Shown piece by piece: positions 1 to 64,000 of a stretch of 64,000 nucleotides of DNA. The position numbers were made by a program, and so were the translations under genes. Source of the DNA: Gari tellinella. Taxonomy: Eukaryota > Mollusca > Bivalvia > Cardiida > Psammobiidae. Below the pieces are notes generated by a model that worked only from the letters and a program-made list of their open reading frames with translations, was not told the DNA's origin and did not search any database. The stretch is taken from positions 34,241,246 to 34,305,245 of the forward strand of contig OV277866.1 of assembly GCA_922989275.2 (NCBI GenBank). The letters run 5' to 3'. Position 1 is the first letter of the stretch. Each line of letters starts with the position of its first letter.

Positions 1-58
1 AGTCTCATTAGCAACACAAATATAGCATTACATAGGGATTGCCTAAGAAAGCGGATAA

Positions 59-534
59 CCCTTTCATGATCTAATTTATCGTGAGATGTTTTCCCCTTTA
101 CCGCGATATTGTCTGCTTCAATATTGTTGCTCAATATATTATTGTTATACAATACTATTGCAAAATCGTTTGAAATTAAATTCAATGCAGTATGAATGAA
201 TACAATTTAAAACGAGTGTCAAACAGTTCGGATCCTGCTCAAATGCCGCGTAACGCGTGTTTTGGCGTCAGTTACAGTGGAGAATCTGTTATTCTTTCCC
301 GTTTAAACGCAAACGTACGCAAACGCAAAACACTAAAACGTAGAAAAGAACAACTTTTAGACTATTCTGATAATTCATGTTTATCTTGGTGGCAAACAGT
401 TTGGAGCCTGATCAGACGCCGGGTTACCCGGCGTCTGATCTGGCTCCAAACTGTTTGCACTGCAAATAATAGTGTTAGCGTAAACGCGTTTATTGTGAAA
501 GAATAACGTTTGCTCCACTGTATAGTGAAGGCGT
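59..534 (+). mobile_element. Type B MITE interrupted by an A element
   Basis: The left end is ataaCCCTTTCATGATC and the right end is gtgaaggcgTTAA. The internal motif ATTGTCTGCTTCAATATTGTTG and a decayed GGATCCTG hairpin identify type B. An A element (275-520) sits in the right arm at a TA. Confidence 0.7.
275..520 (+). mobile_element. Type A MITE, 246 bp, intact
   Basis: Terminal repeats CAGTGGAGAATC / TTTGCTCCACTG with TA on both sides. The centre is a perfect hairpin, GGAGCCTGATCAGACGCC and its complement around GGGTTACCC. It has no coding capacity. It is inserted into a B element and is therefore younger than it. Confidence 0.9.
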
Positions 535-539
535 TAACT

Positions 540-820
540 CACTAAGATATTGCGTCTTGTAGCAGAGCAACAGCGGCGAATGTGCATTTTTTTTCCATTA
601 AACCTTGCTTAAAAGTTTTTGCGAAATCAATAGTTTCTATTGCAGTCAGTTTGTAGCCAAATCAGATCCGGAGTCTAATCAGTTTCTCAACTGTTTGCTA
701 CGTCTATATACATTGTAAAAACATCTTCATAGTTTTCAAGATGCTGCCATTGATCCACATTATTGAATTCGGTTTAGTTTCTTTTAAATGAGAAATGATA
801 ACGTACATTGTATTCCTCAT
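540..820. other. Intergenic; decayed hairpin remnant
   Basis: Nothing coding is seen. At about 645-700 there is a decayed cassette (cagtttgtagccaaatcag ... ctcaactgtttgct). Confidence 0.4.
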
Positions 821-824
821 TTAA

Positions 825-1087
825 CCCTTTACCCGAGTCTGTTTCTAGTAAAGAAAGTAGGTGACTACTTAAACGCAAACGAAACGCAAACGCAAAGTAC
901 TAAAACGTAGAACATTACAACTTTTGGACAGTTCTGATACTTCATGTTTATCTTGGTGGCAAACAGTTTTGAAACTGATCAGACGCCGGGTTACCCGGCG
1001 TCTGATCTGGATCTATACTGTTTGTAATGTAAATAATAGATTTAGCGTAAACGCGTTTATTGGGAAAGAATAACGTTTACTCCACTG
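825..1087 (+). mobile_element. C/A chimeric MITE
   Basis: It begins as a type C element (TTAA then CCCTTTACC, with GTAGGTGACTACTTAAA) and switches at about 869 to type A sequence (CGCAAACG onward). It continues through the A hairpin to a normal A end, TCCACTG plus TA. The switch point lies in a shared TTAAA. Confidence 0.65.
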
Positions 1088-1089
1088 TA

Positions 1090-1630
1090 GCAGACGAAGT
1101 TAAAATATAATTTTCCATAAATAACGCTTTTCATTCTCGGACACCTTGACGTATTTCAGCCATAAATGAAATTGTTTTTTTTCAAAGAATGGAATTCATT
1201 GCCAAAAAATTCTTGATATTTGCCACCGGTTTACAACCCGACCAGACGCCGAGTAATTGATTTCTTAAGTTCTGAGACAAATTTGAGAATAAAAGTAGTC
1301 GACTTGTTTAAGATTTCTTTCATTGTGAATGAATTGAATTTCCCAGTCCCTGCGGGGAAATTTCCCGTTGTGTGTAACTGGGACCGGTTTAGGAGCCACC
1401 CACAATCATTACATGTGTAATTAGGTTACACTATCTCACGCAACCACTTCACTCCCACTGCCATTGCGTTACCTGGCTTAACTTGTCGTCTGCTTTCATG
1501 TCTCAAATTTATAAATTACATCTTTTGACTAAAGACATATTGAACTGAGAATCAAAAACGCGGCGTCTGATCAAGGTTCAAATTGTTTGCAAATAGACGT
1601 TGTACTCGCGGAAAAGACAATGGAGGAGTT
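1090..1630. other. Intergenic; hairpin fragments only
   Basis: Fragments of the hairpin cassette occur at about 1220-1260 and 1558-1600 (CGGCGTCTGATCAAGG, TTGTTTGCAAA). No gene is seen. Confidence 0.4.
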
Positions 1631-1633
1631 TAA

Positions 1634-2111
1634 CGCTTTGACTCTTAATGACGTCATGAAGCGTATTTGCAAACATTTTTGATTCTGATCAGACACCGCG
1701 TAACGATCAAAATAATTTGCTACTTGTTTTTGAATAACGTCAGTTATACTGCCTTAAATCTAACTCTGAAACGATATTGCAGACAACAATATCGAAGCAG
1801 ATGACAGTATTGCAGTGAAGGGATACACTGGAGAATCTGTTATTCTTTCCCGTTTAAACGCAAACGTACGCAAACGCAAAGCACTAAAACGTAGAAAAGA
1901 ACAACTTTTGGACAATTCTGATAATTCTTGTTTATCTTGGTGGCAAACAGTTTGGATCCTGATCAGACACCGGGTTACCCGGCGTCTGATCTGGCTCCAA
2001 ACCGTTTGCACTGCAAATACTAGTTTTAGCGTAAACGCGTTTATTGGGAAAGAATAACATATTCTCCACTGTAAGGGATAAACACATCACGATAATTTAA
2101 TCACGAAAGGG
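1634..2111 (-). mobile_element. Type B MITE containing an A element
   Basis: TTAA at 1630-1633 and again at 2112-2115. Internal ATTGCAGACAACAATATCGAAGCAG is the reverse of the B motif. An A element occupies 1826-2071 at a TA that matches the insertion site in the B copy at 61879-62363. Confidence 0.75.
1826..2071 (+). mobile_element. Type A MITE, 246 bp
   Basis: TA-flanked, with ends CACTGGAGAATC / ATTCTCCACTG. The central hairpin is near perfect (GATCAGACACC GGGTTACCC). Confidence 0.9.
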
Positions 2112-2177
2112 TTAACACAGTACATCCTGACTCTGTAGAATAGGAATTCAGCAATATCATTCTATTGTGCCTGACTA

Positions 2178-2423
2178 CAGTGGAGAATCTGTTATTCTTT
2201 CCCAATAAACGCGTTTACGCTAAAACTATTATTTGCAGTGCAAACAGTTTGGAGCCAGATCAGACGCCGGGTAACCCGGCGTCTGATCAGGCTCCAAACT
2301 GTTTGCCACCAAGATAAACAAGAATTATCAGAATTGTCCAAAAGTTGTTCTTTTCTACGATTTAGTGTTTTGCGTTTGCGTACGTTTGCGTTTAAACGGG
2401 AAAGAATAACAGATTCTCCACTG
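2178..2423 (-). mobile_element. Type A MITE, 246 bp
   Basis: TA-flanked, perfect CAGTGGAGAATCTGTTATTC terminal repeats and an intact central hairpin. Confidence 0.92.
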
Positions 2424-2433
2424 TAGAACTGGT

Positions 2434-2726
2434 ACAGTGGGGAAAACGTTAACGTTTCCCAATAAATGCGTCTGTGCTTAAATGACTGAAGTGGAAAATA
2501 AATAATTATTTTCCGTTTAAACGCAAACGAAACGCAAAACATTTAAATATCCAAAATGACACTTTTTCGACTATTCTGACTTTTCATTTTTATCTGAGTG
2601 GCAAACAGTTTGGAGCCTGATCAGTCGCCGGGTAACCCGGCGTCTGACCAGGCTCAAAACTGTTTGCACTGGAAATAATAGTTTTAGCATAAACGCGTTT
2701 ATTGGCAAAGAATAACGTGTTCTATT
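2434..2726 (+). mobile_element. Decayed type A remnants
   Basis: An A left end (CAGTGGGGAAAACG) is followed at about 2508 by a second A segment running through the hairpin (GGAGCCTGATCAGTCGCC) to a damaged right end. The next A copy begins immediately after. Confidence 0.55.
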
Positions 2727-2727
2727 A

Positions 2728-2973
2728 CAGTGGAGAATCTGTTATTCTTTCCCAATAAACGCGTTTACGCTAAAACTATTATTTGCAGTGCAAACAGTTT
2801 GGAACCAGATCAGACGCCGGGTTACCCGGCGTCTGATCAGGCTCCTAACTGTTTGCCGCCAAGATAAACAAGAATTGTCAGAATTGTCCAACAGTTGTTC
2901 TTTTCTACGTTTTAGTGTTTTGCGTTTGCGTACGTTTGCGTTTAAACGGGAAAGAATAACATATTCTCCACTG
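2728..2973 (-). mobile_element. Type A MITE, 246 bp
   Basis: TA-flanked. The terminal repeats are near perfect and the hairpin is intact around GGGTTACCC. Confidence 0.92.
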
Positions 2974-2989
2974 TATGTATGTTCATTGC

Positions 2990-3160
2990 ACTTTAGGACC
3001 AAATCAGACGGCGGATGAGCTTACGCCTGATCAGTCTCCAAACTGTTTGTCAGACAGAAACAATAACGGTCAGAAATTAAAAAAATACTAATACTGTCTA
3101 CATTTCATTTTACTGCGTTTCTTTTACATCTAAACGGAAAAGAATACGTCATATACACTG
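2990..3160 (-). mobile_element. Decayed type A MITE
   Basis: A broken hairpin (ATCAGACGGCGG ... GATCAGTCTCCAAACTGTTTG) is followed by an A-type end, AACGGAAAAGAATACGTC ... CACTGTA. Confidence 0.5.
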
Positions 3161-3164
3161 TATT

Positions 3165-3400
3165 ACCAGCCACCCACCATCCTTAATTAGGTTAGAATAC
3201 GGCATTGCCTAATTTAAACCATAAAATACGCATTATATTATATATGGCATTGGCTCGCCTTGAGCAGATATAGTGCTGTGACGAAATATATGAATAATTA
3301 AAATCTCTATGAAATGGCTTACGTAGAGAATACATAAATGATGAGGTCATGAAAGATTATTCAGACAACTTCTCATGTTATTTCGTGAAAGTCGTTCTAC
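3165..3400. other. Intergenic, AT-rich
   Basis: I see no gene, repeat or structure that can be supported here. Confidence 0.4.
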
Positions 3401-3405
3401 TCAAA

Positions 3406-3644
3406 CCCTTTCATGATTAAAGTATTCGGGAGAATTTTACCCCCTCGCCGCTTTATTGTCGTCTGCTTCAGTATTGTTGTCTGCGAGACAAGTTTCAAAG
3501 TTAGAATTTAAGTTGTACGACTAAATGAATATGGATAAGAATGTCAAACAAATAGGGTCCTGACTAGACGCCGCGTTTTGCGACTTCTGATCAGGACCAA
3601 ACTGTTTACAGAGGCGCTTTTAGGCGTCATTGAGAGGGAAAGGG
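3406..3644 (+). mobile_element. Type B MITE, 239 bp
   Basis: It runs from CCCTTTCATGATT to GAGAGGGAAAGGG, with the internal TTGTCGTCTGCTTCAGTATTG motif and a GGTCCTGACTAGACGCC hairpin. The TTAA flanks have decayed. Confidence 0.7.
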
Positions 3645-3654
3645 TAAGAATTGT

Positions 3655-3925
3655 TAGTTTTACTCTAAATTGGTATGTCCCTGTCTTTTTGTCTCTCTTT
3701 GTGTTCTATATGTATATCTGTATGTCTCTCATTATCTGTCTATCTTTTTTGACTGCCGATCTCTCTTTATATTTGCCTCCATGTCTCTCTAGCTCCCTAT
3801 TACTGTGTTTGTATATCCCTAGTTTTCTACAGCTCTGTCACTATACATCCCTTTTTTCGTTATTTTTTCTAGCAACAAAATATAATCTGATTTTATATTG
3901 TTGTCTCAGCCTGTCGACTATTGTG
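3655..3925. repeat. Pyrimidine-rich low-complexity tract
   Basis: Irregular runs of CT, CTTT and TCTCTCTAT. The 117-residue open frame over it is a composition artefact, being almost all L, S, F and Y. Confidence 0.6.
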
Positions 3926-3974
3926 TTTTAAATTCCGATGTCAGAAAGTACGAATGACTGTGTAACTATACGAA

Positions 3975-4369
3975 TGTCACAGAGATTGGATCGTGATGAG
4001 ACGCCTCATTACACGGCGTCTATATAATCAGGATCCAAATATTTGACAAAGAAGACCTTAGTCGACCGAAGTACGGTAGAGTAGACTCTAGTTTATATGG
4101 ATATAATAGTGAATCACCGTTTCCATCCTTATTCAGAGGACAACACGTTATTCTTTCTCAATAAAGGCGTTTGTGCGAAACGACCATGTCCAATCCAAAC
4201 AGTTCGGATCCAACCGAACGCGGGGTTACGCGGCGTCTGATCTTGCTCCAAACCGTTTGCATATCGGTTAAAAAGAATATAAAAAAAACGTTTTTATTTT
4301 CTCGTTTTATTGTTTAACGTTTGCGTTTCGTTTCGTTTAAACGTGAAAAAATAACATATTTCACTTTGT
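3975..4369 (-). mobile_element. B-like hairpin fragment and decayed A element
   Basis: A hairpin fragment (GGATCGTGATGAGACGCC ... GGATCCAAA) lies at about 3985-4050. A decayed A copy from about 4135 ends CGTTTAAACGTGAAAAAATA ... CACTTTGTA. Confidence 0.45.
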
Positions 4370-4379
4370 ATAGGGTCTA

Positions 4380-4628
4380 CAGTGGAGAAAACGTTATTCT
4401 TTCCCAATAAACGCGTTTACGCTAAAAACTATTATTTGCAGTGCAAACAGTTTGGAGCCAGATCAGACGCCGGGTAACCCGGCGTCTGATCAGGCTCTTA
4501 ACCGTTTGACATCAAGATAAACATGAATTATCAGAATTGTCAAAATGGTGTACTTTTCTACGTTTTAGTGTTTTGCGTTTTGCGTTTCGTTTCGTTTAAA
4601 CGTGAACAAAATAACATATTTCACTTTG
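4380..4628 (-). mobile_element. Type A MITE, 249 bp
   Basis: Intact left end CAGTGGAGAAAACG with TA and an intact hairpin. The right end (CGTTTCGTTTCGTTTAAACG ... TCACTTTG) differs from other A copies but matches the right end of the neighbouring decayed copy at 4320-4369. Confidence 0.8.
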
Positions 4629-4779
4629 TATAAGGTCTATCATTGTAGCATGAATGATAACGATCTTTCTTGTTTGTCATGTAGACTAATTCATTCCCTC
4701 TTTACCATCTCGTGCTGCAAATTCGCCGTCATTCATCAAGGTTATTCCATCATACCAGACCAATCGCTCATTAGCTTAA

Positions 4780-4986
4780 CCCTTATCCTGCGGTGATGTC
4801 GTCTGCTTCGAAATTGTCGTCTGCTAAGTTTGTTAAATTTAGACTTATATACATTTTTTAAGTAAAGAAACCTAAAGAAGAGTGTCAAACAGTTTAGATC
4901 AAGATCAGACACCGCATTAGGCGGTGTCTGATCTGGATCTAAACTGTTTGCAAACATCAATAAAGTCGCGACCAGCAGGCAAAGGG
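4780..4986 (+). mobile_element. Type I MITE, 207 bp, TTAA duplication
   Basis: TTAA at 4776-4779 and 4987-4990; ends CCCTTATCCTG / GGCAAAGGG. The centre is the hairpin TTTAGATCAAGATCAGACACC with its complement inside the AAACAG/CTGTTTG frame. Confidence 0.75.
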
Positions 4987-4997
4987 TTAACTGTTAA

Positions 4998-5190
4998 CCC
5001 TTATCGTGCTGAATTGTCGTCTGCTACAAATATATCGTCTGAAAAAGAATAATCGTTTTTTTTTTAATAATATCATGTTTACCCTAAAGCAAAATTTGAA
5101 TGTGATTCTGAAACATTTGAATTCAGGTATAACGCCACGAAAAGCGGCGTCTGACCTGGATATTAAAACTGTTAGCTAATGTAGGTTAAG
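4998..5190 (+). mobile_element. Type I MITE fragment
   Basis: Starts TTAA then CCCTTATCGTG only 11 bp after the previous copy. It runs through TTGTCGTCTGC and a decayed hairpin (CGGCGTCTGACCTGG), with the right end lost. Confidence 0.5.
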
Positions 5191-5276
5191 TCGAATTTAG
5201 TGCAGTTAGGGTCTCTATGTTGCTTAATTGTCGTTTGAAAACTATTTCGTCTGCATCGATCCTATGGATTGATATA

Positions 5277-5644
5277 CAGTGCTCCCACTCTTCAACGACA
5301 CACAATGGGAGACACATATTGTGTGTGTTGTTCTGAGGGAGTCGTTATAGAGAGGGAACATTAAGACTTGACTTACATTTGCAAATAGCTTGAATTGAGA
5401 CCAGACGCCGCGTAACGCAACGTCGGATCTGGAAGCAAGCTGTTTGTCACTCGTTATTATATTTTTCTATCAAAATGTCCACTTTTCAGTAATTTTGAGA
5501 AAAAACAGCAGACAGCAATTTTATGCAAACGGTACGTAACAGTAAAAGCGTTAAACATAATTATTTTGTTTGAGAACATCCGTAAGGGTCGTTGTAAGGA
5601 GGGATTCGTTGTTCGGAGGACCCTTGTAGTGAGGGAGCACCATA
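5277..5644 (+). mobile_element. Type D MITE
   Basis: Begins TA then CAGTGCTCCCACTC. It contains GAGGGAGTCGTTATAGAGAG, a GAATTGAGACCAGACGCC hairpin, the AACAGCAGACAGCAATTTT motif and the right-end GTTGTAAGGAGGGATTCG ... GAGGGAGCAC. Confidence 0.7.
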
Positions 5645-5717
5645 TCTGCAATTTCTTTCGGAACAGATTCATCCAAAGCATGGCAAAAGTTATTGTTTCG
5701 CCACTGACAGGAATATG

Positions 5718-5990
5718 ACTAATACAATGCCCCTCCCTACAAAAGGCTTTCTCTACAAGGACTCCCTTTAAACAACAACGCTCGCCGTTTTTCCAATTGA
5801 ACAAGACAATTATTTCTAACGCTTTTGCTGCTGCAATATCGTCTGCTTATAATTGTCATTTGCTGCTTTTTCCGAAAGTTACATATAAGTGGACATGTGG
5901 ACAGAAGATATATAATGACGAGTGACAAACATCTTGATTCCATTTCCGAGGCGTCTCATCTGGATTCAACATGTTTGCAAACGTTTACAA
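5718..5990 (-). mobile_element. Type D MITE fragment, opposite orientation
   Basis: CCCCTCCCTACAAAAGGC through AACAAGACAATTATTTCTAA and CAATATCGTCTGC to a decayed hairpin (CATCTTGATTCC ... GGATTCAACATG). The far end is missing. Confidence 0.6.
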
Positions 5991-7000
5991 GTCAAGTCAT
6001 AATTTTTAATAAAAGTAGATATGTTTTCATGAAATTGTCAATGATCCTGTTTCAATGAAAGTAATTAATTGAAAAGTAATCAACAAACAAATCATCCTAA
6101 GAATTCTAAAATACTGCACCTTAAAATCATAATTGTTCACTGTTTTTTTGCGCTTGTTTGTGTGTGTTCTTGGTAGAGAATAACATAGCCAACTACAGTA
6201 TGCTATATCTTGAAACAAATCATATTGGATAGTGCGACATAATGATTATGTTAACGGGTTTTCCGATTACTTTCATGTGCATGTACATTTAATACGTTCG
6301 TTTAAAAATATACAGGCTTCTTTATTATGGTAATACAGTTATGAGATAATTAATATTCCAAAAGTGATAAAGGATTGACGAAATGAGCTGTCATGAACAG
6401 AAATTAATTCCTTTCAATTTTGTTCAGGCGGCGATGCATTGCCTGTCTGGTGGATCTTGATTGCGGGGATTGTTCATGATCGCTTTGTAGCAAGTTGCCT
6501 ATGGGTGTGTTGTATTATTCTTGGATATCTTATTTCAGAACAGAATTGCCTTCATATAAGAAATGAACTGATTTACTCGACATTTAAGCAAATTTACCGA
6601 AAGGAAACGATTAGCAAGTTACATCAAATGCGCTATTATGTAGTTGTTTGTTTTTGATTCTTCTCACTGTATGTACATGTACTAAAACATGTATATTACG
6701 TCATGTGAAGTAGACTTTTACTGACAACCCCTGTCTGAAAAGCTGTATAAAATCTGGTATAATAACAATAGTTACAGGCAAAGCGTGTTAAAGAAGAGCC
6801 GAAAAATTGTCATGGTACATATTCGCGACTGTATAAATTGGAACACATTGTGTAAATAAAGGACTAAACCAGAGGCCTAACATGGCGAACATGTATTTAT
6901 GGTGTTATGTTTTTATACAGGTTCCCGCTTTAGTACATGTATGATGATAGCAAAGCAAAAACGTTCCTGTTTACTTCAACAACTTACTCTCACATTGCTT
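5991..7000. other. Intergenic; possible exon remnant at 6429-6500
   Basis: Mostly featureless. After a good acceptor-like tract (tttcaattttgttcag, ending 6428) an open frame reads LPVWWILIAGIV, resembling the start of an integrin-alpha type membrane helix, and then loses resemblance. Too weak to call a gene. At about 6700-6770 TCATGTGAAG ... GACAACCCCTGTCTGAAAAG resembles the tail at 18405-18470. Confidence 0.25.
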
Positions 7001-7003
7001 TAA

Positions 7004-7221
7004 CCCATTTGTGCCCACGATCCCATATATGGGACATAGGCAAACATTGTAGACTCTGATCAGCCGCCGCATTATGCGGCGTCTGATCAGAGTCTACACT
7101 GTTTGCTAATAGGAATTTCAATGTAAAAAAACTGAAAATGAACATTTTGACCAGACATCCCTTTGATAAAAAATGGAATAATCTGATATATACATGGAAG
7201 AATACACTGGGTATAAATAAG
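7004..7221 (+). mobile_element. Type E MITE, about 218 bp
   Basis: Starts ttTAA CCCATTTGTGCCCACG with the palindrome ATCCCATATATGGGA. The hairpin is GTAGACTCTGATCAGCCGCC / GGCGTCTGATCAGAGTCTAC within CAAACA...CTGTTTG. A TTAA follows at 7222-7225. Confidence 0.7.
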
Positions 7222-7299
7222 TTAAGCAATCATCTTCATAAACAATTGCAAACAAGCCATGCTTTAAGTGGTCACACTATTTGTCACTTTTCTGTGTTT

Positions 7300-7480
7300 C
7301 GTTTGTTACTACTTTTACCACCATTACTACTAAAGCTATACCTACATGTACCACTAATACTGGTAGTACTACGTGTAGCTCAACATTACTACTATTACTG
7401 TTTCGCACATCTTCAACACCATGACAAAACAATAATATTGTAGTAACTTCTTCAACAACAGATCTTCTACTATTACTAAT
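7300..7480. repeat. Degenerate TAC/CTA triplet repeat
   Basis: Interrupted runs of TACTAC and CTACTATTA. The overlapping open frame is an artefact of triplet periodicity. Confidence 0.5.
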
Positions 7481-7484
7481 GGAA

Positions 7485-8028
7485 ATCGATCATCAATCAA
7501 AATATTTTGCGAGGTCTTGCAAAAAAGACATTATGTTCATCAACATATCAATTTACAACACATGGGAATTACCATACAAATGATATCTATTAACCCTTGT
7601 ACTACCACATGTTATTTCTGTTTTTACTGTTTCGCTGCCATATTTTGTCTGATTCAACAAAGCCGTCTGTATTACGGTTTCCAAAAAGGTTTTAATGCTA
7701 AATTATTATTCATGTAATGAAAGGAGACAAACGAAGCTGTATGTAAGATCGACATAAAGCTGCGTTTTACGATGAAATGGTTACATCATTTGGTTCTGGG
7801 ATGAAACACACCCTAATGATGCTGCACGAGTGTCGTTCGATTGAATATTAACTTACTTCGGTCAAGGATAAATTAGTAATGTTGTTATTGACAGATGTGT
7901 TACGTCTATTTTGAGTTGACCCCGAACACTGTATTGAATTTTTATCTAAGATAATATTGTAATAACTCTTTCTCTAATAGCAATTGTGATGTGAGCATCG
8001 GTGGTGTATTGAGGAGTGACTATGGTCG
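7485..8028. other. Intergenic
   Basis: No gene or identifiable repeat is seen. Confidence 0.35.
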
Positions 8029-8032
8029 TTAA

Positions 8033-8205
8033 CCCTTTTTTGCAAAATCAATCGTGAGATTTCTACCGCTCCACCGTTTCATTGTGGTCTGCTTCAATTT
8101 TTTGTTTGTAAGACCGTTTCAAAGTAAGCTTCATTGTAGTATGGCTGAAATATATCTATACGAGTGTCCAATACTTTGAAACCTAATCAGACGCCGCGTT
8201 CACGT
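8033..8205 (+). mobile_element. Type B MITE, right end missing
   Basis: TTAA then CCCTTTTTTGC, with TTGTGGTCTGCTTCAATTTT and a hairpin half (GAAACCTAATCAGACGCCGC). It stops at about 8205. Confidence 0.6.
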
Positions 8206-8329
8206 TGGCAGTTAAAGATTTAAAGGTTATGGACATTTTGGTCATTTGATTACTTACGATTTTACGTGACTTTAGAAGTATTTGACGACGCACAGCTAAT
8301 AAACGGACATCCTTAAAATTATTACAGGT

Positions 8330-8400
8330 AATAATCAGCCACTTGGTAGAGCTTCTGCACCGACATTCCGCAAGCTAGCTTGAAGGTCGATGACTCTACC
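8330..8400 (+). repeat. Possible tRNA-derived SINE head fragment
   Basis: GCCACTTGGTAGAGC resembles an internal Pol III A box, and GAAGGTCGATGACTC about 40 bp later resembles a B box. No tail or flanking duplication could be identified. Speculative. Confidence 0.2.
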
Positions 8401-8412
8401 AAGTTGCTTATA

Positions 8413-8759
8413 CAGCGTTCCCTCTCTACAACGACACCCATTGGGAGACAACAAATATGTGCGTTGTTCGGAGGGAGTCGTTATAGGGAGGGAACTTGGT
8501 TAACATTTGCAAACAGCTCGAATCCAGATCAGACGCCGCGTTACGCGGCGTCTGATCTTGATTCAAGCTGTTTGTCATTTGTCATTATGTTTTTTCATGT
8601 CAAAATGTCAATTATGTAAGAAAAACAGCAGACAACAATTTGAGGTAGATGATAAAGTATTAGTGCAAGCATAAAACATAATTTTCGTGGGAACAGCGAT
8701 GAATGTCGTTGTAAGGAGGGAGTCGTTGTAAGGAGGGCCGTTGTAGAGAGGGAACGCTG
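8413..8759 (+). mobile_element. Type D MITE, 347 bp, intact
   Basis: TA-flanked, CAGCGTTCCCTCTCTACAAC / GAGAGGGAACGCTG. The central hairpin GAATCCAGATCAGACGCC around GCGTTACGC is perfect. The CAG-starting ends with TA duplication resemble Tc1/pogo-type elements (inference). Confidence 0.85.
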
Positions 8760-8930
8760 TACATATTGGTATTAACGCTTTTCTAGATGTCATTCTTTAC
8801 AATTAGCGGGTTTCAGCTAAAACAGATATGTCATTCTGAACTGTTTGACCATTAGATACATGTAAAATCGTCACATTTAAAAGGCTGTCATTCTCTACAA
8901 TTTACTGCATTTGTTTGTCTTTAGTTAAGA

Positions 8931-9077
8931 TTTCCCTACTGTACGTCCTTGTTTGTTCCGTATCATGGTATGCAATGTTTGAAAGAAGCTAATCTTGCCC
9001 AACAAATGTTTTGAACAGGAAGTAGGAGTTTTAGCGTAATCGCGTTTATTGGGAAACAATAAAATATTCTCCACTGA
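8931..9077 (+). mobile_element. Type A right-end fragment
   Basis: TTTTAGCGTAATCGCGTTTA ... GGGAAACAATAAAATATTCTCCACTG at 9026-9077 is the right end of an A element. The left part is not recognisable. Confidence 0.5.
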
Positions 9078-9208
9078 ACAGCAAGACGACAACTTGTAAC
9101 AAAAGTATATCCCTACAGGGAGATACTCTGGTGAAAACGTTATTATTTACCGATAAAACCAAACAAAATGCAATGCAGTATACTGTAGAAAAAACAGGTA
9201 AATTGAAA

Positions 9209-9425
9209 TGAGCAGTGCCATGACAAAACCAGCCTTATTGCATTGCATCATTGTACAGAACAAACACCGTTGTCATCAAAAGCATTGTATCTGCGTTTGG
9301 TCAATACTGTTAAAATGCCTTATATAATACAGCTACATAATATGCTTTATATGCACGAGGGTGTGAAACATTGAAGGTCAAGACCTACCGCAATGCAAAA
9401 GCAGGTTTTCTCATGACGAAGCTCA
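9209..9425 (+). mobile_element. Type K MITE
   Basis: Inverted ends TGAGCAGTGCCATGACAAAACC and GGTTTTCTCATGACGAAGCTCA with TTGCATTGCA / CCGCAATGCAAAA inside. The hairpin is decayed (TGAAGGTCAAGACCTACC). Confidence 0.6.
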
Positions 9426-9429
9426 AATG

Positions 9430-9580
9430 TTTGTTTTTAATTTTTAGTGGCAAATAGTTTATAAAATGACAAGAAGTAATCTTATTCAGCGTCTGATCTT
9501 CGCCAAACAATTTGAAACGGAAATATTAATTTGAACGCATTGGCATTTACTTGACAAGAATAAAATATTCTTCAATGTGG
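9430..9580 (+). mobile_element. Decayed type A MITE
   Basis: AGTGGCAAATAGTTTATAA ... CAGCGTCTGATCTTCGCC and an A-like end, TTGACAAGAATAAAATATTC. Confidence 0.4.
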
Positions 9581-9599
9581 AAAAATATATATGTAGTTG

Positions 9600-10550
9600 T
9601 GACGGGATTAGTTTAGTTTAAACATATTTTATTTCAATATATACAAACAAATGGGATTGGGCCACAAGTTCTTACAACATTAGATTCGGCCCTTCCCCTT
9701 GTGTTTAAACATTCAAAGTAGTGTAACAATGGCTGCAAACATATTATCTCTAAGTTTTTAATAACAGTCAGAATAAGTGGATAGTAAGTAAGGACAGAGA
9801 AAGGAAGAGGAGATAAAGGAAGAAGAAGGAAAAGAAAAACAAATGCATATTAATAAATTTCTTGCGGTTTGGCAATATTGGATTATCCAACAAAGCAGCA
9901 GAAAAGTGCAATGAGTCGTGCATTATGCGACAATTCGAAAGACGTCAAAGGAGCTTGATAGAAGGGCGTAATTCGATGCAGATAAAAACAATGCAGAATT
10001 ACTTTAATTGACGTGTATGCGTTATTTGATGTCAGACATCAACAAACCACTTCATTTTTTAAGCCCAAGACCGGTTGTGCAATGCCAATTCAATACATGT
10101 ACATACATAATTGTCATCAACACATAGTTTTAGTCATTATATATCATAAATAAATACAGAGGAAATATTAGTGTAATTCACTTGTTGATTTTGTATAGCT
10201 CACATTTACAAATGAAATATAAGACAGTATAACTTTGAACACATAGTTAATCTAACAAAAAAGAAACAAAAAACAAAAAAACCCGAGATTTCGTAAGCTA
10301 CTTAATTAACTGTGAAACGCTTTGTGTCTTTGATATATCTATGTACAGTTTCAGCAATAACAATATTTTCATCACGAGTTAAGTTGTCATCCCCACACAG
10401 TAATAATTGACGGGATTAAAATCGTGAAATACACTACTTTCTTTCATGCATCAGGCAACATAAATCAATTCACCCCGGTTCGTCAATCAGCTAAATGGGC
10501 AAAACATTATATCTCCATTCTTGAAAGTGTTCATTGTGTTGGTAAATCCA
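9600..10550. other. Intergenic, AT-rich; possible old transposon tail
   Basis: No gene is recognised. GACGGGATTA occurs at both edges (9602 and 10411). On the minus strand an AATAAA lies near 9633. A purine-rich tract is at 9790-9840. Confidence 0.3.
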
Positions 10551-10554
10551 TAAT

Positions 10555-10731
10555 TAGAATACTTTTTTCATCAATCACAACACTTACTATTTTTCTTATT
10601 GCTGACTGTTTCGTCCACTACTGTGGACATCCTCAAAGCTACTGGCGACGTGACGACTTCTCACTCGCGGCTTTGAACCTCGGGACTCTCCGCCAATCTT
10701 CCGTAGATTGGCGAAAAGAGGGTCGTAGATC
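10555..10731. repeat. Left inverted terminal repeat of the Penelope-like element
   Basis: Complement of 12022-12198, 177 bp, no length difference. It contains a short hairpin GTCCAC-tact-GTGGAC at 10613-10628 next to GAAAC on the minus strand. Confidence 0.85.
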
Positions 10732-12018
10732 CCGGAAAGGAAGGTCCCCTGGTCCCTGTTCATTACCGCCCCCTGTGTCCTGATGTGTATTGCCTCCTTT
10801 GTCTTTCTCATTCTCCAGTCACTTTCCCTTTCTACTATACTTGCCCCCTCCCAGTCTATCTGATGATTGTTTATGTTTTGGTGGTCTGTGATTGCACTTT
10901 TTTTCCATCGTGCTTTCTGACATTTTTCTATTTGCCCTAGTGTAAGTGGGTTTTACTCTTGTATCACAGTCTTTCTTGTGCTCAACTAGTCTAGTGCCGA
11001 ATTTGCGGCCAGTTTCCCCTACATACACATTGTTACAATTCTTGCACGGATTACTATATATCACCTCCGCCTTGTCTTCCTTGGGTTGCTTGTCCTTTGG
11101 GTGCACCAAGATATTGCGTAATGTCTTGTGAGGGCGCATAGACGTGGATACTTGATGTTTCCTAAAAACCCGGCTGATGCCTTCCGAAAGTCCTTTTATG
11201 TATGGGATAACCACCATTCCTTTAGATTTCTTATCATTCCTTGTCTTTTTGTTCTTGTTGTTAGAGTCTTTTCTTTTGTTGGTAATGTCTTTTTTAACTC
11301 GTTGAATTGTCCAGTCAGGGTAACCACACTTCGCTAACGCGTCTTTTATGTGTCTCTCTTCCTTTTCCCTACCCTCCTGTTCAGTGACAAGAGTGTGACA
11401 ACGGTCAAGTAACGTTCTGACCACACTTAATTTGTGTTGGAGTGGGTGGTGTGAAGAGAAGTTCAAGTATTGATCCGTGTGGGTTTTCTTGCGGTACACT
11501 AGCAGTTTTACACTACCGTCTGGTTTCCTAGTAATTAAGGTGTCCAGAAACGGAATGGATCCATTCTCCTCTTCCTCATGGGTAAATTTGATGCTTCCTG
11601 TTTCATCAATAGTGTTCAGATGGTCAGTCAGATTTTGTAATTCACCTATCTTTACTTTTTCAAGAATGTCATCTACATACCTTTTCCATAGTGTAGGTTT
11701 AATTGTCAAAGGGGCTGTTGCTATTGCTTTTTGTTCAAGGAATTCCATGTACAAATTCGCCACAATAGGGGAAACAGGGCTACCCATGGCGGTGCCAAAC
11801 TTCTGCTTATACAACTGTCCTCTAAACTGAAAATATGTGGTTGTCAGGATGAACTCACACAGGTTCATTATATCCTCCAGGCTGAGCTTAGTACGTTTTT
11901 TTAACATCTTGTCCTGCTCCAGTCTGTTCTTTATTACTGACAAGGCCTTGTCTATAGGGGTGTTTGTAAACAGAGATACCACATCATGGGACACAAACTC
12001 TTCATTATCCTCGATCAT
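10596..12018 (-). pseudogene. Penelope-like reverse transcriptase / GIY-YIG endonuclease, truncated and frameshifted
   Basis: The main frame runs from 12018 down to 10819 (399 codons). It shows RT motif A (SHDVVSLFTNTP), motif B (GTAMGSPVSPIVANLYMEF) and motif C (RYVDDI), so the polymerase aspartates are present. Near the end it has the endonuclease entry PCKNCNNVYVGETGRKFGTR with EH downstream. The RT fingers and all upstream sequence are missing; a TAG precedes the first methionine in frame. A run of seven A (plus-strand T-run 10898-10904) shifts the frame. In the next frame the coding sense continues (SAITDHQNINNHQIDWEGA) through 10811 to a stop at 10596, so the original reached into the left repeat. 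It would have primed reverse transcription at chromosomal nicks. Now it is probably inactive on its own. Confidence 0.85.
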
Positions 12019-12021
12019 TCC

Positions 12022-12198
12022 GATCTACGACCCTCTTTTCGCCAATCTACGGAAGATTGGCGGAGAGTCCCGAGGTTCAAAGCCGCGAGTGAGAAGTCGT
12101 CACGTCGCCAGTAGCTTTGAGGATGTCCACAGTAGTGGACGAAACAGTCAGCAATAAGAAAAATAGTAAGTGTTGTGATTGATGAAAAAAGTATTCTA
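12022..12198. repeat. Right inverted terminal repeat of the Penelope-like element
   Basis: Complement of 10555-10731. The hairpin GTCCAC-AGTA-GTGGAC at 12125-12140 is followed directly by GAAAC. Confidence 0.85.
12108..12148 (+). ncRNA. Hammerhead-ribozyme-like hairpin (degenerate)
   Basis: A six-pair stem is followed by GAAAC, which fits stem II and the 3' core of a hammerhead, and such ribozymes are known in Penelope-like terminal repeats. The other core box should read CTGATGA but here is CTTTGAGGAT, so activity is doubtful. Confidence 0.3.
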
Positions 12199-12239
12199 TT
12201 TATATCTCCAATTAACCCGCTTGTCATAATATTTGTTCG

Positions 12240-12424
12240 TCAATTGCACATAACTTGGAACCAGATCAGACGCCGGGTAACCTAGCATATCATCGGACTA
12301 CGAATTGTTTGCCACACAGATAGAAAAATACGTCAGTATTGTAAGATAAATGTAATGTTTCTAATTTGTTTGCAAATGTTTTCCTTTAGTTTCGTTTAAG
12401 AACTGAACAAATATTATTCAATGC
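12240..12424 (-). mobile_element. Decayed type A MITE
   Basis: GGAACCAGATCAGACGCCGGGTAACC then a damaged second arm, GTTTGCCACACAGATAG, and the A-type GTTTCGTTTAAGAAC end. Confidence 0.55.
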
Positions 12425-12429
12425 CTTAT

Positions 12430-13050
12430 ATGCAATTTTTTTTTTTAGGTAAATGAAATTTTCCAATTTGGATAAAATTCCATCAGAATAAAGACATTAA
12501 TAGACGATGTTATGTTCTTAACCAATGAGGGATTTCAAATGGAATCACCGTCGTCTAGCAAATATCTAGATTGTGATGAATTTCGAGGGTTTTAAAATAA
12601 AGGTATTTTAATGCATTTCTTTCAGTACATACCTTTAATTGAGAGTTTCGAAAATAGCCTGCTTATCTAGGAATACATTTATACTGTTTGTAAATTACAA
12701 ATTCGGTTCCAGCACTTTAACGTTTAACATTTAGACGGCTTGATGCGATATTTTAAGTACTTGCACACGCGTTGGCTCCGGATCAGATGATGCACATTTA
12801 GGCGTTTATTCAGGTCAAGAAGTGTTAGATACCGCCTCCATCAAACCTTAATAAAACAGTGATGTTGCACATGTTCTAATGATTGCAAAGCGTTTCAAGC
12901 AGAAGATTTATTTTTGCCATATAACGGTACGGATAATTAGATTTGTTACGACAAGTCGTTACACATTTCTGAAATAACACTTTTATCGTAGTAAATGTTG
13001 ATGTTAATTTGGAAACAGGTTCCCTGAAAAGTCGTATTATACAGTTGAGC
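12430..13050. other. Intergenic
   Basis: No gene or repeat that I can support. Confidence 0.35.
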
Positions 13051-13053
13051 ATA

Positions 13054-13299
13054 CAGTGGAGAATCTGTTATTCTTTCCCAAAAAGCGCGTTTACGCTAAA
13101 ACTATTATTCGCAGTGCAAACAGTTTGGAGCCAGATCAGACGCCGGGTAACCCGGCGTCTGATCAGGCTCTAAACTGTTTGCCACCAAGATAAACAAGAA
13201 TTATCAGATTTGTCCAAAAGTTGTTCTTTTCTACGTTTTAGTGCTTTGCGTTTGCGTACGTTTGCGTTTAAACGGGACAGAATAACAGATTCTCCACTG
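13054..13299 (-). mobile_element. Type A MITE, 246 bp
   Basis: TA-flanked, with perfect outer terminal repeats and an intact hairpin (GGAGCCAGATCAGACGCC). Confidence 0.92.
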
Positions 13300-13304
13300 T
13301 ATTG

Positions 13305-13880
13305 AGTGTCCATACAATGAAGAAGACGTTATTCTTTCCCACGAGCAATAGAGTCATGTAGTTTGGATTGTTGCCTCAGAATAGCATTTTGTCACGAAAC
13401 GTTCAATGCTTTGAGCGTTTCTATGTACTGCATGGGTACCAGAAGATATATTCATGTACAAAAAAAATACGGCAAATCTGTTTGAATCAAAATAAATTAC
13501 ATGTCCCAGGTTTAGCTATTTCCTATGTTATTGCATTCTTTTTATTATTTTATGCCACATTGCCACTCGTATTTCTTTGCATGATTATATAAAACATGAT
13601 TTATAATTTAGGTAATATAGAGTATCATATGCAGCTGAAATGACCATTAGCATAATTATTTTACTTTGATAATGACACAATTTATATCAGTTATAGAAGG
13701 AGAACTTACTTGGTGGCCATTGTGCTAAACACTTTCTATGATAACCAAAGACAACACTAACCGGTATCAAAACGTTTATTCGGCAAATATTGGCTCCTAC
13801 AGGAGTTACTTTAATCTCACTTTACGATTATCTCTGTATTAAGCACGACATACATGAATTATAATGAATAGGTCTTTGGA
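13305..13880. other. Intergenic
   Basis: A short A-like scrap (GACGTTATTCTTTCCC) lies at 13326. Otherwise nothing is recognised. Confidence 0.35.
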
Positions 13881-13885
13881 GGACA

Positions 13886-14033
13886 GGCTCCGAGGTTATA
13901 AAGCTTTTGACTTGAGTCTAAACTCATTCCCAAACATTTGATTGGTCAGATTTGAGCCTAGGCTCAAAACTGACCAATCAAATGCTTGGGAACACACCCA
14001 GACTCAATAAAAACGCTTTATAACCTCGGAGCC
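13886..14033. mobile_element. Type L foldback element
   Basis: 148 bp that fold into one long hairpin: GGCTCCGAGGTTATAAAGC pairs with GCTTTATAACCTCGGAGCC, and ATTTGATTGGTCAG ... CTGACCAATCAAAT forms the inner stem around GCCTAGGC. Confidence 0.7.
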
Positions 14034-14690
14034 AGGATAAGCGATATCTTTGTCGTCGTCTCGTTTGCTTTGCAATTGTCGCACGAACAACAAATATACT
14101 TATTCCAATACTTGAACTGATTGAGCCATGCACTTAACGATCCCTCTTCCCGTTAGAACGCCCTTGTATCTGAATAAAGAAACAAATTGTACCAGCGAAA
14201 CCTTTGCAACTATAATGAAGCAATTTTCCATCCAATCATCATATAATTGAACATTCCCAGAAGTTAATCAATCAGTCATAAAGTGGAGCAGTATTTCATA
14301 TGTAAGCAGAATGCAATACAATGGAAGGCAGATAATTAGATGATTGAAATAAGTTGACGACTTATAAAAATATGAGTGGCAAAAGGCAAAAAAGTTGAGC
14401 ATATTCAGACGCCGAGTTACCGAATAGAATCCAATTTGATTGCAAGATAAATTTATTTTCAGCACAAAAACATTTCATGTAAAAAGAGTAGCATCTTTTA
14501 TCCTACAACTGTTTGTTTTATTTAATCGGTCGAGGTTTGCAATAGCAAATTAGGATTCTGTTTTTTTAAACGATTATTTTGCAATTCAAAAGCACAATAA
14601 TAAAATGAAGAAAAAAGGCCGTATTTGTTGCTTGTTTAAATTACTTTGTAGTTACTTGTTAATTTGAATATTAGTGGCAAACAGTTTCGA
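14034..14690. other. Intergenic
   Basis: Only small hairpin scraps (about 14400 and 14675). No gene is seen. Confidence 0.35.
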
Positions 14691-14713
14691 CACTGATCAG
14701 ACTTTGGAGCAGT

Positions 14714-14905
14714 GGATAATACGTCTATCCCGTTTAAACTCACACAAAACGCAACGCATTGCAATAAAATGTTGAAAATGACGACTTGTCGAGATATTAG
14801 TCTATTCATTCAAATATGAGCGGCAACAGTTTAAAGCCTGATCGGAAACCGGGTAACCCGGCGTCTAATCTGGCTCCAAACTTTGCAATGAAAATGGTAC
14901 GAATA
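14714..14905 (+). mobile_element. Decayed type A MITE
   Basis: CAGTGGATAATACG ... CCCGTTTAAACTC, then AAGCCTGATCGGAAACCGG GTAACCC and CTGGCTCCAAAC. The right end is lost. Confidence 0.55.
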
Positions 14906-15004
14906 ACGTATTCACTACAAAACATGTATACACGACATGTTATCTTGCATCAAACTGTTTGCAATGAATTTGCTCATTTAACCAAAAAATCCATACCTTG
15001 TTTC

Positions 15005-15225
15005 TAGTTTTTTTTTATATAGGTGACCACTTAAAGCAGGTTGAAAGTAAAGCAGAATGCGCCTCAGGCGCAGTTTGCTTTACTTGCAGACTGCTTTAAG
15101 CTATCATCTGCCAGGATATAGGAAATATGTCATATGATGAATATTCATAACTGTATAAAGTGCGACCATTTACTATGGCAGAGGAATAAACTAAGTGAAT
15201 AAAAAGGCGTATTTATGGCATAATT
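15005..15225 (+). mobile_element. Type C MITE, ends decayed
   Basis: TATAGGTGACCACTTAAAGC, then the C hairpin GTAAAGCAGAATGCGCC with a mutated return arm, then AGAGGAATAAACTAAG and AAAGGCGTATTTATGG. Confidence 0.65.
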
Positions 15226-15229
15226 TGAC

Positions 15230-15730
15230 AAACACAAGCGCTTTTATAATGAAATAGTAGTCTTCATTATTTCCAAATTTCCATGCTCCTTTCTAGAATC
15301 ATATTAGGAATGTACATTATCAATATAAGACAGAAAATGTGTAGGTCAATAGACATACTTCTTCTACAGTCTCAGTTTGCATTGCAAGTATTTTTGTCCT
15401 GCATTTGTCAATGAATATGTATTTCTTCAGTGACTGGTCACTTAACACGGGTATAAATTGTGTTCTGCTTTGACAGAAATATTTTTCTCAAATATATACA
15501 TGTATTGATAATTTATGTTAAGCTTAGTAAAGATAGGTTTGGAACATGAACAGTTGCCGACATATTCTACGTCTACATTATGACTCAACACTATTTCCAG
15601 CAGACACCCCCGAGTCCAAGTTATAAATCATTGCATTGATGTATCTCCCCCTATTAGCCGTACAAAACGCTTTAAAGGTTATGCACTAAAGGAATACATA
15701 CCATTCTTATTCATGTCCTTTGAATTTTAC
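15230..15730. other. Intergenic
   Basis: Nothing recognisable. Confidence 0.35.
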
Positions 15731-15739
15731 TGGAGAATA

Positions 15740-15991
15740 TTCAGTGAAATGGACGTTAGTCTTTCTCAATAAACGCAGTTATGCTCAAACTAAAACAAAT
15801 GTATTAATTGCAACAATTTCGGAACCTGGCCAGACGCCAGGCAACGAATGTTCTGGCCATGCGCAAAACGGGTTCCCGATTATACTTAAACAAAATGGCT
15901 AGACATTAAAACAAAACGCTCATTGGCTCTATTGTACTTGAAGCGCTATTCGTTTTGTTTAAACGAGAAAACATGATGTCTTCCAACTGTA
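15740..15991 (-). mobile_element. Decayed type A MITE
   Basis: CAGTGAAATGGACGTTAG ... CTCAATAAACGCAG at the left, GTTTAAACGAGAAAA ... CAACTGTA at the right. The hairpin is heavily changed (GGAACCTGGCCAGACGCC). Confidence 0.5.
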
Positions 15992-16024
15992 TAATTTAAG
16001 AACAATCAGTTATTTCTTGTGCGA

Positions 16025-16142
16025 GATTTCAAAACGAGTGTCAAACAGTTTGGATCCCGATCAGACGCCGCGATACGCGGCGTCTGATCAGGATCCAAAC
16101 TAGTTGCAAACGCGCTTTGAAGCGTCATTGAGAGTAAAAGGG
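16025..16142 (+). mobile_element. Type B MITE, right half
   Basis: GAGTGTCAAACAG, hairpin GGATCCCGATCAGACGCC around GCGATACGC, then GCGTCATTGAGAGTAAAAGG and TTAA. Confidence 0.65.
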
Positions 16143-16146
16143 TTAA

Positions 16147-17158
16147 AGCAGACGATAAAACTAAGCTTGGTTATTGTTAATATTCTGCACGCCACTATCG
16201 AATTTGTTATTGCTGTTGAAAACAGTTAATCGGCGTCTCTTCAATATCCAAAATATTTTATAGTCTGCTGATTGATACTGTCTGCAAAACACAATAAGAT
16301 AAATTAACTCTAGAATATGTTTGCAGACGACATGTGTGCAGACAACAATCACAAAGGGTGGTAGCTTTTAAAGAAACAAATGACATTATGACATTGCAGG
16401 AGACGCATTGTAGAAATAGGTCAAACATATGAATAATTAGGTCATGTTTGTATTAGTAGGGAATTTATTTTTTAATACGATTGCAGTATTTAAGATACAG
16501 CCAGACGATGATATATATAAGTAGACACTTTGGCAGAAAGAAATATTATTACGAGTGGCAAACAGCTTGAATATTGAAACCTTATTTTTAACAGGGTTTC
16601 ATTACTAAAAATATGATGCTAGATTTATTTATTTACTGAATGAATAAGGTTAGCTTTGAAACATTTTAGCACAAAGCCTTAGCATGGGTCTCTCAGTAAC
16701 TGTTGACTTTAAATACAGCGAAAAATAAGTGCCGGAATCAACCTTTCTTTGTTATGGTATATAAAGGCTATTATATTAGCGTCCACAATTTACCCGATTT
16801 ACAAAAATCGTCGTTTCCGAGAACGATAAAAGGTCACATTGTATCGTATTCTAAAAGACTTAGTTTATAAATCCAAAACAAAGGTTAAGCACACTTATGT
16901 AATATCCTATATTTATCGTTTCTTGAATAATAATTACTGTCATAACAATTTAACAATGCGCAAAAAGCATTTCAAAACTAATGCGATATTTCAAATGCAT
17001 TAACAGTTACATTTTCTTCCTAATATTTATAGCTTGTTGGATAAGTAGAGTTACAGTAAACATTACACTAGTCTTTTCGAAATTAAATGCAAATCCAAAA
17101 GCAATAAAATGACTCGTTTTTGCATATATTGATGATGTTAAAATGAATAGCATCTGCA
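16147..17158. other. Intergenic
   Basis: GCAGACGATA and similar scraps suggest very old D/B remnants around 16150-16330. No gene is seen. Confidence 0.35.
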
Positions 17159-17162
17159 TATA

Positions 17163-17408
17163 CAGTGGAGAAAACGTTATTCTTTCCCAATAAACGCGTT
17201 TACGCTAAAACTATTATATTCAGTGCAAACAGTTTGGAGCCAGATCAGACTCCGGGTAACCCGGCGTCTGATCAGGCTCCAAACTGTTTGCCACCAAGAT
17301 AAACATGAATTATCAGAATTGTCAAAAAGTTGTACTTTTCTACGTTTTAGTGTTTTGCGTTTGCGTACGTTTGCGTTTAAACGGGAAAGAATAACAGATT
17401 CTCCACTG
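17163..17408 (-). mobile_element. Type A MITE, 246 bp
   Basis: TA-flanked, with one change in the hairpin (GATCAGACTCC). Its left end reads CAGTGGAGAAAACG and its right end CAGATTCTCCACTG, so the two terminal repeats belong to different A subtypes. Confidence 0.9.
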
Positions 17409-17411
17409 TAT

Positions 17412-17920
17412 GTTAAGTGACTCAGTTTCTAACTTGATCTGGTTCCAACACGCGTTTAACGGACTTTAGTGTTCTTAACTCAAACGTGTTTGTTGAAATA
17501 TTAACGTTTCCCAGCATCCAGTGTTCCATTAATCAGAGTTTTCATTGCAAGCATCCAACATGTCAACCCGAGCTCTATTAATACTGCCATGTTTAATGTA
17601 CATCTCAAAATTAAGTGACAGGCATTTCAATTTACAAGTACTTTTTATGCATTAAAAATTGCATTTTTTGTCCAAGATTAATAGTTTGTTTACTGTTGTT
17701 TTAGCAGAGACAAAAGGTATACAGGTGTACAGTTGTTTCATGTGTATTTGAAAAAACAGTTTAAACCGTTTGCCTCAAGTATCAGCGGTACTTTTAAATG
17801 CGATATGTTCTTGCTGTAGATGTTGTGGGTCCAAATGGGAGTTTCTGGAGTATTATCTGGTTTTCGGTCTCTTATAGAAATTTTAGTTATTGTCGCATGC
17901 TATTTTTCCTAGTTATGTTA
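17412..17920. other. Intergenic
   Basis: No supported feature. Confidence 0.35.
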
Positions 17921-17927
17921 CATTGGG

Positions 17928-18470
17928 CGGCCTGCATTGGGCGTTCTGCTATTATTTCTATCAGTCGGCATAAAGAAGCCATTTGCTTCGTTGCTCTCGA
18001 TTGTTGAGGTAGTGCAATCGCCGTTTTGGGGGCTGTCTTCTGTATGTTTAGTGGCCTTCATTGGGCGCTCTACTGTTATTTCTATCAGTCCGCATAAAGA
18101 AGCCATTTGCTTCGTTGCTCTTGATTGATGGGGTAACGTGATCGCCATTTTGGGGGCTGTCTTTTGTACGTTTATTATGTTTATTTTATATCTAATTGTA
18201 GTTATTTGTCTTTTCCTGGCGGCCTGCATTTGGGCGCTCTACTATTGTTTCTATCGGTCGACAATCAGAAGCCGGTTGCTTCATTGCTGATTGATGGGAG
18301 TAATGTGATCGCCATTTTGGGGGCTGTCTTTTATATGTTTATTCATGTTTATTTTAGATCATATTGTAGTTATTTTGTCTTTTCTTGTTTGTAGGTACAT
18401 TTGTGTAACTTCATGTGAAGCGCTTTTGAACGCACAACCCCTGTGTGAAAAGAGCGCTATATAAATCTGG
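17928..18470 (+). repeat. Three imperfect repeats plus a retroposon-like tail
   Basis: Units beginning at 17928, 18047 and 18219 share GGCCTGCATTGGGCGYTCT, AGAAGCCATTTGCTTC and CCATTTTGGGGGCTGTCTT. The block ends TCATGTGAAGCGCTTTTG ... GAGCGCTATATAAATCTGG, the sort of 3' terminus seen in many invertebrate LINE/SINE families (inference). Confidence 0.5.
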
Positions 18471-18475
18471 TTTAA

Positions 18476-18719
18476 CCCTTTACCTGATAGCCTATTTCTA
18501 TTACTTAAGATAGGTGACTACTTAAAGCAGGTTGAAAGTAAAGCATAATGCGCCTATGGGCGCATTCTGCTTTACTTTCAGCCTGCTTTAAGCTATCATG
18601 TGCTATAATATAGAAAATATTCCCTATAATACATATTCATTACTGATTAAATTGGAACAATTTGTTCAGCGGATGAATAAATCATATCCGCTAAAAGGCG
18701 CTTCTATTGGGGAAAGGGA
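18476..18719 (+). mobile_element. Type C MITE, 244 bp
   Basis: TTAA then CCCTTTACCTGATAG at the left; GGGGAAAGGG at the right. The hairpin GTAAAGCATAATGCGCC returns as GGCGCATTCTGCTTTAC. Confidence 0.8.
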
Positions 18720-18743
18720 TAATAATAATAATAATAATAATAA
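18718..18743. repeat. (ATA)n microsatellite
   Basis: About eight ATA units, directly at the right end of the C element. Confidence 0.8.
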
Positions 18744-19335
18744 ATTGTAGCCCGAAGCTAGGAACCAAGGGCAACAGCTCATAATGTGTTCTGATAACGA
18801 GGCGCAAAAGTTTTGACTGTTCCCCAAACAAACATGAAATAATCGTTTTATTACCTAATGTATTCCGATCAGAAATTACCATTATTAGATTTTGATCCAT
18901 CTTGAAGTCTTCTATATCAGTAAGAGATATTTTGAAGTAAAGCAAGACATTAGCTTTTAACCATATATAATTGTGATTGTATCAATAGTAGAATTTATGA
19001 ACAAATTTGATCTAGACCTTATTATCGAAGATGATGATATTCCGACATGACCTCACATCTACATCTAATGACTTTAAAATTGAAATAGAATTGTGTTGAA
19101 GCGTTAAAATGGTAAACTGCTTAGTTTAAGAGATACATTGTATTAAGTTCCACGGCATACAGTATTATAATTATTAACAATTTATAATAAAACATGACAC
19201 AATTTGTTTAACTTTCGTCTAGTATCAAGTTACCAACCCAAATTTCCATAATGCAAACAGGCCTTCAAATTATTCGCAAGCACGATAATGAATTAAAAGT
19301 TTTGCTGTCCTTCAGTTCGTCATATAGGGAATCAT
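18744..19335. other. Intergenic
   Basis: No supported feature. Confidence 0.35.
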
Positions 19336-19339
19336 TTAA

Positions 19340-19573
19340 CCCTTTATTTGATAGCTATTTCTAGAACTGAAGATAGGTGACTTCTTAAAGTAGGTTGAAA
19401 GTAAAGCAGAATGCGCCTTAAGGCGCATTCTGCTTTACTTTCAGCCTGCTTTGAGCTATAATATAGAAAATATTCCATATAATATATATTCTTAACTGAT
19501 TAAATTGGAACTATTTTTTTCAGCGGAGAAATAAATCATATTCGCTAAAAGGCGCTTCTATGGGGGGAAAGGG
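19340..19573 (+). mobile_element. Type C MITE, 234 bp, TTAA on both sides
   Basis: TTAA 19336-19339 and 19574-19577; ends CCCTTTATTTG / GGGAAAGGG. Perfect hairpin GTAAAGCAGAATGCGCC TTAA GGCGCATTCTGCTTTAC. TTAA with CCC/GGG ends fits a piggyBac-type MITE (inference). Confidence 0.85.
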
Positions 19574-19579
19574 TTAAAA

Positions 19580-20330
19580 CTGTACCCGTCAATTAGGTTT
19601 GCCAGGATAACGACGCGCAACTCTGAGAACGTTCTACCTACCATGAGGGTTGTTTTGAGAAAATCGATTTTCATGGAATTTTAAAACTCGATATCTATAA
19701 TTTGACATACCGGTAGATCAATGTAAAACTCGACCGAACTTTAAAAATTGAGATAGAGTACTGTAATACGAGAAATAATTCTGCATAGAAATATCGGATG
19801 GTTGTACAAGGAAAAACTCCTTTACACGTAGCTTTACAATTGTGTATAGAACTTCTTCTGTTTCCGACATTAACATCGAACGTTGTAAGACTCACACTAA
19901 AACACAACAAAATAATCAAAATAACGAATAACAAGTTATACAGAGTAGTAGATAATAAAATGCCTGGAACTTTAAACGGACTGATCGATTCACCGTTATA
20001 AAATCGATATTATCCGTGGCTAAAATTTTATGAAATTTTTTTTTTTTTTTTTATTATGTAATGTTTTATTTCTCAATATACATATCCAGACAAATATAAG
20101 ACACACAATGAAATATTACCATAATACAGCATATATTAGTTTCTTAACAAGTATATTTTCTGTCTATTTATGTATAGCAAGGAATAATTTATGTAAAGTG
20201 AGAAAAGAAAAAGTTGCGGAAAAGAGTGATGAAATTATTACATTAATCGACATAAAACTTTATTAATTGTCAACACATGTACTTGTACTCCCAAACATGA
20301 GACTAACGAGTCACAGAGTAACTCTATAGC
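19580..20330. other. Intergenic, T-run at 20037-20053
   Basis: No gene is recognised. Two open frames of 67-79 codons here have no recognisable motif. Confidence 0.35.
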
Positions 20331-20334
20331 TCCA

Positions 20335-20645
20335 CTGTATTTGCAACGGGAGTTACTACTTTAGCACAAACACGTTTACGTTGTAAGAATAATATACAGT
20401 AGATACCTTGCAAGACGTTATGTGTTTTTTCAATAAACGCGTTCATGTTAAACCACCCAATTCCGGTGCAAACAGTTTGGAGCTATATTACACATTTGTT
20501 AACGTCTGGTAATGTTTCCAACCTGTTTGCCATTCAGATAAATGTAAGAATGAATCGTTCATGTGTTTATAAACACGACGTATGATCAGGATCAACATTG
20601 TTGCAAAGGCACCTTTTGGAACTATTGATAGTAAAAAGGTTAATA
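20335..20645 (-). mobile_element. Decayed A and B fragments
   Basis: An A right-end scrap lies at 20335-20400. An A-like segment with CAAACAGTTTGGAGC runs about 20397-20550. B-like CGTATGATCAGGATCAACA ... GTAAAAAGGTTAA lies at 20575-20643. Confidence 0.4.
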
Positions 20646-20755
20646 CAACTGACCATATAAATTATACCAATTTTGTTTAACGGTAAACATCTCAACGCTT
20701 TTAAAATTATCTTTCCTAGCAAGTGGTGGTTTTCAATTGTAAAGCTAAAACTACA

Positions 20756-20958
20756 GTCAACCCTCTCTATTACGGACACTAAAAAGAAGGCTAATTGAGT
20801 GTATAAAAGACAGGTGTCAGCTTAAAGCAAGGTGACAGTAAAACAGAAAGCTCCTACAGGAGCTTTCTGTTTTACTGTCACCTTGCTTTACGCAGTCAAC
20901 TATCAGAAACACTTAAAAATTAAAACAATTTAGTGGTCGTAATAGAGAGGTTTTACTG
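20756..20958 (+). mobile_element. Type M MITE, 203 bp, intact
   Basis: TA-flanked. CAGTCAACCCTCTCTATTAC pairs with GTAATAGAGAGGTTTTACTG. The hairpin is AAAGCAAGGTGACAG TAAAACAGAAAGCTCC with a perfect return arm. Ends of this kind (CAG...CCTCTNTATTACG) are seen in pogo/Tigger-type elements (inference). Confidence 0.8.
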
Positions 20959-20959
20959 T

Positions 20960-21235
20960 AATGCGAACTTTGCATTATATGATTGCTCAGCATTGCAGAA
21001 AGAAGTCAACTTGAATAATTTGTCAGTCAGCTCTTAATAATGTGCACTGTTTCCTCGTTCTGTCTTGTAACTTTTTTTTCCGAACGTGGTTTGGCTGGCG
21101 CTAACAGCAATTTATAAAAGCAAATTCCCTAAAAGCACAGTACAAATTGCAGACATCATAGACAGTGATAGACGTTACATTTTAAAAGCGACAAGTGTAA
21201 TAATTTACAATGCTAATATGTTAAGTATTATTTTC
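20960..21235. other. Intergenic
   Basis: Nothing recognised. Confidence 0.3.
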
Positions 21236-21484
21236 CATTATTCCCCTTATCTCAATATCTCCTACTATCTATCTATATTTTACTCTCTCATTCTCTATAT
21301 CACTTTCTCTTTCTCTACCCTCTCTCGCTGTCTCGTTTTACATCACTTCCTCTATTACATGTGCAACTTTCTCTCTCTCTCTTATTCTCTTAATTCGTTC
21401 CTGTAATTGTCTCACTCTACTGTTTATATGTATGTATATCTATTTCACACACTACTTTTTTCTCTCTATCATCCACTATATATA

Positions 21485-21730
21485 CAGTGGAGAAAACGTT
21501 ATTCTTTCCAAATAAACGCGTTTACGCTAAAACTAATATTTCCGGTACAAACAGTTTGGAGCCAGATCAGACGCCGGGTAATCCGGCGTCTGATCAGGCT
21601 CCAAACTGTTTGCCACTCAGATAAACATAAATTGTCAGAATTGTCTAAAAATTGTACTTTTCTACGTTTAAGTGATTTGCGTTTGCGTTTGTTTGCGTTT
21701 AAACGGGAAAGAATAACGTTTTATCCACTG
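21485..21730 (-). mobile_element. Type A MITE, 246 bp
   Basis: Ends CAGTGGAGAAAACG / TTTTATCCACTG, left TA present. The hairpin has one mismatch (GGGTAATCC). Confidence 0.9.
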
Positions 21731-21898
21731 TCTATTCGCCTATTTCTCTTTTTCACTATGTTGTTTTTTCTCTATCACTGTCTATATCGTTGTATGTCTT
21801 TCTTCGCCCCTCTATATCTCTGTTGTGTATGTCTCTCTGACGCTCTGTCGATCTCATCTAATATCACTCTCTCTACCCTTTTTTCTCCCTACCTACTA

Positions 21899-22105
21899 CA
21901 GTGGAGAATCTGTTATTCGTTCCCGTTTAAACGCAAACGTACGCAAACGCAAAGCACTAAAACGTAGAAAAGAACAACTTTTGGACAATTCTGATAATTC
22001 TTGTTTATCTTGGTGGCAAACAGTTTGGAGCCCGATCAGATGCACTGCAAATAATAGTTTTAGCATAAACGCGTTTATTGGGAAAGAATAACTGATTCTC
22101 CGCTG
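21899..22105 (+). mobile_element. Type A MITE lacking one hairpin arm, 207 bp
   Basis: Both ends and TA flanks are present. After GGAGCCCGATCAG the sequence jumps to ATGCACTGCAAATAATAG. Exactly 39 bp, one arm of the palindrome, is absent. Confidence 0.85.
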
Positions 22106-22190
22106 TACCCCCTTCCGCACCTTTTAATTGCCTTCCTCTATCCCTATCTCCATTATTCTCTCCTTTATTCACCCACGCTTAGAACACGTC

Positions 22191-22637
22191 AAAGTTACAT
22201 TACAATCTTCTCTATATTATATGGATTGCAAATAGACATAACAGATACATTAATAGACAGACGCAATATTTAAACAAATACTTAGTGTTTCTGTCGTCCA
22301 GACATATCATAAATGCTTGTGATCAACCCACGCACTACTTCACTGACCTAATCCCGAGAGAACTAACACACACAGACGGGTCGGATCTTGTTCAGATGCC
22401 AACATACTTGTCGTTGGAACAAGGTCATAACTATTTGAATATGAGTTTCATACATTATATTAAATGTTTATTTAGCCATTGAACCTCTCAATTCTAATTA
22501 AAACATAGACTAGTAGACAATATGTTTAACGCAGCCAATAAATAACATAACAGAAAAGGGGTTAATACTTTTCACTTTAGCATAAATCCTATCTATATTG
22601 TGTCTTGATTTATATCTAAGTTTGATACATCACGTCA
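22191..22637. other. Intergenic
   Basis: No supported feature. Confidence 0.35.
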
Positions 22638-22641
22638 TTAA

Positions 22642-22862
22642 CTTCTTCACTGCCTTACCCCGAGTACAATAGTTATATGCAAACAGTTTGGATCCTGATC
22701 AAACGCCGCGTAACGCGGGGCCTGATCAGGACCCAAAATGTTGGACAATCATTTCAAAATGTCTTTAGTCAAAGAAGTTCTACCTAACTATTGAATTTGA
22801 GAAATGAAAGTAGACAATAATTGTATAAACTTTATGACGTAATTGCAGTGGAGGAATTGTCT
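22642..22862 (+). mobile_element. Type H MITE
   Basis: TTAA then CTTCTTCACTGCCTTACCCC, hairpin GGATCCTGATCAAACGCCGC, then a long divergent right part. The complement of the left end reappears at 36400-36419. Confidence 0.55.
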
Positions 22863-23071
22863 TCAGGACATTGAAAGGTCATTTTCTGCAATGTAGAAGA
22901 GGTTACTCTTTCCCATGTATGCGAACCTTGACGCACATACATGTACATAGCAATACCATTGAGATAATCGATTTTTTTACATATTAACCATGAACAAACT
23001 ATTATTTCCGCTAGTACAAACAGTATGACGCCAAATCAGACACATCATAACGTCCTCTCTTCTATAACATA

Positions 23072-23291
23072 CAGTGGAGAAAACGTTATTCTTTCCCAAT
23101 AAACGCGTTAACGCTAAAACTATTATTTGCAGTGAAAACATGTTGGAGCAAGATCAGACTTCAAACAGTTTGCCACCAAAAAAAATTGAATTATCATAAT
23201 TTGTCAAAAAGTTGTACTTTTCCACGTTTTAGTGGTTTTGCGTTTGCGTACGTTTGCGTTTAAACGGGAAAGAATAACAGATTCTCCACTG
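23072..23291 (-). mobile_element. Type A MITE with hairpin deletion, 220 bp
   Basis: Ends and TA intact. The centre reads GTTGGAGCAAGATCAGACTT then CAAACAGTTTGCCACC, so most of the palindrome is gone. Confidence 0.85.
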
Positions 23292-23294
23292 TAC

Positions 23295-23615
23295 AGTAGT
23301 TGATATTGTAGCGGCGAAAAAGGCTAGACATTTTTCGGAAAACGGTTGAAATAAGGTGAAGTAAAATACAGAGCTATGAATCTTATAAGACAAATGAGTA
23401 TTCACCTACAATGACAGTTGTAAATTATAAACATTCTTATGTTGCGACGGTGATTAATTCTCCGCCATTCATAAATATGCAAATGGTGGGGAGAAATGCA
23501 AGAATAACAACATCAAGACAAAATGCAAATGTGTTCTATTATGTGTCTCTTGTCACTGTAATTCATTTAAGGTACATCTTGTCAACTTCGTTGCTCTAGT
23601 ATAAACGCTCGTATA
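23295..23615. other. Intergenic
   Basis: No supported feature. Confidence 0.3.
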
Positions 23616-23622
23616 AGTAATG

Positions 23623-23981
23623 CAGCGTTCGCCCTCTACAACGACATCCAAAGGGATACAAAAAATGTGTGCGTTGTTTGGAGGGAGTCGTTCTAGAGAG
23701 GGAAATTAGCTTACATTTGCAAAGAGCTTGAATCCAGATCAGACGCCGCATAACGCGGCGTCTTATCTGGATTCAAGCTGTTTGTCACCCGTCATTAGAT
23801 CTATTTGTGGAAATGCCTATTATGTAACTTTAAAAAACAAAACAGCAGACGACAATTTAAAACAGACGATATTGCAGCCAGGAAAAGGTTGGCGATAATT
23901 ATATTGTTTAGGGAACAGCGGCAATGGTCGTTGTCAGGAGGGAACCGTTGTTTCGAGGGCCGTTGTAGAGAGGAAAAACTG
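23623..23981 (+). mobile_element. Type D MITE, 359 bp
   Basis: CAGCGTTCGCCCTCTACAAC ... GAGGAAAAACTG; hairpin GAATCCAGATCAGACGCC around GCATAACGC. A microsatellite starts directly at its right end. Confidence 0.8.
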
Positions 23982-23983
23982 TA

Positions 23984-24470
23984 GTTGTAGTAAATGTAGT
24001 GGCAGTAGTTGTATCAGTCGTAGTAGAGGTAGTAGTAGTAGTAGTTGCAGCAGCAGCAGTATTAGTGTGTTACTATACGTTGAAGTAGTACATGTACCTG
24101 CAGTAGCTGCAGTAGTTATAGCAGTAGTGCATGTATAATTAATAGAAGTAGTAAAATTAATAAGTAGTAGTAGTAGAAGAAATACTAGTAATAGCAGTAG
24201 TAGTACTAGTAGTAGTAGTGTGAGTAGAAGTAGTAGTAGTAGTAGTAGTAGAAGTAGAAATAGTAGTAGAAGTATGAGTAGAAGTAGTAGTAGTAGTAGT
24301 AGTAGAAGTAGAAGTAGTAGTAGGAGTAGGAATATGATTAGTTGTAGTCGTAGAAGAAGTAGGAATAGTAGTAGTAGTAGCAGAAGTAGTATGAGTAGTA
24401 GTAGTAGTAGTAGTAGAAGTAGTAGTAGTAGTAGTAGACTTGTACTAATAGTGTCCTTAGTATTATTATA
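23984..24470. repeat. (AGT)n microsatellite, about 490 bp
   Basis: Long AGT/GTA tract with interspersed AGA and CAG units. The open frame over it reads almost only S and R and is not a gene. Confidence 0.9.
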
Positions 24471-24550
24471 ATTTGTTTCATACTCATTGTATATTCATTT
24501 GAAAATGATATGAAGAGGAAGTCGTTATCATATTTTTGCAGAGTCTTTAA

Positions 24551-24792
24551 CTCTTTGAACCCTAGTCACGCATCTATGCGTCATTGGCAAACAGCGTACC
24601 AGTGAGGAGTACACTTGTCCTATGCAAACAATGTAGACCCTGATCAGAGGGCTCCTTAAGGAGCCCTCTGATCAGGGTCTACACTGTCTGTCATTTTGAC
24701 AAATATTGTAAACATCAACCCTAAAAGTCAAAAATCGACTTGACTAAATTGAAAATTAGAATTGTCCATTTGAGGTTTCAGGGAGGAAAGGG
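24551..24792 (+). mobile_element. Type N MITE, 242 bp, TTAA on both sides
   Basis: TTAA at 24547-24550 and 24793-24796; ends CTCTTTGAACCCTAG / GGAGGAAAGGG. Hairpin GTAGACCCTGATCAGAGGGC around TCCTTAAGGA, inside GCAAACA...CTGTCTG. It ends 66 bp before RTK exon 1. Confidence 0.8.
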
Positions 24793-24858
24793 TTAATGTA
24801 TCAACACACTTGGTTCTACAATACTCTGAGGTTTAATATTCAATGGTTTATCTTACAG

Positions 24859-24942
24859 TATGGTGTCCTTCCTGATCACTTTGACGCCGGAGGCTACTAC
24901 GAAATGGCTGAAGAATTTTGTCCAAATAAAGCATGTAAAAAC
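24859..24942 (+). CDS. RTK exon 1 of those found: N-terminal cysteine-containing segment
   Basis: The acceptor is ttatcttacag and the donor is GTAAGTAA. The 84 nt encode 28 residues beginning YGVLPDHFDAGG and ending EEFCPNKACKN, phase 0 at both ends. Two cysteines near the end pair in spacing with two at the start of the next exon, so a small disulfide-bonded module is likely. No family is recognised. It need not be the first exon of the gene: there is no methionine or signal peptide, and no convincing upstream phase-0 partner was found. A type-N MITE ends 66 bp upstream. Confidence 0.65.
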
Positions 24943-27900
24943 GTAAGTAAAATTACATTATTCCAATCGAATCACCTTGCAGATTTCAACAAACAAAAAA
25001 TGCCCTGCTTTCCTGTGCAGATTACACCTGACCTACGCATACAGTGTAGAACCTGATGAGAGTATTCATTGTTTGTCATTTTAGAATGTATTGTTCAATC
25101 AACCCTAAATAGTGAAAAGGACTACACTGAATTGGAAATTGGAATTGTTCAATAAAATGTCCATGGGTTTTTGATTAACTGTGTAGATACGATTAGAATA
25201 CACATGTATGTGTCCCTGGTATTTTAGAACCCAATAAGCCTCCGATTATACGATATGGCGACTGAACAAGGTGTATACCATTTGAAACGCCAGTGGATAG
25301 AGCCCACATGTCTGCATGCACATAACGCACTCGCTACATTGTAATCTGGACAGACACTCATAACAATGTCAGTTGTAATATAAACGGCTGTATCGGAATA
25401 TATTTAAAAGGTCAAATTTGCACCCAGAAATGCCTTTTTAGCTCACCTGAGCCAAAGGCTCAATGTGAGCTATTGGGATGGCCCTGTGTCCGGCGTCGTG
25501 CGTCGTCAGTCGTCTGTCGTCCGTCGTTGTTAACGACTGCTTCAAATGACATTTCCTCCTATACCTCTTGACATAATTTGGACGAATCCCAACCCCATAT
25601 CATGTAAATAATTGAAATAAAATATGTTTAAACTAAGTTTGTTCAAATTATGCCTTTGAGTCAAAATTGGCCCCGATCCGGGTCACGGTTTTACATAGAG
25701 TTATATAAAGTGAAATTTTCAAACGTCTTCTTCTCTGAAACTAATATGGCAAGAGCTTTGATATTCGGCATGGTGACACTTCTAGATGTCCTTTACCCTT
25801 TCTTTGTTCCAATGATTTCAGTCTGTTGCATATGTAGGTCACATGAGCTAAAAATAGATTATTTTTCAATGGAAACTTAAAAAATATTCTTGTCTAAAAC
25901 CCTACTACCCTGATCTTAGATATTTGGCACATAGCATCATCTACAGGTCCTCTATCAAGATTGTTCAAATTATGCCCCTTAGGGGAAATGACCCCGTCCT
26001 TGACATAAATCATTATCTCCATTTTGTCAGCTATTCTCAGGTGAGCGAAATATGCCCCATGGGGCTCTTGTTACTAAAGCCCTTGTACAAACGAGACATT
26101 TCTTAATGGCTGGTTAACCAGATGTTTTGACAAAATGAATGACAACCGTGCAACAAGTGCATGTTTTCTTCCTTTTTCACATCTGTATTATTTCTTTATA
26201 ATTGTTCTTTTAATTTGCAAACGATAATTTAGCGTGCTAAATTTAAAACAGCATTGTAGATGATGAATTGTTCTTTTAATTTGCAAACGATAATTTAGCG
26301 TGCTAAATGTAAAGCAGCATTGTAGATGATGAAAGTTTACAATATACAGCGCTCCCTCTCTACAACGGCCCTTCCAACAACGATTCCCTCCTTACAACGA
26401 CCCTTGTCGCTCGTCCCCAAACAAGACAATTATCTCTAACCATTTCACTGCTGCAGTAACGTCTGCTTAAAATTGTCGTCTGCTGTTTTTCTTAAAGATG
26501 CATTAGTGACATTTTGAAAGAAAAAGCTTAATGACGAGTGACAAACAGCATGAATCCAGATCAGACGCCGCGTTACGCGGCGTCTGATCTGGATTCAAGC
26601 TGTTTGCAAATATCAGCCAATTTCCCTCCCTGTAACGACTCCCTCCGAACAACGGACATACTTTTTGTCTCCCATTGGGTGTCGTTGTAGAGAGGGAACG
26701 CTGTACTGTAAAAGCCCTGTATTACGACCACTAAATTGTGTTAACCTTTAATACATTGTAGTGTTTAAGGCAGGTCACTGCTTAAATAAAAGTAAACGTA
26801 AAAGGAAGCGTCCTAACCCATTTGTGCCCAGAGGATTGGTTCCATGTTTTATATTGGATTAGTCTTTGTTATCATTGATAAAACAGTTTTGACCAACTTT
26901 CATTTTCATTTTGTTTCATATTGAAATTCCTATCAGCAAACAGTGTAGACAGGTTACTGCTTAAATAAAAGTAAACGTAAAAGGAAGCGTCCTAACCCAT
27001 TTGTGCCCAGAGGATTGGTTCCATGTTTTATATTGGATTAGTCTTTTTTATCATTGATAAAACAAAATGAGAATGAAAGTTTTGACCAGGCCTGGTCAAA
27101 ACTTTCATTCTCATTTTGTTTTATATTGAAATTCCTATCAGCAAACAGTGTAGACTCTTATCAGACGCCGCATAATGTGGCGTCTGATTAGAGTCTACAC
27201 TGTTTGCCTATGTCCCATATATGGGATCGTGTGCACAGATAGGCTAAGAAGCTCGTTTTGCTTTACACCCACATTGGTTTAAGCTGTCGCCTGTCTTTTA
27301 TGCAGTCAATTAGCCGTCTTGCTAGTGGTTTAAGTGTACTCTTTCTTCAATAGTTTTTGTTGTCTAAAAGGGATTGTATTAAAATCACAGCGTGTAAAAT
27401 TTGATGTCTGTTGACCTGATTAATACGACGAATTCACAGCCAATAATTATCTTCTAGTTTTGCTATTACTTTGCAAGAACCATGTCTAGACCGTTTCCAA
27501 TTAACAATTTCACTGTCAAACCAGACAGTGCTAGCATTTACATGTACAGTGGAGAATACATTATTATTTCCCGTTAAATCACAAACGAAACGCAAACACA
27601 AAGCACTAAAACGTAGAAAAGGACAATAATAGGACACTTCTGACAATTCAGGCTTATCTTGGTGGCAAACAATGTGGAGCCTGAATATGCATCGGGTTAC
27701 CCGGCGTCTGGTCAGGCTCCAAACTGTTTGCAAGAGAATTATTAGCTCGCCTTTTCGTAAAACAGCAGAGCTAATGTCATACCCCCGGCGTGAGCGTGAG
27801 CGTGGGTGTGAGCGTGGGCGTGAGCGTGGCCAAGGTTAAAGTTTTTTGGACAGGTTGTTTTAAAGCTTAATATTTGTACTAGGGTGCTGATATTTTGTAT

Positions 27901-30900
27901 GGAGGTTCATTTGGGGTTAAACATTGATGTTATGAAGTTTTAATTTAAAAAATAATTTTAGTTTATGTCAATTTTCAACATGTTTTGGACTTAGGTTTTT
28001 CGACTACAAATCACCAGGTTAAATTGTTTGGACGGGTTGTTTTAAAGCTTAATATATGTACTAGGGTGCTGACATTTTGTATAGTGGTTCATTTGGGTTC
28101 AAATATTGATGTTATGAAGTTGAAATTTATTTTTTTTATGCCCCCGGCATCGACAGATGCGGGAGCATATAGTAATCGTCCTGTCCGTCCGTCCTTCCGT
28201 CCGTAACCAGATTAAGTAGATTTTACCGTTTCGTCTAGCATCAACACCGCTTACTCCAATGCTTGGATACTTATACAGTTGTTGCCTTGGACCATTCCCT
28301 ATCCACCAATATCACCCAACATTGATTTTGACCTTGACCTTGACCTAATTTGGACTTAGAATATTTTGAATGGGCTATTTCTTGGTTAACTAGATTTTAC
28401 CGTTTCCTCTAGCATTAAAACTACTTACTACAATGCTTCTATACTTATACAGTTATTGCCTCGGATCATTACCAACCCACCAGTTATACCCAAGCTCATT
28501 TTGACCTTGACCTTGACTTAATATGGACTTAGAAAAGATTCAGAATATATTGTCAAGGATGCCACCGGGGGCATAAGCGTTTATCGAACGCGCCGTCTTG
28601 TTTAAAATTGTGTCAATATTTGACATGTTTTGGACTTACATGTTTACCTACTAAACACCAGGTTGAAGTTTTTTGGACGGGTTGTTTTAAATTTTAATAC
28701 TTGTGCTAGGGTGTTTAAATTTTGTATGGAGGTTTATTAGGGGTCAAACATTGATATTATGAAGTTGAAATTTAAAAATAATTTTATATTTGTCAATTTT
28801 TGACATGTTTTGGACTTAGGTGTTTTGCTACTAAACACCAGGTTAAAGTTTTTTGGACGGGTTGTTGTAAAGTTTAATATAACTAGATTTAGACTCAACA
28901 TTAATTTAATAATCTTTCTAAACTGAAAATTGATTTGCTTTCGATACAAGATGTTTTTTTAGACTTAAACTTTAAACAGGCGAGCATCAGGTGGCTTTGA
29001 CACCCATTTCTGGTTAATCTTAGCATAAACGCGTTTATTGGGAAAAACTAACGTTTTCTCCACTGTACATGTATTAACAGTTTGGATTCTTATCAGAGGC
29101 TGCGCAACGCGATGTCTGAACAGGCTCCGAACTGTTTGACACAACAAATGTGTTTTTTTCAAATAGATAGTTCTTAAAGTAAATATGAATAAAAGCCGGC
29201 AAACAAGTTTCAGCCGACGATAATATTACAATGACAATGAAAGGCTGGTTTCAGGTCATCATGACAGAAAAAACTGTTACTGTAATAAAACTGCAGAAAA
29301 ACTCTTGAATATCCTCACATTTAGTTGGCGTGTTAATATCATGTACGCCATAATTGCCCGATAAACTTATAACTATAAAACTTGTTTACTTATGATAAAT
29401 AATCTATTCGTGACAAACTATGTTAATAGTACTTTTGTCTTATTGCAACAACAGCCTCATTAGTTGACTGTTACATGTACAGTGGATAAGACGTCATTCT
29501 TTCCCGTTTAAACGCAAACGAAACGCAAACGCATTGCAGTAAAATGAAGAAAATTAAAACTTCTTGACCATTCTGAATGTTGATTTTCCATGACGGCAAA
29601 ACGTTTGGACCCTGATCAGACGCCGGGTTACCCGGCGTCTGATCTGGCTCCAAACTGTTTGGAATGGAAATAATAGATTTAGCGTAAACGCGTTTATTGG
29701 GAGAGTGGACAATACTTCATTCTTTCCAAATACACGCGTTTACGCTAAAACTATAATAACTTTGCAAACAATTGGGAAACCGATCTGCCACCGGTTAATC
29801 CGTCGTTTGATCAGGCTCTCAGATTAAAATAAATATTGGCAAATTTCGAAAAATTGAGTGCATTGCGTATGCGTTTCGTACGCGTTTCTCTGCTTTATAT
29901 ACTTCAATCTAGCTCGAGTACTGTTAAGCGACATGCAGTCGTGGCTTTATTGTTGTTATAATACCATTTGAAATCTTTCACGTAAAGGTTATATTTTGTT
30001 ATAAAAACCAAACTCAAATGAATGTCTATTTTCATTTGCAAAGTTAGAAAGATCTTATTATATCCCAATAATTGCGTTTATGTGAAAACAGTAATTTTAC
30101 TTAAAAACAAATGTAACTTTGAACATAGTTATTCTTTCCTGTTTAAACGCAAATGAAACGCAAATGGAATGCAATAAAATCTAGAAACTAACAACTTTTT
30201 GACAATTCTAAATGTTCATTTCAATCCGTGTAAAAACAGTCTGATCTGGCTCCTAACTGTTTGCATTTGAAATAATAAATTGAGCGAATACGCTTTAATT
30301 GGGAAAGAGTAACCTTTTCTACACTGTATTTGCCGCTTAAATTAATATTTCGTGATCTTTCTCATAAACTGTCAGTTTCTATCTTTCATTGAAACGTTTT
30401 GTCTGTAGTGTTTCTAAACGGGGGAATAACGTCTCATTCACTGTGTAATTAAGCATAAAAAGTTAAGTAAACCGTGTGAACCGCTTTTCATAATACCTAA
30501 ATATAAGTTGTACTGTTGTATTATTGCATTGTACACTATATATGAGCCGCGCCATGACAAAACTTGCCTTTTTGCATTGCAAACAGTGTAGTTCAAGACC
30601 AACCACCGCGTCATGGACGTGGTGGCTGGTCTTGATCTACACTGTTTGACACCCTCCAGCATCGAAAGCATTCTATGCAGCTGTATTATATACGGCATTG
30701 GGCAGGGTCTGGGATGACAAAGGTGCTCGTTCTGTACCATGTTGCAATGCATTAAGACAGGTTTTGTTATGGCACGGCTCATGTGTTTTTTTAATGTTTG
30801 TTTTGCAGTGTAAGGTGCCTTGTAATGAACAATATACCTCGTATGAAGATTGTGTATACCTGTGTGTTGTAAGTATCATCTGATCTATATATGAAACAAG

Positions 30901-33900
30901 TGTCGGTTTGAGTGTAAAACGTTTGGAACCTGATTGGACGCCTCATAATCCGGCATTTAATCAGGATCAAAATATTTGCAAATGCTCACTTCACCTCCAG
31001 GGAGTTGACCTATTCGAAACCTCAACGACCTTTGTTAATGATATATGATCGTAAATAGTGTAAAATGTAAAACATGCATATACATCATTTAAAGCGGTTC
31101 TTGCAAAACGATATATTTACGTATAATATGCACATGCTGTTTTCTTGTCCAATCATTACTATTCTATTGCTGTTTATGTTTAAGGACACTTTTCTTCCAT
31201 GTGCATTTGTGGCATGTTTGAACGAAAATCTACTATTGGCCCCAAGTTAATAAACTCTTTATTAGTTGGGTCTGAAATAGTTCCGAGCAAAAACTCAAAC
31301 CTGACCGATCAAACGATTGATAAATATTTCAGACTCAATTCAAAAGCTTTATAACCTTAGACCCTGGTCGTAATTAGAATCCTTTATTCCACCCCTTGAC
31401 AGACTAACTCCAACACATTGGTATTTGCAAACAGTATTGATACTAATCGGACACCAAAAAGTTCGATGTTTCCTCCATTAAATTCATAAACTTGATTAAA
31501 AGGAAAAACATAAGTCGGTTATATTTTTACCAGATGATGCCAGGACAGAGTAATTTTCCTTTCTTTTTCTCAGGAGAACCAAACATGTATAGAAAGTTGC
31601 AGCCTTGAAGCTAACTATGCTGTCGAGTTTGATTATCACGACAAAGGTAAATTAGTGTACGCCTTTTCTTGTTGTTGTTACGGTATCAAATTTCAGAGAG
31701 GAAAAAGGTATCAGTTTTGCTGTAAGAAAACCTAAAGGTTAACTTAGTTATATGAGGAGAATGACTTGTTTTAAAATATGTCAACAATTAATTAATTAGT
31801 TTTTGCAACAGATTTGAGCCTGCTCATACGTCAAGTATGAATCCGAATTGTTTACAAGGACACATTTAAGATAGCACAATTACGCGAAAGTACTCATTTC
31901 ATCTATACAAATATGCTTTTATTATTCGGTATTATTTTACAATTCGGTCTAATAGTTGTCACAAATTACAACAATAGGAGGTTGTAAGTCTAGAGGTGTT
32001 AATTAGGTTCCCTTTTTATTATATTTCTGACCGAATTCCTGTCCTATGTATTTATCTTCAAGGTCAATTTAGAAGTTGTAAAAGACTAAACCTGCTACGT
32101 TATTCCATCCAAGCAATCGCTTTTATGCTAAAGACAATTTTATATTGCCCAAAGTTTGGATCCAGATCAGACACTAGGTTACCCGTTGTTTGATTAAGCT
32201 CGAATTAGTTTGACACGTAATCAAAAAATATATAAAAAAAATACATAAACAAATGGTGTTTCTATATTTGTGTTCCATTGCCTTTACAAGCAAGATTTTG
32301 TTTAAAATACAATGTTAAAGATTACATGAAATTCGGCATACTGTATAACTGTTTGATTTGTTTCGTTTTGAGGAAACTAGACGCAATGCAATTGAATATA
32401 GAAAAACGACATTGTTTTGAAACAATAGAGTATCTATTGTAAATGGAGATACAAAAGCCTGCTCAGCTTATATACTGACTTTTATAAATCGTCATCCGTT
32501 TAAACATGTTATATGCTTACATTGCGCTGCTTTGTATGTCCTTGAGATTCATTTTAAGTGCAAGGACTAGCATACGTTCCGTCTTGTATGATAACGAGGG
32601 TTCTCTTTCATTGAGAGTTGTGCTGATTTGTCCTGATTCATTTTGTGATTGTTCCAATATGCAATTGGATATCTCTTATTCGAACTCGCATTTTTCTAAT
32701 TTACACTTGAAAATGGTTGAAAGAATAGCATAATGCGCCTGCTTTAAGCTATTATATGCTAGACTATAGCAACAATCTATTTAAATACATATTCATGACT
32801 GTGTATAAAGGAACTGTTTTCGTCAGAGGAGGAATAATTTAAATACGCTAAAAGGTGCTTCTATAAAAAGGGTTAAGCATATGCGCGTCTATTGCGACTG
32901 AACAACTTCACTGTATGCATGTTTCAGATTTAGTTGTACCCAAACCAGGAGTACTGTGTATGAATGTTGGAGCAAAGTGTAGACCAGGTTCTGTCAATTT
33001 ATATCTAACTTGGACAACTGCTGTGCGAACTGCGTCCAATTTGGTGGTGTTTGCTGTTGAAATGCGATCCAACGAACAAAAAGGAGATGTGCCAGGTCCA
33101 TGGACTGCTTTGGAACCCGTAAGCTAATATCACGTCGTATTAGAGAGGATAAATACTTATCCTTCCTTGTTGATCCTCAAACTGCCATATGCAAAACTAG
33201 CCAATTTTGCAAACATTTTTCATCCTAATCAGGCGCCTCGTAAAGTCGCATCTGATACAGAGACAATTTGCTCGACAGTCATTTTGATGTCTTTATATGT
33301 ACAGTATTAAATCTAACAACGGAAGACTTTTGCAAACAATAGTATTGCAACAAAAATACTGGCTGTTAAATAAAATACTATGACATGTGGGTGAAAGGAG
33401 AAGAGAGACTGAAAACCAAACGGCGTATTTGCAAACAAAAGGAAATACTCAAACAAAGTAATAATGATAGTTTTGAATTAAGATGTAAGAATTGTACGAG
33501 GGTTGTTATTTAAGTTCGTGGATTTTTTCACAAAAACTTTAGTTATCGTAGCTTAAAAATTATTCAAGCACAATTGGAAATATTGTTCTTTTACTGATAA
33601 TTAGATGTACTTTCATATCAGTACATAACGCAATGGGAAGTTAAAGGGATTTGATTAAAGGCGCCTAAGCAGACCGGGGCACGGTCGAGCAAAAAGGCGA
33701 CGTCAAAACGACGTCAAGTGTTATTTACAACAACTTATAGGTTCATTATTTTTCATGGTAACTTCCAGTGAGTTAGATACATTTCTCATGGTGCTTTATC
33801 CATCTGTCATATGTGTCTGTATACCCAAGTTCATTTAAGGTTGACACAATTCTTTGATCTGTTCACTAATCTGTTACCATAGTTAAATGTAATGAATGTT

Positions 33901-36900
33901 TGCCTTACAGCTCCAAACACCCGCATAATTCGTTCTCTGTAATTGATGAACATCCTTTGTTACATTTTGTAACCCTTTCACCGCCAAATTATTTTTTAAT
34001 GTGTACCCCTACACTGTTATTGTGTCGTCTGCTTCAATAGTATTGTCTGCAATATCATTTCAAAGCGAGAATTAAGAGAGTATGACATAAGAAATATCGA
34101 AACGGGTTTCAAACAGTTTTTATCCTGATTAGACGCCGCGTAACGCGGCGTCTGATCAGGATCAAAACTGTTTGCAAATTCGACTTTAGGCGATTCTGAC
34201 GGTGAAAGGGTTAAACAGTTCATTCAATTTGAAAATAAGTGCCAGACAACAAGTTTATTTCATATTGGTTTTCCAAATCGTATTAAAAGTATCTGTAGGT
34301 TATTACCCTAATTGACCACACAATTTTATCAACACTCTTGTTTCGATGTCACCTGCTGGCGTCATTTTCATTAAACAAAATGCTTACACCGACAGATTAA
34401 AGTCTTGTCAGAACGAAATGCAACAACGTAATATTTTCAAATTTAAAGGAAATTACGCCATAACGTCGTTTTTGTGACATACGCTTTTGTAGTCAATTGT
34501 TACGTCAAATGAAAAACTTATTGGAATGGTTTTAAGACGAACAAAGTTTGAAAATGGCGTGCCCCGGGAAGCGTAACACGGGTTGCTATGCATAACTTTT
34601 ATTACCAATTGCAAAAAAGTATTTTGTAAAAAAAAAAGTATCCTTGGAACAAGAAGACATTTTTAATCAATCATATACTTTTAGAAACCACATACTTGAT
34701 GACGTAGAAATATAAGGATAAAAGTCTACGAACTTAAATAACAACCCTCGTATATTGTGTATTAAGTTATATTCATACATTATTTCTGACCTTCTGCATG
34801 ACAGTCAACACTATTTGATCAAATACAGAAACATAACAAATGTTTATTATCACGTTAACTATATATTCATCTTGGTTGCGAACATTTCCGACCGAATCAG
34901 AAGCCGAGTATCTTGGCCCGTGATCAGACCTTAAAATGCATACTTGTTGTGTGGAAATAATAACAATGTTTCAACTAAAAAAATCCTGTCAATTCATACG
35001 TAGATTCCGTCCACGTTTGCCAAGATATCAGGATTGTCGTGCAGTACATTATACCAGTTCCGGGTTACACCAGTGTCCAAAACAGGTCATCTTGGTAAAA
35101 CCAAAGTGTCCGAATGGATAATGACGTACAACGGTAGGTATCGTAGAGAAATACGTAAATCATTTCCAATAACCGCATAAAGTTATGCTTTACACCTCTA
35201 TCCGTTGCAAATTGTTTGGGACTAGATCATACGCCGGCGTTTAATAAAGCTCCAAAACATAAGAGCGGGACATAGTTAATATAGAATAACGTCGTTACCA
35301 CTGTTTAGGCGTTTAATAGATATATAGAGGATACTCAATTTCTTTGAATGGGTCGACATGACAGGGTTTCAATCGGAAAACAACATATTCGAGTGATATG
35401 TTTTTCATATCAATCTAACGGAATTAATTGTTTTATTTGTTATATACCTTTTTATGACTTGTCTTACAGAGAAAACCCACACACTAATAATTGTTAACGC
35501 GACTTCACAAAAGATAGCTTCGGCAAAAATAATACCGTCAATGCAAAAGTGAAATAATCACTCGTGATGTTTTTGTACAATGATAGATGTTGTGTATCAG
35601 ATGTAATATCAATAACTACCAATGTCTATACTTGGAAGCAGTTTATCTTTGCAAACAGTATAGATCGTGATCAGAAACATGCTGACCCGCCTGATTACTG
35701 TTTGTTTTCATTGAAGTTTCTAAGAAATAGTAATATTAGTTTTTACCACTCTTGAAACAAGTAAAAAACATTTGTTTGTGCGTACAGTGGAGAATCTGTT
35801 ATTCTTTCCCGTTTAAACGCAAACGTACGCAAACGCAAAGCACTAAAACGTAGAAAAGAACAACTTTTGGACAATTCTGATAATTCTTGTTTGTCTTGGT
35901 GGCAAACAGTTTGGAGCCTGATCAGACGCCGGGTTACCCGGCGTCTGATCTGGCTCCAAACTGTTTGCACTGCAAATAATAGTTTTAGCGTAAACGCGTT
36001 TATTGGGAAACAATAACAGATTCTCCACTGTATACTGCAGACGGTTAATATCTTGACCAGAAGGCCCCTTAAAGTGCCCTCTGGTCAGGTTGTTCACCGT
36101 TTTGTGAACTCGTACTGTTCTAAGACACTTTCAAAAATCACATTTCAATCATCATAAACAGGCCATTATTCTAACATGGAAATCCATTATGAAACATTCA
36201 GCATAGGGTGAGTCAACCTCTTCACTTCCATGGTGTCGTCAATTTTAACAATTATCGTCTATTTTATTTCTCAAAAATCAAAATTAGATGTTTTTTTACT
36301 TATAACAGCTGAAATGAGTGTACATCAGTTTGGATCCTGACCAGAAGTTGCGTTACGCAACGTCTGATCAGGATCCAAACTGTTTGCCAATAATTATTGT
36401 ACTCGGGGTAAGGAAGTCAATGGGTTAAACCATACATGTATAAAGATCTGTTTTCAAAAATGTATATGTTTGTCCGTTTATAGCTGAAGAAATTGAGAAT
36501 CATAAGCTTAAAAATGCATTTATGTTATCTCCTCTGTTTTAGCCGGGGCAAGTCTTCAGCCACCAGCCTCATTCAAGGTCACTGGCCAGTCGACACAAAA
36601 CCAGAAACCTGTCATTACAGTAGAATGGAAGCAGAGAAAAAGTATGATTCTTTCAACATTAATATATTATTCAAGGATTACTATTGTGAGCACTCAGCGT
36701 ACGGATATCCATCTACCAGCTATCCATGCATTTACATGTATCAATCGGTTCAGATATGCTCTTGATTTACCCTTTTAACCCTTATGACGTAATATCCTGT
36801 CAAAAAGTCGATGGCATAGTACTGTCTGCTTATCTCTTCGTCTATAAATTTTAATGTATAAAATGCTATGCATTTTTTTAATTAATATAAACATTGATGC

Positions 36901-39900
36901 GATGACAAATGACGCATATCTTGATCGTATGTCACATTACTAGGCGTATGTTCAGGATATAAACTGTATGCAACCGACAAAGTAGTTGGCCAGGGGCCCG
37001 TTTTACTAAACAACTTACGCAAAAATTTTGCGTACGTCAAAATCTTATTTTTTGATCATATACGTTTGCAAACAGCAAATAGCCAGATCAGAGGACGCGC
37101 TAAAAGCGCGTCCTCTGATCTGGCTATTTGCTGTTTGTAGCAAGTGATAATAATAAAAAAAAAAATTAAATTTTGACTTACGCAAATAATTTGCGTAAGT
37201 TGTTTAGTAAAACGGGCCCCTGGGCATCTGCAGTTGAAAAATGCCATCCTGCGATAACGTTTGTTAGATATTGTATTAAAACCGTGCATGAATATGTTTT
37301 TATTTGACACCAAACTGAAATACTTTTATCATATTCCTATATATAAGCCTAAGGCACATAACTGACTAATTGTTCCAACATATTTAGTCATGAATGTGCA
37401 GAATAAGCAGTGTTTTCTACACTGAGGGGATTTTCTAACCGTCCACTTTTTAAGCTCATATTTTTCGAAACAGGGAATTGCACACTGACGTAGTCAGTTT
37501 TATTTCGAATACTAGGTTAAATGTGCATTGAATTGAAATCTTGAACTTTGAGTCTCTCGCATCGTTCCGTCACACCACTAAAAACGAAGTGTAAGCTATT
37601 TTGCACGTGCGAAGCGGGTATGGGGGCATTTGTAAACACGGCTTTTGATTATTTGTTGGTCATCAATCGTCGTACGGAAAAACATTTAACATGTCGAGAA
37701 GGCGGGTTGTACGAATCAAAAGGGCACTCGAAAGGTTTTATTCAGAGCGAGCCAACCCGAACTCCCACGTTAACGTCATGGACTTTTTACGTCTTATGTG
37801 CCCTAAAATCGTTAACATAAGCTAAATATTACATCAATATCTTATTTAACCAACTTCAACTCAATTCAACATGTTGTTCACAAATATCTGCTTATTTTGA
37901 GGACATTTTGTCTGACTGGAAGTGTAAAGACTTACCTCATTAGCGCCTACAGACGTAAAACTCACATATACGGAATCTTTCATTTTGCTCATAACACACT
38001 CGCTGGTATGTTTCCACGCGTCTACGGTGACTGTTCGTGCATGGCGGGACCGTCGAATATGGCAATATAACGTAACGCAAATGCGTAAAAGGCATCAGCG
38101 CCAATCGTTTAAATGCAAAAATTTAACTCGTTGGCTCAAAATTCAATTTTTTATTGATACATTAACATTGCATATCGCAGAAGCCGTTTAGGATGGCATT
38201 TTTAAGTATTCTGTAAATGTCACTAAGCCACCGCTGACAGCTAGTTGCATTTTTTGTATTATTTTTTTCAGTCCCTTTTGAACAATATTCCATCAATACT
38301 TACATTCTATTTTTTCAAATTAATCAGTGGTACATATGGCATGTTGAAAGCGTGTAGCCCAACAGACAAATGTACTTCGTGACATTGTGACTTATCATTT
38401 TCCGGTTAGGTTCCAATTTCATTCATATTTTTTATAATTCGTGATCAATTTTATTGAAACCTTTTTCCTATTATAAAACATCTTCATCGCATGGGAAATG
38501 TAATTTTTGGCATCCGGATTAACTAGTTTTTAGAGTAGCACCTGTATATATAACTGGACATTTAGAAAATCCCTTCAGTGTATATCCTAGTTCATGTATA
38601 TGGTACATGAAGAAGGATTGATGCAAAGAGAATATACCTCAAGGCGCATTCTGCTTACTTTTGAAACTGCTTCAAGTGGTCACACGTTTTCAAAATTAGA
38701 AACAGTATGTGGAGTTATGGGTAAAGTAAGACTAGATATAAAAATGAATTTAATTTCAAATATTGTAATTTTCATGAAATCTTCATAAAAATGTAAATGG
38801 GAACTAGTTTAGAGCCTAGTATGGCGCGTTTCATCTGTCTCGGAACTGATTTTCATGGAAAGTATCTAAAAATTGACCTGTTTATTGCGAAAGCATAACG
38901 TTTCTTCCATGTCTACTGTTTTGGTAAGATTTCGATTTAACATTGTTTCTGTTTCAGATTCGTCTTGCAATTATAAGATATTCTGGTTTTATGAACAAAC
39001 GGTAGAACAGGTGGAAATTAAGGTAAGTTTAGTATGATAAAAAAAGAATGTGGGAAAGAATATGTTATTTTCCTGATTAAAACCATCCTAAATGACGATA
39101 TAATGTAATAAACCTAGAAAATGAGAGTTTGTTTTATTTTAAATGCAAATGTTATTTGTAACCTGAGTGTCAATCCGTCATTCAGCGACTGATAGTCTTC
39201 CAGTGTCTGATATGTTAAGGTACAGTGGAGAATATGTATTTGTTTCCCAGTGCAGGCTTAAAACGTAATGTCCATTGAAAACAGCCTGGTTCCAGAACAG
39301 ACGCCGGGTACCCCGGTGACAGCCCAGGATTCAAATTGTTTGCTATTTAGGTTATACAGTGGAGAAAACGTTGTTCTTTCCCAATAAACGCGTTTACGCT
39401 AAAACTATTATTTCAATTGCAAACAGTTTGGAGCCAGATCAGACGCCGGATAACCTGAAACCTAAAACTGTTTGCTACTCAGATTAAAATTAACGTTGAG
39501 AAATGTCATCAAGTTGTCAAAATCTCCTTTTCATTGCAATGCGTTTGCGTTGCGTTTGCGTTTAAATGGAAAAGAATAACGTTTTCTCCACTGTAACGAA
39601 TCGTCCATATTGTCAGTAGTCTGTACTTGCTACATTTCAGTGAGATGCGTTTGTGTTGATATTGTCTTTAAACGGGGGGAAATACAGCGTTCCCTCTCTA
39701 CAACGGCACTCCCAACAACGATTCCCTCCTTACAACGACCTTTGTCGCAATTCCCTTAACACGACAATTATGTTTAACGCTTTTACTGCTGTAATATCAC
39801 CTGCTTAAAGTTGTCGTCTGCTGTTTTTCTCAAAGTTACATATTGAACATTTTGACAGAAAAAAACAACATAATGACGAGTGACAAACAGCTTGAATCTA

Positions 39901-42900
39901 GATCAGACGCCGCGTTACGCGGCGTCTGATCTGGATTCAATCTGTTTTCAAATGTAAACCAATGTCCTTCCGTATAACGACTCCCTCCGAACAACGCACA
40001 CATTTTTTTTCACCCATTGGGTGTCGTTGTATAGAGGGAACACTGTTACTTATTTTCCACTGTGCGTAATGCATACACTGAGTTGCTCTGAAATGGCTTC
40101 AACTGTTTGCAATTGCCACGTTTGGTTAACATAGTTACGCATTTATTGGGTAGTAATAACGGTAGCCTCTTGCATGAATGTTGTAAGAGACAGGCAACTA
40201 TATTGTAATGAGTAGTGACATCGCAGTATTTAGTGCTGAAATGAGTGAAACGAAGGAATGAATTTGTTAATTCTACTCCCTCTTATTTAGAGCCCTGATT
40301 CTGAGACCATTCAACTATGATGATCAGTACATACAGTGGAGAATGTGTTATTCTTTCCCAATAAAAGCGGTTACGCTAAAACTATTATTTGCAGTGCAAA
40401 CCCGGCGTCTGATCAGGCTCCAAACTGTTGGCCACCAAGATAAACATGAAATATCAGAATTGTCCAAAAGTTGTTCTTTTCTATGTTTTAGTGCTTTGCG
40501 TTTGCGTACGTTTACGTTTAAACGGGAAAGAATAACAGATTCTCCACTGTATATGTACAAAGTCTGGGTTGGAACGAATACTGATAATGTACTTCTCTCT
40601 GTAATACCATACTTATACACAGTGAATAATACGTTATTATTTGCCGCTTGAATTAAATACAAACATAAATCATTAAAAAGTAGCAAATAATGGGTTCTTT
40701 AAAGCATTTGGCGATTCACTTTAATCTAAATGTCAATAAGTTTTGAGCCTTGCAAGCCCTCCAGAAGACATTACAATGCCCGCCTCTACAACGGCACCAA
40801 ATGAGAGACATATATTGTGTATGTTGTTCGGAGGGAGTCGTTATAGGGAAGGAAATTAAGACTTGACTTACATTTGCAATCCGATTGAAACCAGATCAGA
40901 CGCAAATTCTGATCTGGATTCAAGCTGTGTGTCACTCGTCATTTTATTTTTTTATATTATAATGTCCCCTTATATGTAACTTTGAGACAAAACAGCAGAC
41001 GACAATGTTAGGCAGACTATATTGCAGCAGTTAAAAGCGTTAACCTGAATTGTCTTGTTAAAGGAACGGCGGAAAGCGTTGTTGTAAGGATAAAAAAAGT
41101 TGTAGGGAGGGCCTTGTAGGGAGGGAACACAGTATATTTTATACATAAACGAAACGCAAGGCAACAGAATGAAGAAAGTGCTAGTTCATTTAAATATCTT
41201 ACGATTTTCTCAATCTGAGTTCCATACAACTTGAAGTCTGATTAGACGCCAGGCTACCAAACGTCTGACCTAACTTCAGATAGTTTGAAAATGAAATAAT
41301 TGCTCAAGCACAACTGTGGAAATATTTACGTCTTCTCGGTAATGTTGTATATCGTTTCAGACTCCCTATACATCGCAGTATAACCTGACGGACCTGGAGT
41401 TCAACATGAACTACAACATCATAGTACACAGCACTGATGACCACTTCCTTAAAACGAGTACTGACAAACTAACCACGGTTGCTGAAACCCCACAGTGTGT
41501 ATATTCCTTGATGTTCAATCATACCGTTTGCCGTAAGTAAATGTGTTCGAGTCGTGCCATGAGAAAACCTGAATTATTGCATTGTAAACAAAGCATATTA
41601 ACCCTTTCACCGCCAAATTATTTTTGAGTTTTTTTACCCCTACACCGTTATTGTGTCGTCTGCTTCAATATTATTGTCTGCAATATCATTTCAAAGTTAG
41701 AATTCAGAGAGTATGACATACGAAATATCGAAACGGGTGTCAAACAGTTTTGATCCTGAACAGACGCCGCGTTACGCGGCGTCTGATCAGGATTAAAACT
41801 GTTTTCAAATTCGACTTTAGGCGATTCTTGCGGTGAAAGGGTTAAGGCTAGCCGCCTCGTCAAAGACGCGGCAGCTGGTCTTAATACACACTGTTTGACA
41901 ACCACATGCATCTCAAGCATTAGCTGTATGATAATTATACAGTATTAGGTATTTGAGACCTAACTCAGATATATGTACAATGTTGCAATGCAATATGTCT
42001 GGTTTCGTTTTTGTCTAATTCACGATTAATCGAATTAGATTAATGCTCTACGCCTTTTTGAAAAAAGTTGACCACATCAAGCAGGTTGAAAGTAAAGCAG
42101 AATGCGCCTTTTATTGCTATACTTCATCCTGCGTTAAGCTACTATTGTTTATAATAAATTACTATTTCTTACAGTATGATACATGTTAACATATGTATGA
42201 AATGGAAATATGTTCTTACGTTGTGGAATAAAAAACCAAATGCGTAAAAGGCGTATTTATGAAGGAAGGAGTTAGGTATTTATTGCTAGGATTGCGAAGT
42301 TTGAATGGGGTTTACTACAGCCACTGTTCAAAACACCCCAATTTGTACATTCCGTTGTGTTTAGGATTTACCGTGCGTTGAGGTAAATTTCTGAGTAGTT
42401 TAAGAGTTTATATAATGTTTGCTCATGATTGGTAGATTTACATATATACAATGTATATGAATATTCAGCGGAAGAAAGGTTAAAACTCTAATTTCAAATT
42501 CCAACAGTCAGACTCCGGATAAGACACCGCCAGGTTATCCGGCAATTGATCAGGCTCCGAACTGTTTGCCACCGGAAGCGTTAACGTAGTTACATGTAAT
42601 AAGTTGTCATTTTTACCACTTGTTGTAATCAGTTTGCGAGTATTTTCGTTTAACCCTTTCGTGATAAAATTTATCCTGCGAGTTTTACCCCTTCTTGCTA
42701 AATTATCGTCCGCTTCAATATTATTGTCTGCAGTATCGTTTCAGCGTTAGATTTAAAGCAGAATATATGAACGTTTTTTCGAAACAAGTGGCAATCAGTT
42801 TTGATCCTGACCAGACGCCGCGTGATGCGGCGTCTGATCAGGATCAAAACTGTTTGCAAATGTGTTTTATGACGTCATTGAAAGTGGAAATAATAATGTC

Positions 42901-45900
42901 GTCATCACTGTACTGTTGAAGGTCCACTCAAACCTAGGAACGTTAACATCACCGTGCTAACAGTTCAAGAGAACAGTCCAGATGTGAACTTTATCGACAT
43001 CCTCTTACATTGGGAGCCTCCAGTTGGAACACATAACGGAAGTGACATCACACGATACTTTCTGACGTACCGCAAACTTCCCCCAGTCCATATGGCTATG
43101 AGCATCCGTCCAGATAACGCTGAAAAGGCCATTGCGCCGGTAAGAGTTTTTCGCCATGATTTCGAAAACGGCAAATGTATAACATGTAGAGCCTGTGTTC
43201 AATTGTTGTCAGTAATTTAAAAGCTGGCATGTTCTACTATTTTAATTTCGTGTGCCTTTAGTTTCGTTGACGAAGTCGCCTCTTGGTGCCGTTAGCAGTG
43301 AACGAGTTAATCGTCAAAGAATACAATTCAATCCATTCTATATGAGTTTCTTGTAAAGTGGGGGACATTTTATTCTTGACCGATATACGTGTTAGTATTA
43401 AACAATATTTTCAGTTTTATTATTATAAAGCCAGATCAGACGCCGTATAACACGGCATCTGATCAGGCTTGAAACTATTTGTAACACAGTTAAAAAAAAG
43501 TCGTTAATCAATTGAAAGAGTTGTCATTTTCAACATTACATTGCTCCGTATTTGTGTTTTGTTCGCGTTTAACCCTTTACCTGATAGCCTATTTCTAGTA
43601 TTGAAGATAGATGACCACTTAAAGCAGGTTGAAAGTAAAGCAGAATGTGCCCTAAGGCACATTCTGCTTTACTTTCAGCCTGTTTTAAGATAAAATCTGC
43701 TAGGCTAAATAAAATATTTGTAATGGTTATTGTTCATGAGGGTATAAACTGGAACTACTTTCATCAGCGGAGGAATAAATTAAATACGCTAAAAGTCGCT
43801 TCTATGGGGAAAGGGTTAAAGGGGCGTAATGACTTCCTTCTCTATTGTGTTATTATATTTGCAGACAACTAATTCCATTGTTTTAAACAATATACATAAC
43901 CACAATAAATACGTGTTCACCTTGGCTGCTGTGAGTGAAGGAGGCCAGGGTCAGCCATTTGAATTCAGCTATTTCTTTGGTGAGTATTTCTTATTATGTT
44001 TTAAAGTAATACCGTCCTACAGTAATTGATTCAGATTTGTTTCAACGTTGCGGCTTAATGTTGGGGATGTGTAACCCATTTGGGTCGATCCGTCTAAAGA
44101 CCCCAAACCTCCCCTATCTTATCCAAACCTCCCAAAACCACTTTTAAATGCAAGTTTTTATACTTCTAGCAGATTGTAGCTTAAAGCAGACTGAAAGTAA
44201 AGCAGAATGAGCCTCCAGGCGCATTCTGCTTTACTTTCAACCTGTTTTAAGAGAATACTTGTCTTCAAAACCAGGAACAGGCTATTAGGATAGTGAGTTA
44301 ATATTTAGAGGCAACTGTGTAAAGTGATCTTAAGTTTTATTCGAGTTGTTCCCCTTGAAAAGAAGAACATCGAATATTTAATTTTAAATCAACATTTTTT
44401 CATGTTTTAGCTTAAATATGCCATTCATAAGCTCTTTTTGATTAGATATTAAGGAATTTAGGTGGTTTGGATTGTTTTTAAGTGCTTTAGGCAGGCTTGG
44501 AGAGGTTTGGGGAGGTTTGGGGAGGTTTGGGGTCTTTAGACGGACCCCATTTGGGTCTACGTTCCTATATATAGGACATAGGCAAACAGTGTAGACAGTG
44601 TAGACGCATAAGGCGGCGTCTTATCAAAGTCTACAATGTTTGCTGACAATAATTTCAAAGTAAGACAACGATAAATAAAAGTTAAGTTCAGGCACCTCTT
44701 GTATGGGAATAATGGACTAATCCAATATATAAGCATGGGAACGTCCACTTAATATGAATGAATTTATAACCATTCAATATAAATGGTTTAATCTATTACC
44801 GAATATTATTTTATAGTTTTAAGAGATATGACAACTTAAGCAGATTTAAAGTAAAGCAGAATGTGCCTAACGACATACACGTACTCTGTTTTACTTTAAG
44901 CCGGCGTAAAGGTATAATCTGCAAGGGGATAGAAAATGTTTCGTATGACACATGCTAATTAATGTATAAAGTGGAGCTACTTTCTTCAGTGAAGGGATAA
45001 ATTAAATAGGTCAAACGACTCCGTTAGAGTGCAATACGTTAAGAGAGTTATGCGTTCATTATGTAAAAAAGTCTTTTTTAGGAGTTGTCTTCTATTTTAG
45101 ACGCCCTATGTCATTGCTTTGCTCACATATATTTCTAGTTAATGTAAATGCAGATGACCTTTGCTTTTACGTAAAACTTAAATAAGATCTGTTCACTGTT
45201 TCGATAGCAGATAAAATTAATAAAGTGGACACAGAAATATTTATCGACTTTCAACATTGCTTTAACATCAAGATAAAAAATAAAGTAGATATGTTCTTAT
45301 TGAGCTTTCTGCTTTACTTCAAATTCGTGTTACCTGTTGTATACTTCCTAAAACTAATGATAATAATAATAACATTATTAATGATAATAATAACAATAAT
45401 GATAATATAATAACACCAATAATAATGATTATTAAGCATCATAATTTAGCTTTCAAATAATTATAACAACAATAACAATAACAAACTAAAACAAAATACT
45501 GTTCATTGGTTAATTAAAACAAACGCGGAATCGGGATTTTATGTACTAATGGTTTTATACATGTTTCATTTGTTTACGTAGCGATCTGCCTTTTAAACAA
45601 TTTCAATACGTTTTAATCACATAATGTTTATGTTAGAGGGTGTTTTATGAACTAACAATTCATTACAGACGTCAAAGAGAGTGGTTCTGCTATCACTAAC
45701 GATTCCTCTGGTAATATTGGTGAGATAACTGGTATAGTGTTTGTTTGATTATGTGTTTTATTGTGGTACCCTAACCTAAGCGTGTGCAGTAAAAACCCTT
45801 CTATTACGACAAAAACAACTGACCCCTATATAGATGAGAAGTCGTTATTTTTTCCGCATAAAAGCATTTATGCTTAAACTATTATTTCCAGTACAAACAG

Positions 45901-48900
45901 TTTGGAGCCCGATCAGCCACCGGAGAACCCGACGTATGATCAGTCTCCAAACTGTTTGCCACTCGGACTTAAATTGATAGTCAGAAAAGGAAAAAAAAAA
46001 ACATGTCATTTTCTACGTTGTATTCCAATGAGTTTGCGTTTTTAAAAACGGGAAAAAATAGTGTCTTCTCCACTGTTACTGTATAAAATACAGATTGCAG
46101 CAAAACTAGCTTTCGGGTTTACTGTAATATTGTTTTGAACAGTCACCTTTCGTAAGCACCCAGTAATTACAGTGGAGAATCTGTTATTCTTTCCCGTTTA
46201 AACGCAAACGTACGCAAACGCAAAGCACTAAAACGTAGAAAAGAACAACTTTTGGACAATTCTGATATTTCATGTTTATCATGGTGGCAAACAGTTTGGA
46301 GCCTGATCATACGCCGGGTTACCCGGCGTCTGATCTGGCTCCAAACTGTTTGCACTGTAAATAATAGTTTTAGCGTAAACGCGTTTATTGGGAAAGAATA
46401 ACAGATTCTCCACTGTAACATAATGTAGTGGTCGTAATAGAATGGTATTTCGGTATGTCAATATCCCCTTGGTCAAAGCCTCACTGATAAAAATAATTAC
46501 CAATCCCGCAAAATCTTATAAATAGTTTTAATTAAAGCAATTTTGTAAAAGAATGAATACATGATTATTTCCACTGAAGCGAAACTACCCCATAGTCTGT
46601 TTCTAGTTTTGAAGACGGGTGACTACTTAAAGCAGGTGGAAAGTAAGGCAGAATGCGCCTTAATGCTCATTGTGATTTTCATTCCTACTGCTTTAAGCTA
46701 TTATCAGCTCGAATTTAGAAAATTGTTCTTACCGTATATTTTCATGACGGTTTAAAATGGAACTATTTTGAACTGTTGCGGAATGAATTAATCGCGCTAA
46801 AGGCGTTTCTATGGGTTAAAGGGATAAATACATTCAAGCCCGTGTTAAACGACCACAGGATGACGATGCTTGGTGGTCTTTGCAGAAGGCTCTTTTGATA
46901 ATGTTTCCCTGCATGCAAACAAGAACCATATCGTCTGTTTAGTGTTCGCTAAACACCTGTTTGAGTGTACGTTTATTTGGAAATAATAGTGTGTGTTTTT
47001 TAGTGCCCTACATTTTATATCAATGTGATATTTCAACAAAATTCTTTGACAATGAGGATGTTGATCGACACACTATTCTTGATTGTACAATAACACTGTT
47101 ATCAGATGTCCGGCAATTAGCTGTTAGCGCGCTCCAAATGCGACCAGGTTCGTTTTGGTCAATATCGGTATTCTAAGATCGTTCAGCACATATTTATTAG
47201 TTGACATCCTGTACCGAACGATGTTTGAGCACTGTTCAGTACATATGGTATGTGGAAGTGAATGGTGGATCGCTAAACGAAGAATACTATTATTGACCGA
47301 CATTGTTCCGATGGCGTTAGGTGCGTTCGACCTTAAGACAACTATACTACTCAGTTTCTAGATTTGTTTTCTTTGATTACCATTTGCATGTATCTATTGA
47401 TCAATTTCGCCAAAATATCCAATAGACGTAGACGTTCTGTTTCCATTTTTGTATTTTTCTGTTAAGCCCCTACACCACATACTTTTATCTCCCAAAGATG
47501 CAATGTAACACAAAGTTTGTACACTGTTATAAAGTGTTCTTCATTTAAAAAACATGAATTTAAATGTTAAGACAAAAACTACATTCGACCGTTTAACCTC
47601 TTTTTTCTGAATGTCGTCTCTTTAAATATATATTATGCGAAAAAGTAGCTGGTTGTTTTGCTTTTATAACTGACGTTAAGTTGAACTTGAGTCCCAAACA
47701 GTTTTGATCTATGTCAGATGCCGCTCAATGCTGAGTCCGATCTGGATTCAAACCGTTTGAAAATGTTAACCAATTAATGCTTGGGCTTTGGCAGGTAAAA
47801 AAATATGTAGCCTGGGTGTATGGACGCAAACTTTTCTTATGTTGAGATGAATTGTTTAAAATTAATATTTGTGTTTGGTGAATCTTGATAATTAGAACGC
47901 GTTTCAGTAAACATTACGCCTACCTCAATGTAGATTATACAGCAATTAAAACTCGAGTAGATCTAAATAATTTCTTGCTTTTAGCGTTTATTTCAACTTG
48001 TTAAAATCTTTGTTGATTCAGATCAGATACACTTAAAAGGCTGTTTGATCATTGATCAGGATCAGCAATGTTTTTTATGGGATCTGTCTGACATAAGTCT
48101 GTACTTTTCCTTTATATCACATTTCTGTTTTTATTTTGTTAATGTGATAGGTAACATGCTACGGTTGTTTATCAGATAACGGTTTATTCGAATTTTCCAG
48201 GTACAGTGCTCCCTCTCTACAACGACCCCCAATGGGGGTCACAGATTATGCGTGTTTTTCTGAGGGAGTTCTAATAGGGAGGGAACATTAAGAAATGGCT
48301 TACATTCGCAAACAGCTTCGATCAAGTTCAGTGGCCGCGTGACACGGCGTCTGATTATGATTCAAACTGTTTGTCACCCTCTATATATATTTAATTATTT
48401 CAAATTATCCACTCCTATATTACTTTGAGAAAAAACGGCAGACGATACCTTAAAACAGACGATGTTACAGCAGAGAACGTGTTAGACAATACCTTCTTGT
48501 TTGGGGAACAGCGACAATCATTATTGTAATAAGGGAATCGTTGCAGGGCGGTCCGTTGTAGGGAGAGATCATTGTTATATAGTATGTCAAATGCATGTAA
48601 ATTAGCAAAAAGTCTCTGTGTTTTAAACAGACTAACAGACAATTGTAAAGGGTGGGAAAGCATCATTCTTTCCCGATAAACCCGTTTTGAAATCCAAGAA
48701 CCCCTACACTGCAAACAATTTGGGGTCAGTTTCGAGACCGAGTACTTCCGGTTTCAATTCAAATTCAAATTATTTGTCAACACCATCCATTATCTGTTAT
48801 GTTCTATATTATATAGCAATATGTTTGCATTTCGATTCGTTCAAACGGGAAAGAATAATGTTTTCGCCAGTGTATATACATTGAGCGGCATAAGTGCAAC

Positions 48901-51900
48901 TTAAACAATGTATGGACTAATTTACCGTTGTGTATGCTTTCTGTTTTTTCATCAAATGATACGCTGGTATCTTGTTACGCCGGTACATAAATATGCAGCA
49001 AATAACAACTATGTGACAGTGGACAAAAAGACGTTATTCTTTCCCGTTTAAGCGAGTAAGAAATGCAAACACAATGCATTAACACGTAGAAAATGGCAAC
49101 TTGTTCGTATATCTTAAAACTTATTTAAACCTTCTGCAGGCAGTTTATAGCTTGATCTGGTTCCAAACCTTTTTACAATAGAATAATAGTTTAAACGTAA
49201 ACGCATTTATTAAGAAAGAATAACGTCTTCGCCACTGTGAGAAACCGGTCCGTCTTAATACCCCAAACCTCCCCAAACTTATCCAAACCACTTTTAAAAG
49301 CAAGTTTTTATAATTCTAGCAGAGTGAAGCTTAAAGCAGGCTGAAAGTAAAGCAGAATGCGCCTTAAGGCGCATTCTGCTTTACTTTCAACCTGCCTTAA
49401 GAGAATACGTGTCTTCAAAACCAGGAACAGGCTATTAGGATAGTGAATTTATATTTAGAGGTAACTGTGTAAAGTGATCTCAAGTTTTGTTCGAGTTGTT
49501 ACCCTTGAAAAGAAAAACATCGAATATTTAATTTTAAATTAACATTTTTTCATTGTTTTACCTTAAATTTGCCATTTATAAGCTCTTCTTGATTAGATAT
49601 TTAGGACTTTAAGTGGTTTGGATTGTTTTTAAGTGCTTTAGGCAGGTTTGGAAAGGTTTGGGGTGGTTTGGGGTCTTTAGACGGACCCGTAAGAAACCAC
49701 TGTACTGTGGTTAAATCTGTGTGCTACAAATGACGATAGCGTAGTGTAGAAAACATGCTTAAATAGTGTTGTCTTAAAAACGCTTTCACGTTCGATTTGA
49801 ATGTAATATGACTTATGTTTGGATCATGTCTGGTCTTTATTTAAACTGTTGCAAAGGCGACTTTATGCGTCTCTAAAGGTGACAGAGTTCAGAAAACTCC
49901 TGTTTACAAAATATTCCCGTACAATAAAAGATGGCATTACAACCCGCCTAGCAAAGTGTATGCCATGATACCCCCTGCTTGCCAAATTGCCTCTGCATTT
50001 ATATACATAGTTAATATTGTTTTGATATTGTTAACTTTAGTAAACTTTAATATGAGTATCATGCAGTTTAAATCCTAATCAGGCACGTAGTATCTCTGCT
50101 TTTGGCCAAGATCCAAATTGTTGCGAATTTAGAAGTAGTAAGCCTTGGCACAAAGGGGTTACAGTGGAGAATGTGTTATTCTTTCCCAATAAACGCGTTT
50201 ACGCTAAAACTATTATTTGCAGTGCAAACAGTTTGGAGCCATATCAGACGCCGGGTAACCCGGCGTCTGATCAGGCTCCAAACTGTTTGCCACCAAGATA
50301 AACATGAAATATCAGAATTGTCCAAAAGTTGTTCTTTTTTGCGTTTTAGTGCTTTGCGTTTGCGTACGTTTGCGTTCAAACGGGAATGAATAACAGATTC
50401 TCCACTGTACATGTCAGCCCCCGTTTACATGTATAGTACCGTTCATCAAATACCTATTGTCTGAGTGGTCGCTATTATGTAACAGTAGAGAAAAACGTTA
50501 TCCCTTCCCGTGTTGTCGAAGCTAAACGCACACACAATGCACTACAATGCAGAATATATTTAGTTTTTGGAAAATGATCAGCATTTTTCTTTTTCTGGCT
50601 TCTAAATAGTTTTGAGCAGGATCAGGTGCCGGGGTATCCGGCGTCAGATCTGTCCCAAAACATGAACATGTACAAGGGAAATAGCAGTGTTTAACACAAA
50701 ATCATTTATTGGGACAAAATACGGTTTTCCCTACTGAACATTTTCTCAAAGAAATTTAAATTATGTTAAGCAAGCTGATGATACATGTAACTGCAAATAT
50801 TATTTCACCGTCTGGTGAGGTCTTGAATTAATTGTCAGTAGCTAATTTAGTTGTTTTCCGACTGTTATATCATTGTTATATGGTTTTTAGCTCGCCTGTG
50901 CGTAGTACATGGCGAGCTATTGCAATACCCCCGGTGTAGTCGTCGTCGTCGTCGTTGTCGTCGGCGTCGTCGTGAACGGCGTAAACAATTTTAAGAAAAT
51001 GTCTATAACTTCTAAATCCCTTGAGGTATTGCTTTCATAGTTGGTATGTGCGTGTATATGGACAAGACCTTTCCATGTACAGAAAATTGTTGACCCCTGT
51101 GACCTTGACCTTGAACTAAGGGCCTGCGTTTAGGTTTCGAAATCTGCGTTTAGGTTTCGAAAAATGCCTTTAACTTCTATATCCATTAAGGTATTGCTTC
51201 CATAGTCGGTATGTGTGTGTATATAGACAAGACCTTTCCATGCTCAGAAAAATGTAGACCCCTGTGACCTTGACCTTGAACTTAGGGCCTGCGTTTAGGT
51301 TTTGAAATCTGCGTTTAGGTTTCGAAAAATGCCTTTAACTTCTATGTCCCTTGAGGTATTGCTTCAATAGTTGGTATGTGTGTCTATATGGACAAGACCT
51401 TTCCATGCACAGAAAATGTTTGACCCCGGTGACCTTGACCTTGAACTTAGGGCCTGCGTTTAGGTTTCGAAATCTGTGTTTAAGCTTAGAAAAAATGCCT
51501 TTAGCTTCTATGTCCTTTGAGGTATTGCTTTCATAGTTGGTATGTATGTGTATATATATAAGACCTTTCCACGCACAGCAAAACTTAGACCCCTGTGACC
51601 TTGACCTTGAACTTATGGCCTGTGTTTAGGTTTCGAAATCTGCGTTTAGGTTTTGAAAAATGCCTTTAACTTCTATATCCCTTAAGGTATTGCTTCCATA
51701 GTCGGTATGTGTGTGTATGTAGACAAGACCTTTCCATGCTCAGAAAAATTTAGACCCCTGTGACCTTGACCTTGAACTTAGGGCCTGCGTTTAGGTTTCG
51801 AAATCTGCGTTTAGGTTTTGAAAAATGCCTTTAAACTTCTATGTCACTTGAGGTATTACTTCCATAGTTGGTATGTGTGTGTATATGGACAAGACCTTTC

Positions 51901-54900
51901 CATGCACAGAAAATTTAGACTCCTGTGACCTTGACCTTGAACTTAGAGCCTGCGTTTAGGTTTCGAAATCTGCGTTTAGGTTTTGAAAAATGCCTTTAAC
52001 TTCTATATCCATTAAGGTATTGCTTCCATAGTCGGTATGTGTGTGTATATAGACAAGACCTTTCCATGCTCAGAAAAATTTAGACCCCTGTGACCTTGAC
52101 CTTGAACTCAGGGCCTGTATTTAGGTTTCGAAATCTGCGTTTAGGTTTCGAAAAAGGCCTTTAACTTCTATGTCCCTTGAGGTATTGCTTTCATAGTTGG
52201 TATGTGCGTGTATATGGACAAGACCTTTCCATGTACAGAAAAATGTTGACCCCTGTGACCTTGACCTTGAACTTAGGGCCTGCGTTTAGGTTTCGAAATC
52301 TGCGTTTAGGTTTCGAAAAATGCCTTTAACTTCTATATCCATTAAGGTATTGCTTCCATAGTCGGTATGTGTGTGTATATAGACAAGACCTTTCCATGCT
52401 CAGAAAATTTGAGACCCCTGTGACCTTGACCTTGAACTTAGGGCCTGCGTTTAGGTTTCGAAATCTGCGTTTAGGTTTTGAAAAATGCCTTTAACTTCTA
52501 TATCCCTTAAGGTATTGCTTCCATAGTCGGTATGTGTGTGTATGTAGACAAGACCTTTCCATGCTCAGAAAAATTTAGACCCCTGTGACCTTGACCTTGA
52601 ACTTAGGGCCTGCGTTTAGGTTTCGAAATCTGCGTTTAGGTTTTGAAAAATGCCTTTAAACTTCTATGTCACTTGAGGTATTACTTCCATAGTTGGTATG
52701 TGTGTGTATATGGACAAGACCTTTCCATGCACAGAAAATTTAGACTCCTGTGACCTTGACCTTGAACTTAGAGCCTGCGTTTAGGTTTCGAAATCTGCGT
52801 TTAGGTTTTGAAAAATGCCTTTAACTTCTATATCCATTAAGGTATTGCTTCCATAGTCGGTATGTGTGTGTATATAGACAAGACCTTTCCATGCTCAGAA
52901 AAATTTAGACCCCTGTGACCTTGACCTTGAACTCAGGGCCTGTATTTAGGTTTCGAAATCTGCGTTTAGGTTTCGAAAAAGGCCTTTAACTTCTATGTCC
53001 CTTGAGGTATTGCTTTCATAGTTGGTATGTGCGTGTATATGGACAAGACCTTTCCATGTACAGAAAAATGTTGACCCCTGTGACCTTGACCTTGAACTTA
53101 GGGCCTGCGTTTAGGTTTCGAAATCTGCGTTTAGGTTTCGAAAAATGCCTTTAACTTCTATATCCATTAAGGTATTGCTTCCATAGTCGGTATGTGTGTG
53201 TATATAGACAAGACCTTTCCATGCTCAGAAAATTTGAGACCCCTGTGACCTTGACCTTGAACTTAGGGCCTGCGTTTAGGTTTCGAAATCTGTGTTTAAG
53301 CTTAAAAAAATGCCTTTAACTTCTATGTCCTTTGAGGTATTGCTTTCATAGTTGGTATGTATGTGTATATGGACAAGACCTTTCCATGCACAGCAAAACT
53401 TAGACCCCTGTGACCTTGACCTTGAACTTATGGCCTGTGTTTTTGTTTCGAAATCTGCGTTTAGGTTTTGAAAAATGCCTTTAACTTCTATATCCATTAA
53501 GGTATTGCTTCCATAGTCGGTATGTGTGTGTATGTAGACAAGACCTTTCCATGCTCAGATAAATTTAGACCCCTGTGACCTTGACCTTGAACTCAGGGCC
53601 TGTGTTTAGGTATCGAAATCTGCGTTTAGGTTTCGAAAAAGGCCTTTAACTTCTATGTCCCTTGAGGTATTGCTTCAATAGTTGGTATGTGTGTGTATAT
53701 AGACAAGACCTTTTCATGCACAGAATTTTTTTTACCCCTGTGACCTTGACCTTGAACTAAGGGCCTGCGTTTAGGTTTCGAAATCTGTGTTTAAGTTTAG
53801 AAAAAATGGTATGTATGTGTATATGGGCAAGACCTTTACATGCAAAGAAACATTTAGACCCGTGTGACCTTGACCTTGAACTTAGGGCCTGTGTTTAGGT
53901 TTCGAAAAATGCCTTAAACTTCTATGTCCTTTGAGGTATTGCTTTCATAGTGGGTATGTATGTGTATATGGACAAGACCTTTCCATGCACAGCAAAATGT
54001 AGACCCCTGTGACCTTGACCTTGAACTTATGGCCTGTGTTTAGGTTTCGAAATCTGCGTTTAGGTTTTTGAAAAATGCCTTTTACTTCTATATCCCTTAA
54101 GTTATGCTTCCATAGTCGGTATGTGTGTGTATGTAGACAAGACCTTTCCATGCTCAGAAAAATTTAGACCCCTGTGGCCTTGACCTTGAACTTAGGGCCT
54201 GCGTTTAGGTTTCGAAATCTGCGTTTAGGTTTCGAAAAATGCTTTTAACTTCTATGTCCCTTGAGGTATTGCTTCCATAGTTGGTATGTGTGTGTATATG
54301 GACAAGACCTTTCCATGCACAGAAAAATTTAGACTCCTGTGACCTTGATCTTAGGGCTGTATTTAGGTTTCGAAATCTGCGTTTAGGTTTAGAAAAATGC
54401 CTTTTACTTCTATGTCCCTTGAGGTATTGCTTTCATAGTCGGTATGTATGTGTATATAGACAAGACCTTTCCATGCACAGAAAAATTTAGACCCCTGTGA
54501 CCTTGACCTTGAACTTAGGGCTGTGTTTAGGTTTCGAAATCTATGTTTAGGTTTAGAAAAATGCCTTTAACTTCTATGTCCTTTGAGGTATTGCTTTCAT
54601 AGTTGGTATGTATGTGTATATGGACATGACCTTTCCATGCACAGAAACATTTAGATCCCTTGACCTTGAACTAAGAGCCTGTGTTTAGGTTTCGAAATCT
54701 GCGTTTAGGTTTCGAAAAATGCATTTAACTTCTATATCCTTTGAGGTATTGCTTTCATAGTTGGTATGTGTGTGTATATGGACAATACCTTTCCATGCAC
54801 ATATAAAGTTGGACATTTGTGATAATGACCTTGAACTTAGGTCCTGTGTTTAGGTTTTGAAAAATGCCTTTAACTTCTATGTCCCTTGAGGTATTGCTTT

Positions 54901-57900
54901 CATAGTTTGTTTATGAGTGTATATGGACAAGCCCTTTCCAGGCACAGCAAAATTTAAACCCCTGTGACCTTGACTTTGAACTTAGGGCCCATGTTTAGTT
55001 TTCGAAATCTGTGTTTCTCAACATTTTTATTACTCCTATGTCCATTGAAATATTCCTTTCATATTCAGTTTGCATGTGTATATGGACAACATCTTTCCTT
55101 GCATGCAAAATGTTTGAGCCCACTGACCTTGACCTTGAACTTAGGACCCGTGTTTAGGTTTCAAAGTCTGCTTTTAGGTTTCTCAAAACTCATATACCCA
55201 TTGAGATATTTCTTTCATATTTGGCAAGCATGTGTTTATGAACACGACCTTTCCATGCATGCAAAACAAATTAGCCCAGTGTCCTTGACCTTGAACTAAG
55301 GTCACGAAAGGTTTTAGGTTTCGAAATCTGCGTTTAGGTTTCAAAAATGCTTATTATTCCTATGTCCCTTGAGGTGTTATTTTCATATTTGATTTGCCAG
55401 TGTATATGGACAAGACCTTTCTATGCAGGCAAAAAGGTTGACCTTTGTGACCTTGAGTGTGCTTTTAAGTTTCTAAAGGTGCCGGTTGCGAGCTTTGTTG
55501 TCTCTCTGACAACTCTTGTTGTTATAAATATATTTACTGTGAATTTGAGTTAACCAGAAGGAAATATTCTATTTATGAAAATGTTTTTCTATAACTGTGT
55601 ACATCAGAATTGCATTGTCCCTCTACATTTTCAGATGTTGTAAACGTTATACTACATTTATTTATTCTTTTGTTTATGATTGTACCTTGGTTAGCGTGGT
55701 ATTTAAGTAAAAGGAAACTGATGATAGATATCGTTAATATTTAGCACGTTCTCAGTTTGAATATTTTGGACAATTCGTATGAATCTTTTTAAACTGATAC
55801 GCGAACGGTTTTAATTCTGATCAGGCTCTAAACTGTTTTTGTAATTTTCACTGAGAAAATAGCGTGTTCTCTTCTGTAACCTCATCAAAAACGAAGCCCA
55901 TATACACTCTAATGTTTTATAGTTTATTACATTTCGTTTGGGTTTAGTTTTGATTAACCCTTTCGCTGCCAAAACAATTGTGAGGGTTTTACCCTTTCAC
56001 CGTTTCATTGTCGTCTGCTTCAATAGTGTCGTCTGAAATAGCATTTCAAAGTTAGATAAAAGTCAATATGAGTGATGAAATTTCAAAAATAAAGTTAATC
56101 AGTATGAATCTTGATCTTGATCAGATGCCGCGTTACGTGGCGTCTGATCAGGACCAAACTGTTTGCAAACGCGCTTTTTGGGGTCATCATGAGTTAAAGG
56201 GTTTAAACTGGGAAGGACGGTTACAGTGGAGAAAACGTTATTCTTTCCCAATAAACGCGTTTACGCTAAAACTATTATTTACATTACAAACAGTTTAGAG
56301 CCAGATCAGACGCCGGGTAACCCGGCGTCTGAAGGCTCAAAACGGTTTGCGATCCGAGATAAACATGAAGTATCAGAACTGTCCAAAAGTTGTTCTTTTC
56401 TACGTTTTAGTACTTAGCGTTTGCGTTTCGTTTGCGTTTAAACGGGAAAGAATAACCGATTCTCCACTGTATTTGCCTACACGACATATCGAGAAGTTTC
56501 CAAAGGATTTTATCCAGCCATCAAAAGAATATACATTATCAAAACATTTACAAAAATGCACGTACATGTAACTACAATTATCGATATACGCCGTGTTATG
56601 TATTTCACAGAAATGGGAATACATTGTGGTAATTGTGCACCCTATTTTACAAAAATGTATTTATTAAAATACTGTAGTACATTATATGGCAATAATATTA
56701 TTACAGAGAATATGCACAATTATACCCACTCCTATTAGGTCTAATTGATAGCGATAGAGACACTTGATATGATTAAAAACATTTAGTGTTAACACAAGGG
56801 TAATAAAAGTACAATAATGTAAAATACATTCAATATTGTCGACAAAGCAAATAGCCAAATTAACGTCCCTGGATTATATTTCCTTTGATAGTATATTCCA
56901 TATGCCTGATATTTTTCAAACTCACTGCCTAGTCTGCTTTATTTTCAAAAGTATCATGCATTTTGTACATTGATACACTTATACATGTATTATACTACAT
57001 GCAGCGGACAGTTACCCCGATGTCGCAGTCGGTTAATATGTCAATTTTGTAGTTTGTTTTTGCCAATACCGGTCCGAATTCATACCATAACAATGACATA
57101 GATGTATGGTCCATTAAATGAGCGTCTGTCCACGTAAAGTATTTCCTCTCCTCAACATGATTAACCCGTTTGCATCGACTCTCATTTTTAAACACGATTT
57201 GCACTCTCTCTCTAAACCAGGGTGACTATTAAACAGAAAATTACTGCTGGAGCTGTCTGCATTTGTTACTTTCTTCATAATAGCAGTCAGTTACCTATTG
57301 CACTGATACATGTATATAGGGATACTTTGAATACTATTTATTGTTGGATCTGATTGTAAATTGAAACCAAACACATCTTCTTAAAACTTTTATCTAATCT
57401 ATCTTCTGCGTACGCAATGTTCCTATTTTTACAAGTAAAGACCTTTGAAAGTTTGGCTAAAGAAATATCAATTATAGGGGCAAAATGTTAGATCCTAGAC
57501 ATACGTTGAAAGAAATGCGATTGTTCGATATTTGATTGTATTTGTTTTCATCAATATTGTTCAAACGAGTAAAACTAACGTTTCCATATTAACCTCAGTT
57601 TGTTTGTATTGCCCTTTAGGTTTACGGACATACGTAAATGAGACGGGGACTATCAAGGATGTCGGCGAAATGTGTAAGTTAAAATACGGCATGACATGTG
57701 TAACATTTAGAATGACATAAATATATTTTAGTATTGAAGAAACCTTAACAGGTATCGAAAAGTTTGGATTAAATTCAGACTTCGCTTTACGATGCTTCTG
57801 GGACCCGTTTAATAAAACAGTTTTCGACAAAAACGATCGTAAGTCAACACTTTAAATAACATTTAATTTCTTTTATCTCTATCTAATCCTGTCTTGTGAA

Positions 57901-60900
57901 AGACGATTCAAAAGAGATGTCACAAGATAGGATTAGATAGAGAAATAAATAATAAATGAGACTTTAATTGTGTTACTTACATTTGTACGACAACATTTGT
58001 CGTACGATGTTTATGAAACGGGCCCCTGTTCTGGATCCAAACTGTAAATACTAGTCAAGTAACGATCGGTAGGCAACGGGTTAAATCAAATAATTACCCA
58101 ATTTGATTGACATCGTCATAACTATCTTTTGAAACATGGCTAGTATTATTTTATTATGAACGTCGACTGTTTGTATTAAATGCATATTACTTTAAACAAT
58201 CATACGATATGATTCATTTGACAATGAATAACCTTTTTCGCATATAATGATTAAACTACGCGTGTGTAACTCTCAAACTTTGTCTTATGTGACTATTTTG
58301 TTTTATATTCTTATTGCATGACTATCCTTTTAAAAATCGTTGTAGTGGCTTTAACTTTAGAATAAAATGCTCTAGAGGTTAACCCCTACACTTCCACAAA
58401 TGACCATTTAAGTGGCACAACGAATGGCCAATTTAATATCATGACAGTTGAACAGGTCAATATTGTTCATGTCTCTGGTTTTCGGAGGATTCACTGTGTC
58501 CATATTCGTTCTTCTTGTAGTGCCTTTGAGCGTGCCAGAGCTAGTAGCCATTATCATAGTACCACTAGTTCTTCTACTTGCGATACTGCTGGTTGTATTG
58601 AAGTTGATGAGAAGAAGAATCCGCCTGCAAACCCGCTATCTGTCCGCCAGGCAGCTTGGACCGGTCGAGGTAAGTTTACTAGTAGCGAGTTAAGCAAAGA
58701 AATCGAAGGTCGTCGTTGGCCATCGATTGCGAGTAGGCTACCGATCTAAAATACAGCCGAGAAAACGTTATTTTTCCGTTTAAACGCAAAAACATTGTAA
58801 TGAGATATAGAAAAAGACAATTACCTGACCATTCGGACTACCAGATTTTAATCTGAGCGCAAACATTTTGGGGCCTGATCTGGCTCCAAACTGTTTGTAA
58901 CGGAACTAATAGTTTTGGCGTAAACGCGTTCATTGGAAAAGAATACGTTTTCTCAGCTGTACCCTGCACAGACTGCCTGGTTCCTAATCCTGTAGGTCGC
59001 GTTGAGCACACGACAAATTCGACAAGTTATTCATGACAAAAGGTGCCAACAGGCAACTTTTTAAATAGTTTGGACCTACCTTTTCGTGTTACAATCCAAA
59101 CTGTTTGAAACTGTTATCAATGTTTCCTCAGTCCAAATATTCCTAAATATATCTTGAAATGAATGCAGACGACACTATCAATGCAGACGATTTTGATGGT
59201 AAGATCGTTTAACCCATTCACTCTCAATGACGCCTTAAAACGCGTTTGCAAACAGTTTGGGTCCTGATCAGACGCCGAGGAACGCGGCGTCTGATCAGCA
59301 CCCACACTGTTTGACAATCTTATCGATGTTTATTAAGTCATACAACCTTAAATCTAACTTTGAAACGTGTCTTGCACACAACAAAATTGAAGCAGACGAC
59401 AATAAAACGGTGAAAGGATAAAAATGTCCCGAATAATTTGATCATGAATGGGTTAAGAAGACGAAATCACTTGGCATTCAATAGATTAACCCTCCATGTA
59501 TGAATGTATAACACTAAATAAATGTGTTTCTGGTTTAAGCATTACCCACGACAATCGTCGTTTTAGGCATACCTTTTACTTTAAACAATATAGACGTGTA
59601 AACGGCCATCTAAATACAGTGGAGAATACGTAATTTCAGTTGAACAAAACTGCAAGTAAACCAAGAGCATTGTAACAAAATGTAGTAAACGTTGCTTTTT
59701 CGAAAGTCAGACTATTTGTTTGTATCTGAGTTTCAAACAGTTGGGTTTTGACCTGTTTCCAAACGGTTTACTATTGAAATAAATAATTAGACGTTAACAC
59801 GTTTATAAGAAACGAATATCACCATCTCCATTACATTCTACTTGTCTCTTCTATATCAGGAGATGAACCCTATTTACGAGGGAATGCCTTTATTTAGTGA
59901 CCCTGGAGGCGAGAAGCATGTTGCGGATAGTTATGAAATTGACTATTCCTGCCTTGACTTCATATCCGTTATTGGGGAAGGTGCATTTGGTAAGGTTGTT
60001 AAGGCAGAATTCCACCAACGACCCGGAGACAGAGGACACAAGACTGGGAGAATTGTAGCAGTAAAAATGCTCAAAGGTGATAACTATTGATTTTTAACAG
60101 ACGATCTTGGAATTAAAACGTATCTGTAATTAGTCCCACACTGAAAAGTCCCACGTTTATACCACGAACACCCATTAAACCATTTATGACTTTATAAGGC
60201 AATTAACTCTACAAATTCGCAAACATTTCATTAAGTTTAAGAACTAGATAAAGAAAATTGATCTAAAACCTCTACAGTGTTTTCCATACAACATATTCAA
60301 TATTTTAAATAGCAAACATGCAGCTCCTTATGAGACGCTGCAATTTGTCGATGTCTGCTTTTGTGGATGATAGGCATCAATAATGTAGATTTGGTGAATA
60401 TAGCAAATATCTTCTATAAGTTGTAGGTTATAATTGACAAAGGTTTTCTGCTTTCCCATAGTCCTATATAAAGTTCAGTGGAGCAAACGTTATTCTTTCC
60501 AAATAAACGCGTTTCGCTAAATCTATAATTTCCTATACAAACAGTTTGGAGCAAGATTAGACGTCGGGTAACCCGGCGTCTGGTCAGGCTTCAAACTGTT
60601 TGTCACTCAGATTGAAATTGACATTTAGAATTGTCAAAAAGTTGTAGATTTCTATTTTTTATTGCATTGGATTTGCGTTTCGTTTGCGTTTAAACGGCAA
60701 GTAAAATGTGTTCTCTTTATTAAACAAACGAGATGCCTTCCATTGTGTGGTCGTAATGTTTTATTTTTACGTGATCGTTTCCTGTTTTTAACGATTTATA
60801 CTTTGATGTTACAATGGATTTTCCCTGTGTGCTTGCTTAAAAATGAGTTTGAAGATATACAAGGGTGAAATAAAGACAATGCAGTGTTTGAATATTCAGC

Positions 60901-62571
60901 AAGGTAGTTCATATGATATACAGTGGAGAATCTGTTATTCTTTCCCAATAAACGCGTTTACGCAAAAACTATTATTTGCAGTGCAAACAGTTTGGAGCCA
61001 GATCAGACGCCGGGTAACCCGGCGTCTGATCAGGCTCCAAACTGTTTGCCACCAAGATAAACATGTCATATCAGAATTGTCCAAAAGTTGTTCTTTTCTA
61101 CGTTTTAGTGCTTTGCGTTTGCGTACGTTTGCGTTTAAACGGGAAAGAATAACAGATTCTCCACTGTAGATAACATAGCAGTTCCTCATGAGATGTTGTA
61201 TAACGCGGCATCTCACTAGGGTCTACACTGTTTGCCAATGACCACTTTAGTAGACACAAGGCATAGTTGGGTAAATTGAATGATAAGTCAAACTGTAGTC
61301 GCTACTGATGCCTTGTATGTGTCCAATCTGTTTGTTTGGATATCTATAATACTGGTTGAAAATATACATACTATGTATCTTCATACAAGACAAATCATGC
61401 TTAGAAGATCATTGACAGTATCCGTTATTTCCTCATGAAAGTAACTACATGTATATTATTAACTTACTCATCTCTGAAACGTTTAATGGATAGTTGCAGT
61501 TTCCAATTAAGTCAACCTATTTATGGTTATTTAGTGTTGTTCTCTACAATATTTTGCAAAATGAGAAACAATACAAACCCTGATTGGAGGGATCATGTTC
61601 GCTGTTTTGAGGCAGATCTCTGCTTAAAACAAGATGAAAGTAAACAAAACAACATTAAGACGAGTGAAAGAGAGTTGGAACACAGATCAAACGCTGCTTT
61701 ACTCGGCGACTGATCGTGGGTAAAACTGTTTACGAATGTACGCCAAGTCATACTCAATGCTCTAGGGGTATTGAGTTTGCCTCCCTATAACAACTCCCTC
61801 CAAACAATACACGTAATCCTTGTATCGAATTGGGTATTGTTGTAGAGAGGGGTGCTGTATACGATACATTATCTTTAACCCTTTCACTCTCAATGGCGCC
61901 TAAAAGAGCGCGTTTACACACAGTTTGGGGTCCTGATCAGACGCCGCGTAACGCGGTGTCTGATCAGGCGCCAAACTGATTCACACTCTTATTGATATGT
62001 TTAAAGTCATACAACCTTAAATCCACCATTGTACTTGCAGACAACAATACTGAGGTAGACGACAATAATGCGGTGAAGGGGTACAGTGGAGAATCTGTTA
62101 TTCTTTCCCGTTTAAACGCAAACGTACGCAAACGCAAAACACTCAAACGTAGAAAAGAACAACTTTTTGACAATTCTGATAATTCATTTTTATCTTGGTG
62201 GCAAACAGTTTGGAGCCTGATCAGACGCCGGGTTACCCGGCGTCTGATCTGGCTCCAAACCGTTTGTAAAAGAAAAAATAGTTTTAGCGTAAACGCGTTT
62301 ATCGGGAAAGAATAACAGATTCTCCACTGTAAACCTCTTCCGAATAATGTGATCATGAAAGGGTTAATACTCCATGCTTTTTTCAGAGTTTTACACTGGA
62401 GATGAGTCTAGGAACTTTGTGAAGGAGATACAGGCGATGAAGAACCTCGGTCATCATCCCTACATTCTCAGCATCATTGGTTGCTGTTTAACCGGGCCCA
62501 AGTTTTGTCTTGTCCTGGACTTCTGTGCCTTAGGTGATCTCAGGAACTACCTCAGAAAATACAGGGAAAAG
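24859..62571 (+). CDS. Receptor tyrosine kinase with fibronectin III ectodomain (partial gene, 14 exons)
   Basis: I assembled this gene by hand from 14 exons, each with an AG acceptor and GT donor. Splice phases agree at every junction and the exon lengths sum to 1803 nt, exactly 601 codons without a stop. Domains in order: cysteine-containing N-terminal segment (residues 1-52), FN3-like domain 1 (about 53-159), FN3-like 2 (about 160-271), FN3-like 3 (about 272-382), stalk (383-424), transmembrane helix (425-446) with a basic RRRIR stop-transfer, NPIY motif (470-473), kinase glycine loop GEGAFG (506-511), catalytic lysine in AVK (K536), alpha-C glutamate (E553) and hinge (584-590). It should be a single-pass plasma-membrane receptor that phosphorylates tyrosines after ligand binding. 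The N-lobe resembles the FGFR/RET/Tie group (family knowledge), but the ligand class cannot be told. Start codon, signal peptide and the HRD/DFG half of the kinase are not in the assembled exons. The introns are full of MITEs. Confidence 0.85.
25035..25165 (+). mobile_element. Decayed type N fragment
   Basis: ACCTACGCATACAGTGTAGAACC ... ATTGTTTGTCATTTTAG and AATTGGAAATTGGAATTGTTC match the right half of the N element just upstream. Confidence 0.5.
25170..25435. other. Intron sequence
   Basis: No supported feature. Confidence 0.3.
25439..26083 (+). mobile_element. Type P composite bivalve repeat, about 645 bp
   Basis: Opens TTTTAGCTCACCTGAGCC ... GGTGAGCT-like with a GTCGTCNGTCGTC tract and closes CTCAGGTGAGCGAAATATG ... 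GGGGCTCTTGTT. I know this pattern as a very common bivalve repeat; its class is not settled to my knowledge. Open frames inside it are accidental. Confidence 0.7.
26201..26332. repeat. 66-bp tandem duplication
   Basis: Two nearly identical units (26201-26266, 26267-26332) starting ATTGTTCTTTTAATTTGC. Confidence 0.8.
26347..26703 (-). mobile_element. Type D MITE, 357 bp, intact
   Basis: TA-flanked; CAGCGCTCCCTCTCTACAAC / GAGAGGGAACGCTG. Perfect hairpin GAATCCAGATCAGACGCC around GCGTTACGC. Confidence 0.85.
26706..27340 (-). mobile_element. Type M MITE disrupted by a type E element
   Basis: The left M end (CTGTAAAAGCCCTGTATTAC) abuts the D element. The right M part at 27275-27335 (TTTAAGCTGTCGCCTGTC, TCAATTAGCCGTCTT) is the complement of the intact M at 20756. 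Between them lies an E element placed in the M hairpin loop. Confidence 0.6.
26817..27242 (+). mobile_element. Type E MITE with internal 179-bp tandem duplication
   Basis: Begins CTAA CCCATTTGTGCCCAGAGG and ends ATATGGGATCGTGTGCACAG. The stretch from AAATAAAAGTAAACG to ATCATTGATAAAAC occurs twice, offset 179 bp, so the duplication includes flanking M sequence. A perfect foldback (AAAATGAGAATG ... around GGCC) lies at 27064-27122 and the E hairpin at 27143-27207. Confidence 0.65.
27750..29013 (+). mobile_element. Type Q element with central 180-bp tandem repeats
   Basis: Starts AGCTCGCCTTTTCG with a (GTGAGC)n tract at 27786-27832 and ends CAGGCGAGCATCAGG. Inside are four units, at about 27845, 28027, 28672 and 28852, with the motif TTTGGACGGGTTGTTTTAAA and period 180-182 bp once the 465-bp insert R is removed. 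The layout (short ends, microsatellite, tandem core) matches the bivalve 'pearl'/tandem-repeat MITE type (inference). Confidence 0.6.
28138..28604 (+). mobile_element. Type R bivalve repeat nested in Q
   Basis: TATGCCCCCGGCATCGACAG at the left pairs loosely with GCCACCGGGGGCATAAG at the right. It contains GTCCGTCCGTCC and two copies of TTTTGACCTTGACCTTGAC. It interrupts the second Q unit. Confidence 0.65.
29079..29142. repeat. Hairpin cassette fragment
   Basis: AACAGTTTGGATTCTTATCAG ... CAGGCTCCGAACTGTTTG: only the cassette is recognisable, with no flanking MITE ends. Confidence 0.5.
29145..29475. other. Intron sequence
   Basis: No supported feature. Confidence 0.3.
29480..29905. mobile_element. 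Two abutting A elements in opposite orientation
   Basis: The + copy 29480-29706 (CAGTGGATAAGACG, perfect hairpin) loses its right end at TTATTGGGAGA. It runs directly into a decayed - copy (GTGGACAATACTTC ... GATCAGGCTCTC), 29707-29905. Confidence 0.65.
29906..30119. other. Intron sequence
   Basis: No supported feature. Confidence 0.3.
30120..30326 (+). mobile_element. Type A MITE with one hairpin arm deleted
   Basis: TAGTTATTCTTTCCTGTTTA at the left and TTTTCTACACTG at the right. The centre reads AAAACAG directly followed by TCTGATCTGGCTCC, so the first arm is missing. Confidence 0.65.
30543..30782 (+). mobile_element. Type K MITE, 240 bp
   Basis: Ends TGAGCCGCGCCATGACAAAA / TTTTGTTATGGCACGGCTCA, then TTGCATTGCA / TTGCAATGCA. 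The hairpin GTAGTTCAAGACCAACCACC around GCGTCATGGACG sits in GCAAACAG...CTGTTTG: same frame as A/B/D but different arm sequence. Confidence 0.75.
30890..31573. other. Intron with decayed B hairpin and L foldback
   Basis: GGAACCTGATTGGACGCC ... AATCAGGATCAAAA at about 30925-30982 is a B-type remnant. 31240-31375 (GGGTCTGAAATAG ... TTATAACCTTAGACC) is a decayed L foldback. The rest is featureless. Confidence 0.45.
31574..31646 (+). CDS. RTK exon 2: cysteine-containing segment
   Basis: The acceptor follows a strong pyrimidine tract (tttctttttctcag) and the donor is GTAAAT. The 73 nt run from phase 0 to phase 1 and encode residues 29-52, starting ENQTCIESCSLEANYA. Joined to exon 1 it gives the pattern CPNKACKN-ENQTCIESC, reminiscent of small disulfide-rich modules that precede FN3 domains, though I cannot name the fold. 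The intron before it is 6.6 kb and could hide another phase-0 exon. Confidence 0.7.
31650..32690. other. Intron; decayed A remnant at 32080-32235
   Basis: GGATCCAGATCAGACACTAGG near 32160 and a weak cassette near 31810. No coding exon is recognised. Confidence 0.4.
32700..32873 (+). mobile_element. Type C MITE, left part and hairpin arm missing
   Basis: GAAAGAATAGCATAATGCGCC is followed at once by TGCTTTAAGCTATTATATGC, so one hairpin arm is lost. The right part ends ATAAAAAGGGTTAA. Confidence 0.6.
32928..33118 (+). CDS. RTK exon 3: first half of FN3 domain 1
   Basis: The acceptor is gcatgtttcag and the donor is GTAAGC. The 191 nt (phase 1 to 0) encode residues 53-116. The segment starts with a proline-containing linker (DLVVPKPG), then a beta-strand with the FN3-type tryptophan (NLYLTWTTA) and ends PGPWTALEP, the usual run-up to the second sheet of an FN3 domain. 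The split aspartate codon (g from exon 2 plus at) confirms the phase. Confidence 0.8.
33122..33490. other. Intron; decayed B-like hairpin near 33190-33270
   Basis: GCAAACATTTTTCATCCTAATCAGGCGCC ... ACAATTTGCTCGACA. Nothing else. Confidence 0.35.
33497..34750 (-). mobile_element. Dead mariner-family transposon, 1254 bp, with a B element inside
   Basis: TA-flanked inverted ends CGAGGGTTGTTATTTAAGTT (33497) and AACTTAAATAACAACCCTCG (ending 34750). On the minus strand 33751-33805 still reads RWIKHHEKCI, stop, LTGSYHEK, which fits the conserved C-terminal RW-x-KCI-x-L-x-G-x-Y motif of mariner transposases. No long frame survives, so it is inactive. A B MITE (33973-34210) accounts for about 240 bp of the length. 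Confidence 0.8.
33973..34210 (+). mobile_element. Type B MITE, 238 bp, nested in the mariner
   Basis: CCCTTTCACCGCC / GACGGTGAAAGGG with TTAA on the right and GTAA on the left. Hairpin TATCCTGATTAGACGCC around GCGTAACGC. Confidence 0.85.
34755..35000. other. Intron; decayed A hairpin near 34870-34935
   Basis: TTGGTTGCGAACATTTCCGACC ... GATCAGACC. Nothing else is seen before the exon 4 acceptor. Confidence 0.35.
35004..35133 (+). CDS. RTK exon 4: second half of FN3 domain 1
   Basis: The acceptor is ttcatacgtag and the donor is GTAGGTAT. The 130 nt (phase 0 to 1) encode residues 117-159. The reading contains KISGLSCSTLYQFRVTPVS, a textbook FN3 pattern (hydrophobic-x-GL, T-x-Y-x-F-x-V), then SEWIMTYN. 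The frame is short and lacks a methionine, so simple ORF calling misses it. Joined to exon 3 it completes one FN3 domain of about 100 residues. Confidence 0.8.
35137..35780. other. Intron; decayed A remnant at 35150-35320
   Basis: TTTCCAATAACCGCATAAAG and TTGTTTGGGACTAGATCATACGCC identify an old A copy. A weak cassette lies near 35650. Confidence 0.4.
35785..36030 (+). mobile_element. Type A MITE, 246 bp, near consensus
   Basis: TA-flanked, near-perfect 26-bp terminal repeats (CAGTGGAGAATCTGTTATTC...). Perfect hairpin apart from the usual GATCTGG / CCTGATC asymmetry. Confidence 0.93.
36052..36100. repeat. Isolated hairpin
   Basis: CTTGACCAGAAGGCCCCTTA ... GCCCTCTGGTCAGG: a cassette-like palindrome with GACCAGA arms and no recognisable MITE around it. 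Confidence 0.5.
36214..36419 (-). mobile_element. Type H MITE
   Basis: CTCTTCACTTCCATGGTGTC at the left; CTCGGGGTAAGGAAGTCAA at the right. Hairpin GGATCCTGACCAGAAGTTGC / GCAACGTCTGATCAGGATCC. Confidence 0.6.
36543..36641 (+). CDS. RTK exon 5: start of FN3-like domain 2
   Basis: The acceptor is ctcctctgttttag and the donor is GTATGATT, weaker than most in this gene. The 99 nt (phase 1 to 1) encode residues 160-192 and contain PPASFKVTG and VITVEWKQRK, the A and B strands of an FN3 domain with its tryptophan. Being a multiple of three with equal phases, the exon could be skipped without a frameshift, although that would break the domain. Confidence 0.75.
36780..36985 (+). mobile_element. Type I-like MITE, decayed
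   Basis: TTTTAACCCTTATGACG left end, CTGTCTGCTTATCTC, and a decayed hairpin near 36925-36972. Confidence 0.45.
36990..37222. mobile_element. Type F MITE, 233 bp, near-perfect palindrome
   Basis: Ends CAGGGGCCCGTTTTACTAAA / TTTAGTAAAACGGGCCCCTG, then ACAACTTACGCAAA / TTGCGTAAGTTGT. The centre is GCAAACAGCAAATAGCCAGA through GAGGACGCGC and back. The AAACAG...CTGTTTG frame is shared with A, B and D although the ends are unrelated. Confidence 0.8.
37420..38580. mobile_element. Unclassified DNA transposon with TIRs, 1161 bp
   Basis: Inverted ends CACTGAGGGGATTTTCTAA (37420-37438) and TTAGAAAATCCCTTCAGTG (38562-38580), one mismatch in 19, flanked by TA on both sides. The interior has two open frames (90 codons at 37548, 68 codons at 37985) without recognisable motifs. 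It is locally more GC-rich than its surroundings, so it may hold decayed transposase sequence. Confidence 0.6.
38620..38905 (+). mobile_element. Type C hairpin fragment and A right-end fragment
   Basis: AAGGCGCATTCTGCTTAC at 38640-38660 belongs to C. GCCTAGTATGGCGCG ... TTTATTGCGAAAGCATAACG at 38810-38905 is an A remnant. Confidence 0.4.
38958..39022 (+). CDS. RTK exon 6: middle of FN3-like domain 2
   Basis: The acceptor is tgtttctgtttcag and the donor is GTAAGTTT. The short 65-nt exon (phase 1 to 0) encodes residues 193-214, reading NSSCNYKIFWFYEQ then TVEQVEIK. NSS is a potential N-glycosylation site. The hydrophobic/aromatic alternation suits the C strand of an FN3 domain. Confidence 0.7.
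39357..39593 (-). mobile_element. Type A MITE nested in another A, 237 bp
   Basis: TA on both sides, ends CAGTGGAGAAAACG / CGTTTTCTCCACTG. The second hairpin arm is damaged (GGATAACCTGAAACC). Confidence 0.8.
39685..40045 (-). mobile_element. Type D MITE, 361 bp
   Basis: TA then CAGCGTTCCCTCTCTACAAC; right end ATAGAGGGAACACTG. Hairpin GAATCTAGATCAGACGCC around GCGTTACGC. Confidence 0.85.
40334..40549 (-). mobile_element. Type A MITE lacking one hairpin arm, 216 bp
   Basis: TA-flanked with intact ends. GCAGTGCAAA joins directly to CCCGGCGTCTGATCAGGC, a clean 30-bp loss of the first arm. Confidence 0.88.
40774..41132 (+). mobile_element. Type D MITE, 359 bp
   Basis: TA then CAATGCCCGCCTCTACAACG; right end GTAGGGAGGGAACACAG plus TA. 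The hairpin is shortened at the loop (GATCAGACGCAAATTCTGATC). Confidence 0.75.
41145..41345 (+). mobile_element. Decayed type A MITE
   Basis: ATAAACGAAACGCAAGGC ... TTGAAGTCTGATTAGACGCC ... CTGACCTAACTTCAG. Ends just before exon 7. Confidence 0.45.
41361..41532 (+). CDS. RTK exon 7: second half of FN3-like domain 2
   Basis: The acceptor is atatcgtttcag and the donor is GTAAGTAA. The 172 nt (phase 0 to 1) encode residues 215-271. YNLTDLEFNMNYNIIVHS is the FN3 pattern leading into the F strand, with glycosylation sequons NLT and later NHT. Three cysteines lie in or near the exon end. A type-K MITE begins about 17 bp after the donor. Confidence 0.8.
41549..42019 (+). mobile_element. Type K MITE interrupted by a B element
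   Basis: Left end GAGTCGTGCCATGAGAAAACC, TTGCATTGTAAAC. The hairpin return arm GCGGCAGCTGGTCTTAAT ... CACTGTTTGACA and right TGTTGCAATGCAATATGTC follow after the B insert at 41602-41841. Confidence 0.6.
41602..41841 (+). mobile_element. Type B MITE, 240 bp, TTAA on both sides
   Basis: TTAA 41598-41601 and 41842-41845; CCCTTTCACCGCC / TGCGGTGAAAGGG. Hairpin TTGATCCTGAACAGACGCC around GCGTTACGC. Confidence 0.88.
42060..42270 (+). mobile_element. Decayed type C MITE
   Basis: AGTTGACCACATCAAGCAGG, GTAAAGCAGAATGCGCC, then a damaged return arm and AAAAGGCGTATTTATGAAGG. Confidence 0.55.
42275..42648. other. Intron; decayed A hairpin at 42505-42575
   Basis: GACTCCGGATAAGACACCGCC AGG ... GATCAGGCTCCGAACTG. 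Otherwise featureless. Confidence 0.4.
42654..42890 (+). mobile_element. Type B MITE, about 237 bp
   Basis: TTAA then CCCTTTCGTGATAAAATT, TTATCGTCCGCTTCAATATT, hairpin TTGATCCTGACCAGACGCC around GCGTGATGC. The right end has decayed (GAAAGTGGAAATAAT). It stops about 31 bp before exon 8. Confidence 0.75.
42922..43139 (+). CDS. RTK exon 8: first half of FN3 domain 3
   Basis: The acceptor is tactgttgaag and the donor is GTAAGAG. The 218 nt (phase 1 to 0) encode residues 272-344. The exon opens RPLKPRNVNITVLTV and includes DILLHWEPPVG and ITRYFLTYRKLPP, a clear FN3 first sheet with the core tryptophan and the W-x-PP motif, plus sequons NIT and NGS. A type-B MITE ends about 31 bp upstream, so the acceptor region is very close to inserted DNA. 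Confidence 0.85.
43380..43568 (-). mobile_element. Decayed type A MITE, right end replaced by C
   Basis: AAAGCCAGATCAGACGCCG TATAACA CGGCATCTGATCAGGCTT, then TTGTTCGCGTTTAA where the C element starts. Confidence 0.5.
43573..43815 (+). mobile_element. Type C MITE, 243 bp, TTAA on both sides
   Basis: TTAA 43569-43572 and 43816-43819; CCCTTTACCTGATAG / ATGGGGAAAGGG. Perfect hairpin GTAAAGCAGAATGTGCC / GGCACATTCTGCTTTAC with compensating changes on both arms. Ends 49 bp before exon 9. Confidence 0.88.
43865..43979 (+). CDS. RTK exon 9: second half of FN3 domain 3
   Basis: The acceptor is ttattatatttgcag and the donor is GTGAGTAT. The 115 nt (phase 0 to 1) encode residues 345-382. The reading has LNNIHNHNKYVFTLAAVSEG, the F-strand Y-x-F-x-L-x-A pattern of FN3, ending FSYFF. 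A complete type-C MITE with TTAA duplications ends 49 bp upstream. Confidence 0.8.
44072..44690 (+). mobile_element. Type E MITE split by a G element
   Basis: GTAACCCATTTGGGTC at 44071-44086 continues after the G insert as CTACGTTCCTATATATAGGACATAGG and the hairpin GTAGACAGTGTAGACGC ... AAAGTCTACAATGTTTGC. Confidence 0.6.
44087..44545. mobile_element. Type G MITE, 459 bp, 12-bp target duplication
   Basis: Ends GATCCGTCTAAAGACCCCAA / TTGGGGTCTTTAGACGGAC. CCCATTTGGGTC flanks both sides (44075-44086, 44546-44557). It carries a C-type hairpin (GTAAAGCAGAATGAGCC / GGCGCATTCTGCTTTAC). Long TIRs with 10-12-bp duplications suggest a Mutator-type MITE (inference). Confidence 0.75.
44822..45040 (+). 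mobile_element. Decayed type C MITE
   Basis: TATGACAACTTAAGCAGATT, GTAAAGCAGAATGTGCC, CTCTGTTTTACTTTAAGCC, ATAAATTAAATAGGTC. Confidence 0.55.
45041..45665. other. Intron; AT-rich low complexity at 45353-45487
   Basis: Interrupted ATA/AAT/AAC triplets at 45353-45487. The rest is featureless. Confidence 0.5.
45669..45719 (+). CDS. RTK exon 10: stalk mini-exon
   Basis: The acceptor is attcattacag and the donor is GTGAGATA. The 51 nt (phase 1 to 1) encode 17 residues, DVKESGSAITNDSSGNI, a polar serine-rich stalk with sequon NDS. An alternative donor 9 nt earlier (GTAATATT after 45710) keeps the same phase and would remove three residues. Support is weaker than for domain exons because the sequence is short and low in complexity. 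Confidence 0.55.
45830..46075 (-). mobile_element. Type A MITE, diverged
   Basis: GATGAGAAGTCGTTATTTTT left; AGTGTCTTCTCCACTG right. Hairpin GGAGCCCGATCAGCCACC with mutated arms. Confidence 0.65.
46170..46415 (+). mobile_element. Type A MITE, 246 bp
   Basis: TA-flanked, near-perfect TIRs, hairpin with one change (GATCATACGCC). Confidence 0.92.
46575..46826 (+). mobile_element. Decayed type C MITE
   Basis: CATAGTCTGTTTCTAGTTTT GAAGACGGGTGACTACTTAAA, AGGCAGAATGCGCCTTAATG, ending TAAAGGGATAAA. Confidence 0.6.
47645..48200. other. Intron with hairpin remnants
   Basis: TTTTGATCTATGTCAGATGCC ... GATCTGGATTCAAACCG (about 47698-47760) and GATCATTGATCAGGATCAGC (about 48047). No gene is seen. Confidence 0.4.
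48204..48574 (+). mobile_element. Type D MITE, 371 bp
   Basis: TA then CAGTGCTCCCTCTCTACAAC; hairpin diverged (CGATCAAGTTCAGTGGCCGC). Right end GTAGGGAGAGATCATTG. Confidence 0.75.
48645..48871 (-). mobile_element. Decayed type A MITE
   Basis: GGGTGGGAAAGCATCATTC ... CCCGATAAACCCG left; TTCAAACGGGAAAGAATAAT ... CCAGTG right. The hairpin is mostly lost. Confidence 0.55.
49017..49237 (+). mobile_element. Type A MITE, hairpin largely deleted
   Basis: CAGTGGACAAAAAGACG left; AATAACGTCTTCGCCACTG right. The centre is GGCAGTTTATAGCTTGATCTGG only. A G element sits directly at its right end. Confidence 0.7.
49247..49687. mobile_element. Type G MITE, 441 bp
   Basis: GGTCCGTCTTAATACCCCAA / GGGGTCTTTAGACGGACC. 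GTGAGAAACC before and GTAAGAAACC after are a 10-bp duplication with one change. It carries a perfect C-type hairpin, GTAAAGCAGAATGCGCC TTAA GGCGCATTCTGC. Confidence 0.75.
49700..50160. other. Intron; decayed B-like scraps
   Basis: GATTTGAATGTAATATG ... GGCGACTTTATGCGTCTC around 49790-49880 may be old B sequence. No gene is seen. Confidence 0.3.
50162..50407 (-). mobile_element. Type A MITE, 246 bp
   Basis: TA-flanked, near-perfect TIRs (CAGTGGAGAATGTGTT left), hairpin with one change (GGAGCCATATCAGACGCC). Confidence 0.92.
50483..50738 (+). mobile_element. Decayed type A MITE
   Basis: CAGTAGAGAAAAACGTTATC left, TTTCCCTACTG right. Hairpin GCAGGATCAGGTGCCGGGGTATCC. Confidence 0.6.
50891..55545 (+). 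repeat. Composite element with a 165-bp tandem array of about 27 units
   Basis: Begins AGCTCGCCTGTGCGTAGTAC ATGGCGAGCT with a (GTC)n tract (50937-50975) and ends TTGCGAGCTTTGTTGTCTCT. Between them are monomers of 165 bp with landmarks GGTATTGCTTCCATAG, ACAAGACCTTTCCATGC, TGACCTTGACCTTGAAC and two copies of TGCGTTTAGGTTTCGAAA. Units are most alike in the middle and diverge and change length toward the right end (from about 54300). The open frames on both strands come from the 165 (= 3 x 55) period and are not genes. Confidence 0.9.
51624..53290. repeat. Higher-order duplication, two 825-bp units of five monomers
   Basis: Sequence from about 51624 recurs 825 bp (5 x 165) downstream up to about 53290, including rare variants such as TTTAAACTTCTATGTCACTT (51831 and 52656) and GAACTCAGGGCCTGTATTTA (52106 and 52931). 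Confidence 0.8.
55550..55953. other. Intron; A fragment at 55795-55880
   Basis: TTTTAATTCTGATCAGGCTC TAAACTG and a decayed A end. Otherwise featureless. Confidence 0.4.
55958..56201 (+). mobile_element. Type B MITE, 244 bp
   Basis: TTAA then CCCTTTCGCTGCC; right end GAGTTAAAGGG then TTTAA. Hairpin TTGATCTTGATCAGATGCC around GCGTTACGT. Confidence 0.8.
56224..56469 (-). mobile_element. Type A MITE, 246 bp
   Basis: TA-flanked, ends CAGTGGAGAAAACG / CCGATTCTCCACTG. The second hairpin arm lacks GATC (GGCGTCTGAAGGCTC). It starts 22 bp after the B element. Confidence 0.9.
56472..57619. other. Intron before exon 11
   Basis: AT-rich. I see no repeat with recognisable ends and no additional exon. 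The pyrimidine-rich acceptor of exon 11 closes it. Confidence 0.4.
57620..57673 (+). CDS. RTK exon 11: stalk mini-exon
   Basis: The acceptor is tgtattgccctttag and the donor is GTAAGTTA. The 54 nt (phase 1 to 1) encode 18 residues, GLRTYVNETGTIKDVGEM, with sequon NET. It lies 11.9 kb downstream of exon 10 and 0.85 kb upstream of the transmembrane exon. Good splice signals and the matching phase support it, but there is no recognisable domain, so it could be an optional cassette. Confidence 0.55.
57800..58026. mobile_element. Type F-like foldback element
   Basis: GGGACCCGTTTAATAAAACA at the left and TGTTTATGAAACGGGCCCC at the right, with internal arms ATCTCTATCTAATCCTGTCT / AGGATTAGATAGAG and a second palindrome TACGACAACATTTGTCGTA. 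Here the centre is not the AAACAG cassette. Confidence 0.6.
58028..58520. other. Intron before the transmembrane exon
   Basis: No repeat is recognised. The open frame at 58448-58520 continues upstream of exon 12 but lacks a better acceptor. Confidence 0.35.
58521..58669 (+). CDS. RTK exon 12: transmembrane helix and juxtamembrane segment
   Basis: The acceptor follows tattcgttcttcttgtag and the donor is GTAAGTTT. The 149 nt (phase 1 to 0) encode residues 418-467. After LPLSVPE comes a run of about 22 hydrophobic residues (LVAIIIVPLVLLLAILLVVL), then KLMRRRIR, a positive-inside stop-transfer signal that puts the kinase in the cytoplasm. The longer open frame upstream (from 58448) also reads hydrophobic residues, but the acceptor chosen here has the better pyrimidine tract and the right phase. 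Confidence 0.8.
58754..58959 (+). mobile_element. Type A MITE with palindrome removed, 206 bp
   Basis: CAGCCGAGAAAACG left, TTTTCTCAGCTG right, TA flanks. The centre is GGGGCCTGATCTGGCTCC, i.e. the inner hairpin has been cleanly lost. Confidence 0.75.
59035..59115. repeat. Hairpin cassette remnant
   Basis: AATAGTTTGGACCTACC ... CAATCCAAACTGTTTGAAAC. Confidence 0.35.
59213..59452 (-). mobile_element. Type B MITE, 240 bp, TTAA on both sides
   Basis: TTAA 59209-59212 and 59453-59456; CCCATTCACTCTCAATG left, TGATCATGAATGGG right. Hairpin GGGTCCTGATCAGACGCC. Confidence 0.85.
59618..59833 (+). mobile_element. Decayed type A MITE next to exon 13
   Basis: TACAGTGGAGAATACG left, CACCATCTCCATTAC right. 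The hairpin is nearly gone (GTTGGGTTTTGACCTGTTTCC). Its right end is about 25 bp from the exon 13 acceptor. Confidence 0.6.
59860..60076 (+). CDS. RTK exon 13: NPxY motif and kinase glycine loop
   Basis: The acceptor is ctcttctatatcag and the donor is GTGATAAC. The 217 nt (phase 0 to 1) encode residues 468-539. The exon starts EMNPIYEGMP (an NPxY-type site), then runs into the kinase N-lobe: DFISVIGEGAFGKVVKAEF (glycine loop) and RIVAVKMLK with the ATP-binding lysine. A loop of about 12 charged residues between strands 2 and 3 (HQRPGDRGHKTG) resembles that of RET/FGFR-type kinases. Confidence 0.9.
60080..60472. other. Intron between kinase exons
   Basis: No feature is recognised. Confidence 0.35.
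60477..60718 (-). mobile_element. Type A MITE, diverged
   Basis: CAGTGGAGCAAACG left; GTTTAAACGGCAAGTAAAAT ... TTCTCTTTATTA right. Hairpin GGAGCAAGATTAGACGTC. Confidence 0.75.
60921..61166 (-). mobile_element. Type A MITE, 246 bp, near consensus
   Basis: TA-flanked, perfect outer TIRs, perfect inner palindrome. Confidence 0.93.
61175..61250. repeat. Type E/N hairpin fragment
   Basis: CCTCATGAGATGTTGTATAAC ... CACTAGGGTCTACACTGTTTGCC. Confidence 0.45.
61255..61635. other. Intron
   Basis: No feature is recognised. The open frame from 61435 has no motif. Confidence 0.3.
61640..61857 (-). mobile_element. Type D MITE, left part lost
   Basis: GACGAGTGAAAGAGAGTTGG, hairpin ACACAGATCAAACGCTGC, CCTCCCTATAACAACTCCCTCC and right end TTGTAGAGAGGGGTGCTG plus TA. 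Confidence 0.6.
61879..62363 (-). mobile_element. Type B MITE containing an A element, abutting exon 14
   Basis: TTAA 61875-61878 and 62364-62367; CCCTTTCACTCTCAATG left, GTGATCATGAAAGGG right. B length without the insert and one TA is 237 bp. Hairpin GGGTCCTGATCAGACGCC. Only 19 bp separate its TTAA from exon 14. Confidence 0.9.
62084..62329 (+). mobile_element. Type A MITE, 246 bp, nested in B
   Basis: TA-flanked, near-consensus. Inserted at the B-element TA in GTGAAGGGGTA, the same site as at 1826. Confidence 0.93.
62387..62571 (+). CDS. RTK exon 14: kinase alpha-C helix to hinge
   Basis: The acceptor is ccatgcttttttcag and the donor is GTAAATAC. The 185 nt (phase 1 to 0) encode residues 540-601. 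It contains RNFVKEIQAMKNLGHHPYI (alpha-C with the salt-bridge glutamate E553), the next strand SIIGCC, and the hinge LVLDFCALGDLRNYLRKY. The L-G-D-L-R-N-Y-L pattern is typical of tyrosine kinases of the FGFR/Tie/RET group. The rest of the kinase should follow beyond position 64000. A B/A composite MITE ends only about 20 bp before the exon. Confidence 0.9.
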
Positions 62572-62619
62572 GTAAATACTACAATGGAGAAAACGGTATT
62601 CCTTATCACTTTCTTCCCT

Positions 62620-62790
62620 GAAACCTCAAATGGACAATTCTAGTTTTCAATTTAGTATAGTCCATTTTTACTTTATAGGGTTGAACTTTACAATATATGT
62701 CAAAATAACAAACAGTGTAGACCCTGATCAGATGGCTCCTTATGGACATGTGTACTCCTAACAGGTGCGTGACTAGGGTTCAACGAGTTA
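62620..62790 (-). mobile_element. Decayed type N MITE
   Basis: AACAAACAGTGTAGACCCTG ATCAGATGGCTCC, then GGTGCGTGACTAGGGTTCAA CGAGTTAA, the complement of the N left end. Confidence 0.55.
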
Positions 62791-62799
62791 AAGTTTAAA

Positions 62800-63003
62800 C
62801 AAAAATAGAATCAAATGCATTACACTTAATGTTGAACATTACATCTGACTGAATATATTTACGGTTCATTTGTGTCTGGGTGGCGAACATTTTTAAGCCT
62901 GATCAGACGCCGGGTTTACCGGCGTCTGGTCTTGCTTCAAGCTGTTTGCTTTGAAAAATAATCATTTAGCACAAACGCGTTTATTTGCTATAAAATAAAT
63001 AAG
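62800..63003 (+). mobile_element. Decayed type A MITE
   Basis: TCTGGGTGGCGAACATTTTT AAGCCTGATCAGACGCC around GGGTTTACC, then CACAAACGCGTTTATTTGC. Ends lost. Confidence 0.55.
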
Positions 63004-63277
63004 GAAATATGGTGATGTCAAACTGTCTTTACTCTATTCAGGAAGATTTTAATTCTTCACCTAAAACGGAATGAGATGGAAACATAATGCAACATGTGCA
63101 AATAAAACAATATAAAAGTAAAAGGACTGTTTAAATAAAGTCTGAGTAAACCAATCATCCCACTCCTGCTTAGCAAAAACACAAACAGATTGAAATCGAA
63201 AGGCTATTACCGGAAAGAGACACAAAGAAATGACGAACATACGTCCATGTGTACGCAGAAAGAAAAGCACGGATGTA

Positions 63278-63523
63278 CAGTGGGGAAAACGTTATTCTTT
63301 CCCGTTTAAACGCAAACGTACGCAAACGCATTGCAATAAAACGTAGACAATTACATCTCATTGACAATCCTGACCTTTTATTTTAATCTGAGAGGCAAAC
63401 AGTTTGGAGCCTGATCAGACGCCGGGTAACCCGGCGTCTGATCTGGCTCCAAACCTTTTGCAGTGGAAATAAACGTTTTAGCGTAAACGCGTTTATTGGG
63501 AAAGAATAACACATTCTCCACTG
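63278..63523 (+). mobile_element. Type A MITE, 246 bp
   Basis: TA-flanked, CAGTGGGGAAAACG / CACATTCTCCACTG, hairpin intact with GGGTAACCC. Confidence 0.92.
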
Positions 63524-63525
63524 TA

Positions 63526-64000
63526 TGTGTTACCATGCATTTTCTCCTCTTTAAAGTTTTCGAGACACCTGCGACTGAACGTTACTACATGTATTTCCAG
63601 CCATAGATAGACTATCACGGGTTTTGCTGATTCTATATAACAAAGCATATTTTTATCAGACAATAGATAACGTTTGGTAAAGGAAATGCTGCAACCGCTC
63701 AACTGTTTGGCCGCTAACCTTTAAAGGCTTAATTTATGAGCCTGCTAAGCACTGCTTTACAGTAGATCTTATTCGGCTTAATTAATGAGCCTACTAAGCA
63801 CTGCTTTACAGTAGATCTAATTCATTGCAGGAGAGTGTTTCATGTATATACGAGTAACCTGAATAACCTTATTACCGTGACAGTATCCTTTACAGTGGCA
63901 GAATATCTAAAGGTTCTAAGCAACTGTTTAAGTTCAAACTTTATACGATCTCTGACGTTTGCGGCACTTAGATTTTTTTAAAGAAACAATTGTCTTAGTC
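63526..64000. other. Intron, right edge; small tandem duplication
   Basis: A 44-bp unit starting GGCTTAATTTATGAGCC occurs at 63726-63769 and again at 63775-63818 with two changes. No further kinase exon is seen before the window ends. Confidence 0.5.

Follow-up and report, generated by a model that had tools for sequence, protein, structure and literature searches.

Hairpin-bearing elements in the window and in the genome

The window, i.e., the whole 64-kb stretch of Gari tellinella DNA that was analysed, contains a series of small MITEs with a hairpin of ~66 bases in their middle (Table 1), and this hairpin is abundant throughout the 1.6-billion-base genome. The family labels, including B, I and X, are our own. 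The ends given in the initial annotation were found again for families A, D, F and K and for several TTAA families.

Table 1. Hairpin-bearing elements of the window
Element	Ends and other features	Position	Strand	Hairpin
Family A MITE	246 bp, TA/TA	275..520	+	392-458
Family A MITE	246 bp, TA/TA	1826..2071	+	1943-2009
Family A MITE	246 bp, TA/TA	2178..2423	-	2240-2306
Family Hh TTAA MITE	CCCATTTGTGCCCA-type end	7000..7225	.	7040-7106
Family D MITE	TA/TA, CAGCGTTCCC ends, captured TTAA-element arm	8413..8759	-	8510-8574
Family A MITE	TA/TA	13054..13299	-	13116-13182
Family A MITE	TA/TA	17163..17408	-	17225-17291
Family X hairpin, TTAA MITE	CTTAAAGCAGG class	18521..18592	-	
Family P MITE	205 bp, TA/TA, CAGTAAAACCTCTC ends	20754..20958	-	20823-20890
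Family A MITE	246 bp, TA/TC	21485..21730	-	21548-21612
Family D MITE	TG/TA	23623..23981	-	23720-23784
Family I TTAA MITE		24547..24796	+	24628-24687
Family D MITE	TA/TA	26347..26703	+	26542-26606
Family Hh element	two adjoining hairpins	27057..27207	.	27057-27124 (unrelated sequence), 27141-27207
Family K element	TGAGCCG ends	30543..30781	.	30580-30648
Family A MITE	TA/TA	35785..36030	+	35902-35968
Family F element	CAGGGGCCCGTTTTA ends	36991..37222	.	37069-37137
Family D MITE	TA/TT	39685..40045	+	39885-39947
Family B2 TTAA MITE	CCCTTTCACCG end	41598..41845	+	41742-41804
Family X TTAA MITE hairpin		43618..43689	-	
Family A MITE	TA/TA	46170..46415	+	46287-46353
Family X3 hairpin		49330..49401	+	
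Family A MITE	TA/TA	50162..50407	-	50224-50290
Family A MITE	TA/TA	60921..61166	-	60983-61049
Family A MITE	TA/TA	62084..62329	+	62202-62266
Family A MITE	TA/TA	63278..63523	+	63395-63461

A search for near-perfect inverted repeats (score of at least 16, loop 0-8) yielded 41 non-overlapping repeats in the window; the one at 2575-2882 represents two inverted A copies in a long pairing, and the other 40 are short hairpins. With a score of at least 20, 171 hairpins were detected in 288 kb, including 40 from the window, and each of three first-order Markov simulations of the window gave none, so that the several dozen copies previously counted in 64 kb were confirmed. When length was limited to ≤131 nt, the window had 39 hairpins (36 with arms of 29-37), and twenty 10-kb stretches at fixed positions (L009-L028) had 129 (110 with arms of 29-37). 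Five additional stretches (50 kb), analysed with no length filter, contained 20 hairpins, and two of the five contained none. The window is thus typical. Four of the 40 listed open frames were scanned: three gave a reverse-transcriptase match (one below the cut-off) and one had no match.

Genome-wide, GATCAGACGCCG gave 273,870 + 273,607 matches (control, 1 + 2), the exact two-armed core was present in 173,052 copies (control, 0), and 74,055 family A elements of 246-276 bp had both 10-base ends perfect. All hairpin classes together amount, by extrapolation, to about a million in the genome. Two classes were distinguished, both in host MITEs of ~200-360 bp. The first has the frame CAAACAG...CTGTTTG; the second, CTTAAAGCAGG...CCTGCTTTAAG, which is absent from the initial annotation of the shared hairpin, is devoid of AAACAG and is found in families X, X2 and X3 and in the related P. 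Families S, Q and R carry hairpins of similar size that are unrelated in sequence. The AAACAG...CTGTTTG frame proposed initially does exist, but AAACAG-N15-40-CTGTTT matched the window at just 4 places, vs 0.4 expected, the true gap being ~51. Palindromes >131 nt were left out of the clustering, flank groups were obtained by community clustering, and the junction count (16/50) was made by eye.

The core had no match in viral contigs, where records of the source genome were possibly excluded, and no Rfam family matched the window at gathering scores, a search that undescribed hairpins would escape. A literature search, with most subscription journals outside it, revealed no description of such a hairpin among the matches listed.

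Ends and target duplications

The consensuses of X, I, Hh and B17 have TTAA at both ends, and 45 hairpin-bearing elements were obtained by a search requiring TTAA. When ends were located by the end word alone, TTAA was found at 4 of 6 Hh ends (CTAA at 2) and at 12 of 33 CCCTTTCACC ends (TTTA at 7). TA precedes the end in 117/167 A, 8/9 D and 17/18 P cases, and, in the window, stands on both sides of 11 out of 12 A elements that are complete at 246 bp; the same holds for 4 out of 6 D elements with a hairpin and 7 of 8 P-ended elements, and Q elements also have TA at their ends. As stated in the initial annotation, target duplications differ among hairpin carriers; TA, TTAA and 6-bp duplications were observed here. 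In family A, 117 bp on one side and 62 bp on the other flank the 67-nt palindrome, with the inverted repeat short of the element ends, and the consensus stem retains one T-T mismatch.

The piggyBac transposase domain (PF13843) gave 86 matches in the genome, the best 19 being free of internal stops. Two open-frame piggyBac copies were read, one of them, of 3.1 kb, to both ends, which are of the TTAACCCTTTC type; it runs TTAACCCTTTCGGCGCCA...TGGCGCCGAAAGGGTTAA. The motif CCCTTTC is common to the B and X ends and to this sole piggyBac element read to both ends, with which B and X agree over 7 end bases and I and Hh over fewer. That copy has no palindrome comparable to the hairpin.

Flank homology and nested insertions

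The flanks were compared in 514 pairs with 200 shuffles, and the results refer to the best 45 of the 514. Rows B5, B22, B26, oldA, K and F were single copies entered by hand, and B3 was left out; the first base of B26 was wrong, and K_L, F_L and K_R began with one surplus base, with little effect on local alignment. Among B1, B2, B5, B17, B22 and B26, 14 of 15 flank pairs ranked within these best 45 (z 3.9-42). Because their flanks are homologous, these TTAA (piggyBac-type) families are diverged relatives, which is the outcome that the initial annotation had tied to flank homology. Its view that the families are unrelated outside the hairpin thus fails for many pairs; the flanks of K and F occur in none of the best 45 of 514 pairs.

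Flank homology also extends to elements with other target duplications. Family D (bases 2-106) aligned with the TTAA copy B5 (bases 2-109 of 110) in register with the hairpin (z 21, 0/200 shuffles), and with the B1 flank (z 12.7, 0/200 shuffles). The X and X2 flanks share 38/42 bases, the match stopping 5 bp short of the TTAA end of X (z 21, 0/200 shuffles); X further matches B2 over 39 bp at the TTAA end (z 11.6, 0/200 shuffles) and P over 18 bp (z 4.9, 0/200 shuffles). As one flank is shared with TTAA elements to or near the TTAA end, D (TA ends) and X2 (6-bp duplication) carry, next to the hairpin, an arm captured from a TTAA element. In part, then, the hairpin has spread through one kind of element swallowing another. 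Of the repeated capture suggested initially, the D and X2 cases stand, the link to A is weak, and none was found for K and F. With the young A consensus, flank homology to TTAA elements was not found. An older A copy, chosen because its first bases looked similar, matched B22 over 51 bp (z 5.7), and the same copy also matched family I (z 4.4, 1/200 shuffles).

Nested insertions were observed. At L025:4488-4938 a P hairpin has a complete I element (251/251) inserted at its tip TTAA, at L019:103-353 an element is inserted at the tip of an imperfect X hairpin and, by eye, an X-like element lies inside a P element (L024:5781-6191) and an open-frame piggyBac occupies the TTAA with which the base of an X hairpin is provided. 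A preference for hairpin TTAA was not significant (1/45 sites scoring at least 10 vs 36/3,279 controls); the L025 and L024 cases fall outside those 45 because their hairpins are broken.

Mutations in the hairpin and in the flanks

Rates were compared in six flank-ascertained families, with CpG sites excluded. Private mutations were about equally frequent in hairpin and flanks, whereas shared variants were rarer in the hairpin (p<0.03 in 5 of 6 families). In 62 A copies found by their flanks alone, the singleton rate was 0.0164 in the hairpin and 0.008-0.019 in other regions, and the shared-variant rate was 0.034 and 0.063-0.150, respectively. The hairpin/other ratio was 1.12 for singletons (0.80-1.47) and 0.31 for shared variants (95% 0.26-0.37), although the shared flank variants come from several pooled subfamilies and include recurrent mutations, so that flank change is overestimated. 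Fisher tests gave 3.6e-4 for A, 1.9e-9 for X, 0.004 for B1, 0.026 for I and 0.028 for D; X2 by itself was not significant (p 0.087, n=7). In X, whose set (47) probably contains related subfamilies, singletons were 1.5-fold commoner in the hairpin. The hold-out DNA provided just 4 A copies (8.0% change in the hairpin vs 15.5% in the flanks); in one copy, the two were nearly the same (13/67 vs 33/162).

Loss of the hairpin does occur: 9 of the 62 A copies lack >5 nt of it, and single TA-ended elements without a hairpin were found for the P type (L018:9257-9460) and the D type (L033:1694-2061). Shortened elements (165-195 bp), which are partly hairpin losses, number 1,765, vs 74,055 of 246-276 bp. 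The slower change of the hairpin relative to the rest in multiplying lineages suggests that it helps the elements. The selection on the hairpin that had been proposed is supported at the level of amplifying lineages, where fewer shared variants fall in the hairpin.

Pairing of the arms

Covariation was analysed in hairpins found by the frame (≤1 mismatch in 14 frame bases) without the A motif. Of 51, 49 were kept (L018:259 and L025:4667 are not in-register hairpins), two of which (window 960 and 60538) are family A copies as judged by their flanks. Changes on both sides were found in 18 of 32 pairs, and covarying cells numbered 97, vs 29.7 in shuffled (0/500) and 23-30 in slid alignments, and vs 47 one-sided cells of the G-U type. 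All 18 are inner pairs; stem pairs 1-7 have no two-sided changes. Inside X, aligned as centred hairpins of 72 with other lengths (71, 73, 76 and a few more) left out, covariation was modest (6/34 pairs, reached by 38/500 shuffles; 17 cells vs 11.2, 9/500).

By family, pooling inherited and private changes, the two-sided fraction of changed pairs was 32/190 in X (25 compensatory), 18/93 in B1 (11), 8/47 in I (8), 7/85 in D (4) and 1/27 in X2 (1); some two-sided X changes are CpG transitions. The A arms, in 38 hairpin-found copies, had 42 one-sided changes and 1 two-sided change (0.4 by chance), and hence arm correction is infrequent in A. Furthermore, a recurrent stem deletion leaves GCAAAC[A/T]GTTTGC (239 exact cases in one subfamily, with two junction types), which suggests that the hairpin folds as DNA. 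Foldings were computed with DNA energies alone.

Origin and role of the hairpin

We consider it probable, on balance, that the hairpin was captured and that selection in amplifying elements retains it, probably because the folded DNA aids mobilisation. TTAA MITEs would insert into other MITEs, including at TTAA words within hairpins; the composite would then be mobilised by its outer ends while the flanks erode, and the hairpin would persist since foldable elements multiply better. Folding would most likely matter as DNA, with an extruded hairpin or cruciform centring a short, stiff element. Such a folded centre could ease the pairing of both ends or help during replication, whatever the transposase. 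A bolder form, which we advance tentatively, is that the hairpin is a transferable DNA part for mobility, so that any MITE acquiring it gains amplification regardless of its transposase (TTAA, TA or 6-bp). The folded centre might conceivably join the ends or facilitate replication-linked excision; with like reserve, the hairpin rather than the ends would be what very different elements conserve best.

The alternatives on function are compatible with the same capture history, and their likelihoods overlap with that of capture followed by selection. It is rather unlikely that the hairpins have no function and hitchhike, their conservation going back to few source copies and the arms being copied from one another by template switching. 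Capture alone accounts for the sharing, two-sided changes are not rare in some families, and some of those in X are CpG transitions; nevertheless, similar singleton rates with lower shared rates in the same copies are unexpected under hitchhiking, the A arms changed almost always on one side, and shortened elements are a small minority. A little less credit is given to sequence-specific binding by a transposase domain or a host factor, with the palindrome, chiefly the stem base CAAACAG/CTGTTTG, as putative double-stranded site and folding as a by-product. The lack of two-sided changes in stem pairs 1-7 fits such a site, as do, in several families, the distance of ~40-63 bp between the hairpin and one end and the cysteine-rich domains of piggyBac and piggyBat, which bind a palindrome close to the transposon tip (PMC11707139). 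However, arms of ~33 bp far exceed such sites, the arms of different families keep their pairing in spite of different sequences, and the hairpin is also present in elements with TA or 6-bp target duplications.

An RNA function, in which transcripts of the hairpin would be a source of dsRNA or small RNAs protecting or regulating the elements, appears quite unlikely: near-perfect hairpins of 65-72 nt are suitable and covariation fits RNA and DNA equally, but the Rfam result speaks, if weakly, against it, and the excess of two-sided over G-U-type cells does not decide. That the hairpin is itself a mobile module jumping into MITEs, as had also been proposed, we regard as very improbable. The same hairpin class does occur in elements with unrelated ends, K and F included; yet D and X2 share one flank with TTAA elements, P shares its 18 bp, and no flipped hairpin was seen by eye among the 62 listed flank-oriented A copies. 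Since shared sequence passes the hairpin edge and none of these listed A hairpins is flipped, independent movement of the hairpin seems not to occur.

It remains to be explained why one MITE, unlike its relatives, reaches tens of thousands of copies. In this genome, carriers of related internal hairpins differ in their target duplications, and the very many copies amount to a natural experiment, in which defined subfamilies have the hairpin intact, mutated or lost; therefore, the role of internal structure in MITE amplification is directly testable. The genome also provides concrete cases of MITEs that have inserted into other MITEs and travel with them; such nesting can lead to misclassified repeats.

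Comparison with known systems

Families B, X, I and Hh resemble piggyBac-type MITEs in their TTAA ends; to our knowledge, a constrained central hairpin is no defining feature of those. With TA at their ends, A, D, P and Q resemble MITEs of the Tc1/mariner-pogo type, from which D differs in having the hairpin and an arm of a TTAA element. The palindromic pithovirus MITEs M1 and M2 are likewise abundant, have a putative TA target and may form multimers, and their inverted repeats, 54 and 47 bp long, enclose a 37-bp centre and extend to the ends (PMC10664404). In contrast, the elements studied here have short terminal repeats and, in their centre, a palindrome of 65-72 nt flanked by non-palindromic sequence, and the inverted repeat of A does not extend to the element ends as in foldback elements. 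Bacterial REP/REPIN sequences are also palindromes amplified genome-wide, but their hairpins are prokaryotic, with different enzymology. In Stowaway elements ('Tuned for transposition', Yang 2009), internal MITE sequence, besides the ends, reportedly affects mobility. That enhancer case concerns one family, whereas the hairpin described here, known from sequence, is common to several transposon types.

Abundance and Anatomy of the Hairpin-Bearing Elements

The hairpin cassette that the initial annotation described as common to many MITE families proved to be real, very abundant and shared. In the window, which sits on contig C11 of the 1.598-Gb genome, 41 near-perfect hairpins were detected by an inverted-repeat scan at score 16. 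At score 20, 171 hairpins were found in 288 kb (40 of these inside the window); three simulated windows contained none. Sampling of 200 kb at fixed positions yielded 129 hairpins, 110 of them with arms of 29-37 bases; an additional 50 kb contained 20, with none in two of its five stretches. Direct genome-wide counts gave 173,052 exact matches to the two-armed core, and 74,055 family A elements of 246-276 bp with two perfect 10-base ends. By extrapolation, the genome total of all hairpin classes is of the order of a million.

Family A (246 bp) begins with TA and CAGTGGAGAA (117 bp in all), followed by a 67-nt hairpin in which a single T-T mismatch is constant, and then by 62 bp terminating in TTCTCCACTG and TA. 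Families D (347-361 bp with the hairpin) and P (203-206 bp, one of 218) are also located at TA, and TTAA terminates the consensuses of X, I and Hh, and likewise the B-type elements. The X2 elements (∼256 bp), read by eye, carry a 6-bp duplication that is exact in five of six cases; in family S, a TTTAAG duplication was present in two of seven. Families F and K have other ends, and a clear target duplication was not found for them. Families S, Q and R carry hairpins of similar size and unrelated sequence. When six examples were folded as single-stranded DNA, energies of −31 to −43 kcal/mol were obtained (z −11 to −17).

Coordinates of nested insertions and other features (L, other sampled stretches of the same genome; C17, a large contig)
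Location	Feature	Remarks
L025:4488-4938	P element holding a complete I element (251/251)	Inside hairpin tip CTCC-TTAA-GGAG, TTAA on both sides
L019:103-353	Inserted element	At tip TTAA of an imperfect X hairpin
L024:5781-6191	P element containing an X-like TTAA element	By eye
C17:23,676,000	3.1-kb piggyBac	At TTAA of X hairpin base; by eye
L029:2210-2402, 2580-2777	Two S-type elements	Identical TTTAAG duplication; GCTTTAAG context, like X hairpin base
Window 27057-27207	Two different hairpins adjoining in one family Hh element	One unrelated in sequence to the AAACAG class
L013:7293-7334	Perfect 42-nt palindrome	Resembles family B23 hairpin with tip lost symmetrically (cf. L012:1846-1912)
L011:3767-3964	Perfect inverted repeat	96-base arms, 6-base loop
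Window 50919-55456	Tandem array, ∼165-bp unit	About 28 copies, with 60-100% similarity to the reference copy
Window 10822-12024 (−)	401-aa open frame	Reverse-transcriptase match slightly below Pfam cut-off; C-terminal part resembles a Penelope-type GIY-YIG element
Window 23972-24474	Long low-complexity stretch	GTA-rich

The Hairpin Is Maintained in Amplifying Lineages

Family A was analyzed in 62 copies ascertained by their flanks alone, with profiles built on 38 hairpin-ascertained copies, and differences from the consensus were classed either as singletons, for the most part private mutations, or as variants present in at least two copies, for the most part inherited. Singletons were equally frequent in hairpin and flanks (n = 62). 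Shared variants occurred in the hairpin at 0.31 times the flank frequency (bootstrap 0.26-0.37), in a test where the flanks mix subfamilies and recurrent mutations are scored as shared; they were also rarer in the hairpin than in the terminal repeats. The other families gave p values of 1.9e-9 (X, n = 47, with singletons 1.5-fold commoner in the hairpin), 0.004 (B1, n = 22), 0.026 (I, n = 16), 0.028 (D, n = 17) and 0.087 (X2, n = 7). Among four A copies in hold-out DNA, hairpin differences were clearly fewer in three, and one does not follow. In 9 of the 62 copies, the hairpin had lost more than 5 nt.

Covariation was analyzed in 49 hairpins ascertained by their 7-base frames. Two-sided changes affected 18 of 32 pairs (97 cells; shuffles gave 29.7, slid controls 23-30); within X alone, covariation was modest. 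The arms of family A carried 42 one-sided changes and a single two-sided one, hence correction of one arm by the other is not routine in this family. Two-sided changes were commoner outside A (X, 32/190; I, 8/47; B1, 18/93; inherited and private changes pooled). We conclude that the hairpin is maintained in amplifying lineages, and that pairing is preserved across families.

Common Descent and Capture of TTAA Elements

Family flanks, read from the hairpin towards the element ends, were compared in 514 pairs, and the results refer to the best 45. Homology links the flanks of the TTAA families B1, B2, B5, B17, B22 and B26 (14 of their 15 pairs are among those 45, z 3.9-42), so the earlier view that common descent of whole elements is unlikely fails for the B-type families. 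The two hairpin classes, with and without AAACAG, are linked too, since X and B2 have 39 bp of one end in common (z 11.6). Matches of I with Hh, and of either with B, were weak (z 4-5). In the TA-ended family D, a match to B5 starts at the edge of the hairpin and continues as far as the TTAA end of B5 (z 21), and the outer ∼80 bases of D on that side are without counterpart. X2 is identical to X at 38 of 42 bases, reaching to five before X's TTAA end. D and X2 therefore enclose one arm of a TTAA element, i.e., a capture. P has 18 bp adjoining the hairpin in common with X.

Among the same 45 pairs, the young A consensus showed no comparable match to a TTAA-element flank, and K and F flanks appeared in none. 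For an older A copy, 51 bp align in register with B22 (z 5.7); since this copy was picked for its likeness and also matches I elsewhere (z 4.4), the match is no more than a hint. Thus, hairpin sharing among the B-type TTAA families, D, X2 and P is explained by common descent together with capture of TTAA elements; the same processes account weakly for family A, and do not explain K and F.

PiggyBac Elements and Stem Deletions

The PF13843 profile had 86 matches in the genome, including many fragments; no internal stop interrupts the 19 at the top of the list. Identical-score matches without internal stops form the groups C3/C4, C1/C4/C5/C17 and C10/C12/C14 (large contigs), which suggests recent piggyBac activity. 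Two of four places of equal score were read; these copies are 99.4% identical over 3.1 kb, with open frames in both. One of them, the C17 copy, was followed out to both termini: it is bounded by TTAA, carries the terminal repeat CCCTTTCGGCGCCA and contains a 465-aa ATG frame. No palindrome scoring at least 14 was found inside the two copies, so the hairpin is not part of this 3.1-kb element. Enrichment of TTAA elements at hairpins was not significant (1/45 versus 36/3,279 control sites).

There are 1,765 A-ended elements whose length falls 51-81 bp below that of A. In about 16 of 50 places listed (by eye) the stem alone was lost, and GCAAAC[A/T]GTTTGC or a near form remains. Such junctions occur in more than one subfamily, and an exact junction search for one subfamily gave 239 matches, with both types present. 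Deletions between short direct repeats at the stem base are the expected outcome when replication slips across an extruded hairpin. The stem deletions do not demonstrate a role of the hairpin in transposition; a putative, still unproven aid to mobilisation at the DNA level is the reading that we favour.
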